Positions 1 through 64,000 of a stretch of DNA of 64,000 nucleotides are shown one piece after another; positions within the stretch are counted from its first letter, which is position 1, and the number at the start of each line of letters is the position of its first letter. The translations under genes and the position numbers were made by a program. Source of the stretch: Paenibacillus riograndensis SBR5 (GTDB lineage: Bacteria > Bacillota > Bacilli > Paenibacillales > Paenibacillaceae); assembly GCF_000981585.1 (NCBI RefSeq), contig NZ_LN831776.1, forward strand, positions 4,075,187 to 4,139,186, in the 5' to 3' direction. The notes under the pieces are model-generated. The model searched no databases and was not told the origin of the DNA. It worked only from the letters and a program-made list of their open reading frames with translations.

Positions 1-41
1 CGGATCTCGGAATCATCATCTACAACCAGAACAGTATTCAT
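1..41 (-). CDS. Response regulator, N-terminal start only (partial)
   Basis: Reading leftwards from the ATG at 39-41 gives MNTVLVVDDDSEIR before the window ends. A hydrophobic beta-strand followed by a run of acidic residues (VVDDD) is the start of the phosphoacceptor (REC) domain of response regulators. An AAAGGG ribosome site precedes the ATG. Only 13 codons are visible, so the output domain and partner kinase are unknown. The call rests on this motif alone. Confidence 0.6.
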   Translation of the reverse strand, partial: MNTVLVVDDDSEI

Positions 42-113
42 TCGCGAGGGCCCTTTCTACATGAACTTAGTAGCTTATTATACACTTTTTTAATCAAGCA
101 GAGAAAGAAGGTG

Positions 114-263
114 ATGGCGGTAAGAAATCCGGAGAGAATCGAAAGGCAGATCATCCCGGAATTCAATACACCGCTACATATCGCCCCTTATTATTTGTCT
201 GATACAGAAACTTTAATGAAAAAAGCTGAGGAAATTAAGGGGATAATTCTGAAGAAAATCTGA
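114..263 (+). CDS. Small unrecognised ORF (49 aa)
   Basis: An open frame starts at ATG 114 behind GAAAGAAGGTG and ends at TGA 261-263. The peptide is charged with a basic tail and contains IIPEFNTPLHIAPYYL. It lies between the divergent response regulator start and the convergent SDR gene. I recognise no family. It could be a short real gene or the remnant of a longer one. Confidence 0.25.
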   Translation: MAVRNPERIERQIIPEFNTPLHIAPYYLSDTETLMKKAEEIKGIILKKI

Positions 264-337
264 AGGTTTGATCCATGTCGGCAGCCTGGTCATAGTTGGA
301 GATTGATCCATCCTCAATCGCTAGACAAGCGGCTCAG

Positions 338-1192
338 TTAGCTTGTCAGCCCTTCGCACAAGGTCCACAGTTTGTTGCCCGCCCCATCATCAAACTTGGT
401 GTAAATCGGTACGGTCTGCTTCTTATCATCGAAGAACACGCCATTTGTGCGTTCTAATTCTTTCGCGGATGCCAGATAAACCCCGATCTCGCATTCTGCT
501 TTGACCCATGCGTTCATGAGAGGTGCAGCGGCTCTTAAATACCAAGGCGCGTTCCTCGAAAGATTGGATTTCACAAACCCCGGATAAAAAGCGTTGGAGG
601 TCACTCCCGTTCCTTCCAAACGCCGTGCCAATTCGAAAGCAAACAGCGTCTTGGCGAACAGCGACTGGTTGGCTGCACTCATCCCGCTATACTGGCGCTC
701 CATTTGAATATCATCGAAGTTAATGACGGGATTCTTAAAAAATCTAGGGTTACCCGACACTGTGATGACGCGTGCAGGCCCGCTTTCCTGGAGGATGTCG
801 AGCATCCGGTTAGTCAGCAGATAATGGCTAAGCACATTGACCGCGAACGTACGATCAATCCCCTCAGCCGTCAGTTCCTTCTTAAAATAGATTGCACCAC
901 AAGCATTAACAAGCACATGCAATTGATCGTATTTCCGCTTGATCACATCGCTGACTTCCCGGATCGATGACTGTAGGGAAAGATCCGCCACCACCCAATC
1001 TCCCCTGTTGTTGCCTGTGGCTTCCGAAATATCCTTTAATGCAGCTTGTCCACTCTCCGCACTTCTGCTGATGATCACGACCTTGGCGCCAAGTCTGGCT
1101 AGTCCCGTTGCGATGGCTTTTCCTACTCCGGATGTTCCCCCTGAAATCAAAAATACTCTGTTTTCAATATCCGTACGTGTTTCGTTCATCAT
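338..1192 (-). CDS. SDR-family protein without the YxxxK pair
   Basis: The N-terminal Rossmann motif GGTSGVGKA (about residues 18-26) marks a short-chain dehydrogenase/reductase of the retinol-dehydrogenase-like type. The C-terminal half has the expected ELARRLEGTGV and NAFYPGFVKSNL. Where relatives usually read YGQSKLAN, this protein reads ANQSLFAK, so catalytic Tyr and Lys appear to be Ala and Leu. It may bind a nucleotide without normal catalysis. The ATG overlaps the stop of the upstream NmrA-like gene (ATGA), and its ribosome site AAGGAGGAAAG lies inside that gene's last codons, so the two are translationally coupled. A second ATG three bases downstream could also serve. Confidence 0.8.
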   Translation of the reverse strand: MMNETRTDIENRVFLISGGTSGVGKAIATGLARLGAKVVIISRSAESGQAALKDISEATGNNRGDWVVADLSLQSSIREVSDVIKRKYDQLHVLVNACGAIYFKKELTAEGIDRTFAVNVLSHYLLTNRMLDILQESGPARVITVSGNPRFFKNPVINFDDIQMERQYSGMSAANQSLFAKTLFAFELARRLEGTGVTSNAFYPGFVKSNLSRNAPWYLRAAAPLMNAWVKAECEIGVYLASAKELERTNGVFFDDKKQTVPIYTKFDDGAGNKLWTLCEGLTS

Positions 1193-2076
1193 CTTTCCTC
1201 CTTATATATAGCAGCAAAAATTTTCGCGAAGTCTTCGAGCTTGACTTTGCCCAGGTGGTAGTCGGTGGCGCGCAGACTGGCGTAAAATTCATCAGGGCTC
1301 TCACCGGCGCGGCTCATCTGGGCGAAGCGGTTAGCGGTGTCTTCGTGGAAGCCTAGTTTTATCATATTTTCAACGAGGGCTTCGATAGGGATTTGTTGGT
1401 ATTTGGCTTCGATACCATTCTCGGCAAGAGCCTTGAGCCAGTCGTTGCCTGTGGCCCAGTCGCTAACGACGAATTTCGTACTTTTGCCCGCTGGGGTGTG
1501 ATCAATCAGGTCGTAAGCGACATCCGCAATATCAATGGGGCTGACCCAACTGTGCTCTATATTAGCCGAAACTGGACTAAAGAGGGTTTGCATCGTTTTG
1601 AGGCTTTGCATGTCGGCAAAAAGATTGCTGTAAAAGCCGACAGGACGAATATGAGCAACGTTCACGTCTTCAAGCGAGTTAAGCGCGTCTTCTGCAAAAT
1701 GATACATGTAAAGGATGCCAGCGTTAGGGTTGTCAGCACCGACTGAGCTGAGGTTGACGACGTTTTTCACGCCCGAATTTTGCACGGCGGTCTTATAATT
1801 TTCAGCGAGCTCGATGGCGCTCTGCCACATGTCGATGCCGGAGGCAGGATTGATGCCTGAAATCATGAGATAAACAACGTCGCTACCTTTGAAAGCCCGG
1901 GTAAGGAAGTCGGCGTCCCGGTTTGAGCCGACTGCTGATTTGGCACCGAGCGCTTCGATGTCGGCGATACGGTCACTAGAGCTTGTGATGACCGTGACGT
2001 CGTGTCCATCAGCGATAAGGCGTGGAAGATAGTAACGATTAATATTGCCAAGTGAGCCAAGTACTAAGATTTTCAT
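1189..2076 (-). CDS. NmrA-like NAD(P)-binding protein
   Basis: The protein begins MKILVLGSLGNINRYYL, with a GxxGxxx dinucleotide-binding turn, and continues as an atypical SDR of the NmrA/NAD(P)H-binding type (about 295 aa). Such proteins sense redox cofactor or reduce small substrates; the substrate cannot be read here. The start at 2076 is chosen because AAGGAGAATA lies just upstream; an open frame extends further but has no ribosome site. It is the first gene of a pair with the SDR gene and is divergent from a TetR regulator. Two TGTCA-type dyads lie in the shared intergenic region. Confidence 0.8.
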   Translation of the reverse strand: MKILVLGSLGNINRYYLPRLIADGHDVTVITSSSDRIADIEALGAKSAVGSNRDADFLTRAFKGSDVVYLMISGINPASGIDMWQSAIELAENYKTAVQNSGVKNVVNLSSVGADNPNAGILYMYHFAEDALNSLEDVNVAHIRPVGFYSNLFADMQSLKTMQTLFSPVSANIEHSWVSPIDIADVAYDLIDHTPAGKSTKFVVSDWATGNDWLKALAENGIEAKYQQIPIEALVENMIKLGFHEDTANRFAQMSRAGESPDEFYASLRATDYHLGKVKLEDFAKIFAAIYKEER

Positions 2077-2106
2077 TGTGTATTCTCCTTCTTTTTGATA
2101 AAATAG

Positions 2107-2182
2107 TGTCACAAACTGACATTTGCAATCATTGTATACCCTCGGGTTTTTTATTGTCAAGAAAAAATGTCAGATACTGACC
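2107..2182. promoter_or_regulatory. Twin TGTCA-N5-TGAC operator candidates
   Basis: Two matching dyads lie between the divergent NmrA-like and TetR genes: TGTCACAAACTGACA at 2107-2121 and TGTCAGATACTGACC at 2168-2182. Each has 5-bp arms and a 5-bp spacer ending in AC. Their position between a TetR gene and its neighbour is typical of autoregulatory operators. Binding is inferred. Confidence 0.6.
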
Positions 2183-2217
2183 TTTTCTTATTTATAACAT
2201 TAATACCATAATTAGGG

Positions 2218-2778
2218 ATGATAAAATTGAAAAGCAAAGAAAAATTACAGGCGGCGGCCACCAAATTATTTATGGAAAAAGGCTATGAAAACACGACTGT
2301 GCAGGAGATTGCGAGTCTTGCGGGTGTGACAGAACGAACCTTTTTCCGGCAGTTCAAGGACAAGTCGGATGTGCTTTTTGACACAAACAATGAGCTGGGG
2401 CAGCGGGTCGCGGCTTTTATCACGGACAATGTTGACGTCGAGAAAAAACCGCTGAAGCTTGCGGTTGAAGGCTTTGTGTCGACTTCCGGGTTCTTCGAAG
2501 GCTCGCGGGAGAGGGTGCTGGCGCGGAATCAAATTATTCAAAGCAACCCTGATCTGCAGGAACGGGAGCTGTTGAAGGGGCAACGGCTCATTGCGTCTGT
2601 CACAAACTCGTTAGCGGCCACCTATGATAGCGATCTGTCGGAGCTTGCCGCACGATTTGCGGTTGGAATTTTTCACATGGCATTTATGAAATGGATTAAA
2701 AGCGCAGAGAAGGGCCTTGCGGAGCAACTGCTCACTGTCTATGAGTTATATGAGAACTCGTTTTGTTGCGTGGATTGA
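2218..2778 (+). CDS. TetR/AcrR-family transcriptional regulator
   Basis: A 186-aa protein whose first 55 residues form a TetR helix-turn-helix: AAATKLFMEKGYENTTVQ, then the recognition helix region GVTERTFFRQF. The rest is an all-alpha ligand-binding domain of ordinary length. The ATG at 2218 has a close TTAGGG; the TTG at 2227 is better spaced and may be the true start. It is divergent from the NmrA-like/SDR pair and probably represses that pair and itself through the TGTCA dyads. The inducer is unknown. Confidence 0.88.
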   Translation: MIKLKSKEKLQAAATKLFMEKGYENTTVQEIASLAGVTERTFFRQFKDKSDVLFDTNNELGQRVAAFITDNVDVEKKPLKLAVEGFVSTSGFFEGSRERVLARNQIIQSNPDLQERELLKGQRLIASVTNSLAATYDSDLSELAARFAVGIFHMAFMKWIKSAEKGLAEQLLTVYELYENSFCCVD

Positions 2779-3058
2779 AACATCAAAAAAACTTGCCGTT
2801 ACTTGTGGTAGGGTTTTCCGCGTAAAAAGTTCCTGAGGCATCATAGTCTCCTTCCTCTTTGGATATATCAACAAAAGTTTTGTAAATATCAATGCGCTGC
2901 TTCAGTGTTGTATTATAAACTATAGGTGGTGCAGTAGATAACGTGGAAGACGCTCTGGAGTTATTCCGCACGCAGCAGTCGTATTTGGTAATTAAATACA
3001 TATTTATGGTTAACTTAAAATGATTATAAAGGACATAAAAGGAAAGGGTGGTTATCTA

Positions 3059-5143
3059 GTGGAATATCATGTTGCAATTCAAGGAAGCGATCAAGCGCCG
3101 GGTACGGAGGCACAACCTTTCCGCACTATTTCCCGTGCTGCGGCTATAGCGGAGCCGGGAGATAACATAACCGTGCATGCCGGTGTTTACAGGGAATGGG
3201 TCAACCCGGCCAATGGAGGAACAAAGGAACAGAGGATTGTATACCAATCTGCCGGGGATGGAGAAGTGGTTATCACGGGTGCTGAGCCTGTGGCTGACTG
3301 GAAAGACGAAGGGGACGGTGTCTGGAGGACGGAGGTACCAAACAGTCTGTTTGTCATCCGCAACCCTTATCAGACTAAATTGCACGGTGATTGGTTGTTT
3401 GAAGGTGCGTTCGAGCCGCATCTGGGGGAAGTGTATCTTGACGGAAAATCCCTATATGAAAGTGACAGCGCTAACAAACTGCACAATCCCCAGATTTGGC
3501 CGCAGGCCAAATGTGCGGAGGACTCTTTGATGCAATGGTACGCGGAAGCAAGCTCAACTACCACTACCATATGGGCGAACTTTGGAGGCAAGGACCCCCG
3601 CCAAGAGAATGTGGAAATTAATGTGCGCCCTTATTGCTTCTGGCCTGAGAAGACCGGCCGCAACTATATTACCGTCAGGGGTTTTACTCTCCAGCAGGCA
3701 TCCCCCCAGTGGGCCCCGCCAACGGCTTTGCAAGAAGGGCTTATAGGTCCCCATTGGAGTAAAGGCTGGATTATTGAGAATAACGTGATCAATGAGTCCA
3801 AATGTACAGGTATCAGCCTAGGTAAAGATATAACTGCCGGGCCGAACGAATACTCGAACAATCGCAGCAAAGGCGGAACGCAACGGGAGCAGGAGGTTAT
3901 TTTCCGTGCATTGCGCAAGGATTGGCATAAGGATCATATCGGAAGCCATATTGTCCGCAACAACGTAATTCATGATTGTGAACAGGCTGGAATCGTTGGA
4001 CATTTAGGTGCTGCTTTTAGCCGGATCTACCAGAACCGCATTTATAATATTCACCACAAGCGCATCTTTCACGGCGCAGAAGTGGGGGGAATCAAACTCC
4101 ATGCCGCTCTGGATACCCAGATTTGCGGGAATGTCATCTATAGCTCCTATCGGGCACTTTGGCTGGATTGGCAGGCGCAAGGCACCCGCATCAGCCGAAA
4201 TATCTTTTATGACAATCTGTCCGAGGATCTCTTTGTGGAGGTCTGCCACGGGCCTTATATGGTGGATCATAACCTGTTCCTGTCGCCTATGAACTTCCGC
4301 AATATGGCCCAAGGCGGTGCGTTTGTTCACAATCTGTTTACCGGCAGATTTGTGGTGCGGTCCGAACTTACCCGCTATACTCCCTACCATATGCCTCATG
4401 AGACAGCGGTTGCCGGGTACAGCAACATCACGGGCGGCGACGACAGGTATTACAATAACATATTTATAGGTGATGACGATCCGGGCAAAGAGCCGCTGCC
4501 TATGACCTTTTTTGAGCACCTGCCGCTCACCCCAAGGGAGGATATGGATTACGGAGATGCCGCGGTGATGGATGGTGTACCGGATAACTCCCGCTGTTAT
4601 CTTCATCCTGCCGGATTGGGCGGCTACAACGATTACCCGAGTGCTCATCAAAAGCAGTGGTGGGAATATACCAAGGAAGAAATTGCGGCTTTAAAGGAAT
4701 CCGGAAAGCAATGGCAGCCCGATAAGATGGCACTCCCCGTTACGATACAGGGCAATCTGTATTTGAAGGCCGCAGTGCCCAGTGCTCATGAATCAAATGC
4801 AAAGGTTTATGTCAACAACGGGATCGAGATCGAAATCGATCCGGCGACTTGCAGGGTACAAGTTCATGTTCACAGTCCTGAAATAATACGTGGTGCAGCT
4901 CCTACGGTAGTCACAACTAATCTTCTCGGCAGAAGCTATCACGCCGAGATGCACTATGAGAAACCGGATGGATCTCCTTACCGTTTCGACCACGACTTTT
5001 TTCATAAGCTGCGCCCTGAAAAAAATGTAACACCCGGACCATTTGAAATATTTGGCAACAGTCTGGTGAAAATGCCGGAAGCCCAAATTTGCCGCAGTGA
5101 CTGCTCTGCTACACTAGAGCTGCACGTGGGATTTACATTCTAA
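3059..5143 (+). CDS. Right-handed parallel beta-helix protein, probable glycan-active
   Basis: About 694 aa. The N-terminus carries the pattern of secreted or cytoplasmic beta-helix enzymes (GSDQAPGTEAQPFRTIS, then GDNITVHAGVYREWV), followed by many Asn-rich coils such as NNVIHDCEQAGIVG and NRIYNIHHKR, typical of pectate-lyase-like stacks. No signal peptide is seen. Proteins of this layout in Paenibacillus are usually glycoside hydrolases or lyases acting on plant polysaccharides; the activity is not determined. GTG 3059 follows GGAAAGGGTGG and starts directly at the conserved region; ATG 3020 is an alternative adding 13 residues. A bidirectional-looking terminator follows. Confidence 0.75.
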   Translation: MEYHVAIQGSDQAPGTEAQPFRTISRAAAIAEPGDNITVHAGVYREWVNPANGGTKEQRIVYQSAGDGEVVITGAEPVADWKDEGDGVWRTEVPNSLFVIRNPYQTKLHGDWLFEGAFEPHLGEVYLDGKSLYESDSANKLHNPQIWPQAKCAEDSLMQWYAEASSTTTTIWANFGGKDPRQENVEINVRPYCFWPEKTGRNYITVRGFTLQQASPQWAPPTALQEGLIGPHWSKGWIIENNVINESKCTGISLGKDITAGPNEYSNNRSKGGTQREQEVIFRALRKDWHKDHIGSHIVRNNVIHDCEQAGIVGHLGAAFSRIYQNRIYNIHHKRIFHGAEVGGIKLHAALDTQICGNVIYSSYRALWLDWQAQGTRISRNIFYDNLSEDLFVEVCHGPYMVDHNLFLSPMNFRNMAQGGAFVHNLFTGRFVVRSELTRYTPYHMPHETAVAGYSNITGGDDRYYNNIFIGDDDPGKEPLPMTFFEHLPLTPREDMDYGDAAVMDGVPDNSRCYLHPAGLGGYNDYPSAHQKQWWEYTKEEIAALKESGKQWQPDKMALPVTIQGNLYLKAAVPSAHESNAKVYVNNGIEIEIDPATCRVQVHVHSPEIIRGAAPTVVTTNLLGRSYHAEMHYEKPDGSPYRFDHDFFHKLRPEKNVTPGPFEIFGNSLVKMPEAQICRSDCSATLELHVGFTF

Positions 5144-5144
5144 T

Positions 5145-5193
5145 AAAAAGGCTGAACCTAAAGTCATATCCATTACTTAGGCTCAGCCTTTTA
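5145..5193. terminator. Terminator between convergent genes
   Basis: AAAAGGCTGAACCTAA and CTTAGGCTCAGCCTTTT form a long stem with one mismatch, A-rich on the left and T-rich on the right. It can therefore end transcription in both directions, serving the beta-helix gene and the convergent SUFU gene. Confidence 0.85.
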
Positions 5194-5223
5194 AGGCTGT
5201 TTCAAACCCGTTAATCCTGGAAG

Positions 5224-5967
5224 TTATTTACAAGCATTGGGCCTATTCGGATTCAGAACGAGGAAATCACCGGGAAGCTCGGACAGCTTGGCAACCAGTT
5301 CATCCATACCGGACTCCAGTTTGAATTCCATTTCCTCCCGGTAAAGCGGAACCAGGAAATAAACCTGAACCTGATTGCCATCTTTCGTATGGACTGTGCT
5401 AACCTCTTCCGGCAGAGCAAACAGGATCGCGCCGGACAGCTCAGTGTTAGGCGCATATGGCTCGTAATCCTCCGTGTTGGGGATGGTATGGCCGTATCCA
5501 AGCCACGTCTGATACATATGCGGGAACCGGGCAAGCATCTTCATCAGGCGGATCGGCCAGTAGTTCTCCTCCGCTTCAAAATCCTTCTGCGTAAGCGGCC
5601 AGTCTGCCGGCAAAAACATCATCAGCTCCGTGCGTTCAAGATGCTTGTACTCTTTACGGATCTCCTGTGGGAGTGTCATCGGCAGATCGCTCATCCCATT
5701 GGTGTACAGCACTCGGTATGGCTCATCAGGTGTAGCTTCCATAATGTTCACATCAATATGTACGATGTCTGAAATCAGTTCATGGAACACGCCGGTTTCT
5801 CGGTTTGGAAAGACTTTATTAAAATGTTCGTTTAATTCTTCCATGTACAAAATTTCGGAGGGAGGCGTAACCTGCCGCTCATCCGGAGCGTCATAGCCGT
5901 AAATTGTGGTACCGTCTTCCGATTTACCTATTTCATTGCCGCCAAACAGTTTTTTGAAAAAGTTCAT
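5224..5967 (-). CDS. Suppressor-of-fused (SUFU) domain protein
   Basis: A 247-aa soluble protein that starts MNFFKKLFGG and carries a SUFU-like domain over about residues 45-240, including the signature region HIDVNIMEATPDEPYRVLYT. Bacterial SUFU proteins are common in Firmicutes, often as immunity or housekeeping proteins of unknown function. It stands alone, convergent with the beta-helix gene, behind GAGGAGTGCAAAGAC. No toxin partner is visible nearby. Residues 1-40 form a charged leader not conserved in the family. Confidence 0.75.
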   Translation of the reverse strand: MNFFKKLFGGNEIGKSEDGTTIYGYDAPDERQVTPPSEILYMEELNEHFNKVFPNRETGVFHELISDIVHIDVNIMEATPDEPYRVLYTNGMSDLPMTLPQEIRKEYKHLERTELMMFLPADWPLTQKDFEAEENYWPIRLMKMLARFPHMYQTWLGYGHTIPNTEDYEPYAPNTELSGAILFALPEEVSTVHTKDGNQVQVYFLVPLYREEMEFKLESGMDELVAKLSELPGDFLVLNPNRPNACK

Positions 5968-6217
5968 GTCTTTGCACTCCTCTGTGCGGGTTTTGAATTT
6001 ACGTGCGAAATGAAGGATGCTGCGATTAAATTTCTGATTCTAAAAGGTTTGAAACCTCACTTGGAAGTATAACAAAAGGCATAGCCCCGGAGCGATGGGT
6101 CTATCGATTCGAATTACCTGGGATATCCATGCAAAAACGGGATATCTGGACTTGAGCAGGAGGCCGTAAATCTCGATTGCGCGTGAACGGGAGGTCTTTA
6201 GGTCCACAACTGCAGGC
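5968..6217. other. Intergenic stretch without a recognisable gene
   Basis: About 250 bases lie between the SUFU start and the end of the Crp/Fnr gene. I see no good ORF with a ribosome site and no strong hairpin with a T-run. It presumably holds the SUFU promoter. Confidence 0.5.
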
Positions 6218-6889
6218 TTATTCTACTGCTTTTTGCAATAGCTTAAATTCGTTTCTATAAAAGTCAATCAAGCCGTCCCGCTTCATCCATGCAAGCTCTC
6301 TGGATAAAGCACTTCGATCTACATCTAAATACTCGGCCATCGCTTCTCTATCAAAAGGAATAGTAAAAGTTTCTGTTCCAGTTTCACGCATAACTCTTGT
6401 TAAATAAGTTAAGACCTTATCCCGAATAGTAGGCATAATCAGACAATCATTTCGGTCATGCAGTTCTAACGCCCGTTCTGCGATACTATCAAAAAGATTG
6501 CCAAGTAATTGTTCGTGTGCCATACATAACTTCGTACAACGGCTCAATATGCTTTTGATAGGAATAAACAGAATTTCAAGTGGTTCTATCGCCTGTACTG
6601 ACATAGGGCATCTTCTTCCACGGCTAGCCGCTGTTAAAACTGCGGTATATCCACCCGGATAATGGAGGGATACAATAATTTGTTTTCCCTTGACGCTCAA
6701 TTTCGTACTTTGAGCGCTACCCTGCAATATGATGCCGACATCATCCACTAAATCGCCCTCACGGACAACCATCTCATCTTTTGCATATTCTTTCCGTGTG
6801 GCTGACAGACATTTAAGCATTTGGGGAATATCATTTGGGGAAATCCCCGAAAATAAACGTGATTGACATAGGGAATCTAAGTTGTTCAT
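6218..6889 (-). CDS. Crp/Fnr-family transcriptional regulator
   Basis: A 223-aa protein with an N-terminal cyclic-nucleotide-binding-like beta-roll (about residues 15-120, with GDLVDDVGIILQGSAQ) and a C-terminal winged helix containing DREAMAEYLDVDRSALSRE. There is no N-terminal Cys cluster for an Fnr-type iron-sulfur cluster; the cysteines at C8, C28, C95, C104 and C109 are scattered. It is divergent from a LUD gene and shares with it a palindrome that abuts its own ribosome site. That layout suggests autoregulation and activation of the LUD gene. The signal is unknown. Confidence 0.88.
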   Translation of the reverse strand: MNNLDSLCQSRLFSGISPNDIPQMLKCLSATRKEYAKDEMVVREGDLVDDVGIILQGSAQSTKLSVKGKQIIVSLHYPGGYTAVLTAASRGRRCPMSVQAIEPLEILFIPIKSILSRCTKLCMAHEQLLGNLFDSIAERALELHDRNDCLIMPTIRDKVLTYLTRVMRETGTETFTIPFDREAMAEYLDVDRSALSRELAWMKRDGLIDFYRNEFKLLQKAVE

Positions 6890-6901
6890 GAGAGGCTCCT
6901 C

Positions 6902-6915
6902 GTTGCATGTGCAAC
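6902..6915. promoter_or_regulatory. GTTGCA-N2-TGCAAC palindrome, Crp/Fnr-type operator candidate
   Basis: A perfect 6+6 inverted repeat with a 2-bp centre lies 12 bp upstream of the Crp/Fnr start codon. It is about 25 bp upstream of a TATACT box (6933-6938) facing the LUD gene. For that promoter the centre falls near -37, close to where class II Crp/Fnr activators bind. On the other strand it would block transcription of the regulator. Confidence 0.6.
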
Positions 6916-7001
6916 ATATTTTTTCTTTTTACTATACTAAAATAATCATAAATAAAAAAGAAGTTAGTCACCTTTTCTAACGTCAGAATGGAGGAAAAAC
7001 A

Positions 7002-7679
7002 ATGCAAGGGAAAGAAAATTCAATAAAAGCGAGAAATAGACTTTTAGCCTCAAAGGTTATTAAAAATCTGCAAAGCAGAAAGTTTGAGGCTTATTACTGT
7101 GATAACGCCATAGAAGCTGTAGAAAAGGCACTATCATTTATTCCGGAACATTCTTCGGTATCATGGGGCGGGTCAGTCACGCTTGAGGAAATCGGGCTTC
7201 TTAATCGAATACGTCAAGGCAGCTATATGATCACTGATCGTGATAAAGCGCAAACAATGGAGGAACGTTATGACCTCATGCGCCAATCTCTTTTGTGCGA
7301 CACCTATTTAACGAGCTTTAACGCCGTTAGCGAAGATGGCATATTGGTCAATATAGATAGTGTGGGCAATCGAACAGCGGCGATTACCTTTGGACCGAAA
7401 AGTGTTATTGCTATCGTTGGGATGAATAAGGTTTGCAAGGCCGCTGAAGACGCAGTTATAAGAGCCAGAACATATGCGGCTCCCATTAATGTATACCGCT
7501 GTTCGTGTTCGTCCAGCCCATTTTTACATTCGCCGCAAAAAACGCCCTGCCTGATCAATGGTGCTTGCGGAGATTGTAAAACAGATGATTGTATCTGTTC
7601 TTACATCGTCCAAACAAGAATGTGTAAACCGGCGGGGAGAATAAAGGTTATCCTCGTTGGTGAATCTTTGGGATTTTGA
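7002..7679 (+). CDS. LUD-domain (LutC/YkgG-like) protein with cysteine-rich tail
   Basis: 225 aa. The core matches LUD proteins: SVSWGGSVTLEEIG, then NAVSEDGILVNIDSVGNR, then FGPKSVIAIVGMNK. The last 60 residues hold nine cysteines, including ACGDCKTDDCICSY, a pattern found in anaerobe-type stand-alone LUD proteins and consistent with metal or cluster binding. LUD proteins are linked to lactate utilisation, but no lutA/lutB partners are present, so a different redox role is possible. GGAGG lies 8 bp before the ATG. It is divergent from the Crp/Fnr gene and probably activated by it. Confidence 0.8.
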   Translation: MQGKENSIKARNRLLASKVIKNLQSRKFEAYYCDNAIEAVEKALSFIPEHSSVSWGGSVTLEEIGLLNRIRQGSYMITDRDKAQTMEERYDLMRQSLLCDTYLTSFNAVSEDGILVNIDSVGNRTAAITFGPKSVIAIVGMNKVCKAAEDAVIRARTYAAPINVYRCSCSSSPFLHSPQKTPCLINGACGDCKTDDCICSYIVQTRMCKPAGRIKVILVGESLGF

Positions 7680-7849
7680 GACGACAACAGCTATCTGAAT
7701 CGGCAGAGAGAGGATGCTTTCGTGTATGGTGTCCATGGGGAGAGAGACCATACGCTACACCTATGAAGGATTGGCCGAAGAAAGGCACCACATCATCCTC
7801 GCATGATTATCTTAAATGAACCCAGGCTGTCTCAATGAGGTTGACCGTT

Positions 7850-7893
7850 TTAAAATATGATGGTTATAATATATTATGATAATCATATTTTAA
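7850..7893. promoter_or_regulatory. 12-bp inverted repeat with Fur-like core, upstream of the flavoprotein gene
   Basis: TTAAAATATGAT (7850-7861) and ATCATATTTTAA (7882-7893) are perfect inverted copies separated by 20 bases. The intervening AT-rich DNA ends in ATGATAATCAT, which matches the centre of Fur-family boxes. The element sits 17-60 bp before the start codon, so it is either an operator or a 5' leader hairpin. Confidence 0.5.
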
Positions 7894-7909
7894 GGATTGG
7901 GAGGGATTT

Positions 7910-9310
7910 TTGGATATGACCAACCAAATGGGAACAGAAACTTTAGTCATTGGTTCAGGTCCAGGAGGTTATGCAGCAGCGGTAAGATCCGCACAGCTTG
8001 GAAAGAAAACGATCGTGGTTGAACGAGGTCAAATAGGTGGAGTGTGTACGAATGTGGGATGTATCCCCTCCAAAGCGTTAATCGCAGAGGCTCACCGCTT
8101 CCATTCGCACAAGACATGGAGTCGTTCTGGTTCCATAGATGCCTTCTTGGAGGCACAGGCTTTTAAAGAATCCATTGTCACCAAGCAATCTGGTGGTGTG
8201 AAGTACCTGCTACAAACTGCTGGTGCAACGATTTTGGAAGGGGAGGCAAGTTTTATTGATAGACACACTGTCCGGATCGAGCAACCGGGAACGGAGCTGT
8301 TGGTATCTTTCAAACATGCGATACTGGCGACAGGTTCTCGTCCGATTGAGTTGCAGGCCTTACCCTTCGGTAATCGCATTTTGTCTTCAACGGAAGCGTT
8401 GTCGCTTGCCAGCATTCCTGAAAGCTTGATTGTGATCGGGGGCGGATATATAGGTGTTGAACTGGGACAAATGTATGCCAAATTTGGCAGCAAAGTTACC
8501 ATTTTGGAGGGAGGACAGCGAGTTTTGCCCGGGTTTGAGGCAGATCTGGTCGCTCCTGTAATCAAGCATATGAGCGCCGACGGGATCACTATTGTAACCG
8601 AAGCAACTGCGGTTAGCGCGAAGCAAGATTTGGATGGCTTAACCCTCAATTATATCAAAAATGACGTCCCCTACTCGATCAGAGCAGAATATGCATTAAT
8701 AACTGTCGGAAGAAAGCCCAACACAGATGGCGGCCTGGGACTAGAACGTATTGGTTTACATCCTACGAGTAAAGGTTTGATTGACACTGACAAACAATGT
8801 AGAACAGAAGTTTCGAATATTTTCGCTATCGGGGATATTACCAGCGGTCCTGCGCTTGCACATAAAGCCTCTTTCGAAGCTAATGTTGCAGCCGAAGCTA
8901 TTGCGGGACTGCAAACGATCATTGATTATAAGGCAATCCCACTTGTCGTATTTTCTGGGCCAGAGTTGTCCAGCGTCGGTATGAGTGAAACAGAGTGCAA
9001 AGCAATAGCGATGCCGGCTATCGTCGGAAGATCTTCATTCGCGATAAACGGTAGAGCATTGGCACTCAAATCGGCAGAAGGATTCGTCAAAATAATTGCC
9101 CATTCGGAATCGGGGATCATCTTAGGCGCGCAAATTGTGGGAGCAGAAGCTTCAACTCTCATATCGGAGCTTGGTCTTGCAATCGAGATGGGAGCGACTG
9201 TTGAAGATTTAGCGTTGACCATCCATCCGCATCCTACATTGGGAGAGGTGATTATGGAGGCTGCGCAGAACGCTGTGAGGAAAATTATGAAAACCAAAAT
9301 ACAAACCTGA
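7910..9310 (+). CDS. lpdA: Dihydrolipoamide dehydrogenase-type flavoprotein disulfide reductase
   Basis: 466 aa with the full class I layout: FAD motif GSGPGGYAAA near the N-terminus, redox-active disulfide in GGVCTNVGCIPSK (Cys residues about 46 and 51), NAD motif GGGYIGVELGQ, second FAD motif NIFAIGDITSGPALAHKA, and the C-terminal catalytic HPHPTLGE. This is the E3 component fold, which reoxidises dihydrolipoamide with NAD+. No E1 or E2 genes are adjacent, so it is either a second E3 or serves another thiol system. The start is TTG 7910 or ATG 7916 behind GGGAGGG. A strong terminator follows about 220 bp downstream. Confidence 0.85.
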   Translation: MDMTNQMGTETLVIGSGPGGYAAAVRSAQLGKKTIVVERGQIGGVCTNVGCIPSKALIAEAHRFHSHKTWSRSGSIDAFLEAQAFKESIVTKQSGGVKYLLQTAGATILEGEASFIDRHTVRIEQPGTELLVSFKHAILATGSRPIELQALPFGNRILSSTEALSLASIPESLIVIGGGYIGVELGQMYAKFGSKVTILEGGQRVLPGFEADLVAPVIKHMSADGITIVTEATAVSAKQDLDGLTLNYIKNDVPYSIRAEYALITVGRKPNTDGGLGLERIGLHPTSKGLIDTDKQCRTEVSNIFAIGDITSGPALAHKASFEANVAAEAIAGLQTIIDYKAIPLVVFSGPELSSVGMSETECKAIAMPAIVGRSSFAINGRALALKSAEGFVKIIAHSESGIILGAQIVGAEASTLISELGLAIEMGATVEDLALTIHPHPTLGEVIMEAAQNAVRKIMKTKIQT

Positions 9311-9533
9311 TGCTGGCCGGAAATGGCGCCAGCTTGCCGAAAGTCTGAAGGAGAAAGTAGGCGCGAAGCTCATTTGATTCTGGGGACCTGGGCTCGAAGG
9401 GAAGCCGCTGGCTCCGATAGTTAAGAGGAGGAGAATAAGGCACAAGGTAACGGCTCAGGAGCTGGCCGGTTCCGAACGGGACGTGTGCTTGGAGTGTACT
9501 AACGTGAAACGATAGTTCACTCATAACAAGATG
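9311..9533. other. Untranslated stretch after the flavoprotein gene
   Basis: About 220 bases with no convincing reading frame and several G-rich, partly self-complementary stretches (for example GCTGGCCGGAAATGGCGCCAGC at its start). It may be the 3' untranslated part of the flavoprotein transcript up to the hairpin that follows. Confidence 0.4.
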
Positions 9534-9562
9534 GTAGCCGGTCAGAATGACCGGCTACTTTT
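9534..9562 (+). terminator. Rho-independent terminator
   Basis: GTAGCCGGTCA and TGACCGGCTAC pair perfectly over 11 bp with a GAA loop, followed by TTTTT. The T-run is on the plus-strand side, so it ends transcription coming from the flavoprotein gene. Confidence 0.92.
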
Positions 9563-9726
9563 TAAATTACTTCAAAGGGTAGTTCTATTGAAAGGTTTCA
9601 TATAAGATAAACTAATGGTTCAATTGCTCATGAGCTATGCGACCACAGATTGTTACTCAAATTTCGGAAGCTCGCGTGCGGTTAATGGTGGCATGGAAGA
9701 TTTTCCGTCCGTATGCGAAAGTTGAG

Positions 9727-10575
9727 TTATTCATAATATCCTTCAGTAGATTTTCTCAAAGTTTTGAATTGATCCGTATCATGCCCGAACCACACTTGGG
9801 AATTCGTGCGGGCAGCCAAAGTACGAATTTTCTCTACTGCGTTTCGATAGCCGATCAGATCATAAATAATACCAGGCGGCTTGACCGGAGGACCAAAACT
9901 TTCCGCGGTATAAATGGCATCGGAAGCTAAAATGATTCCGCCGGTTTCTGGCATTTCGATCTGAAGACCTAACATTCCCCATGCATGACCGCTTCCGAAA
10001 TTCAAGATTTTGATACCATCCACCAGATCCAAATTGTCTTCTCCCGGTTTGATCGTTTTCCATTGCAGCTGGTTTTTGATCCATGCATCAATATCAGCCC
10101 ACACATAGGCTCCTTCTTTTTCATTGCGGGCGTAGGTCTGCAGTGCTCCATTAAACTCATCCTCATGGACGATAATGGTCGCGTTCGTGAACAATTCGAG
10201 GCATCCTGCATGATCCAGATGTAAGTGGGAGGCAACAACATACTTGATTTCCTCAGGTCTAATCTTAAGCTGTTCCAATCGGTTATGCAGGTAACATTCC
10301 TCGCTTGCCACCCATGGAGACGACAGTTGGGTCGACTGTGCCCAGCGCCCTTGAGCGCCCATTGAGTTTGGGTTGCAGGCTGTATCAAATAAGATTTTCC
10401 CCTCAGGATGATCAATCAATACCGTATAAATTGGAAATTCAACAAATTGTGTCTGGGCATTCGGATTATTAATTGTTGCTGGATTATGCATGGGGATGAT
10501 CCAATTTTTATCCATGCTCATTCGACCGTTATCCAATACATATAGCTTGGGATGCACCTTAATTATATTTGTCAT
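9727..10575 (-). CDS. Metallo-beta-lactamase-fold N-acyl-homoserine lactonase-like enzyme
   Basis: 282 aa with the zinc-binding signature SHLHLDHAG (HxHxDH, about residues 112-120), a later conserved His (GSGHAWGM, about 203) and Asp (LASDAIYTA, about 225). The open N-terminal region and length match the AttM/AiiA-like branch of lactonases, which open the lactone ring of AHL quorum signals, rather than true beta-lactamases. It is cytosolic, with no signal peptide. It is divergent from an HxlR regulator, with palindromes between them. The real substrate may be another lactone. Confidence 0.75.
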   Translation of the reverse strand: MTNIIKVHPKLYVLDNGRMSMDKNWIIPMHNPATINNPNAQTQFVEFPIYTVLIDHPEGKILFDTACNPNSMGAQGRWAQSTQLSSPWVASEECYLHNRLEQLKIRPEEIKYVVASHLHLDHAGCLELFTNATIIVHEDEFNGALQTYARNEKEGAYVWADIDAWIKNQLQWKTIKPGEDNLDLVDGIKILNFGSGHAWGMLGLQIEMPETGGIILASDAIYTAESFGPPVKPPGIIYDLIGYRNAVEKIRTLAARTNSQVWFGHDTDQFKTLRKSTEGYYE

Positions 10576-10698
10576 GTTTATTACCCACCCATCGAAGTAA
10601 TCCAGTACAAGGAAACCCCTTTCGGGAGCGCATCTTCTTGCTCTTGGAACACCCGGATTCGCCCTTAAGAGGTGTCCTTGCTATGGCAGATTTAGCTT

Positions 10699-10770
10699 AA
10701 ACTGCTCAGTACTGGTATAGACATACAGTAATACAAAAAATAAAATGATATAAGTAGGCACTTTAAAGTG
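10699..10770. promoter_or_regulatory. Two dyads between the lactonase and HxlR genes
   Basis: CACTTTAAAGTG (10759-10770) is a perfect 12-bp palindrome just before the HxlR ribosome site. About 40 bp further left lies an imperfect dyad with outer arms TACTG and CAGTA around GTAT/ATAC. HxlR-family regulators commonly bind TACT/AGTA-type dyads, so these are candidate operators for mutual control of the divergent genes. Confidence 0.45.
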
Positions 10771-10806
10771 TCCTGGGAACTTCATAGTGCATAGGAGGGG
10801 AACTGT

Positions 10807-11199
10807 TTGGCACATTCATCAACAACTAAACAATCTGATATTTCGTTATCTAATTGCGGCTATAGCAAAGTTCTTGACATTATCTCTAACAAGTGGTCAG
10901 CACTTGTTATATATACCATGGAAGACGGTAAAATCAGATATGGAGAAATGCTTCGGAGGGTTGAGGGGATATCTAAAAAAATGCTTACCCAGACGGTACG
11001 CAAGCTGGAACGTGATGGAGTGGTTCAACGACACATTACTCCTACTGTACCTCTAAGTGTCGAGTATTCACTAACAATATTAGGGGAAACATTGCTTCAG
11101 CCGATGAAAGAGTTAAGGCAGTGGGGAAGAGAAAATTACACTCAAGTTGTAGAGGCGCGAGTTAAGTATGACTCTGCTTATAGTCCTGGTTCACATTAA
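10807..11199 (+). CDS. HxlR-family transcriptional regulator
   Basis: 130 aa with a single winged-helix domain of HxlR (DUF24) type: a Cys near the N-terminus (SNCGYSKVLDII), then SNKWSALVIYTM, GISKKMLTQTVRKLERDG and a C-terminal SLTILGETL. The early Cys is the residue that senses electrophiles or oxidants in several HxlR proteins. The TTG start at 10807 follows TAGGAGGGGAA. It probably controls the divergent lactonase gene and itself. Confidence 0.88.
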   Translation: MAHSSTTKQSDISLSNCGYSKVLDIISNKWSALVIYTMEDGKIRYGEMLRRVEGISKKMLTQTVRKLERDGVVQRHITPTVPLSVEYSLTILGETLLQPMKELRQWGRENYTQVVEARVKYDSAYSPGSH

Positions 11200-11539
11200 G
11201 CCGCAGCATAAATTGATGAACTTTACATTACATGAAATATCACGTCGTAATAGTGCAGTCTTGGATACCCGCTATGCCTTGGAAGACTCTTTGAAGGGGC
11301 TGAGAACGGACTATTTCAATTTGCCTAACGAGCACCGCATTATCCGGGAATACCGATAGAAGAAGTTGCCCAAAGCTAAGGACAAGAACTTGTACCGAAA
11401 GCCAATAATATAAACTAATGGACCAGGCATTGAAGTGAAGCTTTCTTAATTTTTTTAAATTTATAGGTGAAACTCTTCGTTAGGCGGTAAATTAACACTT
11501 ACTGTGTCTATACCGAAGGTGCCCCCATTTGCTCCAGAT
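11200..11539. other. 340-base gap without a supported gene
   Basis: A 63-codon open frame (11168-11359) overlaps the end of the HxlR gene but lacks a ribosome site and resembles nothing I know. The rest is AT-rich non-coding DNA between two genes that converge. Confidence 0.5.
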
Positions 11540-12133
11540 TTAATTCAATCCGTTCCTTAAGTTCTTGTTAGTTCTGTGTCGGGACAACCACTCCGACTGG
11601 AGAACGGCATACTGATACTCATCCACCCATTTTCCTTTTGACATGTAATTTTGCAACAAGTGTCCTTCGCGCCTCATACCTAAACGTTCTAGAACTCGAA
11701 TGGATTTTTCGTTTCGCACATCCGTAAAAGCAATGGCCTTGTGCTTCCCCAGCATTCGAAAAATATAATTGAGTATGGCCTCAAGGGCCTCGTGAATGTA
11801 TCCATTCCCTTGATGATCCGGTGCGAGAGTGAAACCGAGTTCCACAATTCTGGGTTCATCAAGCAGTGTATGGAGAGCACAATCCCCAATCAATTGGTCC
11901 GAATCAGCTGAGACAATAGCGAATTGAAACCAGGTACCTGGTTGGCCGGGCGTATGATCCATTTGCTTGCTAACAAATGATTCCGCGTCTTCGTATGTGT
12001 AATTCTCCCAGGATTGAAACTGGGCAACGGCGGGATTCGCTCGGTATTTATAAAAAGATTCCGTATCTTGCAAGCCAAATTGTCTGATAACGAGACGATC
12101 TGTAACCATATATACATGGCTTGATTTTTCCAT
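11540..12133 (-). CDS. GNAT-family N-acetyltransferase (RimJ/RimL type)
   Basis: About 197 aa. The pattern TDRLVIRQFGLQDTESFYKYR at the start (truncated here) and the acetyl-CoA loop region DHQGNGYIHEALEAILNY (about residues 115-132) identify the RimJ/RimL branch, which acetylates amino groups of proteins or small molecules. The ATG at 12133 is preferred because the upstream GTG in the same frame lies inside the GAGGTG ribosome site. It is co-directional with the LysR gene; the 38-bp spacing suggests a shared transcript. Confidence 0.82.
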   Translation of the reverse strand: MEKSSHVYMVTDRLVIRQFGLQDTESFYKYRANPAVAQFQSWENYTYEDAESFVSKQMDHTPGQPGTWFQFAIVSADSDQLIGDCALHTLLDEPRIVELGFTLAPDHQGNGYIHEALEAILNYIFRMLGKHKAIAFTDVRNEKSIRVLERLGMRREGHLLQNYMSKGKWVDEYQYAVLQSEWLSRHRTNKNLRNGLN

Positions 12134-12171
12134 GTTTTTCACCTCTATTTGAAATGTACTGCAAAGTCCCT

Positions 12172-13062
12172 TCAGACTGTTCTTGATTGAAAAAAATTAA
12201 TTAGCCTTTCTGATAACTTCTGTTGTGCCTTGCTGATAAATCGGTCTGCATAGTACGTTAGCTCCAGGTGACGAATGGGCGCAGGCTCTGAGATTGGGAT
12301 GGATACGATATTTGACCATTCCAAATGTTGTTTCAGCAAGTCTCTCGGTTGTATTGTGACACCAACTCCAGCGGAAACTAATTGCAGCAATGAGGACGCT
12401 GAGTCGACCTCCATTACAGTCGGTAATTCAAAACCTTGTTTTCTGCATACTTCATCCACCAAATCCCGACCCAAATAACCCTTCGGGTACATCACAAGCG
12501 AATGCTGCTTTATTTCTTCCAGTGTAATCTCATCCCTCTTGGCCAGCTCACTTGCTGTATGGACAAACAGGTAGTAGGGCTCACTTCCAAGAGGGACTTG
12601 AACCAGTCTTTTATCCAAGGGACTACAAAGTCCAATCCCTATATCTACTTTATGAGCAAGCACTTCATCCCGTACAAAGATCGTCGAAAAAACTTGAAGC
12701 TGGGTTTCGGGATATTGAGTCTTGAATTCGATGAAGAGCGGAACTAACCGGAAATCCAGATCTGATGGCAATACCGCTAGCCGAACGGTACCCCGTTTCT
12801 CAGATCTAAGTTCTCTAATCGCATTTTTCGCATCCATTTCAGCTTGTAGCATCTTCATACCGTATTGATGCAGCAATTTGCCTGCCTCAGTCACTATCAC
12901 TTTTTTGCCGATACGATCGAAGAGCGGTATACCGAAATCTGCTTCAAGCAGGCGAATCTGTTGGCTCAACGTAGGCTGAGAAATTCCGAGAACCTCAGCA
13001 GCTTTTGTAAAATGAAGATGCTCAAATACAGCCATGAAATACATTATATTTCGAGTATCCAT
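12172..13062 (-). CDS. LysR-family transcriptional regulator
   Basis: 296 aa. Residues 1-60 form the LysR winged helix (YFMAVFEHLHFTKAAEVLG, then ISQPTLSQQIRLLE) and the rest is the two-lobed effector-binding domain (RLAVLPSDLDFRLVPLF onward). It is divergent from an MFS exporter, the usual arrangement for a LysR protein and its target. A LysR-type ATA-N9-TAT site lies between them. Confidence 0.9.
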   Translation of the reverse strand: MDTRNIMYFMAVFEHLHFTKAAEVLGISQPTLSQQIRLLEADFGIPLFDRIGKKVIVTEAGKLLHQYGMKMLQAEMDAKNAIRELRSEKRGTVRLAVLPSDLDFRLVPLFIEFKTQYPETQLQVFSTIFVRDEVLAHKVDIGIGLCSPLDKRLVQVPLGSEPYYLFVHTASELAKRDEITLEEIKQHSLVMYPKGYLGRDLVDEVCRKQGFELPTVMEVDSASSLLQLVSAGVGVTIQPRDLLKQHLEWSNIVSIPISEPAPIRHLELTYYADRFISKAQQKLSERLINFFQSRTV

Positions 13063-13080
13063 GCATTTACCTTCTTATTA

Positions 13081-13126
13081 ATAGTATTTTACTATCATAA
13101 TAATATAATTTATTGTATTGATCAAT
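13081..13126. promoter_or_regulatory. LysR-type site (ATA-N9-TAT) and ATTGATCAAT palindrome
   Basis: ATAGTATTTTACTAT (13081-13095) has 6-bp perfect arms and fits the ATA-N9-TAT form of the LysR consensus. ATTGATCAAT (13117-13126) is a second perfect palindrome about 34 bp away. Both lie between the divergent LysR and MFS genes, matching the recognition and activation site pair expected for LysR control. Confidence 0.5.
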
Positions 13127-13183
13127 GATCATGGAAAACCTATACTCATACTTACTTCAAGTAGATTAGGGGGAAGCGTAGCA

Positions 13184-14347
13184 ATGAAGAAACTATTTAG
13201 TTTATTTGCTTTATGTATTGCAGCAATGAATTTACGACCCATGATTACATCAGTAGCCTCTTTGTTAGGTACGATTCAATCCCATCTTGGGATCAACGCT
13301 TTGACAGCAAGTCTTCTCACGACACTGCCTGTTTTATGCATGGGAATATTTTCTCCGGTCGCGACAGTTTTAAGCCATCGAATTGGACTAGAACGCACCA
13401 TTTTTTTCTCGCTATTTCTCATTACTTTAGCTACTGTACTGCGGGGAAGCGATAGTTCTGTCATGCTGCTTCTAGTTACTGCTTTGGTAGGAGGGATCGG
13501 TATTAGCTTGGCCGGGCCTATGCTGTCCAGCTTTATCAAAAAGTATTTCCCGGAGAAACCTGACATCGTCAGCATCTACTCGATATCGATGACGATAGGA
13601 GCTGCACTGGCTTCAGGCTTCACGATTCCGGTATATACTCACAGCGAATATAACTTGCCAATAGCCTTGTCATGCTGGGCCATTCTAGGTTTTATCGCAC
13701 TTTTGGCTTGGATTGCATTTGTTCGAAACAAGCATCATCAAACAAACGCAACCATACGTCAGAGACTCCCGATTGCTAATAAAAAAGCGATTCAGTTCAC
13801 CATTTTTTTCGGTTTAATGGCCAGCATGTTTTACTCGATTACATCATGGATCTCGCCAATTGCCCTCAGTTTCGGATACAGCCGAGAAAGTTCGGCTATG
13901 TTTCTTACTATTTTTACCTTGATTCAGATTCCCATTGCATTTCTTGTTCCGGGTAGCGTTAAACGTTCCGGAAAACCAAAATTGTTGCTTGTTTTATGCA
14001 GCTTATCAGAGCTTATAGGTGTTGGCTTGTTGTTATTTCAGTTTCCCATGCTTCTAGCGGTACTTTTTTTAGGGATTGGTGCGGGTGGATTATTCCCTCT
14101 TGCGCTGATGCTCCCGATTAGCGAGACCAAGACAGCAGAGGAAGCAGGAACTTGGTCGGCAATGTCGCAAATGGGTGGTTATGTTATGGGTGCTTTCGGT
14201 CCGCTATTGATAGGCTGGATCTCTGATCAGAGCGGAAATTTCAATTCTTCCATTTTCGCTATGCTCATTATTATCATGGTGATGATCGGAGTGCAGGTGT
14301 CTATGACCATGGGCAAGAAAGATACTGAAGTACAGGAGCATCGCTGA
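13184..14347 (+). CDS. MFS transporter, CynX/NimT-like
   Basis: 387 aa with about 12 hydrophobic segments in two six-helix halves separated by a basic loop (RNKHHQTNATIRQRLP, about residues 185-200). The opening NLRPMITSVASLLG and length match the CynX/NimT branch of major facilitator proteins, which export cyanate, nitroimidazoles or other small compounds. The ATG at 13184 follows AGGGGGAAG; upstream in-frame starts lack a site. It is divergent from LysR, its probable regulator. Confidence 0.82.
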   Translation: MKKLFSLFALCIAAMNLRPMITSVASLLGTIQSHLGINALTASLLTTLPVLCMGIFSPVATVLSHRIGLERTIFFSLFLITLATVLRGSDSSVMLLLVTALVGGIGISLAGPMLSSFIKKYFPEKPDIVSIYSISMTIGAALASGFTIPVYTHSEYNLPIALSCWAILGFIALLAWIAFVRNKHHQTNATIRQRLPIANKKAIQFTIFFGLMASMFYSITSWISPIALSFGYSRESSAMFLTIFTLIQIPIAFLVPGSVKRSGKPKLLLVLCSLSELIGVGLLLFQFPMLLAVLFLGIGAGGLFPLALMLPISETKTAEEAGTWSAMSQMGGYVMGAFGPLLIGWISDQSGNFNSSIFAMLIIIMVMIGVQVSMTMGKKDTEVQEHR

Positions 14348-14751
14348 AGTAATAATAATGCTACCATCATCGCTTTATTGTCATCTGGATTAAGCGATTC
14401 TCCCCAAACAATTTTTGAGAGAGACGGGTTAGAAGGTATCCGGTAAAGTGAAAAAATCAACTAATGATAGCCGATGAGGGTTGGCCAACGAAAATATGCT
14501 ATACTCATTAATCAAGTCGCCAACTGTCGGTTTTTTTCTTTGGCAACCCGCTTCCGGTCTCAGCTGAAAGCACCGCTCATTACACCGTCATAAAGAAATA
14601 TATACGTACAAATGGAGCTACTTTAACAACCGTTCCAAGAGCACCGCCGCTTCCACCCCGTAGGGTGTAATTGATCAGAGCAGCACCCTTGGGTCTACTC
14701 GTCTATTGGGCACTGCTCGACTCCGGCTGGCTGCTATTCAGGAAGCACGTG
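14348..14751. other. 404-base gap; downstream flank of the hydrolase gene
   Basis: No supported ORF. The last ~50 bases next to the hydrolase stop match the 3' flank of the decayed hydrolase copy near 52.4 kb (shared GCTTCCTGAATAG and CCGGAGTC), so the duplication included non-coding DNA. An imperfect ATCGCTT/AAGCGAT repeat at about 14370-14399 may be the MFS gene terminator. Confidence 0.5.
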
Positions 14752-15642
14752 TCAATTGCGACGAGCCGTTCGCTCTATGCCATCAGCGGTTACTTTGTAC
14801 AGTTGGTGCGGCAAGTCGTGTCCCATGCCGTCAACCAGCATTAGCTCAGCGCCCGGGATGGCAGAAGCTGTGTCCTCGCCACACGCCGGGACGAACAGGG
14901 GATCGTCCATCCCATGAATGACGAGTGCTGGTACTTTTATGGTCGCTAGCCGCGGACGACGGTCACCGGAGACAGCGATCGCAGCAATTTGTCGTCCGAC
15001 ACTGCCTGGATCGTAGGCTCGCTGGACTTCCTCCAGAATGAGTGCCCGATAAGCGTCTTCTTCAAACGGATAGCCGGTACCGGCGATGCGTTTGGCAAAA
15101 GAGAGGCTGTGCCCCAAAAATCCTGCTTCATCCTCGAATGGGTTCGGCGCCGGTTTAGTCATCATCCCCATGACTTCCGGGGAAGCTTGCGGAAGCGTAG
15201 GATTACCGGAACTAGACATAATGGAGGTGAGTGATACAACCCGTTCAGGGTACTCACTGGCTGCAATCTGGGCGATCATTCCGCCCATTGACCTGCCAAC
15301 GAGATGTGCCCGGTCAATTGAAAGGGCGTCGAGCAGTCCGATAGCGTCGCCTGCCATGTCATCGAGAGTGTAAGGGATGTCCGGTCGCTGTCCCGACATG
15401 AGAGCAGTCGCTAATGCGTCAAAATCCAGCGTCCGATATTGGCTAAAGTGTGTTGAGCAACCTACGTCGCGATTGTCAAAGCGGATCACCCGAAAGCCCC
15501 GCGCTGCCAATAGTTCACAAAACGGAACCGTCCAGCGGATCATCTGGGTTCCAAGTCCGGAGATTAGGATAATAGCCTCGTCGTTTTCGTTACCGAAACT
15601 ATCATAGGCCAACTCAACACCGTTAACTTTTAGAATGTTCAT
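14752..15642 (-). CDS. Alpha/beta hydrolase
   Basis: 296 aa. The oxyanion region (LISGLGTQ), nucleophile elbow GRSMGGM (Ser about residue 114), acid region (VIHGMDDPLFVP) and catalytic His (GMGHDLPHQLY) follow the order of alpha/beta-fold esterases and hydrolases. The ATG at 15642 lies 9 bp from AAGGAG; the ATG six bases upstream is too close. The gene is noticeably G+C-richer than its surroundings and resembles actinobacterial homologues in wording, suggesting transfer. A degraded second copy lies at 52.0-52.4 kb. The truncated DUF1330-like frame ends just upstream. Confidence 0.85.
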   Translation of the reverse strand: MNILKVNGVELAYDSFGNENDEAIILISGLGTQMIRWTVPFCELLAARGFRVIRFDNRDVGCSTHFSQYRTLDFDALATALMSGQRPDIPYTLDDMAGDAIGLLDALSIDRAHLVGRSMGGMIAQIAASEYPERVVSLTSIMSSSGNPTLPQASPEVMGMMTKPAPNPFEDEAGFLGHSLSFAKRIAGTGYPFEEDAYRALILEEVQRAYDPGSVGRQIAAIAVSGDRRPRLATIKVPALVIHGMDDPLFVPACGEDTASAIPGAELMLVDGMGHDLPHQLYKVTADGIERTARRN

Positions 15643-15660
15643 GGTCATGTTCTCCTTCAA

Positions 15661-15886
15661 TTAATTTGGTTTCGGAAGTTCCGCCATAGGCAGAAGGCGT
15701 GAATCTTCTATCGCTGCAGTCCGATGACCGATACCAGCCAGGTAGTCTTGATTGTTTGAAAAAGCTAGAAATGACTGCGCGCTACTCTGGCGGATCAGCA
15801 TGACAAGATCCCATTTCTCATCTTCGGGTCCGATCAGAAACTCTCCGCCATCGCCAAGAAACACGATTTCACCATCATATGCTCCT
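15661..15886 (-). pseudogene. N-terminally truncated DUF1330-like protein
   Basis: The frame reads FLIGPEDEKWDLVMLIRQ, then AFSNNQDYLAGIGHR and IEDSRLLPM, which matches the C-terminal half of DUF1330/dimeric alpha-beta barrel proteins of about 130-140 aa. The N-terminal half is absent: the frame opens right after the DUF2239 stop and has only a GTG without a good ribosome site. It precedes the alpha/beta hydrolase by 18 bp, an arrangement that suggests the two arrived together. Confidence 0.55.
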
Positions 15887-15889
15887 CAT

Positions 15890-16501
15890 TCATAAGTTCT
15901 CTTCAGGAAATGCATTGGCGGCTAATCTCTTAACATGGTTTCTGATATCAGGTGCCCAGTCATCGATGAAGTGATAAAAACGATCCGAATCACCAGCATA
16001 CAGTGCCCGCAGAGCTTCTTCGTATTGATGGAAGTCCCCGGCCATAGCTGTCATAAAGTTATATGTTGCTTCTTGTGACTCCCGGATTGTGCTCTGCTGT
16101 TCTCCAGTACGGCGAGCTTCATCAATGAGTTTTCGTAATGTTACCGACGCCCCTCCAGGTTGACACTTGAGCCATTCCCAATGCCGGGGCAATAACGTAA
16201 CCTCACCGGATACAACACCCAGCTTGGGCCGACCGACCCGCCGTGTAGTCTGGTGATTCACTTCTGTACTGGATGAGTCACCAAACTGTTCTCCTAATCG
16301 TTTAAGCACATCATCTGTCTTCCCACGAAAATCAACGTCTATTGGCTTCCCCGTGGAATCGTTAAATATAAGCAGCTGTGTGAGTTCTCTGTCACTCAGA
16401 GCATCCTTCACTGTAGTAACAACGTGCTGTAACGAACCACTGGCGACGACTCCCACACCCAAAAATGCCGTGCAGGAAAAGCGTGTTAGGGCATTACTCA
16501 T
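15890..16501 (-). CDS. DUF2239-family protein
   Basis: 203 aa. The middle carries the family hallmark RRVGRPKLGVVSGEVTLLPR followed by HWEWLKCQPGGASVTLRKL, and the protein ends with a helical region. The function of DUF2239 proteins is not known; the RGRPKLG-type stretch and the C-terminal HTH-like segment hint at nucleic-acid contact. The ATG at 16501 is preceded by AAAGGAGGTCAGC. Two identical TACCCGGGTA palindromes lie 30-70 bp upstream and are probably its operators. The last codon adjoins the truncated DUF1330-like frame. Confidence 0.8.
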   Translation of the reverse strand: MSNALTRFSCTAFLGVGVVASGSLQHVVTTVKDALSDRELTQLLIFNDSTGKPIDVDFRGKTDDVLKRLGEQFGDSSSTEVNHQTTRRVGRPKLGVVSGEVTLLPRHWEWLKCQPGGASVTLRKLIDEARRTGEQQSTIRESQEATYNFMTAMAGDFHQYEEALRALYAGDSDRFYHFIDDWAPDIRNHVKRLAANAFPEENL

Positions 16502-16530
16502 GCTGACCTCCTTTCTGCTCGCCTCAATTA

Positions 16531-16569
16531 TACCCGGGTAAAAATAAAAAATCAATATTACCCGGGTAA
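16531..16569. promoter_or_regulatory. Twin TACCCGGGTA palindromes
   Basis: TACCCGGGTA occurs at 16531-16540 and again within TTACCCGGGTAA at 16558-16569, centres 28 bp apart and both followed by AAAA. They lie directly upstream of the DUF2239 ribosome site, where a dimeric regulator would cover the promoter. No regulator gene lies beside them in the window. Confidence 0.65.
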
Positions 16570-16964
16570 AATGTATTTTCCCGTTCGTTATTCCAGCACT
16601 TGAGAGCTCCTAAACCGATGTTTATTTTCTCAGTAATAGTGCTTAGTTGTTGGAGTAAGCGTCGATTTCTTTTACACATGAATTTACTAAACAGAAGCCA
16701 CCGCAGAGATGGAAACAAAGAGCTGATTATTACCGGAGCGATGATTCAATTGCTTATGCATTCACTTTAAATAGATCGTCATATGCTTTTTCCGCTCCAA
16801 TACGATGGAGTAAGTTCATATAGGACATGACATTTTCCCCCTATTTGTACAACATGACCTTCGGTTTATTGTGATTCGCTGCGCTTTTCCCTATACTTTA
16901 TCATGCGGTTATACATAAGTAATGTCCAAATGGATTGAATGGCGAACGGAGGGAGTGGAGAGAG
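16570..16964. other. 395-base gap, one tiny minus-strand frame
   Basis: No gene of normal size. On the minus strand, MSYMNLLHRIGAEKAYDDLF runs for 24 codons behind GGGGGAAAATGTC (about 16756-16830). It reads like the beginning of a lost gene, but I cannot name it. Confidence 0.35.
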
Positions 16965-18815
16965 ATGGTAGAGAATTTAAATAGATCGTTGACGGTAGCT
17001 TTGTGTTTGCTATTGGCATTCTGTGCCTCTGTATTTATCGGAGAAGAGACCCTAATTTCTATCGTTGCCATCATATTTTTATTAGCCGAGCTAGGGATCT
17101 CTTATTTTCTTTTGAAGAAGCGTACTGCATTACATTGGATATATATGGGTGCTGTGACTGTGGAAGTTTTATTTGTAATGACCGGGTCTTTTTGGGCGCT
17201 TGCGGTTTCAATTGTACTGCTATTGGTCTCGGGTATCTGGAATGAGTTTTTCCAAGGTATGGGACGCAAAAGGGCGATGTTTATTCTCGTGGTACGGAAA
17301 GCGTTATTCAGTCTGGCGGCTCTGACCGTAAGCGTCTTGTGGGTGATTAATCTCTATGCACAGCCGATTGTGAAATCAATTGAACTCCCTGCCGATAGGA
17401 AGTCTGAGATAGATCCAGCGAAACTGGATCCTCCGGCAGTGATGCTGAAAAACATTGAGACGATGAATGCCTTCGGCAGCCGGACAACAGGCTCGGAAGG
17501 GCACAATCAATTTATTGCATGGCTGGAGCAGCAGGTGGCGGATATGGGGCTGTCCATAAACCGGGACAATTATACCTTTGACCGCTGGGAAGAGAAGAAA
17601 AGCTCGATAATCATCGACAACCAGGAAATCCATGTGTCCTCGGCGTATCCTTACTCTGGAGAAACCGATGCAAACGGAGTGGCGGGCGAGCTGGTGTATA
17701 CCAAACGCGGGGATTACGCCAAAGCCAAAGGCAAAATTGCCGTGGTGGAAGTGAAAAACCTGAAGCATTTTCCTATTGGTCTGGTAATGAACGTACGGAA
17801 AGCTTTTCCCGCACGGAGTAAAATTCCATCTAGCGAAGGTGACCTTGTACTGACCACAGGTTTAAAAGAGGCTCATTTGGACGAAGCAAAAGCAATGGGT
17901 GTCAAAGCCGTTATTTTAGTCTGGGAAGGGGTATCTGACGAGAAGGTTGAACAGCAGTATTTGCCTTTTACTACAGATTACGCCGGCATTCCTGCGGTTT
18001 GGATAAACGGAACAGATGGACAAAAGGTGATTCATGCAGCTAAGGTACACCAAGAAGGTACAGTGATTTTGGAGGCGGATGTGCAGAAGGACGCGCCGAC
18101 GGAATCTTTTTACGTGAAAATTGAAGGCAGAAATAAAAATGAATCCATCATCGTAAACACCCATACGGACGGTGTGAACGTGATTGAGGAAGACGGGGCC
18201 ATAGGCATGCTGTAGATGATTCGTTATCTGCAACAGGAGCAGCCGGAGCGGACGATGGTTTTCGCTTTTGTCACGGGGCATTTTAGACTGCCTGATTTTA
18301 AGGGCACCTCACAGGCTACGTCCACCTGGATGGAAGCTCACTCCGAGTTGTGGGACGGAGGTAGTGGTCATATGAAGGCCGTGGCTGGAATTACTGTAGA
18401 ACATCTTGGAAGCCTGGAATGGAAGGACGACGCCTCGGGGCATTACGGACCGACGGGGCAGATGACCACGGAATTTACCTATGCAGGCAATGCCATGATG
18501 GAAACAATCTGGCTAAAAGCCGTGGAGCATAGGAGCGCCACGCGTACCGTTATTTTACGCGGACACAACATGCTTGAATTTGGGGAGAGCCAACCCCTGT
18601 TTGAGGCGGGAATCCCGGTGATTGGATTTATTCCCATGCCCGATTATCTGACCGTGAACAGCGAGAACCGGGAAATGGACAAATTCGACTTGGATCTCAT
18701 GCATGCTCAAGTGGAATCCTTGCTGAAGGCAGTTAACCTTGTGGACGGGACCCCAACCGAGGAACTTGGTAAAGTGGACGGGTACTCCTTTTTCTACGGG
18801 CGGACGCAGCTATAG
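16965..18815 (+). pseudogene. M28-like membrane peptidase split by an in-frame TAG
   Basis: One continuous frame of 616 sense codons, interrupted only by TAG at 18213-18215, which is followed at once by ATG. The N-terminus has four to five hydrophobic segments (residues about 7-130). An extracellular PA-like insertion follows, then the M28 metal site NTHTDGVN and EEDG. The stop falls just after the EEDGAIGML segment, before the rest of the catalytic domain (SGHYGPTG and RGHNMLEFGE region). Without readthrough neither half could be an active zinc peptidase. The 3' half has an ATG but no ribosome site. The rest of the frame is undamaged, so the lesion is recent or is suppressed. The start is ATG 16965 behind GGGAGTGGAGAG. 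Confidence 0.75.
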
Positions 18816-19065
18816 CTTATGGGGGTAGGGTGGCTTTTCCTGTTATTAGCGAAACAATTGAGCGTTTATTTTAAAACCGAACTAATCTGTGACGATGACA
18901 TTTTATTAGTATTCAATAATTGGTTGTTGCTGTTCAATCACGATTTGGGAAAAATGCTGTTCGGCGAATTGACATCGAATAATATGATGATTATAATATT
19001 TTAACAGATGCGGTTTGAATGAGTTAAACAGATGCACAAGATAAAGGTGAAGGAGGGGAAGAGGC
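18816..19065. other. AT-rich intergenic region
   Basis: About 250 bases before the TetR gene. A 61-codon frame starting at 18819 is hydrophobic and AT-driven and has no ribosome site, so I do not call it. The last 60 bases should contain the TetR promoter (AATATGATGATTATAATAT around 18980-19000). Confidence 0.4.
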
Positions 19066-19641
19066 TTGCCTTATCCGGAAGGGCATAAGTTAAAAGTCAG
19101 AAAACATATCATTACGAGTGCCGCAAAAGCTTTCCGAACCAAAGGCGTTCGTAACATCAGCCTGCCATACATCATGAAAGGTGCAGGACTGACACATGGG
19201 GGATTTTACTCCCATTTTGAGAACAAAGAGCAGCTGGTTATTGAGGCTTTTCATTTTGCCATTGACGATACGATAGAACTTTTACAAAAGGTAGCTGACA
19301 AGAACGAAGACCAGCCGCAAATTCAGTCCGTTATTGAATTTTATTTAAGCTCTGTTCATCGGGATCAGACGGAGATCGGCTGTATACTACCTACGCTGTC
19401 AGGGGAGATTTCCCAATTATCGGAAGAAGTTCGACAAGCGTACACCCGTGAGTTGCAGCGATTCATGAAGTTTATTAGTGATATGGCAGGAGTCGATGCC
19501 TCTACCGGTTATGCTCTGGTAAACAGTATGGTCGGTACAGTTGCTTTGGCACGCGCGGTCAGTGATCCGAAGCTCAGTGATGATTTATTACTGGCAGGCA
19601 AAAACCAGGCAAAGCGAATCATAGAGGCTTCTATAGGTTAA
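19066..19641 (+). CDS. TetR/AcrR-family transcriptional regulator
   Basis: 191 aa. The HTH (ITSAAKAFRTKGVRNISLPY, then GLTHGGFYSHFENKEQL) and the absence of an extra N-terminus fit the AcrR-like group whose members begin MAYP/MPYP. The TTG start at 19066 has AAGGAGGGGAAG 9 bp upstream. The next gene, a GNAT, begins 38 bp after its stop, so they may be co-transcribed. The target is not evident. Confidence 0.88.
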   Translation: MPYPEGHKLKVRKHIITSAAKAFRTKGVRNISLPYIMKGAGLTHGGFYSHFENKEQLVIEAFHFAIDDTIELLQKVADKNEDQPQIQSVIEFYLSSVHRDQTEIGCILPTLSGEISQLSEEVRQAYTRELQRFMKFISDMAGVDASTGYALVNSMVGTVALARAVSDPKLSDDLLLAGKNQAKRIIEASIG

Positions 19642-19679
19642 AGCTAAATCTTTGCATAGAGAATAGGGGGATTGATCTG

Positions 19680-20099
19680 ATGATAACCAGAGAAGCGAGT
19701 ATGAAAGACTATCCACAATTGAGACAAATTTATCTGGATTCCCGTCGTGGAAGTTTTCATTGGGCCAATGCTGATGAGATGACGCTTGATGATTTTGACC
19801 AAGATACATCGGAAGAACAAATTCTTCTGGCAGAGGAGAATGCCCAGGTTCTCGGATTCGCCTCATTATATGTACCTAACCGCTTTATTCATAATTTGTT
19901 TGTACACCCGACTGCTTCAGGCAAAGGTGTTGGCGATCTGCTACTCAAACGCGCTGTGGCCGAACTGGGAACGCCAGTCACGTTAAAATGTGTCTCCGAG
20001 AATCATAAAGCGCTCAGTTTCTATAACAAGCGGGGCTGGAAAGCCGTTGTGGAGGAAGGAGAGCCTGGGGCGAGATATTGGGTTCTTGTTTATGAATGA
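19680..20099 (+). CDS. GNAT-family N-acetyltransferase
   Basis: 139 aa, a minimal GNAT domain. The acetyl-CoA motif region is NLFVHPTASGKGVGDLLLKR (about residues 76-95), followed by the beta-bulge LKCVSENHKALSFYNKRGW typical of small-molecule acetyltransferases. The start ATG is behind GGGGGATTGATCTG. Its stop overlaps (ATGA) the start of a short DUF4180-like frame, indicating a former operon. Confidence 0.85.
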   Translation: MITREASMKDYPQLRQIYLDSRRGSFHWANADEMTLDDFDQDTSEEQILLAEENAQVLGFASLYVPNRFIHNLFVHPTASGKGVGDLLLKRAVAELGTPVTLKCVSENHKALSFYNKRGWKAVVEEGEPGARYWVLVYE

Positions 20100-20200
20100 A
20101 CATTAGAAAAATTAATGCGGATGGAATAGGAATTGCCTATGTTACTAGTAATGAAAAGTTAATCACTGATGTTCAGTCTGCTATAGAATCGGTACTATGA
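20096..20200 (+). pseudogene. DUF4180 fragment (34 aa)
   Basis: The frame begins inside the GNAT stop codon (ATGA) and reads MNIRKINADGIGIAYVTSNE, then KLITDVQSAIESVL. This matches the N-terminal third of DUF4180 proteins (usually about 120 aa). It ends in TGA exactly where sequence from a MerR-type gene on the other strand begins, so the downstream part was removed by a deletion. Confidence 0.5.
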
Positions 20201-20430
20201 TCATCAACTTTACTCCTAGCATTATTCAATATTGCAATCCTACCATTTAGTGCTTGGACCTTAATTTGATTTGTAACGTTTCGATTTGCCAACCCAAGGA
20301 TGTCCCCATAGGTATTTCGCCAGAAAGCAGTTTTCTAATATCATCAATTCCGAATCTTAGTTCACGAAGTGTTTTAATTAGCTGTAGGCGCCTGCATGAA
20401 TCTAGGCTTTTTGAACATAGTGTGTTGAAT
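20200..20430 (-). pseudogene. MerR-family regulator remnant, frameshifted
   Basis: The minus strand reads RRLQLIKTLRELRFGIDDIR, then KLLSGEIPMGTSLGWQIETL, the second half of a MerR DNA-binding domain and its dimerisation helix. The first ~45 residues, with the helix-turn-helix proper, are missing. After IETLQIK a one-base shift restores the frame as VQALNGRIAILNNARSKVDD. It therefore cannot encode a regulator. It abuts the DUF4180 fragment. Confidence 0.6.
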
Positions 20431-20486
20431 TATAGATTAGTGGAAATTATGAAAAATTATCTCTTAAGTTGATCACAGTAGTTGCA

Positions 20487-20539
20487 TTAACCATAAAACA
20501 TATTATTATTGTAAGACGACAAGAACATTTATGGTTAAC
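20487..20539. repeat. Solitary transposon-end-like site in an 11-bp inverted repeat
   Basis: GACAAGAACATTTATGGTTAACC (core at 20517-20526) resembles the ~20-bp GACAAGAAC sites found in arrays elsewhere in the window. TTAACCATAAA (20487-20497) and TTTATGGTTAA (20528-20538) are perfect inverted copies around it. It lies between the MerR and gap remnants, a deletion-rich spot. Confidence 0.35.
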
Positions 20540-20599
20540 CGTATTTGATATGTGTTATCAATTAATGACTTCATATAAACTTTGCTGAGATGAAGATGA

Positions 20600-21159
<560 letters not shown>

Positions 21160-21363
21160 TAATAAAACAAGTTCCCGCCAGTTGATTAACCGTCCATTTC
21201 AGTTATGTGTCCAAAGTCTTGCTCCAGCAGGCGAACTGCTCCATTTTTGATTACGCTAATAGGCTTCTGATGATCCTGTAGTGCTTATGCCTTCCAAATT
21301 GGCCAAAAGATCCAGTCCAGAGAACAACTTACCATCGATTGCCGTCGTTTGCCCTCTAAAGCC

Positions 21364-22344
21364 CTATCGTCGAGCAGATGGTTCCTCATAGCTTTGCAAG
21401 CCAGCGTCGCGCAAAGTTCTTCCGACATAGCCCAACTCTCGACGTGCAGCGGCATCGTTGACGGTGAACTCACGCCCAATCATGCGTATCATCGAGCGTG
21501 AGATCGGCGGATCGCCGTCTTTCCGCGTGACGGCCCAGATCGTGTCGAACAGCCGGCCAATGGCAGAGACGAGCCAGTAGGACATCGAACGCATCTTATC
21601 GATGGACAGGCCCTGCAAATTCGCAAGCGAGGCGGCGAACTCACGGAAAGTCTGCCCTTCCTGGTCTTTGATGAAGAAGGCATGACCGCCTTCTCCGCGT
21701 TCAAGAGCGCATTGTATGGCTTCAACCACATTGTCCACATGGCAGGTTGAAAAAGGGTAATCGCCGTGGTCGATGAACGCGAACTGTCCAGATCTGACTG
21801 CTTCGGGAAGCGCTCGGCTAAACGGATCACCAGGCCCCCAGATAGCCGGTGGGCGAAGCGCGATCGTTCGAAAGCCGGGTTTGTTGGCTGCAAGAACCAA
21901 TGAATCAGCCCGTGCCTTGCTCGCCAGGTAGGCGGAGAAGTGGTTCGGGAAAGTCGGCGCGCTTTCATCAGCGTCGCGGATGAGCGTACCGCTGTTATCC
22001 ATGTGGATCCCCGCCGCGCTGATGTAAACGAATGTCTTCGCACAGGCGGACTCGGCTGCCTTCAGCAAGGCTGCGGTGCCATCGACGTTGGTACGGAAGA
22101 AGGGTTCGCGAGGCCCTGAAAAGCGGAAAAGGGCGGCCGCATGCACAACCGCATCGATCATCGGTAACACGAATGGCATGCTGCTTTCCAGATCGGCATC
22201 GACCGGCGTCGCACCCATGGCCTTGAGTTTGGCGTGAGATGATACGGAGCGTGTGAGGGCGAAAATCTGGTGACCATCCTCCACTAGCTTCGGGATCAGG
22301 CGGCCGCCGAGCAGGCCGGTGCCTCCCGTGACGAGAATTTTCAT
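21364..22344 (-). CDS. NAD-dependent epimerase/dehydratase (extended SDR), foreign origin likely
   Basis: 326 aa. The Rossmann start is MKILVTGGTGLLGGRLIPKL; the catalytic pair is in HFSAYLASKARAD (YxxxK, about residues 140-144), with an upstream FVYISAAGI providing the Ser. The fold fits 3-beta-hydroxysteroid dehydrogenase/dihydroflavonol reductase-like enzymes acting on a keto group. The gene and ~100 bp upstream are markedly G+C-rich with CGC/GCC/CTG-type codons, unlike both flanks, pointing to recent acquisition from a high-G+C donor such as a proteobacterium. It sits between the gap remnant and intact gap. Confidence 0.85.
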   Translation of the reverse strand: MKILVTGGTGLLGGRLIPKLVEDGHQIFALTRSVSSHAKLKAMGATPVDADLESSMPFVLPMIDAVVHAAALFRFSGPREPFFRTNVDGTAALLKAAESACAKTFVYISAAGIHMDNSGTLIRDADESAPTFPNHFSAYLASKARADSLVLAANKPGFRTIALRPPAIWGPGDPFSRALPEAVRSGQFAFIDHGDYPFSTCHVDNVVEAIQCALERGEGGHAFFIKDQEGQTFREFAASLANLQGLSIDKMRSMSYWLVSAIGRLFDTIWAVTRKDGDPPISRSMIRMIGREFTVNDAAARRELGYVGRTLRDAGLQSYEEPSARR

Positions 22345-22520
22345 TGTAATCTTCCTTTCGGTTCGGAATTCAGGACAGACCGCATGGCGCCGCCACGGAT
22401 TGATGCTACAGCGTCAACCGACGCGCCTCCCGTCAAAACCAGACTAATGCCGAACAATCGATCATCGTATTGTGGAGTGCATCCTTCATAGAATTTTCCT
22501 TCTCTCCATCTTTTGATTAT

Positions 22521-23531
22521 TTATCTAGCGATCTTAGCGAAATGCTTCAGAGTACGAACCAATTGGGCTGTATAAGACATTTCGTTATCGTACCAAGCTA
22601 CGGTTTTCACCAATTGCTGGTCACCGACTGTCAGAACTTTCGTCTGCGTGGCGTCGAAGAGCGAACCGAATGTGATGCCTTTGATATCGGAAGATACAAT
22701 TTCGTCTTCCGTGTAACCGAAAGTTTCTGGATCGGAAGCTTCTTTCATAGCAGCGTTAACTTGCTCAACCGTTACCTTGGTATTCAAAACGGCAACGAGT
22801 TCAGTCACGGAACCTGTTGGTACAGGTACACGTTGAGATGCCCCATCCAGTTTGCCCTTCAATTCCGGAAGAACCAGGCCAATGGCTTTTGCGGCACCGG
22901 TGGAGTATGGAACGATGTTCTCCGCTGAGGCGCGCGCAGCTCGGAAATTGTCTTTTGGATCCGGAGCGTCAAGCGTGTTTTGGTTACCCGTGTAAGCGTG
23001 AACGGTCGTCATCAGCCCGGATTGGATACCGAACTTGTCGTGCAGAGTTTTAGCCATAGGGGCCAGGCAGTTGGTTGTGCAGGAAGCGCCGGAAATGACG
23101 GTTTCCGTTCCGTCCAGTGTGTCATGGTTCACGTTGTATACGATCGTTTTCATATCACCTGCAGCAGGGGCGGAAATGACGACTTTCTTCGCTCCGCCTT
23201 TCAGGTGAAGTTCGGCCTTTTCTTTCGTGGTGAAGAAGCCTGTACATTCGAGAACAATATCAACGCCAAGCTCTCCCCAAGGAAGCTCTTCAGGATTCCG
23301 CTTAGCCAAAACCTTAACCTCTTTGCCGTTTACTTTGAAGGATCCGTCATGAACTTCAATATCACCGTGAAAAGTGCCTTGCGTCGTATCATATTTGAGC
23401 AGATGAGCTAACATTTTAGCGTTCGTAAGGTCGTTAATCGCTACAACCTCGACGCCTTCCACATCTTGAATTCGGCGAAAAGCGAGTCGTCCGATTCGTC
23501 CAAAACCGTTTATACCTACTTTTACAGTCAT
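22521..23531 (-). CDS. gap: Glyceraldehyde-3-phosphate dehydrogenase, type I
   Basis: 336 aa, full length. NAD-binding start [17 protein letters not shown], catalytic Cys in [12 protein letters not shown] (about residue 152), the partner His in [14 protein letters not shown] (about 179) and the C-terminal [13 protein letters not shown] are all present. It converts glyceraldehyde-3-phosphate to 1,3-bisphosphoglycerate in glycolysis. No cggR, pgk or tpi genes adjoin, so this may be a second, stand-alone gap. The start has AGGGGGATTTTTCA upstream. A TetR-type dyad at 23644-23659 lies in its upstream region. Confidence 0.95.
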
Positions 23532-23641
23532 TGAAAAATCCCCCTATAAGTTTTATTTATTCCAACAAGTGAATGCCTGCAATGAGATAAAAATGACCCA
23601 GCGCTATTTCATTCTTGAATGGCTTGTTGTATAACGCAAAA

Positions 23642-23661
23642 AAGATACCGATCGGTACCTT
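23642..23661. promoter_or_regulatory. Near-perfect 20-bp TetR-type operator
   Basis: AAGATACCGATCGGTACCTT has 12-bp perfect core TACCGATCGGTA (23646-23657) and only one mismatched pair over 20 bp. It lies between divergent gap and a truncated TetR gene, about 95 bp before the latter. TetR/AcrR operators often have an ACCGNNCGGT-type core, so this was probably the TetR binding site. Confidence 0.6.
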
Positions 23662-23753
23662 TTATATTAGCATGATATTAGTGAATTGCAAGGACGAATT
23701 GAATAATTCGTTTAAAACAATTGAAATAAAATACGGTTCATACGGAGGAGCTC

Positions 23754-23915
23754 ATGAAAAAAGGGGACAGAACACGGGAACATATCATTATGAAATCGGC
23801 TGAAATTTTTAACCAGAGAGGATATGCCGGTACATCGCTAAACGATATTAATGCCGACACAGGAATTAAGAAGGGGGGCATCTATCGAAATTTTGCCAGT
23901 AAAATAATCAACTAG
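23754..23915 (+). pseudogene. Truncated TetR regulator (DNA-binding domain only)
   Basis: ATG 23754 behind GGAGGAGCTC opens a 53-codon frame: RTREHIIMKSAEIFNQRGYA, then LNDINADTGIKKGGIYRNFA. This is a complete TetR helix-turn-helix that stops at SKIIN, where relatives continue into the ligand-binding domain. The C-terminal two thirds were replaced by remnants of transposition genes. The fragment could in principle still bind DNA but would lack dimerisation. Confidence 0.7.
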
Positions 23916-25152
23916 ATCGTGAGAAAATCAGTATGTCTGTAATTTGCGTAGGTCAAGAAGAATTGCTCACTAGGAGAACGTTCTTTTTAGGACAACGTAA
24001 GTCTCAGATCATTGGACGCTTTATGACTCATGAGCTTCGTTTTTTCGTTATTACTTCCTTAGATGATTTTAAAGCAGTTCTTCGTTGCTACGATTCACCT
24101 GAAATCTCTGCTTATCCTGAGAACAGTGATTGGAGCTTCACTAGATATTTTTTTCGGGAAGGATATGAGAAAGGTCATCGGTTGGAAAAGGATGCTGCTT
24201 TAATATATTAACAATTTCAAAATCTTCGAAGGGAGCACGGAGTTAACTCAAAACTTGAGATTCCTATGGAGTATTTTACGTATACTGTTGAAAACGCTCA
24301 GAAAATAAATGGAGCCCATGGAGAGAAACTTGAATGGATCTCAGCCCAAAATTGGTTAGATTCCATTAAACCTACAGGCTATATTGAATCTGAAATTTAT
24401 ATGGCTTTAGCAGGTAATGGTGATTAGAAAATGAATGTCGTTTGGAGGAAAGAATGGATAAATGAATATGAATCGCCTTGGTCCGTATTTTGCCTTTGCT
24501 ACTTTTCATATGTCCAGTTGGAACGAATGGAGAGCGCCTGATCAAATGAATCCTGCTGTCCTTCGTTGGGTTCAAGCAAACCAGGCAAACATGAAGATAT
24601 CAAATATGCATTCCAAATGGATTATTAATGCACAACATTGCAATTTAAAGCGTTTAGTTACGGATGATCCTGCAGAGATAAAAGTATTTGATATGGAAGA
24701 ATCCGCGCACAGACAGGATTACTTCTCTAACCGTTTCCAAAAAGATTTACTGCAAGTTACTTCTAATGCTATGGAGCTTAGAAAATCGAATGAAACGATT
24801 GAATTCCTTGAAATTTGTCCCTATGCATATGGATGTAGCGCCACTTCTAATCAGGGAGCTTCTGGAGTATTTCTCTGATCAGGTCGTCAATTATCAAATG
24901 AAAATCCGTAGAAGTATTGATATAGGGGGGCTTTCCTGGATTCTTGAAAAACTGGTCTTACAGTTCTGTGAGAATTTCTTCTGTGCTTGGATGGAGACCG
25001 CAGGGAAGAGAAGTAAAGAAATTAGTATTCCTTCTTGGAAGGAAATTGAGAATATGAGGGATCGTTCGTTTCCAAATGTCGCATTCAAATATAACTTTGA
25101 TGGGAGCAGCTCTCAAGAACATGGTACTATTGCCAATTTGATAATTATCTAA
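23916..25152 (+). pseudogene. Decayed transposition-type genes, tail ending in a transposon-end site
   Basis: Several broken frames follow one another. The first (23933-24211, then past TAA) includes TSLDDFKAVLRCYDSPEI and ends QNWLDSIKPTGYIESEIY before TAG. Then MNVVWRKEWINEYESPWSVF (24432 on) starts a new gene; the ESPWS motif recalls the N-terminus of TnsD/TniQ-type target-selection proteins. A third piece ends NMRDRSFPNVAFKYNFDGSS and then runs into CAAGAACATGGTACTATTGCC. The same SFPNVAFKYNF ending recurs at 51110. Many stops and shifts make these inactive. The TnsD/TniQ reading is tentative. Confidence 0.45.
25114..25152 (+). repeat. Transposon-end-like site fused to a coding remnant
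   Basis: CAAGAACATGGTACTATTGC continues as CAATTTGATAATTATCTAA. The same 40-bp order (site, ATTGCCGAT, TTGATGA, TCTAA) recurs at 27207-27248 and 46207-46249, so this is the inner part of the same transposon end. Confidence 0.5.
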
Positions 25153-25416
25153 AGTTATTTGTGCTAAGTAATATGTTTGACTCGAGGTCGGATGAAGAAG
25201 GCTATTATGAACATAAAGGTAATATCTCAGAGTAATGACGAGACTGTACCTTGATTCCCTGGATGTAATTATAATATCCGATAATCCTCTTTTATATGGA
25301 AAGTAAATGTTTGAACATGGACAATGTACTGCTTTTAAAGGTACAACGTATTTTAGAGAAACTGGATTAGTCAAATTGGCTGAACCGTTGAATCTTCATG
25401 AATGGGGTGGTGGGCC
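25153..25416. other. Gap before the monooxygenase gene
   Basis: About 260 bases. A short frame on the plus strand (25307 on) reads AFKGTTYFRETGLVKLAEPL and then runs out of frame at the monooxygenase start; it looks like the remnant of another protein that I cannot name. No clear terminator was seen. Confidence 0.35.
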
Positions 25417-26874
25417 ATGGCAGTTAAGAACGGCAAAGAATATACCGAGCGTATCAACCGCCAGCAAATCAATATATGGTATCAGGGTAAAATCATCAAA
25501 ACGCCTTTATCCAGCCATCCCGCTTTCAACGGATTAATGAAGACCCAAGCTGAAATGTATGATATGCAGCATCAGAAGAAATTCATGGAACAAATGACCT
25601 TTCAGAGCGGGACTGACGGGGAGCGTTACGGACTTTCCTTCCTGGCACCGAGAAGCAAGGAAGACCTGGTTCGCAGGAGAATCATGATGGAATTGTGGGT
25701 AGAGAAGCACCATGGGTTTTTAGGGAGATCACCAGATTATATGAACACGACGCTGATGTCTTTATATACCGCGGCTCATCTGTTACAAGAGTACAATCCG
25801 GAATATGAAGATAATCTCAAAAAGTACTATGAATACTGCCGCAGTCAGGACATCACATTATCCCATGCATTCATTCAGCCGTTTGCCAGCCGATTGTCCG
25901 AGCTGGTAGACGAGGTTGATGTTTCCATTACAGCTAAAGTTATCAATCGCAAAGAGAACGGAATTGTGGTAAACGGTGCTTTTATGATGGCTACGCAGGC
26001 AGCAACCTGTGATGAAATACTGGTGTTCCCTTCACCTTTCCCTTCCATGCAGGAACAGGATAATCCATATGCCTTTGCATTTGCCGTTCCCAATGATCTG
26101 GAAGGGATGACCTTCATATGTCGTGAGAGTTATTCAGGCTCATCTCATTATGATCATCCGCTGAGCAGCAGATTTGAAGAAATGGACGCCATGGTTATCT
26201 TCGATCACGTGTTCATACCACGCTACCGTATCTTTTACTTAGGGAATGAAGAGATTGGAGAGCGGCTGTTCAGCGAAGGGAATTTTCACAGCCATGCCGG
26301 TCATCAGGTGCTTACACGCTACATTGGCAAGACGGAATTTCTTCTCGGCCTGATCTCTAAATTGTCGGATGAACAGAATATCGCTCTCGAAGCGGTTACT
26401 ATAGAACGGATATCTCGGATTTTGACCATGCTTGAAAATTTGAGATCCCTTCGCCTGGCTTCGGAAATTATGGCAGAACCGGATTCCAAGGGCTATTATG
26501 TGCCGGCCCAAAAGCCGCTGATTGCTGCTACGATGCAGTATTCCTCTTTTTATCAGGAGATGCTGGGTATGCTCCAGGACATCAGTTCCAGCAGCCTTGT
26601 TATGCTTCCTTCCGAGACAGACCTGGAATCTGATGCCGGCGACTTTATCCGTCTTTATCTTAAAGGACAGGATACATCAGCCTGCGACCGGATTTCTCTT
26701 TTCCGGCTGACCTGGGAACTGGGTGTCGGTCCCTTCGGCGGCAGACAGAAACAGTTTGAGCGCTTTTTCTTTGGAAACACCCGTACGCTTACTTCCCGAA
26801 TGTATAACGGGTACAGTCTGGACAAATACAAAGCGATGATTGATGAATTTCTGCACCGCGGGGAAACCCACTGA
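25417..26874 (+). CDS. 4-hydroxyphenylacetate 3-monooxygenase (HpaB)-family oxygenase
   Basis: 485 aa, the usual length of HpaB-type FADH2-dependent aromatic hydroxylases. Family features in order: an N-terminal RINRQQINIWYQGK; the central KHHGFLGRSPDYMNTTLMSLYT; VNGAFMMATQAATCDEILVF in the beta-barrel; the flavin-side HQVLTRYIGKTEFLLG helix; and a C-terminal FGGRQKQFERFFFGN. It would add a hydroxyl group ortho to a phenol using reduced FAD from a separate reductase, but no HpaC-like reductase is adjacent. ATG 25417 is in GGGTGGTGGGCCATG, a weak ribosome site; 25402 is an alternative. Confidence 0.85.
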   Translation: MAVKNGKEYTERINRQQINIWYQGKIIKTPLSSHPAFNGLMKTQAEMYDMQHQKKFMEQMTFQSGTDGERYGLSFLAPRSKEDLVRRRIMMELWVEKHHGFLGRSPDYMNTTLMSLYTAAHLLQEYNPEYEDNLKKYYEYCRSQDITLSHAFIQPFASRLSELVDEVDVSITAKVINRKENGIVVNGAFMMATQAATCDEILVFPSPFPSMQEQDNPYAFAFAVPNDLEGMTFICRESYSGSSHYDHPLSSRFEEMDAMVIFDHVFIPRYRIFYLGNEEIGERLFSEGNFHSHAGHQVLTRYIGKTEFLLGLISKLSDEQNIALEAVTIERISRILTMLENLRSLRLASEIMAEPDSKGYYVPAQKPLIAATMQYSSFYQEMLGMLQDISSSSLVMLPSETDLESDAGDFIRLYLKGQDTSACDRISLFRLTWELGVGPFGGRQKQFERFFFGNTRTLTSRMYNGYSLDKYKAMIDEFLHRGETH

Positions 26875-26913
26875 TTCCAGAGACGTGGCAATTCCCCGCC
26901 TGAACTTCACTGC

Positions 26914-27156
26914 ATGGAAAGAACACCAAACGGATTTCTCAGATTGTCGAGAAACCCAGGTCTTTTAAAGACTCTATATCTTCAGTCTGGCGTTATGACA
27001 TTCGACTTTTTGGTGAACAAGAAGCATGTTCTTGGGCTGACTGTGGAAATTGAACAAAACATGAGCGAAGAAGAGAAGCAGACGTATTTAGACAGTTTCC
27101 CTTTACTACCATTTTCCCTTGTTGTAGATGAGGGTTTAATACCGACTATAAATTGA
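26914..27156 (+). CDS. Unrecognised 80-aa ORF
   Basis: The frame reads MERTPNGFLRLSRNPGLLKT, then VNKKHVLGLTVEIEQNMSEE and EEKQTYLDSFPLLPFSLVVD. The second half looks protein-like and soluble. There is no good ribosome site, and it starts 40 bp after the HpaB-like gene and ends near a solitary transposon-end site. It may be a remnant; I cannot assign a family. Confidence 0.3.
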   Translation: MERTPNGFLRLSRNPGLLKTLYLQSGVMTFDFLVNKKHVLGLTVEIEQNMSEEEKQTYLDSFPLLPFSLVVDEGLIPTIN

Positions 27157-27206
27157 TCCTTAGAATGAGTTGATTTTTTTGCAGAAATAGCGGGGGATTC
27201 GGCAAT

Positions 27207-27248
27207 GGACAAGAAAATGGTACTATTGCCGATGTGATGATCGTCTAA
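27207..27248 (+). repeat. Solitary transposon-end-like site
   Basis: GGACAAGAAAATGGTACTAT followed by TGCCGATGTGATGATCGTCTAA. It matches the inner part of the end modules at 46.2 kb and 35.6 kb and the fragment at 25.1 kb. The preceding bases (GGCAAT) also match. Only one site remains. Confidence 0.5.
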
Positions 27249-27442
27249 CGGCAGAGACTGAACATTGAATGCCGTTATTAAAAGGGGCTGTTAAAAACTT
27301 TCGTTAGTTATAGTCAGCGGATATGCAACTTTAAATTTACCTGAACTATGATAATATAAGACAGACTAGAGAAGAGATTGTTGGTTAAGATAAGAAAGAG
27401 TGATTATACTCCTCAAACAATACAAATAAGAATATAATCACA

Positions 27443-27580
27443 ATGAAACTGGTATTGTATGAGCGAATCAGCAGCATTGATACCCTTATGGAGAACAAAT
27501 TTCAGAAGGGTATACAGCGATTACCGAAGGATGAAGATAGCAAAAATATATTGCATCGTATAATAGCAGAGTTTAAATGA
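27443..27580 (+). CDS. Small unrecognised ORF (45 aa)
   Basis: ATG 27443 to TGA 27578-27580: MKLVLYERISSIDTLMENKF, then IQRLPKDEDSKNILHRIIAE. The amphipathic, Lys-rich composition is protein-like. No ribosome site is visible (AATATAATCACA upstream), so it may be the C-terminal end of a lost gene. A very strong hairpin follows 19 bp downstream. Confidence 0.3.
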   Translation: MKLVLYERISSIDTLMENKFQKGIQRLPKDEDSKNILHRIIAEFK

Positions 27581-27598
27581 CCGTTGGGGCAAGATATT

Positions 27599-27648
27599 CA
27601 GTATATAAAAAGCCACTCCATTTGTCAGGAGTGGCTTTTTATATACTG
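27599..27648. terminator. 21-bp perfect hairpin, bidirectional terminator
   Basis: CAGTATATAAAAAGCCACTCC pairs perfectly over 21 bp with its inverted copy across the 8-base loop ATTTGTCA. The A-run and T-run flank the G+C core, so it should terminate in both directions. It insulates the Crp/Fnr operon from the remnants upstream. Confidence 0.88.
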
Positions 27649-27785
27649 ATCTAGATTTTGTGGTCAAACTTTAAGTTGTGCTTAGATACATTATGGTGAG
27701 CCTTATCATAAGTAGAGCAAATCTTTATTCAAAGAAGCAGCGGTCACCTACCGCTAGTCACGTTGAAGAAACGGAGGTATCTATT

Positions 27786-28460
27786 ATGTACCCTACCATT
27801 AAAAACAAGGCATCCGTAACGTTCCCCTGCTTGACCTCTATTCCCGACTCGTATTGGATGCAGTGCGAAATTAGGACCGTCTCGCCAAGCACGTCCCTAT
27901 CTATCCGCGAGGGTCATATATTTCAGCATGCCGTTTTTGTTCTGTGCGGCACGGTTCGCATCTTTAAGGGGAATGAACAGGGCAGAGAAATTACCCTTTA
28001 TCGCGTGCAGGATGGCCAAAATTGCGTCCTCATGATGGCTAGTATTTTAGGGGATACCCCTTATGAAGCATCAGTGGAGGTTGAGGCCGAAACGGAGCTT
28101 TTACTCGTACCGATCCCACTTTTCAAGAAATGGATTGAAATCTGTCAACCGCTGAAGCAATTTATTTTTGGTCAAATGGTTGAGCGAATTACGTCCGTCA
28201 TGACCTTGCTCGACAATGTTGCTTTCCGGCCGATAAACTATAGAATTGCTCAGTTCCTGCTGGGACGCACCGACGAGAATCACGCGACTCTCCGCATTAC
28301 GCACGAACAAGCTGCGATTGAGCTTGGTACCGCCAGGGAGGTCGTCAGCCGCGCTCTGAAAGTGTTAACGGATAACCGTCTAATCTCCCAGGGCAGAGGA
28401 TACATAGAAGTCTTGGACCGGGACCGGCTGATCCAAGTTCTTCAAGATGAGGTCTTGTGA
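27786..28460 (+). CDS. Crp/Fnr-family transcriptional regulator
   Basis: 224 aa. The N-terminal beta-roll includes SIREGHIFQHAVFVLCGTVR, and the C-terminal winged helix has ITHEQAAIELGTAREVVSRA. The Cys in FVLCGTV and others could sense redox or sulfur species. The true start is ATG 27786 after ACGGAGGTATCTAT; an upstream extension lacks a site. It leads an operon with a DUF2892 membrane protein and an AhpD-like protein, a grouping that recurs in Firmicutes and probably serves reactive sulfur or peroxide stress. Confidence 0.88.
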   Translation: MYPTIKNKASVTFPCLTSIPDSYWMQCEIRTVSPSTSLSIREGHIFQHAVFVLCGTVRIFKGNEQGREITLYRVQDGQNCVLMMASILGDTPYEASVEVEAETELLLVPIPLFKKWIEICQPLKQFIFGQMVERITSVMTLLDNVAFRPINYRIAQFLLGRTDENHATLRITHEQAAIELGTAREVVSRALKVLTDNRLISQGRGYIEVLDRDRLIQVLQDEVL

Positions 28461-28533
28461 CTTAGTCACGGAATACGCTGCAGGATGCTGCTAAGATAGG
28501 TTCAAATCTAAACTTCTATTGAGGTGATATGAG

Positions 28534-28743
28534 ATGAGAAATCTTAGCGGTTTCGATCGATCCTTGCGGGCCTTGCTCGGTATCGGTATGCTTGTGGTGT
28601 TCTTTCAAGCTGATTCCGTCTGGCGGTATGTCGGTTTGCTGGGAGTGTTCCCCTTACTGACATCTATTTTAGGGTCTTGCATTGTCTACAGGTGGTTTGG
28701 CATCAACACTTACCGCAGTAACAGGGGGGCGCATCACAAATGA
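28534..28743 (+). CDS. DUF2892 (YgaP-like) small membrane protein
   Basis: 69 aa with two hydrophobic helices (about residues 10-28 and 32-50) after MRNLSGFDRSLRALLG, the family start, and the closing CIVYRWFGINT. DUF2892 proteins are often fused or adjacent to rhodanese domains in sulfur metabolism. GAGGTGATATGAG precedes the ATG. Its TGA overlaps the start of the AhpD-like gene by four bases (ATGA), so the two are translationally coupled. Confidence 0.85.
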   Translation: MRNLSGFDRSLRALLGIGMLVVFFQADSVWRYVGLLGVFPLLTSILGSCIVYRWFGINTYRSNRGAHHK

Positions 28744-29129
28744 ACTACTATGATAGCAATAACTTAAAAAAGATCCCTGACCTTATTCGTCTTGCACCGG
28801 AAGCGGCCCAATCGTACTTAACCTTCGAGCATGAAGTGTATGAGGAGCTTAAGGCAATACCCTTACGAACGAAAGAACTTATTGCGTTGGCCGTCGCCCA
28901 TGTAACGGGCTGTCCTTACTGCATAGACACGCACGTCAAAAAATTTCAATCCCTTGGCGGAACACGAGAGGAGATATTCGAAGCGGTTCTTGTCGCAACT
29001 TGCACACGTGCGGGTGCCGTGCTGAGTCATGCGACCCATTCCTTGGTTGCCTATGAAGAAGACAGGACCCAGGAGCAGCAAATGTCAAATGAGGTGCAAC
29101 CGAAGCAAAAACCGGATTGCTTCTGCTGA
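28740..29129 (+). CDS. AhpD-like / carboxymuconolactone decarboxylase-family protein
   Basis: 129 aa with the alkylhydroperoxidase signature VTGCPYCIDTHVKKF (CxxC plus His, about residues 59-73) in a helical CMD fold. The CxxC supports thiol-based peroxidase or disulfide activity, unlike the CMD protein at 40.4 kb, which lacks it. It ends in a Cys-rich tail (KPDCFC). It is the last gene of the Crp/Fnr-DUF2892 operon. Confidence 0.88.
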   Translation: MNYYDSNNLKKIPDLIRLAPEAAQSYLTFEHEVYEELKAIPLRTKELIALAVAHVTGCPYCIDTHVKKFQSLGGTREEIFEAVLVATCTRAGAVLSHATHSLVAYEEDRTQEQQMSNEVQPKQKPDCFC

Positions 29130-29369
29130 GGAATAGCGCATCCCCCAAAGCATAGCCTTCAAACTTGCCGTTGCACAGCACGGGAAACCGTACCATTAGT
29201 AACGAGACTCACCAACGGATAATTCATTCTCAAGACAGATAAGGCTTGGTACCGTCGAGTAGGGAAACCGAAAGGCATACGGGAACAGAAGGGGCGTTTT
29301 TTCGCTCCTTTTTTGTTGTTGTTCTGCTGCACGTTACATCACAGGATGATGTGTTATATCCAGAGCATG
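29130..29369. other. Gap with terminator near 29289-29315
   Basis: No ORF. AGGGGCG-TTTTTT-CGCTCC followed by TTTTTT at about 29289-29315 forms a short intrinsic terminator for the Crp/Fnr-AhpD operon. Confidence 0.6.
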
Positions 29370-29997
29370 CTACAAGACCGTTTCAGCAAGTCGATACATG
29401 CCTTCCTCAATAAACCTTTCGTCTACCTTGGCAAAGCCCAATACCCACCCTTTGCGTCTACTCTCCAAACAATAGGAATGAAGCTGATGTACCCGAACCC
29501 CGCCCTGAAGCGCCCGAAAGGTCATCGTTTCCTCGTCAAACGATTCATCCGCTTCCAGTAGTACATGCAAGCCGGTTTCAATCCCTCGCAAGGTGAATTT
29601 ATTTCCGAGACCACTGGCTGTAATCGCCTTTTGCATGACTTCATGACGACGTCTATAAATATTTTTGGCTCGTCGCATATGGCGCATAAAATACCCATGC
29701 TCGATGAAGTGTGCTAGTGCCATTTGTTCCAAGAACGGGAGGTGGCGATAGGTGAATGCTTGCACGTTAGCCAGTTGTGCAATGGCTTCGGCAGGGCCAA
29801 CAATAGCGGATATGCGAATGCCTAGCAATCCATGCACGTTGCTGAACGGCTCTATGCAAAAGCTGTTGCCTGCGTGGTTCTGATAACATTACACCTACGG
29901 CACACTGATGAGCAGGGGTCACAAGTATGAGCTTCGCGTCAGCGGGCACCTTCTCTATGACAAGGCCGTGCTCATCAACAGGAACTGGAGTAACTTG
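29370..29997 (-). pseudogene. MocR-type (GntR/aminotransferase) regulator remnant
   Basis: The minus strand holds part of a PLP-dependent aminotransferase-like domain of MocR regulators: VPVDEHGLVIEKVP, then LILVTPAHQCAVGVMLS; after an internal deletion and frame change, NHAGNSFCIEPFSNVHGLLG through to the C-terminus (FAKVDERFIEEGMYRLAETV). The winged helix and the lysine-bearing middle are gone. MocR proteins sense PLP or amino compounds, in keeping with the cluster of PLP enzymes that follows. The left part joins directly to the truncated glyA. Confidence 0.75.
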
Positions 29998-30830
29998 TGC
30001 CTTATGGTGTTGATGAAAAATCGGCGCGTATTGACATTGAATTTGTACGAAAACTTGCGCTTAAGCACCGCCCGCGTATGATCGTTGCTGGTGCCAGTGC
30101 TTATCCTCGAACGATCGAATTTGAGCCGTTTGCTCAAATCGCAGCCGAAGTAGGAGCGCTATTCTTTGTAGATATGGCGCATATTGCAGGAATTGTCGCG
30201 GCAGGATTCCATCCTAGTCCCATTCCTCACGCGCACTTTGTTACGACGACAACGCATAAAACGCTGCGAGGTCCAAGAGGCGGTATCATCATGTGCCGCA
30301 AGCCGTGGGCGCAAGCGATGGATAAAGCGATTTTCCCTGGAGTCCAAGGCGGTCCTCTTATGCATGCCATTGCGGCAAAAACAGTTGCGTTCGGCGAAGC
30401 GTTGCAACCGGAATTCAAATCTTATATCGAAAAAGTGCTGGTTAACGCCAAAGTATTGGCGGAGGCCTTATTAAATGAAGGGTTAACCGTTGTGTCGGGA
30501 GGTACCGACAATCATATTACTTTGCTCGACCTGCGCCCGATCGGATTAAACGGGAAAGAAGCTGAAAGCATACTTGATGAGGTGGGGATTACGGCGAATA
30601 AAAATGCGATTCCTCATGATACGGCAAGCCCGCTCATAACGAGCGGCATTCGCTTCGGGACTCCAGCTATGACAACAAGAGGAATGGGACCCCAAGAAAT
30701 GAAAGAAATTGCTCGGCTTATTGGACTTGCACTTAAAAAACCTGAGAGTTCAGTTGCCAAGGAGCAATTACGAAGAAGTGTGCAGGAAATCACGTCGCAA
30801 TTTCCTTTATATGAAGGTCTACAGGAGTGA
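29997..30830 (+). pseudogene. glyA: glyA (serine hydroxymethyltransferase), N-terminal third missing
   Basis: 277 codons match the C-terminal two thirds of SHMT (normally about 415 aa), beginning [20 protein letters not shown]. The PLP lysine is present in [14 protein letters not shown]. The first ~135 residues, needed for the active-site dimer, are absent. The frame opens at the junction with the MocR remnant. Intact SHMT makes glycine and methylene-THF from serine; this copy is presumably dead and must be a second copy, since glyA is essential for one-carbon supply. Confidence 0.85.
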
Positions 30831-30836
30831 TGAGCT

Positions 30837-31028
30837 ATGGTCAATACTTATAATTTTAATGCCGGTCCGGGGGCGTTGCCTGCGGAAGTATTGCAGGAAG
30901 CGCAAGAAGAATTGCGAGATTATCGAGGGATTGGCGCATCCATTCTGGAAATCTCCCATCGAAGCAAAGTATACGAAGCCATTCATCATGAAGCACAACA
31001 GTTAATTAAAGAGTTGATGGGCATATGA
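30837..31028 (+). pseudogene. serC: serC (phosphoserine aminotransferase), N-terminal fragment
   Basis: 63 codons: NTYNFNAGPGALPAEVLQEA, then the conserved LEISHRSKVYEAIHHEAQ, after which a TGA follows. Intact SerC has about 360 residues. It starts 6 bp after the glyA stop, so the two were one operon. The deletion removed everything past residue 63. Confidence 0.85.
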
Positions 31029-31105
31029 ATGACCAATCTCAACGCATGGCTGCCCATACTTTTGACGCGGACTGCGATAAGGAGATTTAGCTAAAGGGGG
31101 CAACT

Positions 31106-32807
<1,702 letters not shown>

Positions 32808-32808
32808 G

Positions 32809-33519
32809 ATGAGAATTCATTACTTGCAGCATGTTCCATTCGAATCGCCTGAACGAATATCGGATTGGGTTAAGGACAAAGGCTATGAGTTAAAGGGGAC
32901 TTTATTATACGAAAGCACGCATTTTCCACTTCAGTCGGAGTTCGATCTACTAGTCATTCTGGGTGGCCCGATGGGGGTGTACGATGAGGAGAAGTTTCCA
33001 TGGCTTGTCCGCGAGAAGACATTTATCAAAGAAACAATCCGGCAGCGGAAGATGGTACTCGGCATATGCTTGGGCGCGCAACTGATTGCTGAAGCGCTTG
33101 GCGGAAAAGTATACAGAAATCAGTACAAGGAGATTGGGTGGCATCCTGTAAAAATGACAGAAGAGTCTCGGAGTTCTGTATTTTTCAAACGATTTCCGGG
33201 GGAGTATGTTCCTTTTCATTGGCATGGAGATACGTTTGCTTTACCGGATGGAGTCAAGACGGCTGCAATCAGTCTTGGCTGCGCTAATCAGGCGTTCGAA
33301 TACAACGGGCACGTGATCGGGCTGCAATTTCACCTGGAGAGCAGCAATGACAGCATCTTAAAGCTGATTGAACACTGCGGTGATGAAATTGAACCAGGCA
33401 CGTATGTCCAACTTCCGGATCAAATGATGGATCAGACGTCTTTTCTGGCTCATTCGAATACCATTTTGGTACATTTACTCGATACATTGGATAAGAACAA
33501 TCAAGACCGAAGAAAATAA
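32809..33519 (+). CDS. Type 1 glutamine amidotransferase (GMP synthase-like)
   Basis: 236 aa. The class I triad is visible: nucleophile in LGICLGAQLIAEALGG (Cys about 86), His and Glu in IGLQFHLESS (about 176-178). Such stand-alone amidotransferases hydrolyse glutamine or act on gamma-glutamyl compounds. It starts 2 bp after the sufS remnant, so it belonged to the same operon. A terminator follows. Confidence 0.88.
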   Translation: MRIHYLQHVPFESPERISDWVKDKGYELKGTLLYESTHFPLQSEFDLLVILGGPMGVYDEEKFPWLVREKTFIKETIRQRKMVLGICLGAQLIAEALGGKVYRNQYKEIGWHPVKMTEESRSSVFFKRFPGEYVPFHWHGDTFALPDGVKTAAISLGCANQAFEYNGHVIGLQFHLESSNDSILKLIEHCGDEIEPGTYVQLPDQMMDQTSFLAHSNTILVHLLDTLDKNNQDRRK

Positions 33520-33584
33520 ACGACTTCGGCAATATGTCGAACAGTACGTATAGAGGCTGATCTAACTGAATCGCTGAAAATATT

Positions 33585-33605
33585 GTCCGCGTAAGCGGAC
33601 TTTTT
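33585..33605 (+). terminator. Rho-independent terminator
   Basis: GTCCGC-GTAA-GCGGAC followed by TTTTT, 65 bp after the amidotransferase stop. It marks the end of the PLP-enzyme operon. Confidence 0.88.
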
Positions 33606-33634
33606 GTTTTTTGGTTTTATTACGAATGTAGGGA

Positions 33635-33693
33635 ATGGGATGAAGTTCTTGTCACTAATGGGACCAAATTTTTGACATCCATAGTTCTTGTCA
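33635..33693 (-). repeat. Array of three transposon-end-like sites
   Basis: Three copies of a ~20-bp site in the same orientation: ATGGGATGAAGTTCTTGTCA (33635-33654), ATGGGACCAAATTTTTGACA (33658-33677) and the shorter CATAGTTCTTGTCA (33680-33693). The first two are 23 bp apart start to start, as in the pair at 46045-46087. Reversed, the core is TGACAAGAACTT. Spaced same-strand repeats are the hallmark of TnsB/IstA-type transposon ends. Confidence 0.5.
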
Positions 33694-33905
33694 GCATTTC
33701 AGATATAAAACGGGGCTAAGTCCAATCAAACTACGTTTAAACCGTTTCGTCGTCTTCTAGTGAAAGCCGCATTCCACCGTTTGATAAGAGCGGATTTTTT
33801 CGTCGTGTTATATAATTGGGGAAGGAGATATCTGTCGAGTCGATCAGCTGGACTTAATGAATTGTAGACGCATATAGCTTAGGAAAAGAAAAGAAAGGTG
33901 GAAAC

Positions 33906-34119
33906 GTGGATACACGAGTAAAATGGCGTATTGTCTGCCCCTTGTGCAATAGCAAACGAGTGACAATTGAAATTATACGAAAGAAGAATTATTAAAAAAA
34001 AGGGTGCGCACTGACGACTCTTACACCCAAAGTGTTCAGCAACTTTGCACCAAATGTCTAGGATCATTAGCGGTGTCATTCTGTAAAATTTTTACGCAGT
34101 ACGAAGATTATATGAATTA
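33906..34119 (+). pseudogene. Zinc-ribbon (cysteine-rich KTR-like) remnant
   Basis: GTG 33906 behind AGAAAGGTGGAAAC reads VDTRVKWRIVCPLCNSKRVT and IEIIRKKNY before TAA. This matches the start of the small cysteine-rich KTR proteins carried by mobile elements. In another frame a second cysteine pair (QLCTKCLGSLAVSF) follows. The two halves are out of frame, so the gene is broken. The match is short and the call tentative. Confidence 0.4.
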
Positions 34120-34154
34120 AGGTTCGTCAAAAAAAACGATGGAGAGGTTACAAA

Positions 34155-35081
34155 ATGAATAATGAATTATTGAATGATTTAGTGTTGTCCGTAAAAAGTC
34201 AGAATCTTCATGTGCTGAATGTAATTGTTAGACAAGATGGTAATATAATTGCTAAACATGATTTTAAAGAAGAAAAGCCTACTCTCTTGTATTCAGTAAG
34301 TAAGACGTTTACATCAATGGCAGTCGGTATTGCTATTAGTGAAGGTTACTTTAAAATTAGTGACCTCGTTATAGATTTTTTTCCAGATATTCAACATGTA
34401 CCAATAAATGAATATCTAAAAGAGATGACTATTCATGATTTGCTCTGTATGGGAACTGGACATGCAGAATGCCCAGTTATGAAGGCAGATTGGAGTAACG
34501 GTAAAGAATGGGATATTTCTCAATTGTTCTTTTATGAACCGATTATATTCAAACCGGGTACTCACTTTACATATAACAATGCTTCAACATATATGCTTTC
34601 AAAAATCATAAGCAGTACTACGGGGAGTAACCTAAATGAATATTTGGATGAAAAAATATTCAGACATTTAGATATACCGAAACCTAAATGGGATACATGT
34701 CCAAAAGGAATTTCTCAAGGATTTTCAGGGCTATATTTAACAGCGGAGCAATTATCAAGATTTGGTCAATTGATTCTTGATAAAGGAATTTGGAAGGGTA
34801 AGCAACTTATTCCTTCAAGTTATATTGAACAAGCAACATCTGTCCAAATAAAAACCAATGATTTTACCCCGTATTTTGCTACGGCAGACCATCATCAAGG
34901 TTACGGTTATCAAATATGGATGAACTCATATTCTAATTCATATCGTATGGATGGTTTATATGGTCAATATGTTGTAATGCTACCAGAGAAGAATGCAGTT
35001 ATAACATATATTTCAGATGAACCACAAAATATGACAGGGGTTCTTGAACTAACATGGGATACTTTAATAGAGAAACTATAA
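34155..35081 (+). CDS. Serine hydrolase, class C beta-lactamase/DD-peptidase family
   Basis: 308 aa. The SxxK nucleophile motif is in LYSVSKTFTSMAVG (about residues 46-49), the YxN motif in HFTYNNASTYMLSK (about 139-141), and an HxG-like HHQGYGYQIW near the C-terminus. No signal peptide is seen, so it is cytoplasmic or an esterase-type member. The gene is much more A+T-rich than its neighbours and lies between transposon-end sites, consistent with cargo brought in by a mobile element. The ribosome site is GGAGAGGTTACAAA. Confidence 0.85.
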   Translation: MNNELLNDLVLSVKSQNLHVLNVIVRQDGNIIAKHDFKEEKPTLLYSVSKTFTSMAVGIAISEGYFKISDLVIDFFPDIQHVPINEYLKEMTIHDLLCMGTGHAECPVMKADWSNGKEWDISQLFFYEPIIFKPGTHFTYNNASTYMLSKIISSTTGSNLNEYLDEKIFRHLDIPKPKWDTCPKGISQGFSGLYLTAEQLSRFGQLILDKGIWKGKQLIPSSYIEQATSVQIKTNDFTPYFATADHHQGYGYQIWMNSYSNSYRMDGLYGQYVVMLPEKNAVITYISDEPQNMTGVLELTWDTLIEKL

Positions 35082-35506
35082 TATTATTGAGAACTAGGTT
35101 TAGCCATGATACAGATTATAGCAAACGAAAAAAGAGGGTTACGCTCCGGCTTGCCGTTCCGTCCATCAATGCAGGGGACTGGGAGAAACTGTTGGCAACG
35201 AACTACAAGGGGATTCAGTCTCCGGAATGGAGTATGCGGACCGCTTAAAACGCGGCGAACGGATGGTTAAGGTGGAGGTTAGGGATAGCAACGATAAAAA
35301 TAAGGACGGCTATGAGAAGGCTCCGATTAGATCGGGGCTTTTCCTTATCCGGAGTCCTACTCATTTTATTTTTATTCCCTGAAATAATCGACAACATAGA
35401 TAATAAATTGGCGCGTGGCTTCCGGGAGATGGCGGTTTCGGACATAGAGGACAGGCCGATGGTCCGGGTGCAGACCGGTTCCTCAATATGAATGAACGCC
35501 GGATAG
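35082..35506 (+). pseudogene. Unidentified coding remnants abutting a transposon end
   Basis: Three short frames follow in different registers: VTLRLAVPSINAGDWEKLLA; then EYADRLKRGERMVKVEVRDS; then NKLARGFREMAVSDIEDRPM, which stops at 35489-35491, 16 bp before a transposon terminus. They read like pieces of one or two soluble proteins. I cannot name them. A weak hairpin with a T-run lies at about 35315-35342. Confidence 0.3.
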
Positions 35507-35646
35507 TGTCGGTGGACAAGAACATAGTCCCATTAGAACCCGCGCCAGGCGCGGGTTTTCTTTTTTATGGGATCAAGTTCTTGTCCTTTGCTCAGGACAA
35601 GAACTTGATCCCATTGCCGATAATGGACAAAAACATGGTACCAATA
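35507..35646 (+). repeat. Transposon-end module A
   Basis: Order from the left: terminal TGTCGGTGGACAAGAACATA (35507 on), the terminator-like hairpin AACCCGC/GCGGGTT with TTTTTT (35537-35566), then ATGGGATCAAGTTCTTGTCC (35567-35586) and its perfect inverted copy (35595-35614) around an 8-base loop, then TTGCCGATAAT and one more site GGACAAAAACATGGTACCA. The same layout recurs at 46090 and 51589. Four copies of one ~20-bp site in mixed orientation fit the end of a TnsB- or IstA-type transposon. Confidence 0.6.
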
Positions 35647-36248
35647 CATGTTTCAAAAGAAAAGCAAATCCTTGGCTTGTAGGAGCTCTCCAAGATACGG
35701 TCAGTTCGGCGGTGGAGCTGATCCTTACCTGCCAGTGGGCTCCCTGCGGCTCAAATGAGTGAAGGTATTTCAGGTGCAAACGACAGGAGATCCGTCCGGC
35801 GCAGTCAGGCTAACCATCTTAAAGCGCGCCGACTGAGCGCTGGCAGGCGGATTCGGAAGAACTCCTACAGCAGATAATCCGTAGATCAATCGACCGGCGC
35901 TGCGGAGATCGGTACTCTTGGGGCTGGGCCCGCAAACCAGAAGCCTGGCAATTCACCCTCCAGCTCTGCAGGCAGCCGGCCCGGAAGGACGCCTACAGCT
36001 GTTGCTATGCTGATTGATTAACCAGGGCCGTGGGGATGCGTCCGGCGCAGCCATGCTAACCACCCTCAATATAGGGTCAAGTTCTTGTACTTGGGGGATT
36101 GTATAGAATCGGTATGCCATACGACGTACTTGGGTGAATCTGTTCCTGCAACGATATATCCAAGAATTTATCTGTACAGCCGATTGGAGGATGCTAAAGG
36201 TGCAGGATAAGCATGCATCGACATGAATGTCACAGATCAAGAAAGCAG
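35647..36248. other. 600-base stretch with a diverged 32-bp repeat and one transposon-end site
   Basis: No supported gene. GATCCGTCCGGCGCAGTCAG (35789 on) and GATGCGTCCGGCGCAGCCAT (36035 on) begin 32-bp repeats that differ at five positions and share GCTAACCA. Around them, CTCCTACAGCAG and GCCTACAGCTG mark a second diverged pair. ATAGGGTCAAGTTCTTGTAC (36069-36088) is a solitary transposon-end-like site directly after the second repeat. The long minus-strand frame here is not a gene. Confidence 0.45.
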
Positions 36249-36281
36249 AAAGGAGATCGGATAAAAGCGCCGATCTCCTTT
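36249..36281 (-). terminator. Terminator downstream of the TetR gene
   Basis: AAAGGAGATCGG and CCGATCTCCTTT pair perfectly over 12 bp around a 9-base loop, with A-rich flank on the left that reads as a T-run for leftward transcription. It lies about 70 bp after the stop of the TetR gene. Confidence 0.75.
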
Positions 36282-36353
36282 CCTTATTTATAAGCTTACC
36301 CAGTATGTTTATTCCCAATAGGGAGTGTCTGCCAATCGGATGCAGCAGCGCGA

Positions 36354-36899
36354 TTAAAAATTCCGATCTAACAATATTCCTGTTTGTTCTGCCATGACAC
36401 GAGGTGGTACCAGCATTCCGTTCCTGAACCACCATTCCACTGCACCCACGACCGCTGCCCCAAAAAATTGAAGAAAAACCTCTTCACTTAAACCTTGATT
36501 TTTCCCTTCGGTTACATCGACCTCGGGCTTATACTCTTGGACAACTAAATCAAGGAATCGACTGCGAAAATAAGCTGCGCTTTTCGTGTTTAGCATGGTT
36601 GTAAAGAACAAATGATTCTCCGCAAAGTATTCGAACCAGACATAATTTCCCTCTTGGAAGGTCATCTCGGATGCAGAATGGCAAAGCTCACGGAGATTGC
36701 TGATATGTTCTTCGATAAGCTTATCAAGCAAATCATACTTATCCATGTAATGGAGATAGATGGTTCCTCGATTTACATTGGCCCTGTCGGAAATATCCCG
36801 AATGGTTATATCATCAAAGCTTTTTTCAGACATCAGCTCAATAATGGCTTTCTTGATTGCTTCTTGAGATTTGAGTACCCTTCGATCCACTTTCATCAT
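36354..36899 (-). CDS. TetR/AcrR-family transcriptional regulator
   Basis: 181 aa. The HTH is VLKSQEAIKKAIIELMSEKS, then ITIRDISDRANVNRGTIYLH; a C-terminal TetR_C-like region (FFGAAVVGAVEWWFRNGML) marks the DhaS-like subgroup common in Firmicutes. The ATG at 36899 has AAGGAG 9 bp upstream; longer in-frame starts lack a site. It is divergent from the DUF2255 gene and heads the detoxification cluster, so it is the probable repressor of that whole set. Confidence 0.88.
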   Translation of the reverse strand: MMKVDRRVLKSQEAIKKAIIELMSEKSFDDITIRDISDRANVNRGTIYLHYMDKYDLLDKLIEEHISNLRELCHSASEMTFQEGNYVWFEYFAENHLFFTTMLNTKSAAYFRSRFLDLVVQEYKPEVDVTEGKNQGLSEEVFLQFFGAAVVGAVEWWFRNGMLVPPRVMAEQTGILLDRNF

Positions 36900-37017
36900 T
36901 TTTAATAGCTCCTTCGGAGATAATAGGCAATTTTGGTTGGGTTGTTGAGTAACGCACACATCGCGGAGAAGTGATTATTGCAACCATTGGGCTTCCGTTT
37001 AAAATTATAAACATGAG

Positions 37018-37033
37018 TTGATTAAACAATCAA
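37018..37033. promoter_or_regulatory. TTGATT-N4-AATCAA dyad
   Basis: A perfect 6+6 inverted repeat with AAAC centre lies midway between the divergent TetR and DUF2255 genes. It is the best candidate operator for the TetR regulator of the cluster. A looser GTTTA/TAAAC pair lies 25 bp to the left. Confidence 0.45.
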
Positions 37034-37106
37034 TGCCCATTTAGTTTGGAGTTGTCCAGAAATATTTTGGTCGAGCTTGGCACAACATTTAAAGAGGAGG
37101 CAATTC

Positions 37107-37490
37107 ATGGGTACATGGTCGAATGAAGAGCTGCGCAAGATTAGGGATGCTGATGACCTGCACATCTCACCTTTCCGTGAAGACGGCGTAACCTACGGCA
37201 CTCCGACTTGGATTTGGTCTGTTGTGGTTGAAAGTTCCATTTATGTGCGAGCCTATTACGGACAGAACTCCCGTTGGTACCAAGCAGCAGTTCGGCAGAA
37301 GGCAGGACGAATCACTGTCGCCGGCATGGCGTTTGAGGTTTCTTTTGAACCGATCGAAGGACAGATGAGCGACGTCATCGACAATGCGTACCGTACGAAA
37401 TATAAAGGCAGTCCCTATCTTGATGCGATGATCAGCACGAGAGCCCGTTCTGCGACCGTCAAGGTTTTACCTCGAATGACCAGAACTTGA
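37107..37490 (+). CDS. DUF2255-family protein
   Basis: 127 aa. It starts MGTWSNEELRKIRDADDLHI and has the family's PTWIWSVVVESSIYVRAYYG and NSRWYQAAVRQKAGRI. DUF2255 proteins are small beta-rich proteins with a possible nitroreductase-like or nucleotide-binding fold; the function is not known, but they recur next to reductases. ATG 37107 follows AAAGAGGAGGCAATTC. It is the first gene of the rightward cluster. Confidence 0.85.
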   Translation: MGTWSNEELRKIRDADDLHISPFREDGVTYGTPTWIWSVVVESSIYVRAYYGQNSRWYQAAVRQKAGRITVAGMAFEVSFEPIEGQMSDVIDNAYRTKYKGSPYLDAMISTRARSATVKVLPRMTRT

Positions 37491-37546
37491 TTGACACAAT
37501 TCAATTTCTCGTTTGATCCTTAATGAGGCAAAGGGAGGAACAAAAA

Positions 37547-38521
37547 ATGGATTATACGAAACTTGGGAATACTGGCTTGGATGTATCCCGGATTTGTCTG
37601 GGTTGCATGGGCTTTGGCGACCCAGACAAAGGTCATCATCGTTGGGTGCTCGATGAGAAAAGTGCTCGCCCGATCATTCAAAAAGCGTTGGATATCGGAA
37701 TCAATTTTTTCGATACCGCAAACGTTTATGCCGAAGGCACAAGCGAGGAAATTGTCGGAAATGTCCTGAAGGAGCTTGCTGACAGGGACGAAATCGTCAT
37801 TGCGACGAAGATCCATGGTCGCATGCATCAAGGACCCAACGGTGCCGGACTTTCCCGCAAAGCGATAATGAGCGAAATCGACAAGAGCCTGAAGAGGTTG
37901 AAAACCGACTACGTCGATTTGTACCAAATTCATCGTTGGGATTACAACACGCCCATCGAAGAGACGATAGAGGCGCTGCACGACGTGGTCAAGGCTGGCA
38001 AAGCGCGATATATCGGCGCATCGGCCATGTGGGCATGGCAGTTCCAGAAGGCGTTGCATGCAGCCGAGAAAAACGGGTGGACCCGATTCGTATCGATGCA
38101 GAATCATTTGAACCTTATTTACCGCGAAGAGGAACGGGAGATGCTGCCGCTTTGCAAAGAAGAAAAGATCGGCGTCATTCCTTACAGCCCGCTCGCAGGA
38201 GGTAGGTTGGCGCGGGAGGCATCCACGCCTCGTGCCGAAACCGATGAGATCGCCAAACAGAAATACGATGCCGCAGTAGACTTGGATCAAGCGGTGGTCG
38301 ACCGGGTTGTGAATCTTGCGGAGAAACATGGCGTCCGCCGCGTTCACATCGCACTTGCGTGGCTGCTGCATAAAGAACCAGTGACCGCCCCCATTGTTGG
38401 CGCAACGAAGATCACCCAACTCGAGGACGCGGAAGCTGCTCTTTCCCTTAAATTAACTCAGGAAGAAATTTCGTTTTTGGAAGAACCGTATGTTCCTCAC
38501 CGAGTCGTTGGGCATTTTTAA
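37547..38521 (+). CDS. Aldo/keto reductase
   Basis: 324 aa. Family features: MDYTKLGNTGLDVSRICLG start, NFFDTANVYAEGTSEEIVG (catalytic Asp and Tyr), IVIATKIHG (Lys), and DYVDLYQIHRWDYNTPIEET (His). The C-terminal TAPIVGATKITQLEDA is the NADPH-binding end. This is the YajO/YghZ-like branch that reduces aldehydes or ketones. It lies 56 bp after DUF2255 and uses GGAGGAACAAAAA. Confidence 0.92.
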   Translation: MDYTKLGNTGLDVSRICLGCMGFGDPDKGHHRWVLDEKSARPIIQKALDIGINFFDTANVYAEGTSEEIVGNVLKELADRDEIVIATKIHGRMHQGPNGAGLSRKAIMSEIDKSLKRLKTDYVDLYQIHRWDYNTPIEETIEALHDVVKAGKARYIGASAMWAWQFQKALHAAEKNGWTRFVSMQNHLNLIYREEEREMLPLCKEEKIGVIPYSPLAGGRLAREASTPRAETDEIAKQKYDAAVDLDQAVVDRVVNLAEKHGVRRVHIALAWLLHKEPVTAPIVGATKITQLEDAEAALSLKLTQEEISFLEEPYVPHRVVGHF

Positions 38522-38541
38522 GTCAAGAAAGGAGCACCAAT

Positions 38542-38726
38542 ATGCCTGTGATCACCATTGAAGCAGCTAAATTGACGATGGAACAAAAAGAAGTTTAGCA
38601 AATGAACTTACCGCGTCAGCTTCTAAAATCATGAATGTATCGGAACAAGCCTTTTATGTGTTCATTAAAGAAAATGAAGCAGAAAATATTGGCGTTGCAG
38701 GTCAGCTAATAGCTGACAGAGGATAA
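38542..38726 (+). pseudogene. Tautomerase (4-oxalocrotonate type), one-base frameshift
   Basis: It starts MPVITIEAAKLTMEQK with the N-terminal catalytic Pro, then meets TAG. Reading one base over gives ANELTASASKIMNVSEQAFY and VFIKENEAENIGVAGQLIAD to TAA. The total length of 185 bases is one short of a whole number of codons, so a single base was lost near the GAACAAAAAGAAG run. Intact members are about 62-75 aa trimers or hexamers. Confidence 0.8.
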
Positions 38727-38781
38727 CACACTTCACTGAGAAGTGAGGAGTCATACTTGCATACAACAAGGAGAGCACACA

Positions 38782-39330
38782 ATGAAAACACTTGTACTTG
38801 TTTTTCACCCTGATCTAATTGCTTCCCGTGTAAATCGACGCTTGACGGATGAAATGGAGAAGCAGGATGGCGTTACCGTTCATCGTGTCTATGAAGTTTA
38901 CCCCGATGAGAAAATCGATGTGTCGGCTGAGCATAGACTTTTGGAGCAACATGATCGCATCGTTTTACAATTCCCTTTCTATTGGTACAGTACACCTTCA
39001 TTGTTAAAAAAGTGGGAAGATGCAGTGCTCACCTACGGATGGGCATATGGAAGCAAGGGAAACAAGTTACACGGCAAAGAACTGCTAATAGCCGTTTCTA
39101 CCGGTGCAGCACAAGAAAACTATCGTCCAGATGGTAACTTTAAGTACACCGTTCCAGAATTGCTGCGACCATTTCAGGCAACCAGCAATTTGATTGGAAC
39201 CCGCTATTTGGAGCCGTTTATCGTGTACGGAGTTATGCAGCACCTGTCTGACGAGGAGCTAGAGCAAAGTGCCAAAGAATACGTGGCGTACGCATTGAAT
39301 CCTGAACTTGCACTGCTTGCCGCACGGTAA
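38782..39330 (+). CDS. Flavodoxin-fold NAD(P)H-dependent quinone reductase (KefF/MdaB-like)
   Basis: 182 aa. The flavodoxin-like beta-1/loop TLVLVFHPDLIASRVNRRL, the FMN-side RIVLQFPFYWYSTPSLLKKW and WAYGSKGNKLHGKEL match the KefF/YwrO group, which reduce quinones and electrophiles with two electrons. ATG 38782 follows AAGGAGAGCACACA. It sits inside the detoxification cluster. Confidence 0.88.
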   Translation: MKTLVLVFHPDLIASRVNRRLTDEMEKQDGVTVHRVYEVYPDEKIDVSAEHRLLEQHDRIVLQFPFYWYSTPSLLKKWEDAVLTYGWAYGSKGNKLHGKELLIAVSTGAAQENYRPDGNFKYTVPELLRPFQATSNLIGTRYLEPFIVYGVMQHLSDEELEQSAKEYVAYALNPELALLAAR

Positions 39331-39353
39331 GAAATCATTCTTTTTCGAAAGGG

Positions 39354-40319
39354 ATGAAAACAGTTCGATTACAAAATGAAACCATTCCTTCGATTGCTTT
39401 GGGCACGTGGTCGTGGGGTACTGGAGGAGGAGCAGGCGGGGATGCCGTTTTCGGGAACTACTTGACGGCATCCGACTTAAAGCCTGTATTCGACAAGGCG
39501 ATGGAGGCTGGATTCAATTTATGGGATACAGCGGCAGTATATGGCATTGGCGCCTCGGAAACGATTCTAGGCAACTTTACCAAAGGTCGTAAAGATGTGC
39601 TCATCTCCACGAAATTCACTCCACAAATCGCCGGGGACAGCGAGAACGCTGTCGAGGAACTTCTGGATGGAAGCTTAAAACGGCTTGGCGTGGACCATGC
39701 AGATATTTATTGGATACACAACCCGGCAGATGTGCAAAGATGGACGCCAAAATTGATTCCTTTGATGAAAAGCGGAAAAGTAAAATACGTAGGTGTCTCC
39801 AATCATAACCTGGAAGAAATTAAGTGGGCAGCTAGCATTTTCGCGGAAGAAGGCCTGAAAATCTCGGCTGTACAGAACCATTACAGCCTCCTGTATCGCT
39901 CATCTGAAGAAGCAGGAATTCTTGATTACTGCAAAGAAAACGGCATGATTTTCTTCTCTTACATGGTGTTGGAGCAAGGCGCTCTAACGGACAAGTACAA
40001 TGCGCAGCATCCTTTTCCCAGCGATACGAGAAGAGGTGAAGCATTCAATATAGACGTGTTCGTAAAACTGGAAGGATTAATTCAGGTAATGAGAGATATC
40101 GGCACGAAATACAATGCGACTACCGCACAAGTTGCAATAGCTTGGTCCATTGCCAAAGGAACCGTACCCATTATTGGCGTTACGAAGACGACCCACATAG
40201 AGGATGCTGTAAAAGCTTCCAAACTGAGTTTAACAGCGCAGGAGATAAGTGATCTGGAAGCAGTCGCCAAAGAGAACGGGGTCGAGATCAGGGGTTCGTG
40301 GGAAAAACCGATGCATTAA
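39354..40319 (+). CDS. Aldo/keto reductase
   Basis: 321 aa. Catalytic residues appear in NLWDTAAVYGIGASETILG (Asp, Tyr), VLISTKFTP (Lys) and YWIHNPADVQRW (His). It differs clearly from the first AKR of the cluster, so it is not a recent duplicate. The ribosome site is GAAAGGG close to the ATG. Its tail overlaps an upstream in-frame extension of the next gene, which is not used. Confidence 0.9.
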   Translation: MKTVRLQNETIPSIALGTWSWGTGGGAGGDAVFGNYLTASDLKPVFDKAMEAGFNLWDTAAVYGIGASETILGNFTKGRKDVLISTKFTPQIAGDSENAVEELLDGSLKRLGVDHADIYWIHNPADVQRWTPKLIPLMKSGKVKYVGVSNHNLEEIKWAASIFAEEGLKISAVQNHYSLLYRSSEEAGILDYCKENGMIFFSYMVLEQGALTDKYNAQHPFPSDTRRGEAFNIDVFVKLEGLIQVMRDIGTKYNATTAQVAIAWSIAKGTVPIIGVTKTTHIEDAVKASKLSLTAQEISDLEAVAKENGVEIRGSWEKPMH

Positions 40320-40366
40320 CGCAGTTCATGATCGTAGCAATAATAGTTAAGTTGGGGAGGTTTGTT

Positions 40367-41122
40367 ATGAATCGAATTGAAAAGAGCAAAGAAACGTATA
40401 AACGTCTATTTGGCGACGGAGTACCCACAGCCTATGCCACCGATCCTGACCTTCAGGAAATCCTGAGCCGCTTCATATTTGGGGAAGTTTTCGATCAAGG
40501 CAAGCTGGACGATAAACAGCGCGAGTTAATCACCCTGGTAGTGCTTGCTGCTAACCAAACCTTGCCTCAGCTCAAAGCACATGCCAACGCCGCGCTGAAC
40601 GTTGGACTTACGCCAGTGGAAATTAAAGAAGCTATTTACCAGTGCGCGCCATACCTTGGATTCCCCAAAACGCTAAACGCGGCAAACAAGGTCAATGAGG
40701 TTTTTAAAGCAAGAAATATCGAATTACCGCTGGAAAGCCAGACGCAAGTTACGGATGATACTCGTCTTGAAAAGGGACTTGCTGTTCAGACTGAGATTTT
40801 TGGCGATAACGTCGCCAAAATGCACGGCAGTGCTCCAGATAACCAAAAACACATTCAGGACTATCTTTCTGCTTTCTGTTTTGGTGACTTCTATACCCGC
40901 AACGGCCTTGATTTACAAACACGGGAATTGCTGACACTGTGCATCATAAGTGCGCTCGGTGGCGCGGAAGGGCAAGTAAAGGCCCATGTGCAGGGCAACA
41001 AAAATGTGGGCAACGATAAGGAAACCTTGATTGCTGCCATTACTCACTGTTTGCCCTATATGGGCTTTCCTAGAACGCTGAACGCCATAGCTAACATCAA
41101 TGAAGTGATTCCGGAATCATAA
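40367..41122 (+). CDS. Carboxymuconolactone decarboxylase-family protein, two CMD domains
   Basis: 251 aa with two tandem CMD domains: GKLDDKQRELITLVVLAA with CAPYLGFPKTLNA (first), and TRELLTLCIISALGGAEGQV with CLPYMGFPRTLNA (second). Neither has the CxxC pair, so AhpD-type peroxidase action is unlikely. ATG 40367 follows TTGGGGAGGTTTGTT. A decayed copy lies at 43.6-44.0 kb. Confidence 0.9.
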   Translation: MNRIEKSKETYKRLFGDGVPTAYATDPDLQEILSRFIFGEVFDQGKLDDKQRELITLVVLAANQTLPQLKAHANAALNVGLTPVEIKEAIYQCAPYLGFPKTLNAANKVNEVFKARNIELPLESQTQVTDDTRLEKGLAVQTEIFGDNVAKMHGSAPDNQKHIQDYLSAFCFGDFYTRNGLDLQTRELLTLCIISALGGAEGQVKAHVQGNKNVGNDKETLIAAITHCLPYMGFPRTLNAIANINEVIPES

Positions 41123-41210
41123 CCAAACCAGGAAACGGCAGATGTAAGTTTGCCGCTTCTGGTCGCCGCAAGACGCTTTCATTTATATTCATTGCAGGGG
41201 GATAAGAACT

Positions 41211-42260
41211 ATGATAGCTGCTAACGCACGCGCCGTATTCGGCCCGGAAGGGCCATTTAAATTGACCACGATAGAGCGCAGGGATCTTAAACCGCATGAT
41301 GTCCTTATTGAAATCAAGTACGCGGGCATTTGCCACTCGGACATTCATACGGCTCGCGGTGAATGGGGGCCAATCCAATATCCGCTCGTTCCGGGGCATG
41401 AGATCGCGGGCGTAGTCACCCAGGTTGGATCGGAAGTCACCAAATATGAAGTTGGGGGTCGAGTAGGAGTTGGCTGCATGGTTGATTCCTGCGGGGAATG
41501 CGAGAGCTGCCGAAAGGGAGAGGAGCAGTATTGCCTTAATGGGCATACGGGGACCTACGCCGCCATCGATAGGTATGGGCAATATACGCAGGGCGGTTAT
41601 TCCACTCACATCGTCGTAACGGAAGACTTCGTCGTCCGGATTCCTGACGGCATTGAGCTTGACGTTGCCGCACCGCTCTTGTGTGCCGGTATTACGACGT
41701 ACTCGCCGCTGCGCCATTGGGGAGCGGCGCCCGGCAAGAAGATAGCTGTTGTTGGACTTGGCGGGCTTGGACATATGGCCGTAAAGCTCGCTCATGCTAT
41801 GGGGGCAGAAGTAACGGTTTTATCTCAGACCTTGAAAAAGAAAGAGGACGGTTTAAAGCTTGGCGCGGACCATTATTATGCCACCAGTGATCCAGAAACT
41901 TTTAAGAAGCTGACGGGCAAGTTCGACCTCATTGTGAATACGGTAAGTGCGAAAATTGATCTGGATGCCTACCTTTCGCTGTTGGCAGTGAACGGTACAT
42001 TGGTCAACGTCGGTGCGCCGCCGGAGGCATTGCCTATACAAGTATTTTCTCTTATCGGCCATCGTCGGTCATTTGCCGGATCGGCCATCGGAGGCATTCG
42101 TGAAACGCAGGAAATGCTGGACTTCTGTGCCAAGCACCATATTACTCCCGAGATCGAGGTTATTTCCGCCAACCAAATTGATCAAGCGTGGGAACGCGTG
42201 CTGGCGTCGGATGTCCGCTATCGTTTTGTAATCGACATTAGCACGATGGAGAATGAATGA
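41211..42260 (+). CDS. Zinc-dependent alcohol dehydrogenase (YahK/CAD-like)
   Basis: 349 aa. Catalytic zinc ligands are in [16 protein letters not shown] and VPGHEIAG; the structural zinc Cys4 is [15 protein letters not shown]; the nucleotide motif is [18 protein letters not shown]. It reduces aldehydes with NADPH in this subfamily. The ribosome site is CAGGGGGATAAGAACT. It is the fifth reductase-type gene in the cluster. Confidence 0.93.
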
Positions 42261-42280
42261 CGATTCCTCCGGGAAAACAG

Positions 42281-42311
42281 GAAGGCACGCCTAAACGGTG
42301 TGCCTCTTTCG
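42281..42311 (+). terminator. Terminator after the alcohol dehydrogenase gene
   Basis: AGGCACGCC-TAAA-CGGTGTGCCT forms a stem with one G-T pair, followed by CTTTC. The short T-run suggests partial termination before the exporter gene. Confidence 0.6.
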
Positions 42312-42356
42312 TTGGAGCCGGCCGCTAGTTAGTTTTCTAAAACAAGGAGTTATGAG

Positions 42357-43559
42357 ATGAAGGCAAAAACCAACAATCATTCTCTTCTATTTGCCCTGAT
42401 GTTATCCGCTTTTTCTGCATTGGGGCCGTTCACTGTAGATATGTACCTTTCATCGCTTCCACAATTGATGAGTTATTTTGGCACGAATACATCCATGATC
42501 CAGGCAAGCTTAACGGCCAGCTTATTAGGGCTCGGGTTAGGGCAGCTTGTCACCGGCCCCATAAGCGACGTTCATGGCAGACGAAAACCATTGTTGATTT
42601 CCATGATTCTGTATTTGCTGACCTCCCTGGCTTGTGCTTTTTCGCCGAATATTGGACTTTTTATCGCTTTGCGCTTCATCCAGGGCTTTGTCGCTTCCGC
42701 GGGGCTTGTCATTTCCCGTGCGATTGTTCGTGATCGGTATAACGGCATAGAAATGACCAAATTCATGTCCCTTTTGACAATGATCAGCAATATCGCTCCG
42801 TTGATTTCCCCAACTGCCGGCAGTACGGTGACAACATTCACATCCTGGATCGGCGTGTTTATCTTTTTGGGATTTCTGGGACTTTTCCTGACGGGTGTGA
42901 CGGTATGGGGAATTAAAGAAAGCTTGCCTGCAGAAAGGCGTATCTCAAGCAACTTTAGGGAGGTGTTAAGAAATTATGACTCCTTGCTTCGGGATCGTAG
43001 TTTTATGGGCTATGCGCTTGTGAATGGCATTTTATTCTCCGGTGTGTTTGCCTATGTCGCCGGCACTCCGTTTATTTATCAAAATATGTACGGCATCTCG
43101 CCTCAACTGTTTTCCATTTTGTTTGCCTTGAACGGACTCGGGATCATATTAGGCTCGCAGTTCGTCAAACGGTTGGCTGGACGGATGGATGAGCGCCGTA
43201 TTTTTCAGATCGGATTGCAGTTAGCGTTTATCACTACTGCTGCCATCCTGATGATTGTTTTAGCTCACGGGCCATTCTTTGCTTTGTTTATTTCCGTCTT
43301 TTTATTCGCAGCCTCTATCGGTATTATTGGTCCAGTATCTTTTACGCTGGCTATGGAATCCCAAGGGCATATCGCCGGAAGCGCTGCAGCTATATTGGGC
43401 ACGTTGCAATTTGCCTTGGGAGCTGTAACTTCCCCACTAGTAGGACTCGGTGGGGATAATTCCGCAATACCTTTCGGAATTACAATTTTTATGACTAGTA
43501 TATTGGCTGTTATCGCGTTCGTGTTCCTGGTTAAAAAGCCGACATTAGCTTCGCTTTAG
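42357..43559 (+). CDS. MFS drug-resistance transporter, Bcr/CflA type
   Basis: 400 aa with about 12 transmembrane helices. Hallmarks of the Bcr/CflA branch: FTVDMYLSSLPQLMSYFGT near the N-terminus and GPISDVHGRRKPLLISM in the first cytoplasmic loop. Members export bicyclomycin, chloramphenicol or sulfonamide-like compounds. In this cluster it may export substrates or products of the reductases. The ribosome site is AAGGAGTTATGAG. Confidence 0.9.
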   Translation: MKAKTNNHSLLFALMLSAFSALGPFTVDMYLSSLPQLMSYFGTNTSMIQASLTASLLGLGLGQLVTGPISDVHGRRKPLLISMILYLLTSLACAFSPNIGLFIALRFIQGFVASAGLVISRAIVRDRYNGIEMTKFMSLLTMISNIAPLISPTAGSTVTTFTSWIGVFIFLGFLGLFLTGVTVWGIKESLPAERRISSNFREVLRNYDSLLRDRSFMGYALVNGILFSGVFAYVAGTPFIYQNMYGISPQLFSILFALNGLGIILGSQFVKRLAGRMDERRIFQIGLQLAFITTAAILMIVLAHGPFFALFISVFLFAASIGIIGPVSFTLAMESQGHIAGSAAAILGTLQFALGAVTSPLVGLGGDNSAIPFGITIFMTSILAVIAFVFLVKKPTLASL

Positions 43560-43571
43560 TGGAGGATAAAG

Positions 43572-44009
43572 ATGAAAAAATTATGCGCCATACCTGGGGT
43601 TCCCGAAAACTCTGAATGCGATCGCCGAAGCTAATGAGGTTTTAAAACGAGGGACATTGCATTGCCATTGAGAGCCAACAAGGCTCCGGCCAATCAACTC
43701 CATATCCAGGACTATCTTTCGTCCTTTTACTTTGGAGACTTCTATACGTGCGGCGGTCTCGAGTTGAAAACCCGGGAGCTGCTCACGCTCTGCATTATTA
43801 GCGCGCTGGGTGGTGCGGAAGGCCAAGTCAAGGCGCATGTTCTCGGGAATTACAATGTCGGCAACGATAAAGAAACACTGATCGCCGCCATCACACACTG
43901 CCTGCCCTACATGGGCTTTCCTCGTACGCTGAATGCGCTGTCCGTCAGGAGAAAGCAGGGTCAAATGCTGGGAACTAACAAGGCAAGCACGCAGGGGGGA
44001 CCAGGTTGA
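43572..44009 (+). pseudogene. Decayed second CMD-domain gene
   Basis: A short start (MKKLCAIPGVPE) is out of register with the homologous tail of the first CMD domain (APYLGFPKTLNAIAEANEV in another frame). Then a frame from 43662 reads ANQLHIQDYLSSFYFGDFYT and matches the second CMD domain of the gene at 40367. Most of the first domain is lost. It is a related but not identical duplicate. Confidence 0.8.
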
Positions 44010-44378
44010 AAATAAATCCTCAAACGTTAAGACTTCGGATTAACGACAAGCAAATCGTGGTCAGTCTGTGCGATTATCCGATAAGCAAGGACTTTCTTTC
44101 CCTGCTTCCGTTGACTGCTTCGTTCGAAGACTACGTCGGGAAGGAAAAAATCAGCTATCTACCACGAAAGCTGAATATCGATGCGGCACCCTCTGATTGC
44201 GGTCCTGTTGTCGGTGACGTGGCCTACTAAGCGCCGTGGGGGAACCTTGGCCCTCTTTTACAAAGGTACGGCTGCTGGGGGGAATGGACTTTTTATATTG
44301 GGCGAGATTGAATCTGGTAAGGAACATTTGGCCATGATGCAAGGAGACTTTACCATCGTGATGGAGAAGCAGGAATGA
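44006..44378 (+). pseudogene. Cyclophilin-like protein, stop codon and frameshift
   Basis: It reads SLCDYPISKDFLSLLPLTAS, then FEDYVGKEKISYLPRKLNID and GDVAY before TAA, where relatives have a second Tyr. Beyond it an extra G shifts the frame, after which LALFYKGTAAGGNGLFILGE continues to the end. Cyclophilin-like (PF18050-type) proteins are small cytoplasmic proteins common beside AKR and CMD genes. Both lesions make this inactive. Confidence 0.75.
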
Positions 44379-44405
44379 ACCAACCTTACATTAGGAGGCA
44401 ACACC

Positions 44406-45269
44406 ATGTTCAACGAGACGTTCGTATTATCTAACGGTGTGGAAATTCCGAAATTGGGCCTTGGCACCTGGCTGCTTGACGATTAACAGGCCGCACAGGC
44501 CGTGCGAGATGCGGTATCGATCGGCTATCGCCATATTGATACGGCTCAGGCTTATGGAAATGAGGCAGGTGTCGGCGAAGCCATCCGAATCTGTGGTATC
44601 GCCAGGGAAGAGCTTTTCATCACGACAAAGGTCGCGGCAGAATTGAAGAAGTTCGACGCCGTTACGCAGTCCATTGATGAGTCTTTAGCAAAACTGGGGC
44701 TGGAGTATATCGATCTGCTGATCATCCACAGCCCGCAGCCTTGGAAGGAGTTCCGTGGGGAGAACCGTTACTTCGAGGAAAACAAAGAAGTATGGAAAGC
44801 CATGGAGGCCGCTTATAAGGCAGGAAAAGTAAAAGCAATCGGTCTTTCCAACTTTCTTGAGGATGACGTGGAGGATATTCTTTCAAGCTGTGAGGTCAAG
44901 CCGATGGTCAATCAGATCCTGGCCCATGTGAGCAACACGCCGATGCCACTCATTGAATTCTGCCGGAAGCATGACATCCTAGTGGAGGCCTATTCACCGA
45001 TTGTACACGGTGCCATCCTTGATCATGCAGAGGTGAAGGCAATCGCGGATCAGTATGGCGTATCGGTTGCTCAGCTCTGCTTGCGATAGGGGATCCAGCT
45101 GGGGCTTGTCGTACTTTCGAAGACGGCAAATCCCGATCACATGAGAACGAATGCAACGCTTGATTTTATGATCAGCGATGCCGACATGGAGACGCTATTA
45201 AATACAGCGCACATACAGGACTATGGTGAGCACAGCTTCTTCCCGGTGTTTGGCGGGAAATTGACGTAA
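44406..45269 (+). pseudogene. Aldo/keto reductase with two in-frame stop codons
   Basis: The 287 sense and stop codons keep one frame from ATG 44406 to TAA 45267-45269 but meet TAA at 44484-44486 and TAG at 45087-45089. Between them: YRHIDTAQAYGNEAGVGEAI (Asp, Tyr), FITTKVAAE (Lys), YIDLLIIHSPQPWKEF (His). It belongs to the YtbE/YvgN-like branch. Each stop looks like a point mutation. The part from 44502 to 45089 lacks the first beta strands and the NADPH-binding end. Confidence 0.82.
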
Positions 45270-45287
45270 ATAGGAGGAGAACCCAAA

Positions 45288-45695
45288 GTGGCAAAACATG
45301 ATGAAGTTAAAAACGGCATCATTTTCCCAGTGGGGGAGAAGAATGAAGCCTTTGCGCAGTATTTTGTGGGACAAAGTTATTTGAGTACGCTGGTTGCCGA
45401 TCCAAACGTTAATGTTGGGGTCGGGAACGTGACCTTTGAACCGGGCTGCCGGAACAACTGGCATATCCATCGAAACGGGTTTCAGCTTCTAATGGTAACG
45501 GGCGGCGAAGGCTGGTACCAAGAAGAAGGTAAGCCTGCTCAGTTCTTAAAGGCCGGCGATGTTGTTGTTACGCAAGATGGGGTAAAGCACTGGCACGGTG
45601 CCTCAAAAGACAGCTGGTTTGAGCATATTGCTATTACGGCGGGAAGGCCAGAATGGCTGGAGCCTGTGTCCGACGATGAATATAACAAACTTTGA
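45288..45695 (+). CDS. Cupin-domain protein
   Basis: 135 aa. The two cupin motifs are CRNNWHIHRNGFQLLMVTGG (HxH) and FLKAGDVVVTQDGVKHWHGA (His), giving the three-His/Glu metal site. Relatives are fused to or encoded next to CMD proteins and AKRs; they may act as metal-dependent isomerases or oxygenases. The ribosome site is TAGGAGGAGAACCCAA. It is the last gene of the cluster and is intact despite its broken neighbours. Confidence 0.88.
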   Translation: MAKHDEVKNGIIFPVGEKNEAFAQYFVGQSYLSTLVADPNVNVGVGNVTFEPGCRNNWHIHRNGFQLLMVTGGEGWYQEEGKPAQFLKAGDVVVTQDGVKHWHGASKDSWFEHIAITAGRPEWLEPVSDDEYNKL

Positions 45696-45707
45696 GTGAT
45701 AAAAGCG

Positions 45708-45755
45708 CAAGCCAATAGTAACGGCAGCCATCAGGCTGCCATTACTATTGGCTTG
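45708..45755. terminator. 22-bp hairpin after the cupin gene
   Basis: CAAGCCAATAGTAACGGCAGCC pairs with its inverted copy over 22 positions with one mismatch and a 4-base loop ATCA. There is no T-run on the plus strand, so it may act mainly as a 3' stabiliser or weak terminator for the cluster. Confidence 0.65.
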
Positions 45756-45835
45756 GATTGATTTGATGATAAAGATCCATAGGATGGCTTTGCATACTCC
45801 AATCATTATTTTTGCATATTTATTGAGTGGGGACG

Positions 45836-45918
45836 AGAACTAATTCAAGCAAGTTCATGTCGCAGTGTTAATTCAAGTAAGTTCTTGTCGCGTATTCAAG
45901 TATGTTTATGTCGCTACA
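45836..45918 (-). repeat. Transposon-end array with three spaced sites
   Basis: Three same-strand copies: TTCAAGCAAGTTCATGTCGC (45844-45863), TTCAAGTAAGTTCTTGTCGC (45872-45891) and TTCAAGTATGTTTATGTCGC (45894-45913), followed by TACA. Read on the minus strand the DNA begins TGTAGCGACATAAACATACT, i.e. a 5'-TGT terminus with the terminal site and two inner sites 22 and 28 bp away. That is the form of Tn7-family ends. It belongs to a different element from modules A-C. Confidence 0.6.
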
Positions 45919-46044
45919 CAGCGGCCGGCTTAAGAGGAGTCAAACCATAAACAAATAATTTCAATCTATGGAAAGTCGCACTGGACCTGGAAAACCCAGT
46001 GAGCTTTTTGTTTTGTTAAGGAACTCATGAGAAATAGGTATAAA

Positions 46045-46087
46045 ATGTAGGTAAATTCTTGTCATTTATGTAGGAACATTTTTGTCA
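46045..46087 (-). repeat. Pair of transposon-end-like sites
   Basis: ATGTAGGTAAATTCTTGTCA (46045-46064) and ATGTAGGAACATTTTTGTCA (46068-46087), 23 bp apart start to start. They point away from module B, which begins 3 bp to the right. The spacing equals that of the array at 33635. Confidence 0.5.
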
Positions 46088-46089
46088 AC

Positions 46090-46249
46090 TGTCGGTGGAC
46101 AAGAACATAGTCCCATAAGAGCCCGCGCCCAGCGCGGGTTTTCTGTTTTATGGGACCAAGTTCTTGTCCTTTTCTCAGGACAAGAACTTGGTCCCATTGC
46201 CGATAATGGACAAGAACATGTTACTATTGCCGATTTGATGAACATCTAA
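46090..46249 (+). repeat. Transposon-end module B
   Basis: TGTCGGTGGACAAGAACATA starts at 46090; the hairpin CCCGCGC-CCA-GCGCGGG with TTTTCTG follows; then ATGGGACCAAGTTCTTGTCC (46150-46169), an 8-base loop, its perfect inverted copy (46178-46197), TTGCCGATAAT, and the site GGACAAGAACATGTTACTAT with its tail to TCTAA (46249). Compared with module A, a T-to-C change in one arm is matched by the complementary change in the other. Confidence 0.62.
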
Positions 46250-46306
46250 GAACTTGTTTAACTAAAACTATTCCAGTTGTATTAATTTTTTTAAATCCCA
46301 CAAAGT

Positions 46307-46513
46307 CTAACATGGATTTTCTCTGGTGAGCTCAACGAACTTACTTGCTGCAGATGTTAATGGCATATTCCGCATAGTCATAACACCTACTTGAACCGGG
46401 TGAATCTCAATATTCAGGGGAACCTCAAATAGTGATCCCTCCTCTAGCTCCTTTGAAACAAACTCCCGGGTTACATAGGAGATACCATCACAAGCTAGTG
46501 ATCCGTGTGTTAC
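46307..46513 (-). pseudogene. LysR regulator, C-terminal remnant
   Basis: The minus strand reads CDGISYVTREFVSKELEEGS, then LFEVPLNIEIHPVQVGVMTM and PLTSAASKFVELTREN up to TAG at 46307-46309. This is the last ~65 residues of a LysR effector domain. The DNA-binding domain and most of the effector domain are gone. It lies just beyond transposon-end module B. Confidence 0.7.
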
Positions 46514-47220
46514 AAAACACTATATTAAATCTGCTTGTACTCACATGTTTACGGAAGTTGCCTGTGGCTACGGAAGCACGGGGAGGCAATTAGATCAAAA
46601 CGGAAGCGGAATCAAGCTGAGGTAGTTCAGCCTATTATCATTGATTATTATTTTTATAGTTTCTGTTAAAATCAACATTAACCAACTCATTGCATCTACT
46701 AAACCTACGTTAGCTTTTTACAAGCTGAAAGTTGATGCAGACTTCAAAATATTCACATCTACGGAAGAAGAAATACCAACAATCAAAATTAAAAGACTAT
46801 ACATAAGTCGAATTATCTTCCGTTTTCATGATAAACAACTTCATAATTATTTCAATTTTCCAGGCCCCAATGTGAAGTTGAAATTTGATACTTTCGTCTC
46901 AATTTGATGATACAATTGTCTATTACAAAACAAAAGAAGGCTTTATTTAGAGGGATATTTTTTTGATATGAGACACTAGATTTACTTTGGAAATAACGTA
47001 CATGCTAAAAGGATCGTATACTTACCTGCCTTAACTTTCATGAATTAACGGACAGATCTTATTACTTAAAATCATTATCTATTAATTGTAGAGATACGTA
47101 AAGCTGTTAAGCGGTAATTATAGTGGTAATCTGGTAATTTTAATACAGTATCTTCTGTAACCTCTTTTATAGATCATAATTGATTAAGTTCGCAACTAAC
47201 AAGGGAATAGGAGAATAAAA
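46514..47220. other. 700-base AT-rich gap
   Basis: One 88-codon frame (46641-46907) is rich in Ile/Lys/Phe, has no ribosome site, and is probably chance or a remnant. Nothing else is recognisable. The last ~60 bases hold the promoter and AATAGGAGAA ribosome site of the SDR gene. Confidence 0.45.
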
Positions 47221-48063
47221 ATGAGAACAATCTTGATAACTGGCGGGACAGACGGAATAGGAAAAGGGATAGCGTTACTTTTTATCAAGAAGGGTGATCG
47301 TATAATTGCTATTGGTAGCTCAGCAGATAAAGGTAAACGTTTTTTAGATGAGTCTAAGAAATTAGGCGCTGAAGAAAGAGCTATATTTTTACAAGCAGAT
47401 CTAAGTTGTGTAAGAGAAAACCATAGGATAATTGATATAGTTAAAAATAATTTTCAATCTCTTGATATGTTAATTTTCTCAGCAACCAGTCACAAAATAT
47501 ATAAAGAATATACGACAACAACAGAGGGTTTGGAGATCAACTTTGGACTGTCTTATCTCAGCAGATTTATTCTTGGATTCGGCTTAAAAGAACGCTTGGA
47601 AAACTCAGAAAATCCCATTATTGCAAACATTTGCGCACCTGGTATGAAAGGGAGAATTGATTTAAATGACATCCAAAATAAAAATAACTACAAGGGTTCA
47701 AAAGCTCGTTATCATAATAGTCGGTTGAATGATCTGCTTGGTGTTGCCTATACAGAAGCTGATACGATCAAAAAAATTAAATACATTCTTTTCAACCCAT
47801 GGGCAGTACGAACCACAGGTATCATAGATGCAGTAGAAAACCCAGTGTATAAAATATTTACTAAGGTTATTTTTAAATTGGTTGGTAAGCCTATAAATCA
47901 GGCCATCCTCCCACTTATTGAACTATTGGAGAATCCTTCAAAGGATAATTTGACAGCGTATATTAAACGAAAAGAAGTGAATCTTGCGAGAGAGACTTTT
48001 GATAAAGGTAATGCTGATCAACTTTATAAGCAAACTATTAATTTGTTGAAGACAGTCCTATAG
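47221..48063 (+). CDS. SDR-family oxidoreductase with Lys-to-Arg change
   Basis: 280 aa. Rossmann start ILITGGTDGIGKGIALLF; an NADP-type second strand (AIGSSADKGKR); then ARYHNSRLNDLL where the catalytic YxxxK appears as Y-H-N-S-R. It may be a reductase with altered kinetics or a nucleotide-binding relative. The gene is strongly A+T-rich, like the two genes that follow. It lies upstream of an MmyB-type XRE regulator, a common pairing. Confidence 0.8.
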   Translation: MRTILITGGTDGIGKGIALLFIKKGDRIIAIGSSADKGKRFLDESKKLGAEERAIFLQADLSCVRENHRIIDIVKNNFQSLDMLIFSATSHKIYKEYTTTTEGLEINFGLSYLSRFILGFGLKERLENSENPIIANICAPGMKGRIDLNDIQNKNNYKGSKARYHNSRLNDLLGVAYTEADTIKKIKYILFNPWAVRTTGIIDAVENPVYKIFTKVIFKLVGKPINQAILPLIELLENPSKDNLTAYIKRKEVNLARETFDKGNADQLYKQTINLLKTVL

Positions 48064-48213
48064 AAATGAGATCAACCAGCGTTAAGCTCAAAGTTGAATA
48101 AAGCCTAAAAAGTTTCATTTGAAAATAAAATTACAGTTATTTATTTTCCTTTTAATCAAATAAGTTCTTTACCTTTTCCATTACAAAGAAAGATAAATTA
48201 CACTTAATGAGGT

Positions 48214-49056
48214 GTGAAAGTGCAAAATAATAAAATCAAAATACTTGGAGATTTTATAAAATCGCGGCGTGAACGAATTAAACCGGATCACATCGAAATT
48301 GCTAGTCGTTATGGTAAAAGAAGAACACCTGGATTGCGCAGAGAAGAGGTTGCTCAGCTTGCAGGTGTAAGTATCACTTACTATACCTGGTTGGAGCAAG
48401 GAAGAGTTGGTACAGTGTCAAGGGAAGTCCTTGAAAGTGTCGCCCGAGCTTTGCAATTAACTTCGGATGAGCAGTCTCATTTACTTAGATTGGCAGACTA
48501 TGGAGAAGAAAGTAATGCGAGCGCAAGTACTGGAGAAACTCATCCCGAACTTCAAACCATAATTGATCAAGTTAACTACCCTGCTTTTATAGCAAATAAT
48601 CGAACAGAGGTGCTGGCCTATAATCGGATGGCAACTGAAATTATTACCGATTTCAATGCTATTACCCCAAATGAACGCATACTGACTCGACTAACATTCA
48701 CAGAGCCAAGTTTACGAGAACAGTTAGTTAACTGGAATGAACTAGCTAATTATACGATAGGGGCGTTTCGGATATATTATGATCAAAAACCTGGTGATCC
48801 TTGGTTTGAATCCTTCGTTCAGCAAATGTGCATGGAGTCTGTGGATTTTAAGAAACTCTGGCGAATGCACAATATTCAGCAAAAGAAAGCCATCCTCTAT
48901 ACGTTTGATCATTGTGTAGTTGGAAGAATGTTTTTTCAATTAAACACTTTTTCAAAAATTAACGGAGATGAAGACCTTCACTGTTGCATATTTATTCCGA
49001 TTGAAAATAGCGGTACCGCAGAAAAATTAGTGGACTTGCAACAAGTATCCTATTAG
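48214..49056 (+). CDS. XRE-family regulator with MmyB-like ligand domain
   Basis: 280 aa. Residues about 10-70 form an XRE helix-turn-helix with the MmyB-type run YGKRRTPGLRREEVAQLAGV, followed by SITYYTWLEQGR. Residues 110-270 form the PAS-like MmyB domain (YPAFIANNRTEVLAYNRMA), which in relatives binds fatty acids. Start GTG 48214 or 48220 behind GAGGTGT. Such regulators usually control a neighbouring SDR or oxidoreductase, here the genes on either side. Confidence 0.88.
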   Translation: MKVQNNKIKILGDFIKSRRERIKPDHIEIASRYGKRRTPGLRREEVAQLAGVSITYYTWLEQGRVGTVSREVLESVARALQLTSDEQSHLLRLADYGEESNASASTGETHPELQTIIDQVNYPAFIANNRTEVLAYNRMATEIITDFNAITPNERILTRLTFTEPSLREQLVNWNELANYTIGAFRIYYDQKPGDPWFESFVQQMCMESVDFKKLWRMHNIQQKKAILYTFDHCVVGRMFFQLNTFSKINGDEDLHCCIFIPIENSGTAEKLVDLQQVSY

Positions 49057-49057
49057 T

Positions 49058-49090
49058 CAGGTTACCTGTATAACGGTCAACTGGTTACCT
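49058..49090. promoter_or_regulatory. Two GGTTACC boxes before the quinone oxidoreductase gene
   Basis: CAGGTTACCTG (49058-49068) is a perfect palindrome around a central T; a second copy CTGGTTACCT lies at 49081-49090, centres 23 bp apart. They occupy the gap between the XRE gene and the oxidoreductase gene and are the best candidates for the XRE operator. Confidence 0.5.
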
Positions 49091-49143
49091 CCTTTGATGG
49101 GAAATATAATAAGTGTATTACCAGATTAGGAGGTCAATTTAAT

Positions 49144-50133
49144 ATGAAAGCTATTGTTATCGATCAACCGGGTGGGCCAGAAAGCTTAAAATGGGTCGAA
49201 AAACCGGATTTGCAGCCGGCTCCTGGTATGCTTACTATAGATGTTGCCTATGCCGGAGTTGGGTATTATGAAGTGTTACTGAGCCGTGGCGAATTTATGT
49301 CAGTTATGCCATTTCCAATCACTCCTGGCTTAGAGGTATCAGGATATGTACGTGCCATTGGAGAAGGCGTAGAAGGATTTCACATTGGTCAGCCTGTAGC
49401 TTCTATGATGCTAAAAGATCATAACGGGTTTGCTACTATGGCGAACGTGCGCCCAGAAATGACGATTCCACTTGACCAATTAGGTGCAGAGATGGATCTT
49501 GCGACAGCAGCTGCAGCCATCGTAAATTTAACCACAGCTTACCTGACCCTTACAGAAGTTTATAAAATGAATAAAGGTGACAACGTACTTATTCATGCTG
49601 CCGTAGGTGGTTTGGGCAGTTTTCTTGGACAAGTCGCTAAACGTTTAGGAGCAGGTAAAGTGTTAGGCACTGTCGGGAACCTAGAGAAGACCAAGCTAGC
49701 TGCCTCCTTTGGATATGACGAATTGTTTATTCGGTCAGAATTTACTGAGCAAGTACTAAAGGCTGCAGGAGAAAAAGGTATTGACGCTGTTTTAGACCCG
49801 GTTGGAGGAAACGTGAGACAACAAAGTATAGATTTGCTAAATCCCTTAGGCAAATTAGTTATACTGGGAAATGCCAGCGGAGAAGAAGGTACGCCACTCT
49901 CCTTTAACCAACTTTGGTTTTCCAACAAGCAGTTTGCTGGTTTTACAATAGGTCAGTATGCAGAAGATAAACCTGTAGTGACCGGTAAAGCAGCACGAGA
50001 AGCACTAGCCATGCTGGCAAGAAAAGAGATTCATGCTGAAATTCACGAAGTGCTCCCTATGGAAAAGGCAGGAGAAGCCCTTGCACTTTTAGAGCAAAAA
50101 AACACAGTTGGAAAACTGATTTTGAAAGTATAG
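49144..50133 (+). CDS. Quinone oxidoreductase-like MDR protein
   Basis: 329 aa without zinc ligands. The GroES-like start (VIDQPGGPESLKWVEKPDLQ), TPGLEVSGYVRAIGEGVEGF and the NADPH motif HAAVGGLGSFLGQVAKRLGA place it in the zinc-independent quinone oxidoreductase branch of medium-chain reductases. The ribosome site is TTAGGAGGTCAATTTAAT. It is probably regulated by the XRE protein upstream. Confidence 0.9.
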   Translation: MKAIVIDQPGGPESLKWVEKPDLQPAPGMLTIDVAYAGVGYYEVLLSRGEFMSVMPFPITPGLEVSGYVRAIGEGVEGFHIGQPVASMMLKDHNGFATMANVRPEMTIPLDQLGAEMDLATAAAAIVNLTTAYLTLTEVYKMNKGDNVLIHAAVGGLGSFLGQVAKRLGAGKVLGTVGNLEKTKLAASFGYDELFIRSEFTEQVLKAAGEKGIDAVLDPVGGNVRQQSIDLLNPLGKLVILGNASGEEGTPLSFNQLWFSNKQFAGFTIGQYAEDKPVVTGKAAREALAMLARKEIHAEIHEVLPMEKAGEALALLEQKNTVGKLILKV

Positions 50134-50315
50134 GCTCTTATGTTTTGCGTGTATAGTTTTATGAATTATGAAAAAAATTAATCAAGGAAATTTGATCCGA
50201 ACTTTAACTTAAGTACGGATCAAATTTTTTATAAATGAAATTCCTGACCTCAAGATCTATAATATTTGATAGTAAATTTATAATCTGACTATGAGAGTCT
50301 GAAGGAGTACCGCTT

Positions 50316-50990
50316 TTGAAAACTATCGCAATTATCGGTGCTGGGCCCGGGCTAGGCTTCTCCTTAGCAAAGACGTTTGGAAAACATGGATTTCGTGTAG
50401 CTTTGGTATCCCGATCACAGGAGAAGCTCAATCACTATTCAGACCAATTAAATCAAATGGGGATTGAAGCCAGAGGGTTTTCTGCTGATATTACTAACAA
50501 AATGCAATTGGCAGCTGCCTTTCAACAAATCAAAAATACATTCGGTACAATTGATGTGGTGGAGTTTAGTCCACATAGCGGAAATGTGCCAATAACTCCT
50601 ATTCTAGAAACTACTGATGAGAGTGTTTTTCATATATTTAATAATGTAGTCATCGGGGCAATCAATACAGCAAGACAAGTTATTCCTGAAATGGTTGAAC
50701 GTGGTCATGGAGCCCTCCTGTTCACTACGGATCTGACCGCCATAAGATCAAACCCATTGTTCGGAAACACCGGAATTGCTATGTCGGCGTTACGAAACTA
50801 CATTCTTAATTTACAGGAACGTTTGTTACCTCTAGGCGTTTTTGTTGGGCATCTTTCTATCAGTCCTCTCATTAAGAAAGGTAGTAGCTTTGAACCAGAT
50901 GAGGTGGCTGAGGCGTGGTTTAATCTATACGAAAAAAGAGAACAATCAGAAGAGACTTTTCCAAAGGGTATTATGAGTTTATTAAATTAA
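50316..50990 (+). CDS. SDR-family protein of the GAGPGLG type
   Basis: 224 aa. It starts IAIIGAGPGLGFSLAKTFG and has NTGIAMSALRNYILNLQERL where classical SDRs have YxxxK; the family to which it belongs normally lacks that pair (GN-G-AMAALRNY pattern). Catalysis is therefore uncertain. TTG start behind GAAGGAGTACCGC. It lies 180 bp after the quinone oxidoreductase gene and is similarly A+T-rich. Confidence 0.82.
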   Translation: MKTIAIIGAGPGLGFSLAKTFGKHGFRVALVSRSQEKLNHYSDQLNQMGIEARGFSADITNKMQLAAAFQQIKNTFGTIDVVEFSPHSGNVPITPILETTDESVFHIFNNVVIGAINTARQVIPEMVERGHGALLFTTDLTAIRSNPLFGNTGIAMSALRNYILNLQERLLPLGVFVGHLSISPLIKKGSSFEPDEVAEAWFNLYEKREQSEETFPKGIMSLLN

Positions 50991-51049
50991 GTCTGTTCTG
51001 CAAAATGAGAGGGTAGCTTTGTCTTGTGATAAATTGCGCCTTTTTAATC

Positions 51050-51388
51050 GAATGCTTGAAGCGAATGATACGCTAAATCAGTTTTTGTTGTTTATTATGA
51101 CTCGAGAATATGAGGGATCACTCATTCCCCAATGTTGCTTTCAAATACAACTTTCATGAGAACAGCTCATCGAGCAGCATTGAGTATTTTCATTTGCAAA
51201 ACAGAGAACCGTCACTAACTAACAAATGCAATTGCCCAAATCAACATGAATCCGTTAAACAAGTTATCCAATCAATGATATCGTATACACCACAAAAAAT
51301 TGTGATCCTGAACATGAGTAATCCAAGTGACGGACATAAGATCCTCCATAAAATAGTCGAGACATACGTGAAAAAATTGAATATTTGA
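51050..51388 (+). pseudogene. Transposon-associated protein, C-terminal part
   Basis: From 51110 the frame reads MRDHSFPNVAFKYNFHENSS, then VKQVIQSMISYTPQKIVILN and GHKILHKIVETYVKKLNI. The first 15 residues repeat the end of the remnant at 25.05-25.10 kb almost exactly, so both come from the same gene family. No ribosome site precedes the ATG, and the N-terminal part is missing. A terminator and a transposon end follow at once, so this was probably the last gene inside an element. Confidence 0.45.
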
Positions 51389-51390
51389 AG

Positions 51391-51423
51391 CCGCCGTTAA
51401 TCTAAAAAGATTGACGGTTTTTT
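51391..51423 (+). terminator. Rho-independent terminator
   Basis: CCGTTAATCT-AAAA-AGATTGACGG followed by TTTTTT, with one G-T pair. It lies directly after the transposon-associated frame. Confidence 0.85.
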
Positions 51424-51469
51424 GTGTTTAATTCTAACCGGATAAATTTGAAATGAAAAGGGGAAAAAC

Positions 51470-51584
51470 GGCAATCGGTTTAAGTTCTTGTCCCAGCTGA
51501 AAGCAAATATCCAAGACATTAAAAAAACAGTCTAGACCACATGTTATAAAAACGTAAATGGCAATCGGTAAAAGTTCATGTCCC
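51470..51584 (-). repeat. Two spaced transposon-end sites
   Basis: GGCAATCGGTTTAAGTTCTT with GTCCC (51470-51494) and GGCAATCGGTAAAAGTTCAT with GTCCC (51560-51584), same strand, 90 bp apart. Reversed they read GGGACAWGAACTT. They face module C, which starts 5 bp to the right, as the pair at 46045 faces module B. Confidence 0.5.
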
Positions 51585-51588
51585 TTAA

Positions 51589-51720
51589 CGTCGGTGGACA
51601 AGAATGTGTTCCGCATAGAACCCGCATATAATTGCAAGTTCCTCTTTTTTCGGTCCATATTCTTGTCAAAAGCGGATGACAAGAATATGGACCGATCGTC
51701 GAATAGGCCAAGAATGTGTA
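51589..51720 (+). repeat. Transposon-end module C (diverged)
   Basis: CGTCGGTGGACAAGAATGTG starts at 51589; AACCCGCA follows without a good hairpin; then CGGTCCATATTCTTGTCA (51651-51668), the 8-base loop AAAGCGGA, and the perfect inverted copy TGACAAGAATATGGACCG (51677-51694); then a further site CCAAGAATGTGTACGGTT. The arms differ from modules A and B at many positions but remain perfectly complementary. Confidence 0.58.
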
Positions 51721-51724
51721 CGGT

Positions 51725-52017
51725 TAACCGATAATTAATAATTTTTGATTAGAATTATAACCAAAACATTATAAAACTCCATCCTTTCTCGGAATGGAGT
51801 TAAGAGAATATAATATCCTTGTACGGAAGTAGTATTCTGGGCTGGCCTATTTTACAGGATATTTACGCGTTGAGTTCTAATATGATGGAGTACGCTAATC
51901 AATTTGTTTCCGATAAATTATGGCTGATTAACAGAGCTGGAACCCAAAAATTTTCAAAATTACAGTGAGTACCCTAAACGAGTTTAATCACTCAACTCTA
52001 TTATGTCTAGTTTCGAT
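51725..52017. other. AT-rich gap after module C
   Basis: About 290 bases with a hairpin of opposed runs (ACTCCATCCTTTCTCGGAAT and GGAGT, near 51776-51802) and no ORF. It separates the transposon end from the hydrolase remnant. Confidence 0.4.
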
Positions 52018-52432
52018 GTCATGGCTATGATGACTAAACCTGGGCCAAACCCCTTTGAGGATGAAGTAGGATTTTTGGCGAACAGCCTCTCTTTTGCCAC
52101 ACGCATCGCAGGATGGCTATCCGTTTGAAGAAGAAGCCTATAGGGCACTCATTCTGGAAGAAGTCCAGCGAACCTACGAAGTGTCGGACGACAAATTACT
52201 GCGATCGCTGTCTCCGGTGCCCGTCGTCCGCGGTTGGCGAACATAAAAGTACCAGCACCTGTAATTCATGGGGTGGATGATCCCCTGTTCGTCCCGGCGT
52301 GTGGCGAGGGTACGGCTTCTGCCATCCAGGGCGTGGAGCTAATGTTGGTTGACGGCATGGGACACGATCTGCCGCACAACTGTGCAATGTAACGGCTGAT
52401 GGTATAAAGCGAACGGCTCATCGCAATTGACA
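52018..52432 (+). pseudogene. Decayed copy of the alpha/beta hydrolase
   Basis: The stretch matches the second half of the intact hydrolase at 14752-15642 (which runs on the other strand), from MGMMTKPAPNPFEDEAGFLG to the stop, with about 85-90% identity by eye. It has single-base losses (for example in the YPFEEDAYRA region) and so no open frame. Homology continues about 40 bp past the stop. The nucleophile half of the gene is missing. Confidence 0.8.
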
Positions 52433-52920
52433 CACGCTTCCTGAATAGTATTCATCCGGAGTCTAGCAAAAATCTTAGATAAAGACGGAAAATATGTAAA
52501 AGCCTTTATGCAACAACAAAACAAGGGGCTCAAAGTACAATCTGATTTGCTTCGTGAACAAAGAGAAGCGATGGAGCCTCTAATGGGATATCATTTTAAT
52601 GGGAATTATTCAACTTGTCTTTCTTCGTGCCATTTGTCTATAAGATTGTTGCAATGCTTATGGGTATCCTCGAAACCTTGAAGGTGCTAACGATTATATG
52701 GAGGAAAAGAAGCAAGAGAAGGAGCATAAGCAACTTGGAACAAAAGGAGAGTTCACATGTCATTTATGATAAGCACATAAAACCCATAAGTTCATTCCAA
52801 TGGTTAAATACCAGAACTATTACATTAACCACTAATCAGTCTTTCATGATACAGTTTAAAAGTGGTGTAATTTTATGAGTAAGTATTTTAAAAACTTTCT
52901 TGAATTAACTGAGGTGCTCA
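52433..52920. other. 490-base stretch with unidentified coding remnants
   Basis: One frame reads ILDKDGKYVKAFMQQQNKGL, then VQSDLLREQREAMEPLMGYH (about 52465-52605), protein-like but without start. A second piece reads YMEEKKQEKEHKQLGTKGEF (about 52695-52755). I recognise neither. The last 50 bases carry the GAGGTGCTC ribosome site of the response regulator. Confidence 0.35.
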
Positions 52921-53616
52921 ATGAATCGAATTTTACTGGTTGAAGATGATGATAATTTGGTGTTCGGTATTGAATATACTTTAACGAGTGAAGGATATAC
53001 CGTTGTTCTTGCCGATAGCTTAGAACAAGCCAGAAAGGCATTAAAGACGGACGAAGTCGATTTAATCTTGCTGGATATAAATTTACCTGATGGTTCAGGG
53101 TATGATCTGTGCAGGGAAATCCGTGCATTATCCCAGGTGCCCATCATTTTCTTGACAGCTTTGGATGAGGAGACAAATGTTGTTGCTGGTCTTGATTTGG
53201 GAGCAGATGATTATATGACCAAACCACTGCGTACCAAAGAACTTCTCTCTAGGATGAAAGCCGTATTAAGGCGCAATCATAAGCCCGCGGATGAACCAAA
53301 TAGATGGATATCCGACGATATTGAAGTTCGAGTTCTAGAAGGAATTGTACTTAAATACAATCAGGAACTTTTATTGACAGGGCTGGAATACCGGTTGCTC
53401 TTGATGTTAATGACTCACCCCAAGCAAATTTGCAGCAGAAGTATCATTCTTAACAGTTTGTGGGATATGTCAGGAGAATTCATTGATAACAACACCCTTT
53501 CGGTTCACATCAGAAGGTTAAGAGAGAAGATCGAGGATGTTCCTGCTGTACCGAGATATATAATTACCGTTCGAGGAGTCGGATATAAATGGAATGCAGA
53601 TGTTATAGGAAGATAA
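52921..53616 (+). CDS. OmpR-family response regulator
   Basis: 231 aa. REC domain with acidic pair (LLVEDDDN), phosphoacceptor in LILLDINLPDGSGYDL (Asp about 52), Thr in IIFLTALDEETN and Lys in DYMTKPLRTKELLSRM. The C-terminal winged helix ends HIRRLREKIEDVPAVPRYII. It precedes its kinase by 3 bp and an ABC transporter by about 1.35 kb. The layout matches peptide-antibiotic sensing modules (Bce-like). Confidence 0.93.
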   Translation: MNRILLVEDDDNLVFGIEYTLTSEGYTVVLADSLEQARKALKTDEVDLILLDINLPDGSGYDLCREIRALSQVPIIFLTALDEETNVVAGLDLGADDYMTKPLRTKELLSRMKAVLRRNHKPADEPNRWISDDIEVRVLEGIVLKYNQELLLTGLEYRLLLMLMTHPKQICSRSIILNSLWDMSGEFIDNNTLSVHIRRLREKIEDVPAVPRYIITVRGVGYKWNADVIGR

Positions 53617-53619
53617 ACC

Positions 53620-54879
53620 ATGAATGAATTCGTTCGTAATCCAGAGTGGAAGTCTATTACTGTTAAAGCGATTGTATTACAAGTTATGTTAGCGTTACTC
53701 ATGTTCTTTTTTATGAATTATCAAGTCAGTCAGATCAATAAGGCCGTGGTTAATCAAAATGCTGCATTGATTGGTTATGTTTTGAAGCAAGCTCCCCAGC
53801 TAGAAAATGAAATTATCCACTTTATCACTCAGGGTGCACAAGAAGATGAAATCGTAGCAGGAAAACGCAGCCTGGCTCAATATGCATACACGGAAGATAT
53901 GCTTGTAAACGATCAGCCTATACTCTCGGATAACGCCTTACCCTTCAAAACAGCGGCTCAGGTTTTGCTTTTTAGTATTCCATTTCTGTTGTTATTGGGA
54001 TGGGAATACCGCAAAATATTTGACAAGATTCGGGCCATAACCTTTGCAGCAGAGCAAGTTGTTGAACATCAGTTTGATCAGCCGCTTCCGGAGAATGATG
54101 AAGGTGACTTTGGCACGTTAGGACGAAACTTTAACGCCATGGCCGAAAGGTTACATAACAGTCTTCGGCAACTCCAGCAAGAGAAAACATTTCTACGCAA
54201 CCTGCTTTCCGATATTTCGCATCAGCTCAAAACGCCGCTGGCAGCTCTCATCGTTTTTAATGAGAATTTGCTGAATGATCCTCATATGAAGGAAGAAATG
54301 AGGACGAAATTTCTGGATCGAAGCCGCCTACAACTAGAGCGAATGGAATGGCTGATTATCAGTTTACTGAAGCTGGCACGGGTCGAAGCTGGAGCAATAA
54401 CGTTCCAGAAAGAACGTGTGAGAGTAAGAGAAATGATCGATCATGCTGTACATTCGTTGCGAATGTTATCCGAGCAAAGGAAGCAGCAAATTCACATTCA
54501 TGGTGGAGAAGCTATGTATGTTTGGGCGGATGAAGAATGGCTAACAGAAGCCATAATTAATTTGATTAAAAATGCACTGGAGCACACGCCGCTAGAGGGC
54601 GCAATCGACGTTATTTTAGAAGAAAATTCGGTATTCCAGACTGTAATCATTCGAGATCGGGGAGAAGGCATTTCCTCAGAAGATTTGCCTCACATTTTTG
54701 AACGATTTTATAGCGGGAGAAGTACGGAAAAGCCGCAAAGTCTTGGTATCGGCTTGTCCTTATCTAAGTCCATTATTGAAGAGCAAGGCGGTATGATCAC
54801 CGTTGTAAGTCAGTTAGGGATAGGAACAGAATTTAGGATTTCGTTTAATAAAGGGGAAAGAAGAGGAAGCTTACAATAA
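53620..54879 (+). CDS. Sensor histidine kinase (HAMP, HisKA, HATPase)
   Basis: 419 aa. Two transmembrane helices (about residues 14-34 and 104-124) flank an extracytoplasmic part of ~70 residues; HAMP follows (about 125-180). The phosphorylated His is in LLSDISHQLKTPLAALIVFN (about 202). The ATP lid shows NLIKNALEHTP (N box), IIRDRGEGISSEDLPHIFER (G1) and SLGIGLSLSKSIIEEQGG (G2). It phosphorylates the regulator encoded just upstream. With a linked transporter, sensing may involve the transporter itself. Confidence 0.93.
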   Translation: MNEFVRNPEWKSITVKAIVLQVMLALLMFFFMNYQVSQINKAVVNQNAALIGYVLKQAPQLENEIIHFITQGAQEDEIVAGKRSLAQYAYTEDMLVNDQPILSDNALPFKTAAQVLLFSIPFLLLLGWEYRKIFDKIRAITFAAEQVVEHQFDQPLPENDEGDFGTLGRNFNAMAERLHNSLRQLQQEKTFLRNLLSDISHQLKTPLAALIVFNENLLNDPHMKEEMRTKFLDRSRLQLERMEWLIISLLKLARVEAGAITFQKERVRVREMIDHAVHSLRMLSEQRKQQIHIHGGEAMYVWADEEWLTEAIINLIKNALEHTPLEGAIDVILEENSVFQTVIIRDRGEGISSEDLPHIFERFYSGRSTEKPQSLGIGLSLSKSIIEEQGGMITVVSQLGIGTEFRISFNKGERRGSLQ

Positions 54880-54894
54880 CGTAAGCTTCCTCTT
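54863..54894 (+). terminator. 13-bp hairpin at the kinase stop codon
   Basis: AGAGGAAGCTTAC and GTAAGCTTCCTCT are perfect inverted copies around AATAAC, overlapping the last kinase codons and the stop. A weak T-rich tail (TCACTTTGTT) follows, so it may limit readthrough into the transporter genes. It also contains two of three copies of GTAAGCTTC, so it may instead belong to the operator. Confidence 0.5.
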
Positions 54895-54924
54895 CACTTT
54901 GTTGTAAGCTTCGATCTTTATAAT
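54866..54924 (+). promoter_or_regulatory. Transporter promoter with three GTAAGCTTC boxes
   Basis: GAAGCTTAC (54866-54874, inverted), GTAAGCTTC (54881-54889) and GTAAGCTTC (54904-54912) lie just upstream of a TATAAT box (54919-54924). The two direct copies are 23 bp apart, about two helical turns, suiting a response-regulator dimer pair. The transporter would thus be switched on by the adjacent regulator. Confidence 0.6.
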
Positions 54925-54966
54925 AACAAACATACAAAGTAAAACATTAGCTCAGGAGGTAAACAA

Positions 54967-55653
54967 GTGGAAATACTAAAAACTGATAATTTATGCAAAA
55001 ACTATGGAAACGCAGAGGCAAAGGTTGAAGCTTTAAAAAATGTAAATTTCTCCGTCCAGCAGGGAGAATTTGTTGCTATCGTAGGAGCCAGTGGATCAGG
55101 AAAAAGCACCTTAATGCATCTTCTAGGTGGAGTGGACCGCCCGTCTAGTGGACGAGTCATCATCGATGGTATGGATATATATTCCAGAAGTGAAGAGGAG
55201 CTCGCTGTATTCCGGAGAAGGAAGATAGGATTTATTTTTCAGTCATATAACCTGATCCCAGTCCTATCTACAGAGGAAAACATCAAATTACCCATGCTAT
55301 TGGAGAACAAAAGGGGAGAGGATAAGTATGTCCTGGAATTAATGGGGTTATTAGGTCTGACCGAGCGAAGACAACATCTTCCATCCGAATTGTCAGGCGG
55401 ACAACAGCAAAGAACGGCGATTGGCCGTGCGTTAATTAATAAACCGTCGATTATTCTGGCGGATGAACCTACCGGAAATCTGGACAGTAAAAACAGTAAG
55501 GAAATTATGGATTTACTTACGTTTTCCGTTAAAAAATATAATCAGACGTTGATTATGATCACGCACGATATGAATATTGCTAAAGTTGCAGATCGGGTCG
55601 TAAGAATCGAAGACGGAGTCCTTCTACAGCCAAATGAGGTGAGTCAGTTTTGA
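54967..55653 (+). CDS. ABC transporter ATP-binding protein (LolD/MacB-like)
   Basis: 228 aa. Walker A in GASGSGKSTLMHLLGG, Q-loop in FIFQSYNLIP, signature LSGGQQQRTAIGRAL, Walker B in IILADEPTGNLDS, and H-loop in MITHDMN. The wording LMHLLGGVDRPSSGRV is typical of the mechanotransmission (MacB/LolD/Bce) group. It overlaps the permease gene by four bases (ATGA) and uses CAGGAGGTAAACAA. Confidence 0.95.
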   Translation: MEILKTDNLCKNYGNAEAKVEALKNVNFSVQQGEFVAIVGASGSGKSTLMHLLGGVDRPSSGRVIIDGMDIYSRSEEELAVFRRRKIGFIFQSYNLIPVLSTEENIKLPMLLENKRGEDKYVLELMGLLGLTERRQHLPSELSGGQQQRTAIGRALINKPSIILADEPTGNLDSKNSKEIMDLLTFSVKKYNQTLIMITHDMNIAKVADRVVRIEDGVLLQPNEVSQF

Positions 55654-58307
55654 AAAGCTACACAGATCTTACTGGAAAATATATAAAGGGACAGAAAAAA
55701 AGATCGCTGCTTACGATCTTCGGCATAATCCTGTCCGTTACGCTGCTTACGTCCATTGGTACAATCGGGATGAGCTATTGGGATAAATCGGTCAGGCAGA
55801 CCCTGCGGGACTTCGGAGATTACCACGTCTCTCTCAATGGTATTTCAGGAGAAGCGGTTCCGAAAGTCAAAAACAATGCAACCGTAAAAAGTGCCGGCGT
55901 CATCAGTAGAGAAGGCTATGCTGTCATTAAGGAGGCAAATGAGAAGGAAAAGAAGGAAGATCCGTTTGCCGCACCCTACCGCTACTTGAATGTCAAGGAA
56001 TATGATGCGAGTGCAATGAACATGCTTCAGTCACAGTTAGACTCGGGCAGGTACCCGGAAAATCCGAATGAAATTATCCTTCCCTCATCCAGTTTGAGTT
56101 ATTTTTCTGAAAAACCAAAGCTTGGCGAAACGATAACGCTGAACCTTGGAATCCGGAAGGTGGCGTCAACAGGTGAAAACAAAAAGATTTACGGACTTGG
56201 CGATTATGGTTGGGATCTTGACGAGACTTTCCAGGCTCAATCCCAAAAAGAATATACTGTTGTAGGCTTTATGAAGCCGTCAAGCACAGGGGGCTGGTCT
56301 TCCAGATACATCTTTCCTGCAATTACTTTCAACGATAACAAAAGTATCGATAACAACAAAAATTACTTTATTTACGTCAAAATGAAATCATTGAATAACA
56401 TCAAAAAGAAGACGGAAGATTTGATGTCCTCTTTACAGCTGAGTAATGTCGAACAAGGTTCCGCTATGCAACTGGATAGGGAGAGCTATATTGAAAATGT
56501 AAGAATTGAGTACAATAATGAATTGCTTAAATTGTATGGCAAAAGCACTTATGAAGGTGTAAATAACAGCTTGACCCTAGCATTCACTGCTGTCATTACG
56601 ATTATAATGATTTGTACGATTGCCATGATTTATAATATTTTTCATATATCTGTACTGGAGCGGATTTCACAATTCGGCATGTTAAGATGCATTGGAGCTA
56701 CACCAGCCCAAATTCGCAAAATTGTACTGCAAGAAGCGGCCCTACTGAGTTTGATCGGAATCCCCATCGGGATTCTTACGGGAACCCTTTTTATGAAGGT
56801 ATTGTTTTACAATATCAGCTTGTTAACGTTAGGTTTCTTAAATGATATGAGAATGGTCATTTCTGCACCGGTTCTAATCACTGCCGGTTTATTGGGCTTG
56901 CTGAGCGTATTCCTTTCCGCTATTGGACCAGCTAAACAAGCAGCTCGCGTATCGCCTCTCGAAGCCCTGAAAAATGTGGGAAGCACGAAGGTTGAAAGAA
57001 TCACAAAGATCAAAAAGTCTCTGCTCGTTAAAACGCTATTTGGCATCGTAGGGCAATTTGCAAGCAGAAATTTACATCGGAACAAGAAACGTTTCCGGAT
57101 TACAGCCTTTTCCATGATTATTAGTATTATTTTATTTATTGTCTTTAGTGGTTTGGTTGGTTTTATTCAGCAAACAACACCAATCTCAGGTATGCAGTAT
57201 TCTTATTCGCTTTCCTACAATGGTCCTTCAGGACGAATAGATGATACTGTGTATAAGCATATTGCCAAGCTAAATGCTGTGGAGCAAGCCTATAAATTTT
57301 ACAATAATCAAGTGATGGCCATTATCCCTAAAGATAAGATCAATCCCAAATATTACGAATTAAACAAAAACAGGTATGTCGTTTCTGAAGGGGAGGGGTA
57401 CCGAACTGATAATAACTATCTTACGTCTTACGGGGACAATGGCTTGGATGCTCTGAAATCCAAACTCATCACTGGTAAGATCGACAAAGAGAAAATGAAC
57501 CAAGAGAACGGCGTTATCGTTCAACAAAAAATAAGTATGACCACGGATAAAGGCAAACAGCTAATTCTCGATCAAACTCATTTTAAAGTTGGAGATCACA
57601 TCAAAATTCGAACATTTGACAGAGGTCAAAAAGGATACCAAACCGTGACAGTGGTAGGAATCGTCGATCAGGATTTGTTGTCGAAAGAATATACCAGTAG
57701 TCATGTTGTTTCATTCATTACAACGCCGAAAGTATACTCTAATATTATGGGTAGCGATATTTATTCTAGAATATTTATCCTTGCTAATCCCGACATATCG
57801 AACCATATGATAACAGACTATTTGAAATCATTACCTGAGAAAGACGCCGGATTTAATTACACTGATAAAGTGGAAGAGCTAGCCAAGGCTAAAAATGATG
57901 CAAAGACTTTTAGTATCTTCTTTTACGGTTTTATCGGTGTCATTGTTCTAATTGCTTTTTTGAACATTATCAATACAGTAAGTACGAATTTAATTCTTCG
58001 TACGAATGAATTTGCAACCCTCAAGGCCATCGGCATGACCCAGAAGGAAGTGAGGAAAATGATTATTTTAGAAGGCGTATTTTATGGATTGTTTTCCGCT
58101 GTAATTGGAATTATTCTAGGAACTGCGCTGGATTACGGTATACATCTTCTCTTCATGGGTGCTTTGGATGCAGATTGGGTATTCCCGTGGTACAGTATCG
58201 GCATCGCTTTCGCGGGTTCGATGATCACAACGATCCTCGCAACGATTGGGCCAATGTACAGGCTAAATAAAGTTAGTATTGTAGATGCTCTCCGGAGTGT
58301 GAATTAA
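55650..58307 (+). CDS. FtsX/MacB-type ABC transporter permease, two extracytoplasmic domains
   Basis: 885 aa. Hydrophobic segments near residues 20-40, 310-335, 365-385, 405-430, 480-505, 755-780, 805-830 and 845-870 give about eight helices arranged as two repeats of one plus three. Two large extracytoplasmic domains (about 45-300 and 505-750) lie after the first helix of each repeat. FtsX-like stretches include FGMLRCIGATPAQIRKIVL and FATLKAIGMTQKEVRKMII. Such permeases with their ATPase move or shield cell-envelope-active compounds. Confidence 0.92.
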   Translation: MKSYTDLTGKYIKGQKKRSLLTIFGIILSVTLLTSIGTIGMSYWDKSVRQTLRDFGDYHVSLNGISGEAVPKVKNNATVKSAGVISREGYAVIKEANEKEKKEDPFAAPYRYLNVKEYDASAMNMLQSQLDSGRYPENPNEIILPSSSLSYFSEKPKLGETITLNLGIRKVASTGENKKIYGLGDYGWDLDETFQAQSQKEYTVVGFMKPSSTGGWSSRYIFPAITFNDNKSIDNNKNYFIYVKMKSLNNIKKKTEDLMSSLQLSNVEQGSAMQLDRESYIENVRIEYNNELLKLYGKSTYEGVNNSLTLAFTAVITIIMICTIAMIYNIFHISVLERISQFGMLRCIGATPAQIRKIVLQEAALLSLIGIPIGILTGTLFMKVLFYNISLLTLGFLNDMRMVISAPVLITAGLLGLLSVFLSAIGPAKQAARVSPLEALKNVGSTKVERITKIKKSLLVKTLFGIVGQFASRNLHRNKKRFRITAFSMIISIILFIVFSGLVGFIQQTTPISGMQYSYSLSYNGPSGRIDDTVYKHIAKLNAVEQAYKFYNNQVMAIIPKDKINPKYYELNKNRYVVSEGEGYRTDNNYLTSYGDNGLDALKSKLITGKIDKEKMNQENGVIVQQKISMTTDKGKQLILDQTHFKVGDHIKIRTFDRGQKGYQTVTVVGIVDQDLLSKEYTSSHVVSFITTPKVYSNIMGSDIYSRIFILANPDISNHMITDYLKSLPEKDAGFNYTDKVEELAKAKNDAKTFSIFFYGFIGVIVLIAFLNIINTVSTNLILRTNEFATLKAIGMTQKEVRKMIILEGVFYGLFSAVIGIILGTALDYGIHLLFMGALDADWVFPWYSIGIAFAGSMITTILATIGPMYRLNKVSIVDALRSVN

Positions 58308-58330
58308 TGGGTGGGTTTAAAATAAATCCA

Positions 58331-58514
58331 TCATACGGCTTGGTGAGCTAAGGTTACGATAGAACAAACTCCCGTTACCAGCATGACGATATCCGTATCA
58401 AAATGATGTCCTTTTTTCGTTTGAACGGCATGGATAAGATGCCTGTCATCTTGGTAAATAACCTTGACTTCTGACTTAATCATGAGGTCGTCATGAAGTT
58501 GACCTATGAGCAGC
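58331..58514 (-). pseudogene. C-terminal gene fragment cut by the IS630 element
   Basis: On the minus strand an open frame leads from the IS border to TGA 58331-58333: LMIKSEVKVIYQDDRHLIHA, then KKGHHFDTDIVMLVTGVCSI and ALAHQAV-like end. It has no start because the IS (or earlier loss) removed it. I do not recognise the family. Confidence 0.35.
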
Positions 58515-58516
58515 TA

Positions 58517-59655
58517 GTGCCCCATCAGACAACCTTGATCTTATTTTGCTCGCGTAGAATAATGGCTTTACGTTTATTCTTGTTTCGCCAGCGCAGATAC
58601 GCTTGAATGGCCAACCCTAAATCTTGATGTTTGGCAAAATCACTACCTTCGAGGACGAATTTTCGTAGGGGCCCAAAGTGACATTCGATTCGGTTAAGCC
58701 ACGATGCGTACGTTGGAGTATAGACGAATTCTACATTGTTCGCTGCGGCCCATTCTTTCACTTTGTGGTGTACATGCGGAGAAAAATTGTCCAGTAGATA
58801 TATAAGCGTTCCGACCGATGAAACCGGCGCCGAAGCACATGGAGGAAACGAATAATATCCTGATGCTTCTTCGTTTTTGAAGCATGGCCGTAGAGTTGGT
58901 CTGTTTTCAAATCCAATGCCGCAAGCAGATGCTTGACTCCATGCGGACGGTTGTAGGTCGCCCGCAGCCGGACGGGTCTGCGTTGTTGAAACCAACCCTT
59001 CCCGCGGTAAGGTTGAAGAGAAAGCGGGCCAAATTCATCCATACAAATTACACGCCCGACCATTGGTGGGTTCTGGTAGAGGTCTTCGATTCGTTTTTTT
59101 TAGACGCAAAGTCCGGATCGTTTGAATCCTTCCATGTTTTTGTGTTTTGGTACGTAATCTTAGCTTCGCCTAGAATGACCCGGAGCGTTTCAATGGAGAT
59201 GGAAGAGACGATCTTGCGTTCCTCCACGGCTTGTTTCAATTTAGAAAGCGACCAATTCGTAAACGGATAGCCGGCCACTTTGGGAGGAATTTGGGCAAGT
59301 TCAATGATCTCACTGCGTTCTTCTGGAGTGAAGGTGGGCGGACGTCCCCCGCAGTATTTCGGTTTAAGAGAAGGCAACCCTTCCTGATTAAACCGATGAA
59401 TCGTGTGTCTAATATGCTCGCCTGAGATATGATAAAGCCGACTGATTTCCGGTACTTTCATTTTTTGGGCAGAAGCCAGAATAAGCAGAGCTCGACGAAC
59501 CTGAACAGGGTCGGCTCCTTTTCGTGCAATTCGCTTGAGTCGGTTGCCTTCTTCCTGAGTCAAGTCACGAACAAAAATAGTCATACCGCTCACCTCGAGA
59601 AGTTGGATTTACGTATCATTACCCGTTTTCCCAACTATGATCTCTGATGGGGCAC
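58517..59655 (-). mobile_element. IS630-family insertion sequence
   Basis: A 1139-bp element with perfect 13-bp terminal inverted repeats GTGCCCCATCAGA (58517-58529) and TCTGATGGGGCAC (59643-59655), each bordered by TA, as expected for IS630/Tc1-type insertion into TA. It carries one transposase gene on the minus strand. The stop codon of the transposase lies inside the left repeat. Confidence 0.9.
58525..59593 (-). pseudogene. IS630 transposase in three frames
   Basis: N-terminal part (59593 down to about 59098): HTH domains with ARKGADPVQVRRALLILASA and KYCGGRPPTFTPEERSEII. Middle part in the next frame: first catalytic Asp in ICMDEFGPLSLQPYRGKGW. C-terminal part in a third frame: second Asp in LIYLLDNFSPHVHHKVKEW and Glu in SWLNRIECHFGPLRKF. 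The first switch occurs at an A8 run that contains the slippery heptamer A AAA AAC and may be programmed; the second, near TATATATC (about 58797), looks like a simple one-base loss. Confidence 0.85.
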
Positions 59656-59728
59656 TAGTCAGGAAACCAACTGTGGAATGCGGCCTATATTTCAGTAAAG
59701 TCTTTACTGAGAATTAACTTGAGTATCT

Positions 59729-59759
59729 TCACAGCAGATCCTTGCCCTGCAAGGGTCTT
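59729..59759 (+). terminator. Intrinsic terminator
   Basis: AGATCCTTGC-CCT-GCAAGGGTCT with one G-T pair, followed by TTTTTG. It may have belonged to the transporter operon before the IS insertion. Confidence 0.7.
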
Positions 59760-59906
59760 TTTGTTGCGCTAAACTGGGCTAAACGGGACTTGAATTTATG
59801 AAAACAAGAATTCAACTTCATTTAATAAAAGCGCTTGCATGACAATCTTTCTATTGCCCGATAATCGATGCGATAATAGATTAGAGCATTATGCAGAAAA
59901 GGGGAC

Positions 59907-60083
59907 ATGTTCTTGGGAACGCTTAAGCTCATATTAAATTACCTGCAGCAATCGACGATGAAAAAGAGAATTATGTTTATTTTTGCTACGAACTTTAACG
60001 ATTTGGTTGATATCCATATTTGGTGTGCCTCCTTTCTAAATAAAATGTTTTACCATCAGGTATTTCGATTTAATTCGAAATAA
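59907..60083 (+). CDS. Small unrecognised ORF (58 aa)
   Basis: ATG 59907 after AAAAGGGGAC; reads MFLGTLKLILNYLQQSTMKK, then RIMFIFATNFNDLVDIHIWC to TAA 60081-60083. A basic helix followed by a hydrophobic one resembles the N-terminus of membrane sensor kinases near sugar-uptake genes, but the match is weak. It is probably a remnant. Confidence 0.3.
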   Translation: MFLGTLKLILNYLQQSTMKKRIMFIFATNFNDLVDIHIWCASFLNKMFYHQVFRFNSK

Positions 60084-60215
60084 CCTTATCATGAAGTAAG
60101 TATAAAGTAAATGGTTAATATTTTCTCCCTTGAGTTTGTTCTGCGGGCTTGGTTATAACATCCTTTCAATTCATTCATCAACTATCCTGCCAGTATAGCT
60201 TAATGAAGTGCCCGC

Positions 60216-60298
60216 CAGTCTAATACTTTATTTTCTCAGTCTACAACTTTATTTTCCTGGTCTAACACTTTATTTTTCAGTCTAATACATTATTTTCT
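60216..60298. repeat. Four tandem copies of a 21-bp unit
   Basis: The units CAGTCTAATACTTTATTTTCT, CAGTCTACAACTTTATTTTCC, TGGTCTAACACTTTATTTTT and CAGTCTAATACATTATTTTC (first quoted in part: 20-21 bp each) follow head to tail with 2-4 differences each. The array ends exactly at the solute-binding-protein remnant. It is a minisatellite rather than a CRISPR, since there are no spacers. Confidence 0.75.
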
Positions 60299-60300
60299 TT

Positions 60301-60462
60301 GAACAACTGGGTAAGGAGCTGCAAAAACTGATCACCGATGCTTCTGTAAAGTACATTATGGGTGAAATTGACGAAGCGGCATTTGAAAATGCGGTCAGCA
60401 CATGGAGAGAGCGCGGAGGGGATAAAATTATTGAAGAATTCATGGTACAGTACAAGAAGTAG
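60301..60462 (+). pseudogene. Extracellular solute-binding protein, C-terminal remnant
   Basis: 53 codons: ELQKLITDASVKYIMGEIDE, then AFENAVSTWRERGGDKIIEE and FMVQYKK to TAG 60460-60462. This is the end of LplA-type sugar-binding lipoproteins of Paenibacillus (about 500 aa). The rest is missing. It fits with the AraC-type sensor and GH43 that follow. Confidence 0.72.
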
Positions 60463-60599
60463 CAGCGGTAAGTGAATAAAGGGGGGGAGACCACTTAACA
60501 GGAGTGGTTTTTTCCTTTTTGATGAAAGCGCTTGTCCGGAAATTTGGACCTTGTTAAGATGTAGGAAGCGAAAATGACGGACATGAGGAAGGGAATCTT

Positions 60600-62280
60600 A
60601 TGCACATATTTAAGTCAGCATTTCTGGCCAGGCTGATGCTCTTCAGTATTCTCCTGGGCACCATCCCCGTCATCGTTCTGGGGAGCTTGTCCTATCTGAA
60701 AACGGGGAGCATTGTTCAGGAAAAAGTGAATGAAGGCTCTATGCAGACGATGACCCAGACTCAATTGAAGGTAGAACAGATTCTGCAGATGATAGACAAT
60801 TCGATTATCCAATTTATCAATTCTCCGCTTGTAAAAGAATCCATTCATATGAATTTATCCACCATGGATTACATGGGTATTGCGGATTTGACAGAGTCAT
60901 TGCACTGCCTGCAAACCTATGATCTCGGCATCCAGGAGGTTGAACTGTTGCAGACCGGGTATTAATGGAAAATATCCAACAGCGGCTTTACCGGATGGGA
61001 GGAATACCCGGGGCTGGAAGAGCTGGAAGCCATCTCTTCTGTTTCAAAGTGGGTTAGCATGAGCCGGGAAGTACCTGTTCAGAATGGCGTAACCGCAGCA
61101 ACGGATAGTATAGCCTTGCTCAAGAAGCTGCCGATTAATACACTGGCGAATAATGTGGGGCTGGCTATAGTCAAATTGCCTGCTGCCCGGCTGAAGAATC
61201 TGATGCCTGTAACGGATGACGGCCGGACTGTTATTCTGGATAACCAGGGTAACCCGCTTATTCAACTGGAAGGTTATAGCACAGGGGGACTGCAGAATGT
61301 AGTAGACTTTCTCCAACTAGAAACAGAACTGAACGGTAAATTCGCTCTGCATCTTGACGATGTGCTGACCGGAGTGACCTATCGGAAATCCTCCTATAAT
61401 GGCTGGACATATCTGTCAGTTGTATCTATTAACGATATTACGAGGGAAGTTAAAGCAATCCGCTGGTACACCGTCTACATATCTATTGGCATTTTTGCAT
61501 TTATGATCGTGTTTTAGCTTATTTTCTCTAACCGGGTGTATGTGCCGGTGCGGCGGATTATTGAAGCAGCCAAAGCAGAGGTGTCTAAGGACAAGCCCGC
61601 CGCCGGCGGCAGGGATGATGAATTTCAGATCATCGGTGACCATTTGGATATCCTCCGTACCTCGCGAACCCGGCTGACTGTTCAGCTTCAGGGACAAACC
61701 CGCCAGTTAAAGGAATATTTCATCAGAAAGCTGCTCCTTGGACAATTGAAGCCAAGTGAGATTAATGAAAAGCTGGACCAGCTGCAGTATGTCTCTTCCG
61801 GAGAATGGAACTGTGTTCTAACCGTTCAGATTGATACACTCAAAGGAACCCGGCTAGTTGCTCATTAATCTGGTCAGAGAGTTGCAGCAGGCGGGGGATA
61901 GCCGGGCTGCTTATGGGCAGTTTCATCTCTTTGATGAAATATCCCGGCTGAAAACGGTCAGCGAGATTGAAGACTGTTTGATGGAAAGGGTCATCGCCCC
62001 TATGGCCAGTGCTTTTCATGAGAAGCTGGAGAGCCAGAACAAGAATATCTCTGAACGGATGATGGAAATTATCCATAAGGAATATGATGTGGAGCTGACC
62101 TTGGATGTGTGCGCCTCGCGTCTGAATTACCACCCCAATTATCTGAAGACGGTTTTCCGGAAAGAAGCAGGGGTAAACTTCAGCGAATACGTATCCAATT
62201 ACCGGCTTGGAATTGCCAAGCGCTGGCTGCTGGAAACGGATATGAAAATTTCTGATATAGCTATTCCTCTGCTGATTTAG
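60600..62280 (+). pseudogene. Membrane-anchored AraC-family sensor/regulator, broken
   Basis: One long gene with TAA (60963-60965), TAG (61515-61517), a frame change near 61858 and a truncated end. N-terminal helix RLMLFSILLGTIPVIVLGSL; an extracytoplasmic sensor region; second helix at YISIGIFAFMIVF (just before the TAG); cytoplasmic linker; then the AraC HTH VELTLDVCASRLNYHPNYLK and NYRLGIAKRWLLETDMKISD, which stops at IAIPLLI before the second HTH helix pair. Intact relatives have about 750 aa and control sugar-uptake genes. ATG 60600 follows GAGGAAGGGAATCTT. Confidence 0.8.
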
Positions 62281-63011
62281 TGGACTGGACTTATGAAGGA
62301 CTTGCGCTTTCGGCTGTATAGGATCATCCTTATCTGGATCCGAGTCAGATTTGTGAACGCCCAAAGGTTATTTACTGTGAGCGGACGGGCAAATTTGTCA
62401 TGTGGATGCATTTGGACAATCCTACCCGGACCTATGCGGGAGCCGGAGTTGCCGTATCAGACACCCCGCAGGGCCCTTTCTCATTCCTGCACGCCAAAAA
62501 GCCGAACCGTCTGGACAGCCGGGATATGACACTTTTTCAGGATACGGATGGTAAGGTGTATTTAGTGCACAGCGCCAACTATAACCGGACCCTCTATATT
62601 TCCGAATTAACAGATGACTATTGTGATGTGACCGGATTGACGTTTCCCGTTCTGGAGGATCAGATGCGAGAGGCACCTGCATTGATGAAGAGGGACGAGA
62701 AGTATTATATGATCACCTCCGGTTGTACGGGGTGGGAACCTAATAGCGCCTTGTATGCGGAATCGGAATATTTGTTCAATTCATGGAGGCTTATTGATAA
62801 TCCCTGCGAAGGCCCGAATTACCGGCAGACCTTTTTCGGACAAAGCACTTATATATTTTATGTGAATGGTCAGCCGTACCTGATGCTGGATCATTGGGTG
62901 CCTCATAATCTGCAGGGATCAGGTTATAGTATCTTACCGGTTACGTCTGAAAAGGGTTTGTTGACCGTGAAATGGAAGGATGAGTTTTACGGGATAAAAT
63001 CCAGGCAGTAA
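62281..63011 (+). pseudogene. Glycoside hydrolase family 43-like, N-terminal part missing
   Basis: From 62283 the frame reads DWTYEGLALSAV, meets TAG (62319-62321), then DPSQICERPKVIYCERTGKF, AVSDTPQGPFSFLHAKKP and SRDMTLFQDTDGKVYLVHSA, the middle and end of a GH43 five-bladed beta-propeller (arabinanase/galactosidase type). The first ~100 residues with the general base Asp are lost at the junction with the AraC remnant. LRDEAPALMKR-like (REAPALMKRDEKYYM) supplies the acid Glu. Confidence 0.78.
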
Positions 63012-63030
63012 CCGCATAAGCATAGCCGCC

Positions 63031-63086
63031 AGAAGATTGTCGTTACCCAAGTCGAGAAGACTGGGTAACGACAATCTTCTTTTTTA
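63031..63086 (+). terminator. Strong terminator
   Basis: AGAAGATTGTCGTTACCCA pairs perfectly over 19 bp with its inverted copy, loop of 12 bases, then TTTTTTTATT. It separates the decayed GH43 locus from the amidohydrolase promoter. Confidence 0.93.
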
Positions 63087-63100
63087 TTGCACAAAAACGT

Positions 63101-63160
63101 TTGACAATCGTCTTGTAAGCGATTAATATACGTTGTATACACTGTATACAACGTATACAG
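63101..63160 (+). promoter_or_regulatory. Consensus promoter with triple GTATAC operator
   Basis: TTGACA (63101-63106) and TAATAT (63124-63129) are 17 bp apart. Immediately after the -10 box come three GTATAC hexamers (63135-63140, 63144-63149, 63153-63158), each 9 bp from the next. The first two form GTTGTATAC-ACT-GTATACAAC, a perfect 9+9 dyad of the TTGTATACAA type bound by FadR-like GntR regulators. A bound regulator would cover the start site. Confidence 0.7.
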
Positions 63161-63184
63161 TTAACATCGAAGAGGTGATTACTC

Positions 63185-63928
63185 ATTAAAATCATCGATA
63201 CTCACATGCATCTAGGTGTTTCTAAATTTTCGGGAGTCAGTACAACGGAAGAGGATTTGATGCAGGCAATGGATAGGTTTGGAATTGCAGCCGGGCTGGT
63301 CATGCCGCAGCCGACATTGGATAATGTCTTTGAGGTTCATAGCCGAATCGGCGACATGATGACGAAGTATCCGCAGCGGATTTACGGGATGACCAGTCTG
63401 GACCCATGGCTGGCCGAAGATATTTATGTGGCAGAAGTAGAGCGCTGTATTAAAGAGCTCGGGTTCGTAGCGATCAAGCTGCATCCGCTGGGGCACAATA
63501 TCAGCCCGTTATCCAAGCTCTGCAACAAAATCTATGAGCTGGCTGAGCTGCATCAGGTTCCGGTACTGGTGCATACCGGGACGGGAAATCCGTTCTCACT
63601 GCCATCATTGATGATTGACCCGGCCAAGCGTTATCCCGGAGTATCCTTTATACTGTGTCATGCAGGCTTTGCAGTATATGCGGATGAGGCGATAGTCGCA
63701 GCCAAGCACTGTGATAACATTTATCTTGAGCCTTCCTGGTGCCAGACTTATATGACACGGAAGATGATCGATCAGGTGGGGCTGGAGAAAATCATTATGG
63801 GCTCCGATCACATCAGCAATCTTCCGGTGGAGCTGGCGAAGTATAACAACATTGGCTTGAGCGACGAACAATTGGAAGCGATTTTTTATAACAATCCAAA
63901 GCGGATTTTCAAGCTGGAAGAGCTTTAA
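63185..63928 (+). CDS. Amidohydrolase-family metal-dependent hydrolase, probable ATT start
   Basis: About 247 aa. Metal site: DTHMHLG (HxH, residues about 7-9), VAIKLHPLG (Lys), VLVHTGTGNPF (His), FILCHAGFAVY (His) and IIMGSDHISNL (Asp), the layout of ACMSD/TIM-barrel amidohydrolases. The first in-frame ATG lies inside the HxH motif and would remove the first His. The frame upstream back to TGA 63176-63178 offers only ATT 63185, which has AGAGGTG 7 bp before it. ATT initiation is therefore likely, unless ATG was mutated to ATT. The substrate is not known. Confidence 0.85.
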   Translation: MKIIDTHMHLGVSKFSGVSTTEEDLMQAMDRFGIAAGLVMPQPTLDNVFEVHSRIGDMMTKYPQRIYGMTSLDPWLAEDIYVAEVERCIKELGFVAIKLHPLGHNISPLSKLCNKIYELAELHQVPVLVHTGTGNPFSLPSLMIDPAKRYPGVSFILCHAGFAVYADEAIVAAKHCDNIYLEPSWCQTYMTRKMIDQVGLEKIIMGSDHISNLPVELAKYNNIGLSDEQLEAIFYNNPKRIFKLEEL

Positions 63929-63990
63929 AAGCAGTGTGCAAATCGATTCATCCATACTAATGCCGGTTCCGGCAGCAGGGAGTGTACGTA

Positions 63991-64000
63991 ATGGGCAAAA
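63991..64000 (+). CDS. Start of a further gene (partial)
   Basis: ATG 63991 follows GCAGGGAGTGTACGTA with a well-spaced ribosome site, and begins MGK before the window ends. It lies 62 bp after the amidohydrolase stop, so it is probably in the same operon. Nothing can be said of its product. Confidence 0.4.

Follow-up and report, generated by a model that had tools for sequence, protein, structure and literature searches.

Three modules in a DNA segment of Paenibacillus riograndensis SBR5 are supported, by their sequence and by that of relatives, as cargo-side ends of Tn7-like transposons, i.e., elements with TnsA, TnsB, TnsC and TniQ. The segment analyzed, termed here the window, is 64,000 nt in length. 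The same module, which has four ~20-bp sites with the second one inverted, is found repeatedly across the genus. A joint model that combines Tn7-like ends, a dif-like target, layered insertion, template-switched arms and TnsB-bound sites is considered very probable; the targeting, the layering and the four-site end with its terminator rest on sequence, and template switching and the binding and orientation by TnsB are interpretation. Tn7-like elements that target a dif-like site were not found described in the literature searched.

The initial annotation of the window described three modules with a common order of parts, and all three exist, with one layout and matching inverted arms. The sequence GTCGGTGGACAAGAA is present at positions 35508, 46091 and 51590 with 0 mismatches and on the plus strand in each case. 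Modules 1 and 2 start with 5'-TGT; module 3 starts with CGT, a C replacing the first T. Each module displays, in order, site L1, a hairpin, the inverted pair L2/L3 and site L4:

35507..35652, plus strand: module 1, four-site end, putative cargo-side transposon end; L1 35514-35533, terminator hairpin 35537-35566, L2 35567-35586, L3 35595-35614, L4 35625-35644
46090..46235, plus strand: module 2, four-site end, putative left border of a 29-kb element; L1 46097-46116, terminator ~46121-46149, L2 46150-46169, L3 46178-46197, L4 46208-46227
51589..51734, plus strand: module 3, a diverged four-site end whose terminator is degraded, inside the 29-kb element; arms 51650-51667 and 51678-51695, L4 51706-51725

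Modules 1 and 2 have a clean terminator hairpin that includes a T run, and the hairpin of module 3 is degraded, in agreement with the earlier description of a clear terminator in two of the modules. Matching arms are 20 bp long in modules 1 and 2 and 18 bp in module 3, with loops of 8, 8 and 10 bases. Single-strand folding compared with shuffled sequences gives z values of -12.8 (module 1), -10.9 (module 2) and -8.5 (module 3).

The module layout is not due to chance, since a scan for it in the collected DNA gave 133 matches, 109 of them distinct, and 94 of the distinct modules have fixed spacings of 62–64 between L1 and L2 and 18 between L2 and L3. The remainder of the 109 includes a few cases read in a false register, at junctions of adjoining ends. 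Selection by spacing reduced the 109 modules to 94, the presence of L4 to 84 and thinning at 93% identity to 53. The 20-nt arms are perfectly complementary in 31 of the 94 modules and have one mismatch in another 31; perfect pairing as first described thus holds for the three window modules but not for the family.

In relatives, tnsA, tnsB, tnsC and tniQ sit between such ends. TnsA of a relative matches PF08722 with 56.5 bits (cut-off 26.5), TnsC matches TniB and AAA_22 above cut-off, and the TniQ proteins match PF06527. TnsB has no match in Pfam or NCBIfam but matches ShCAST TnsB (7svw, E=2.4e-5), and residues D232, D337 and E374, which we take to be the DDE residues, are invariant in four TnsB proteins. 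A phmmer search of solved structures gave nothing for TnsA, TnsC or TniQ. Three NCBIfam toxin-profile matches to TnsA, with 15–17 bits against cut-offs of 600–736, are considered chance. One element was checked upstream of tnsA and has a stand-alone Mu-transpos_C protein there. Ku is encoded in one subgroup of elements, and a tyrosine recombinase by some elements.

Target duplications, which the initial annotation had proposed to map, are 5 bp in length and pair a four-site end with a tniQ-side end in five of the seven dif-proximal elements examined (SBR5, TCAAC; G087, CTAGA; G093, ACAAA; G095, GCCGA; G074, GCGTG). In G029 there is no target duplication with the nearest cargo-side end, and for the G090 element no partner end was found. 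Together with TnsA, TnsB, TnsC, TniQ, multi-site TGT ends and one att site and orientation, these duplications are features of Tn7-like elements. The ends had been suggested to be of the TnsB (Tn7) or the IstA (IS21) kind. The former is retained; IS21 elements are expected to have only IstA and IstB, and this family is rejected in view of the presence of TnsA and TniQ.

In SBR5, module 2 is paired with another end at chromosome position 4150269 (75083 in the window frame), which is 11 kb past the window, and TCAAC at 46085-46089, to the left of module 2, is the 5-bp duplication; the cargo-side partner was picked among the three modules by its matching flank. The resulting 29-kb element encloses module 3. 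Further ends and remnants are also present in the window:

46047..46089, minus strand: two-site (tniQ-side) end remnant of a putative older element; abuts module 2, sites ~23 bp apart, by eye
51472..51583, minus strand: tniQ-side end remnant; abuts module 3, sites ~51472-51495 and ~51560-51583, with a spacing of ~90 instead of 23
51101..51385, plus strand: TniQ gene remnant, C-terminal; matched at E=2e-11 by positions 444-517 of a 517-position profile built from 52 TniQ proteins
23903..24424, plus strand: C-terminal half of TnsC, interrupted by a stop; profile E=5.9e-43 and 1.6e-22, and 63% identity with E=8e-69 in sequence comparison
24428..25149, plus strand: fragmented TniQ gene that comes after the TnsC remnant; three pieces, E=7.6e-22, 3.8e-9 and 1.3e-8
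45830..45915, minus strand: likely tniQ-side end belonging to another family; three GCGACAWRAAC-type sites in direct orientation, by eye

No tnsB match was found in the SBR5 genome, and a profile search of 304 kb of this genome gave TnsC and TniQ remnants only, with no TnsA or TnsB. A 45-residue TnsB match at 60702-60836 of the window (E=0.003) is taken as chance, as the profile search did not confirm it. The Mu-transpos_C family search of the SBR5 genome gave no matches, and the controls were silent as well.

The target is a near-palindrome, referred to here as the dif-like site. It is matched in 95 of 100 genomes and is single copy in 90, and a reversed control gave 0 matches. Additional, weaker sites are present in five genomes, and another five lack a site within 3 mismatches; one of the latter (G074) has a diverged form. 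The GC skew changes sign at the site in the SBR5 genome and in nine of ten others; in G093 there is no sign change in the sampled stretches. The gene adjoining the site encodes XerS (385.7 bits, cut-off 267), and xerS is within 400 bp of the site in 22 of the 100 genomes. The site is therefore single copy, palindromic, at a GC-skew shift and xer-linked, with the exceptions counted among the 100 genomes, and we infer that it probably is a functional dif. The B. subtilis-type dif consensus was not found in 304 kb, where the best match has 7 mismatches of 28.

The tniQ-side end is 31–56 bp from the dif-like site, and 22 of the 30 measured ends are at 40–47; five of the 30 have a terminus with 6–7 mismatches of 17, and their position is uncertain. 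Among 108 testable module matches, 101 agree with the dif-like site in orientation and side and seven do not, three of these in G014; another 42 of the 150 matches are on contigs counted as having no site and are outside the 108. This count omitted the second, weaker sites of five genomes, and contig G092:C13, counted as site-less, carries an omitted second site with 3 mismatches that would count against the rule. A same-strand dif-like site lies past the tns genes in 26 of the 76 tnsB loci of the named collection; the other 50 have no same-strand site within the stretch read, and two of them have one on the other strand.

It could be argued that the modules are ordinary intergenic repeats whose same-way clustering reflects strand or terminus bias, as the copies in the window have no intact transposase genes between them. 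However, the 5-bp duplications pair two different ends, the distance to one site is narrow, the modules lie on one side of it, and core genes are found between such ends in relatives. For the family these observations refute an ordinary repeat, which is scarcely credible here, and uphold the original proposal that the modules are transposon ends. A second alternative is that a Xer-type recombinase places the elements, as with IMEX at dif, rather than TniQ-guided transposition. XerS adjoins the site in those 22 genomes and the tyrosine recombinase carried by some elements would fit, yet insertion is outside the site with no crossover within it, the 5-bp duplications vary among elements, and two element recombinases, used as queries, match nothing in 68 of the 76 tnsB loci. 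Placement by Xer is very improbable.

In the preferred model of TniQ-guided transposition, a TnsD-like TniQ would direct insertion such that the tniQ-side end is closest to the target, 31–56 bp to one side of the XerS-linked dif-like site at the replication terminus, with duplication of 5 bp. As dif is left intact, a new element could enter between dif and the previous one. Repeated insertion at the dif-like site would account for the array of ends that point the same way; successive rounds would leave a series of same-orientation ends, most of them decayed, to one side of dif, and the window represents part of this array. Each cargo-side end has four sites of the TnsB type, of which the second is inverted, and a terminator that would block transcription from outside. 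TnsB may bind these sites, and the asymmetry between the four-site and the two-site end may set the orientation.

Tn7 and Tn7-like elements use TnsABC with TnsD/TniQ and att sites at glmS, tRNA, parE and comM (PMC11406308, PMC10293859). The Paenibacillus elements are similar in the four core proteins, the 5'-TGT ends with several ~20-bp sites, the 5-bp duplication and the single site and orientation. They differ in the dif-like target at the terminus, the tandem layers at one site, the cargo-side end with an inverted inner pair and a terminator, the tniQ-side end with only two recognizable sites, the Mu-transpos_C protein in the one element checked and the Ku of one subgroup. An inverted site as such has precedent, since asymmetric ends may vary in site number, orientation and spacing, as noted in a preprint (PMC13370975). 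Tn6022 is likewise a Tn7-like element and relies in its targeting on a tyrosine-recombinase fold, namely TnsF, an inactive recombinase aimed at comM (PMC10293859), but Paenibacillus elements with no recombinase match also sit at dif.

The nearest precedent for dif-like targeting is the small IS1202 family of Acinetobacter, the "dif site hunters" (PMC10132070). Shared features are a transposase similar to TnsB, TGT ends that have additional internal sites, a 5-bp duplication and the same orientation near dif/pdif. IS1202 is described as a 1.5-kb IS with a transposase only, located 5 bp from an XerC/D-type dif. Membership in this family, with ~1.5-kb IS and a single transposase gene, is ruled out as the Paenibacillus elements are multi-gene and tens of kb in length (29 kb in SBR5), and their XerS-linked site is 31–56 bp away. 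Tn5053/Tn402 elements have a Tn7-related transposase set with TniQ, are not known to carry TnsA, and target serine-resolvase res sites; Tn5053-type elements have been reported to sense resolvase-bound res. They are similar in that a TniQ-bearing, Tn7-related set is aimed at a recombination site, but the Paenibacillus elements have TnsA and insert near a palindrome associated with a tyrosine recombinase, which rules out the Tn5053 family. This family has been termed "res site hunters", in a title cited by PMC11406308.

Circular chromosomes need dif for dimer resolution. The dif-like site would join the safe harbors of Tn7-like elements; insertions at this site are layered in many genomes of a single genus. 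With the dif-linked elements it can be tested whether DNA or a bound recombinase is what TniQ reads, and how the architecture of the ends fixes orientation.

An alignment of the modules, suggested earlier as a check of covariation, shows strong covariation in the arms. The two stems have a covariation score of 0.320, which 0 of 500 shuffles reach; slid controls are at most 0.073. Arm covariation of this kind resembles that of an RNA stem, and the inverted pair could be an RNA hairpin (an attenuator or a small RNA) with selection on pairing. The adjoining terminator hairpin does covary as RNA, with 85.3% of cells paired and 31 one-sided versus 54 two-sided cells. In the arm stem, outside pair 66-109, there are 4 one-sided versus 79 two-sided cells, with 7 in pair 66-109 alone; this stem is downstream of the terminator, and no Rfam match reaches the gathering score within the window. 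With so few one-sided intermediates outside one pair and no Rfam match, an RNA-only reading of the arms is weak, and it is distinctly improbable.

L2 and L3 differ by 0.13 of 7 outer positions within a module and by 1.69 between modules (84 modules). L1 and L4 do not vary along with the arms, with within versus between values of 3.02 and 3.41 for L1/L3 and 2.75 and 3.02 for L3/L4. Among the 94 modules the loop is forward in 44, inverted in 28 and neither in 22; letter shuffling gives 0.8 inversions, with a maximum of 5 in 2000 rounds. Five exact reverse-complement pairs are present among 42 distinct loops, and parsimony gives six loop flips (63 of 84 tips used). Because the modules are related, the arm and loop counts do not represent independent events. 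By parsimony, 35 of 86 L3 changes are mirrored in L2, compared with 10 in L1 and 6 in L4, a count that is supporting only, as the tree is from ~90 nt and was built with L1 and L4.

Since L1 and L4 do not vary along with the arms and the loop occurs in both orientations, the arms appear to be kept matched by copying between them. A polymerase may switch template between the arms, or the arms may otherwise pair and convert; template switching would homogenize the arms and flip the loop. A loop in both orientations has been published as a mark of template switching in inverted repeats (PMC8604942), a process that has a role in the evolution of inverted repeats and hairpins (PMC8794818, PMC8604942). 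Homogenized arms and an inverted spacer are similar to these cases, but here the arms are putative transposase binding sites.

Another explanation is that a TnsB dimer or a regulator binds as a symmetric complex that needs two identical half-sites, with selection alone matching the arms. The direct sites R1 and R2 of the tniQ-side end are alike within an element, at 1.56 differences versus 3.90 between elements, of 7 positions (25 ends), and none of 5000 permutations attains the total seen over 17 positions. This likeness cannot come from pairing between inverted arms, and shared TnsB specificity thus makes some contribution. Symmetric binding does not predict the loop turnover, however, and L1 and L4 do not track the arms; as the sole explanation it is unlikely. 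Of the two explanations originally posed, gene-conversion-like pairing is favored by the arm and loop data over selection for symmetric binding. A match of the inner sites between the two ends of an element was also considered and dropped, as SBR5, G093 and G095 agree in type and G087 and G074 disagree.

Strong covariation in a palindrome need not imply RNA structure or a symmetric protein site, and loop inversion is a simple check that can be used by others for covarying palindromes. A broader conjecture, quite unlikely as a whole, is that a Paenibacillaceae lineage of Tn7-like transposons senses a XerS-dif complex and reloads the spot in layers, that some members use their own Ku in sealing the cut donor, and that the inverted TnsB pair is a DNA hairpin of use to the element when the end is single-stranded at the terminus. 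In a comparison for G-U wobble, single mismatches in the interior of the arms are CT (11) and AG (7) versus GA (4) and TC (4), and are mostly in one column.

The 15-base terminus has three mismatch-free copies in the window, each on the + strand, and each opens a module of approximately 146 bp in the order terminal site L1, hairpin with a T run, inverted pair L2/L3 (two arms around an 8-base loop) and L4. This agrees with the initial annotation, which had described three modules of one architecture; its terminator hairpin is present in the common layout but is degraded in module 3.

35507 (+), module 1
46090 (+), module 2
51589 (+), module 3

In the 7.9 Mb single-contig genome of strain SBR5, module matches (E<0.01) are found at 4.10–4.17 Mb and at a single outlying place, 3.76 Mb. 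A match (E<=0.01), in many cases partial, is present in 90 of 100 same-genus genomes, SBR5 included (G numbers below denote genomes of this set). Scanning for a pair of inverted GGACAAGAAC-type cores accompanied by a suitably spaced third site gives 133 hits, of which 109 are distinct, and the spacing is 63/18/30 or 63/18/29 in 66 of these 109.

Judging by sequence, the modules are ends of Tn7-like transposons. In relatives, genes for TnsA, TnsB, TnsC and TniQ are flanked by such ends, as the initial annotation had proposed to check, and they head in that order to a second end. This tniQ-side end consists of two direct sites, R1 and R2, whose spacing is 23 bp for 24 of 25 ends (a value chosen between 22 and 24), and terminates in ..CCGACA or similar. 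The convention in PMC11406308 places the right end upstream of the tns genes, and here these genes run towards the two-site end; the names left and right are therefore avoided. TnsA, TnsC and TniQ are supported by Pfam. TnsB has no match in Pfam or NCBIfam and matches ShCAST TnsB; relatives of it (E<=1e-20) occur in 11 of the 100 genomes, with none in SBR5. TnsA and TnsB profiles find nothing in 304 kb of the SBR5 genome, and the TnsC profile and a TniQ profile built from 52 loci detect the following remnants.

Window 23903–24424, TnsC remnant
Window 24428–25149, TniQ remnant
Window 51101–51385, TniQ remnant (tail)
Genome 4148922–4150164, beyond the window, TniQ remnant

Beyond the TniQ tail at 51101–51385 come first an end remnant and next module 3, which is the expected order of TniQ, two-site end and next four-site end.

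Past the two-site end of elements lying next to it is a conserved near-palindrome, ACATATGTACAAAA-TACGGG-TTTTGTG.., with a diverged form in G074. At three or fewer mismatches it is present in 95 of the 100 genomes, as a single copy in 90 and as two or three in G010, G014, G034, G052 and G092; it is absent at this threshold from G044, G073, G074, G079 and G098. Reversed as a control, the pattern has 0 matches in every one of the 100 genomes. In SBR5 the GC skew is positive up to the 10-kb step containing the site, where it turns negative (0.103, -0.004, -0.074), with one later step positive. Skew is positive below the site and negative above it in nine of ten other genomes, and in G093 it falls across the site from 0.077 to 0.007. 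The site lies at 0.44–0.57 of the contig in 23 of 34 single-contig genomes; in G028 and G082 it is near the contig start and the skew change is still present. The adjoining gene in SBR5 is XerS (NCBIfam). In 22 of the 100 genomes a close XerS copy (69–100% identity) is no more than 400 bp away from the site, and most genomes have a remoter relative (about 45%) elsewhere. The site is here called dif-like, as a putative dif. In the literature covered, mostly freely readable main texts without supplements, no Tn7-like element aimed at dif was found; the nearest precedent there is the IS1202 family (PMC10132070). The word Paenibacillus is absent from the main texts of Benler 2021 (PMC8649781) and Faure 2023 (PMC10293859).

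Target duplications, another proposed check, were mapped by comparing the five bases outside each end, and are perfect in five of seven dif-proximal elements. The flanks in G029 have no 5-bp match, and in G090 the partner end was not identified. In SBR5, TCAAC precedes module 2 and recurs as the five bases that follow the two-site end at 4150269. These are accordingly the ends of one 29-kb element, with module 3 inside it; module 2 was picked from three candidates by this match, for which chance is about 3 in 1024.

Insertion is one-sided. Among the best 150 module matches listed, 108, in 42 genomes, are on contigs with the site (the diverged G074 site included), and 101 of these agree with it in orientation and are all found to one side of it, 97 at a distance of up to 250 kb. 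The seven exceptions among the matches listed are in G014 (three), G058, G068, G017 and G047 (one each); weaker second sites were excluded, one of which, on G092 contig C13, has a match on the same contig that would make an eighth. The three G014 modules (G014:C82:67693–85358), opposite to the site in side and orientation, are perhaps the result of an inversion. A same-strand site lies beyond the tns genes at 26 of 76 tnsB loci of a named collection, two from Cohnella included, and at two further loci it is on the other strand. The end-to-site distance is 31–56 bp, and 40–47 in 22 of 30 measured ends (G029 and G095 each counted twice, five ends with a poorly matching terminus); it is 47 in SBR5. 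Since dif survives insertion, another element can insert behind. At a junction in G093 one end, ACAAA and the next end follow in that order, with ACAAA on both sides of the newest element. Layered insertion beside dif accounts for the same-way series of modules in the window.

The arms of a module differ at 1.27 of 20 positions on average, versus 3.39 between modules (94 modules), a likeness reached in 0 of 2000 permutations. In 53 thinned modules the joint covariation score of the two stems is 0.320 versus 0.108 for shuffles that leave module relatedness in place (0 of 500 reach it), and slid controls give at most 0.073. The suggested covariation is strong; the perfect pairing that the initial annotation described for its three modules does not extend to every module of the family. 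Of arm cells, 96.1% are paired, and 10 of 18 arm pairs are changed on both sides, e.g., U-A 27 and A-U 23, or A-U 27, C-G 13 and U-A 10. Covariation is also present in the terminator stem, where 85.3% of cells are paired and three of seven pairs are two-sided. One-sided cells are common in that stem (31 vs 54 two-sided); in the arm stem, with one pair set aside, there are few (4 vs 79), and this scarcity points away from RNA as the reason for arm pairing.

The initial annotation had offered gene-conversion-like pairing or selection for symmetric binding. The direct sites R1 and R2 also resemble each other (1.56 against 3.90). L1 and L4, however, do not change along with the arms, and a shared TnsB specificity alone is therefore insufficient. 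Loops resemble TTTGCTCG in 44 of 94 modules, its reverse complement in 28 and neither in 22; letter shuffles give a mean of 0.8 and a maximum of 5 in 2000 rounds, and the reverse and complement controls match 0 loops. There are five exact reverse-complement pairs among 42 distinct loops, and parsimony gives six flips, with loops in common between related modules. In PMC8604942 and PMC8794818, homogenised arms together with an inverted spacer are the mark left when inverted repeats undergo template switching. We regard the loop inversion as decisive on why the arms match; such switching between them is the probable cause, and recombination between them would also suffice. The pairing side of the proposal is favoured.

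A Ku gene that belongs to a clade of its own, 73–100% identical to a G063 query (37–42% for most other Ku copies of the genus), is approximately 2–3 kb from tnsB in 12 of 15 genus-set tnsB loci, two as fragments, and occurs once with no tnsB match, on G092 contig C4.

G063:C135:70637–71455 and G063:C122:347846
G093:C1:3099488 and 3140579
G057:C1:3540024
G087:C1:3719470
G029:C1:2708288
G038:C248:126464
G090:C1:3075167
G095:C43:161253

In a wider set of 76 loci it is present in seven at 88–100%, mostly in the same elements, with two weaker matches. Its role is possibly donor-site repair or end protection. The same literature, mostly main texts without supplements, yielded no Tn7-like element with Ku. 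SBR5 has a decayed copy away from the dif array (G000:C1:3208611–3208949).

In G093 a 109-aa ORF (locus L107, 11955–12281) encodes a Mu transposase C-terminal domain on its own (PF09299) and lies between an XRE-type regulator (by eye) and tnsA; similar-looking small ORFs are at that place in other elements (by eye). A tyrosine-recombinase-like gene (PF00589), reminiscent of TnsF of Tn6022, adjoins tniQ in some elements.

L105:17857–19197 (G093), above cut-off
L110:15727–17306 (G057), just below cut-off

One G087 element has two consecutive TniQ genes (G087:C1:3725215–3728315), a likeness to Tn7-like elements with two targeting pathways. Between the window modules (36354–45695 and 47221–50990) are oxidoreductases, transporters and regulators, by eye aldo-keto reductases, an alcohol dehydrogenase, an MFS exporter and short-chain dehydrogenases, which are likely cargo. 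An IS630-like transposase in two pieces (58525–59593, - strand; by eye) is apparently unrelated to the modules.
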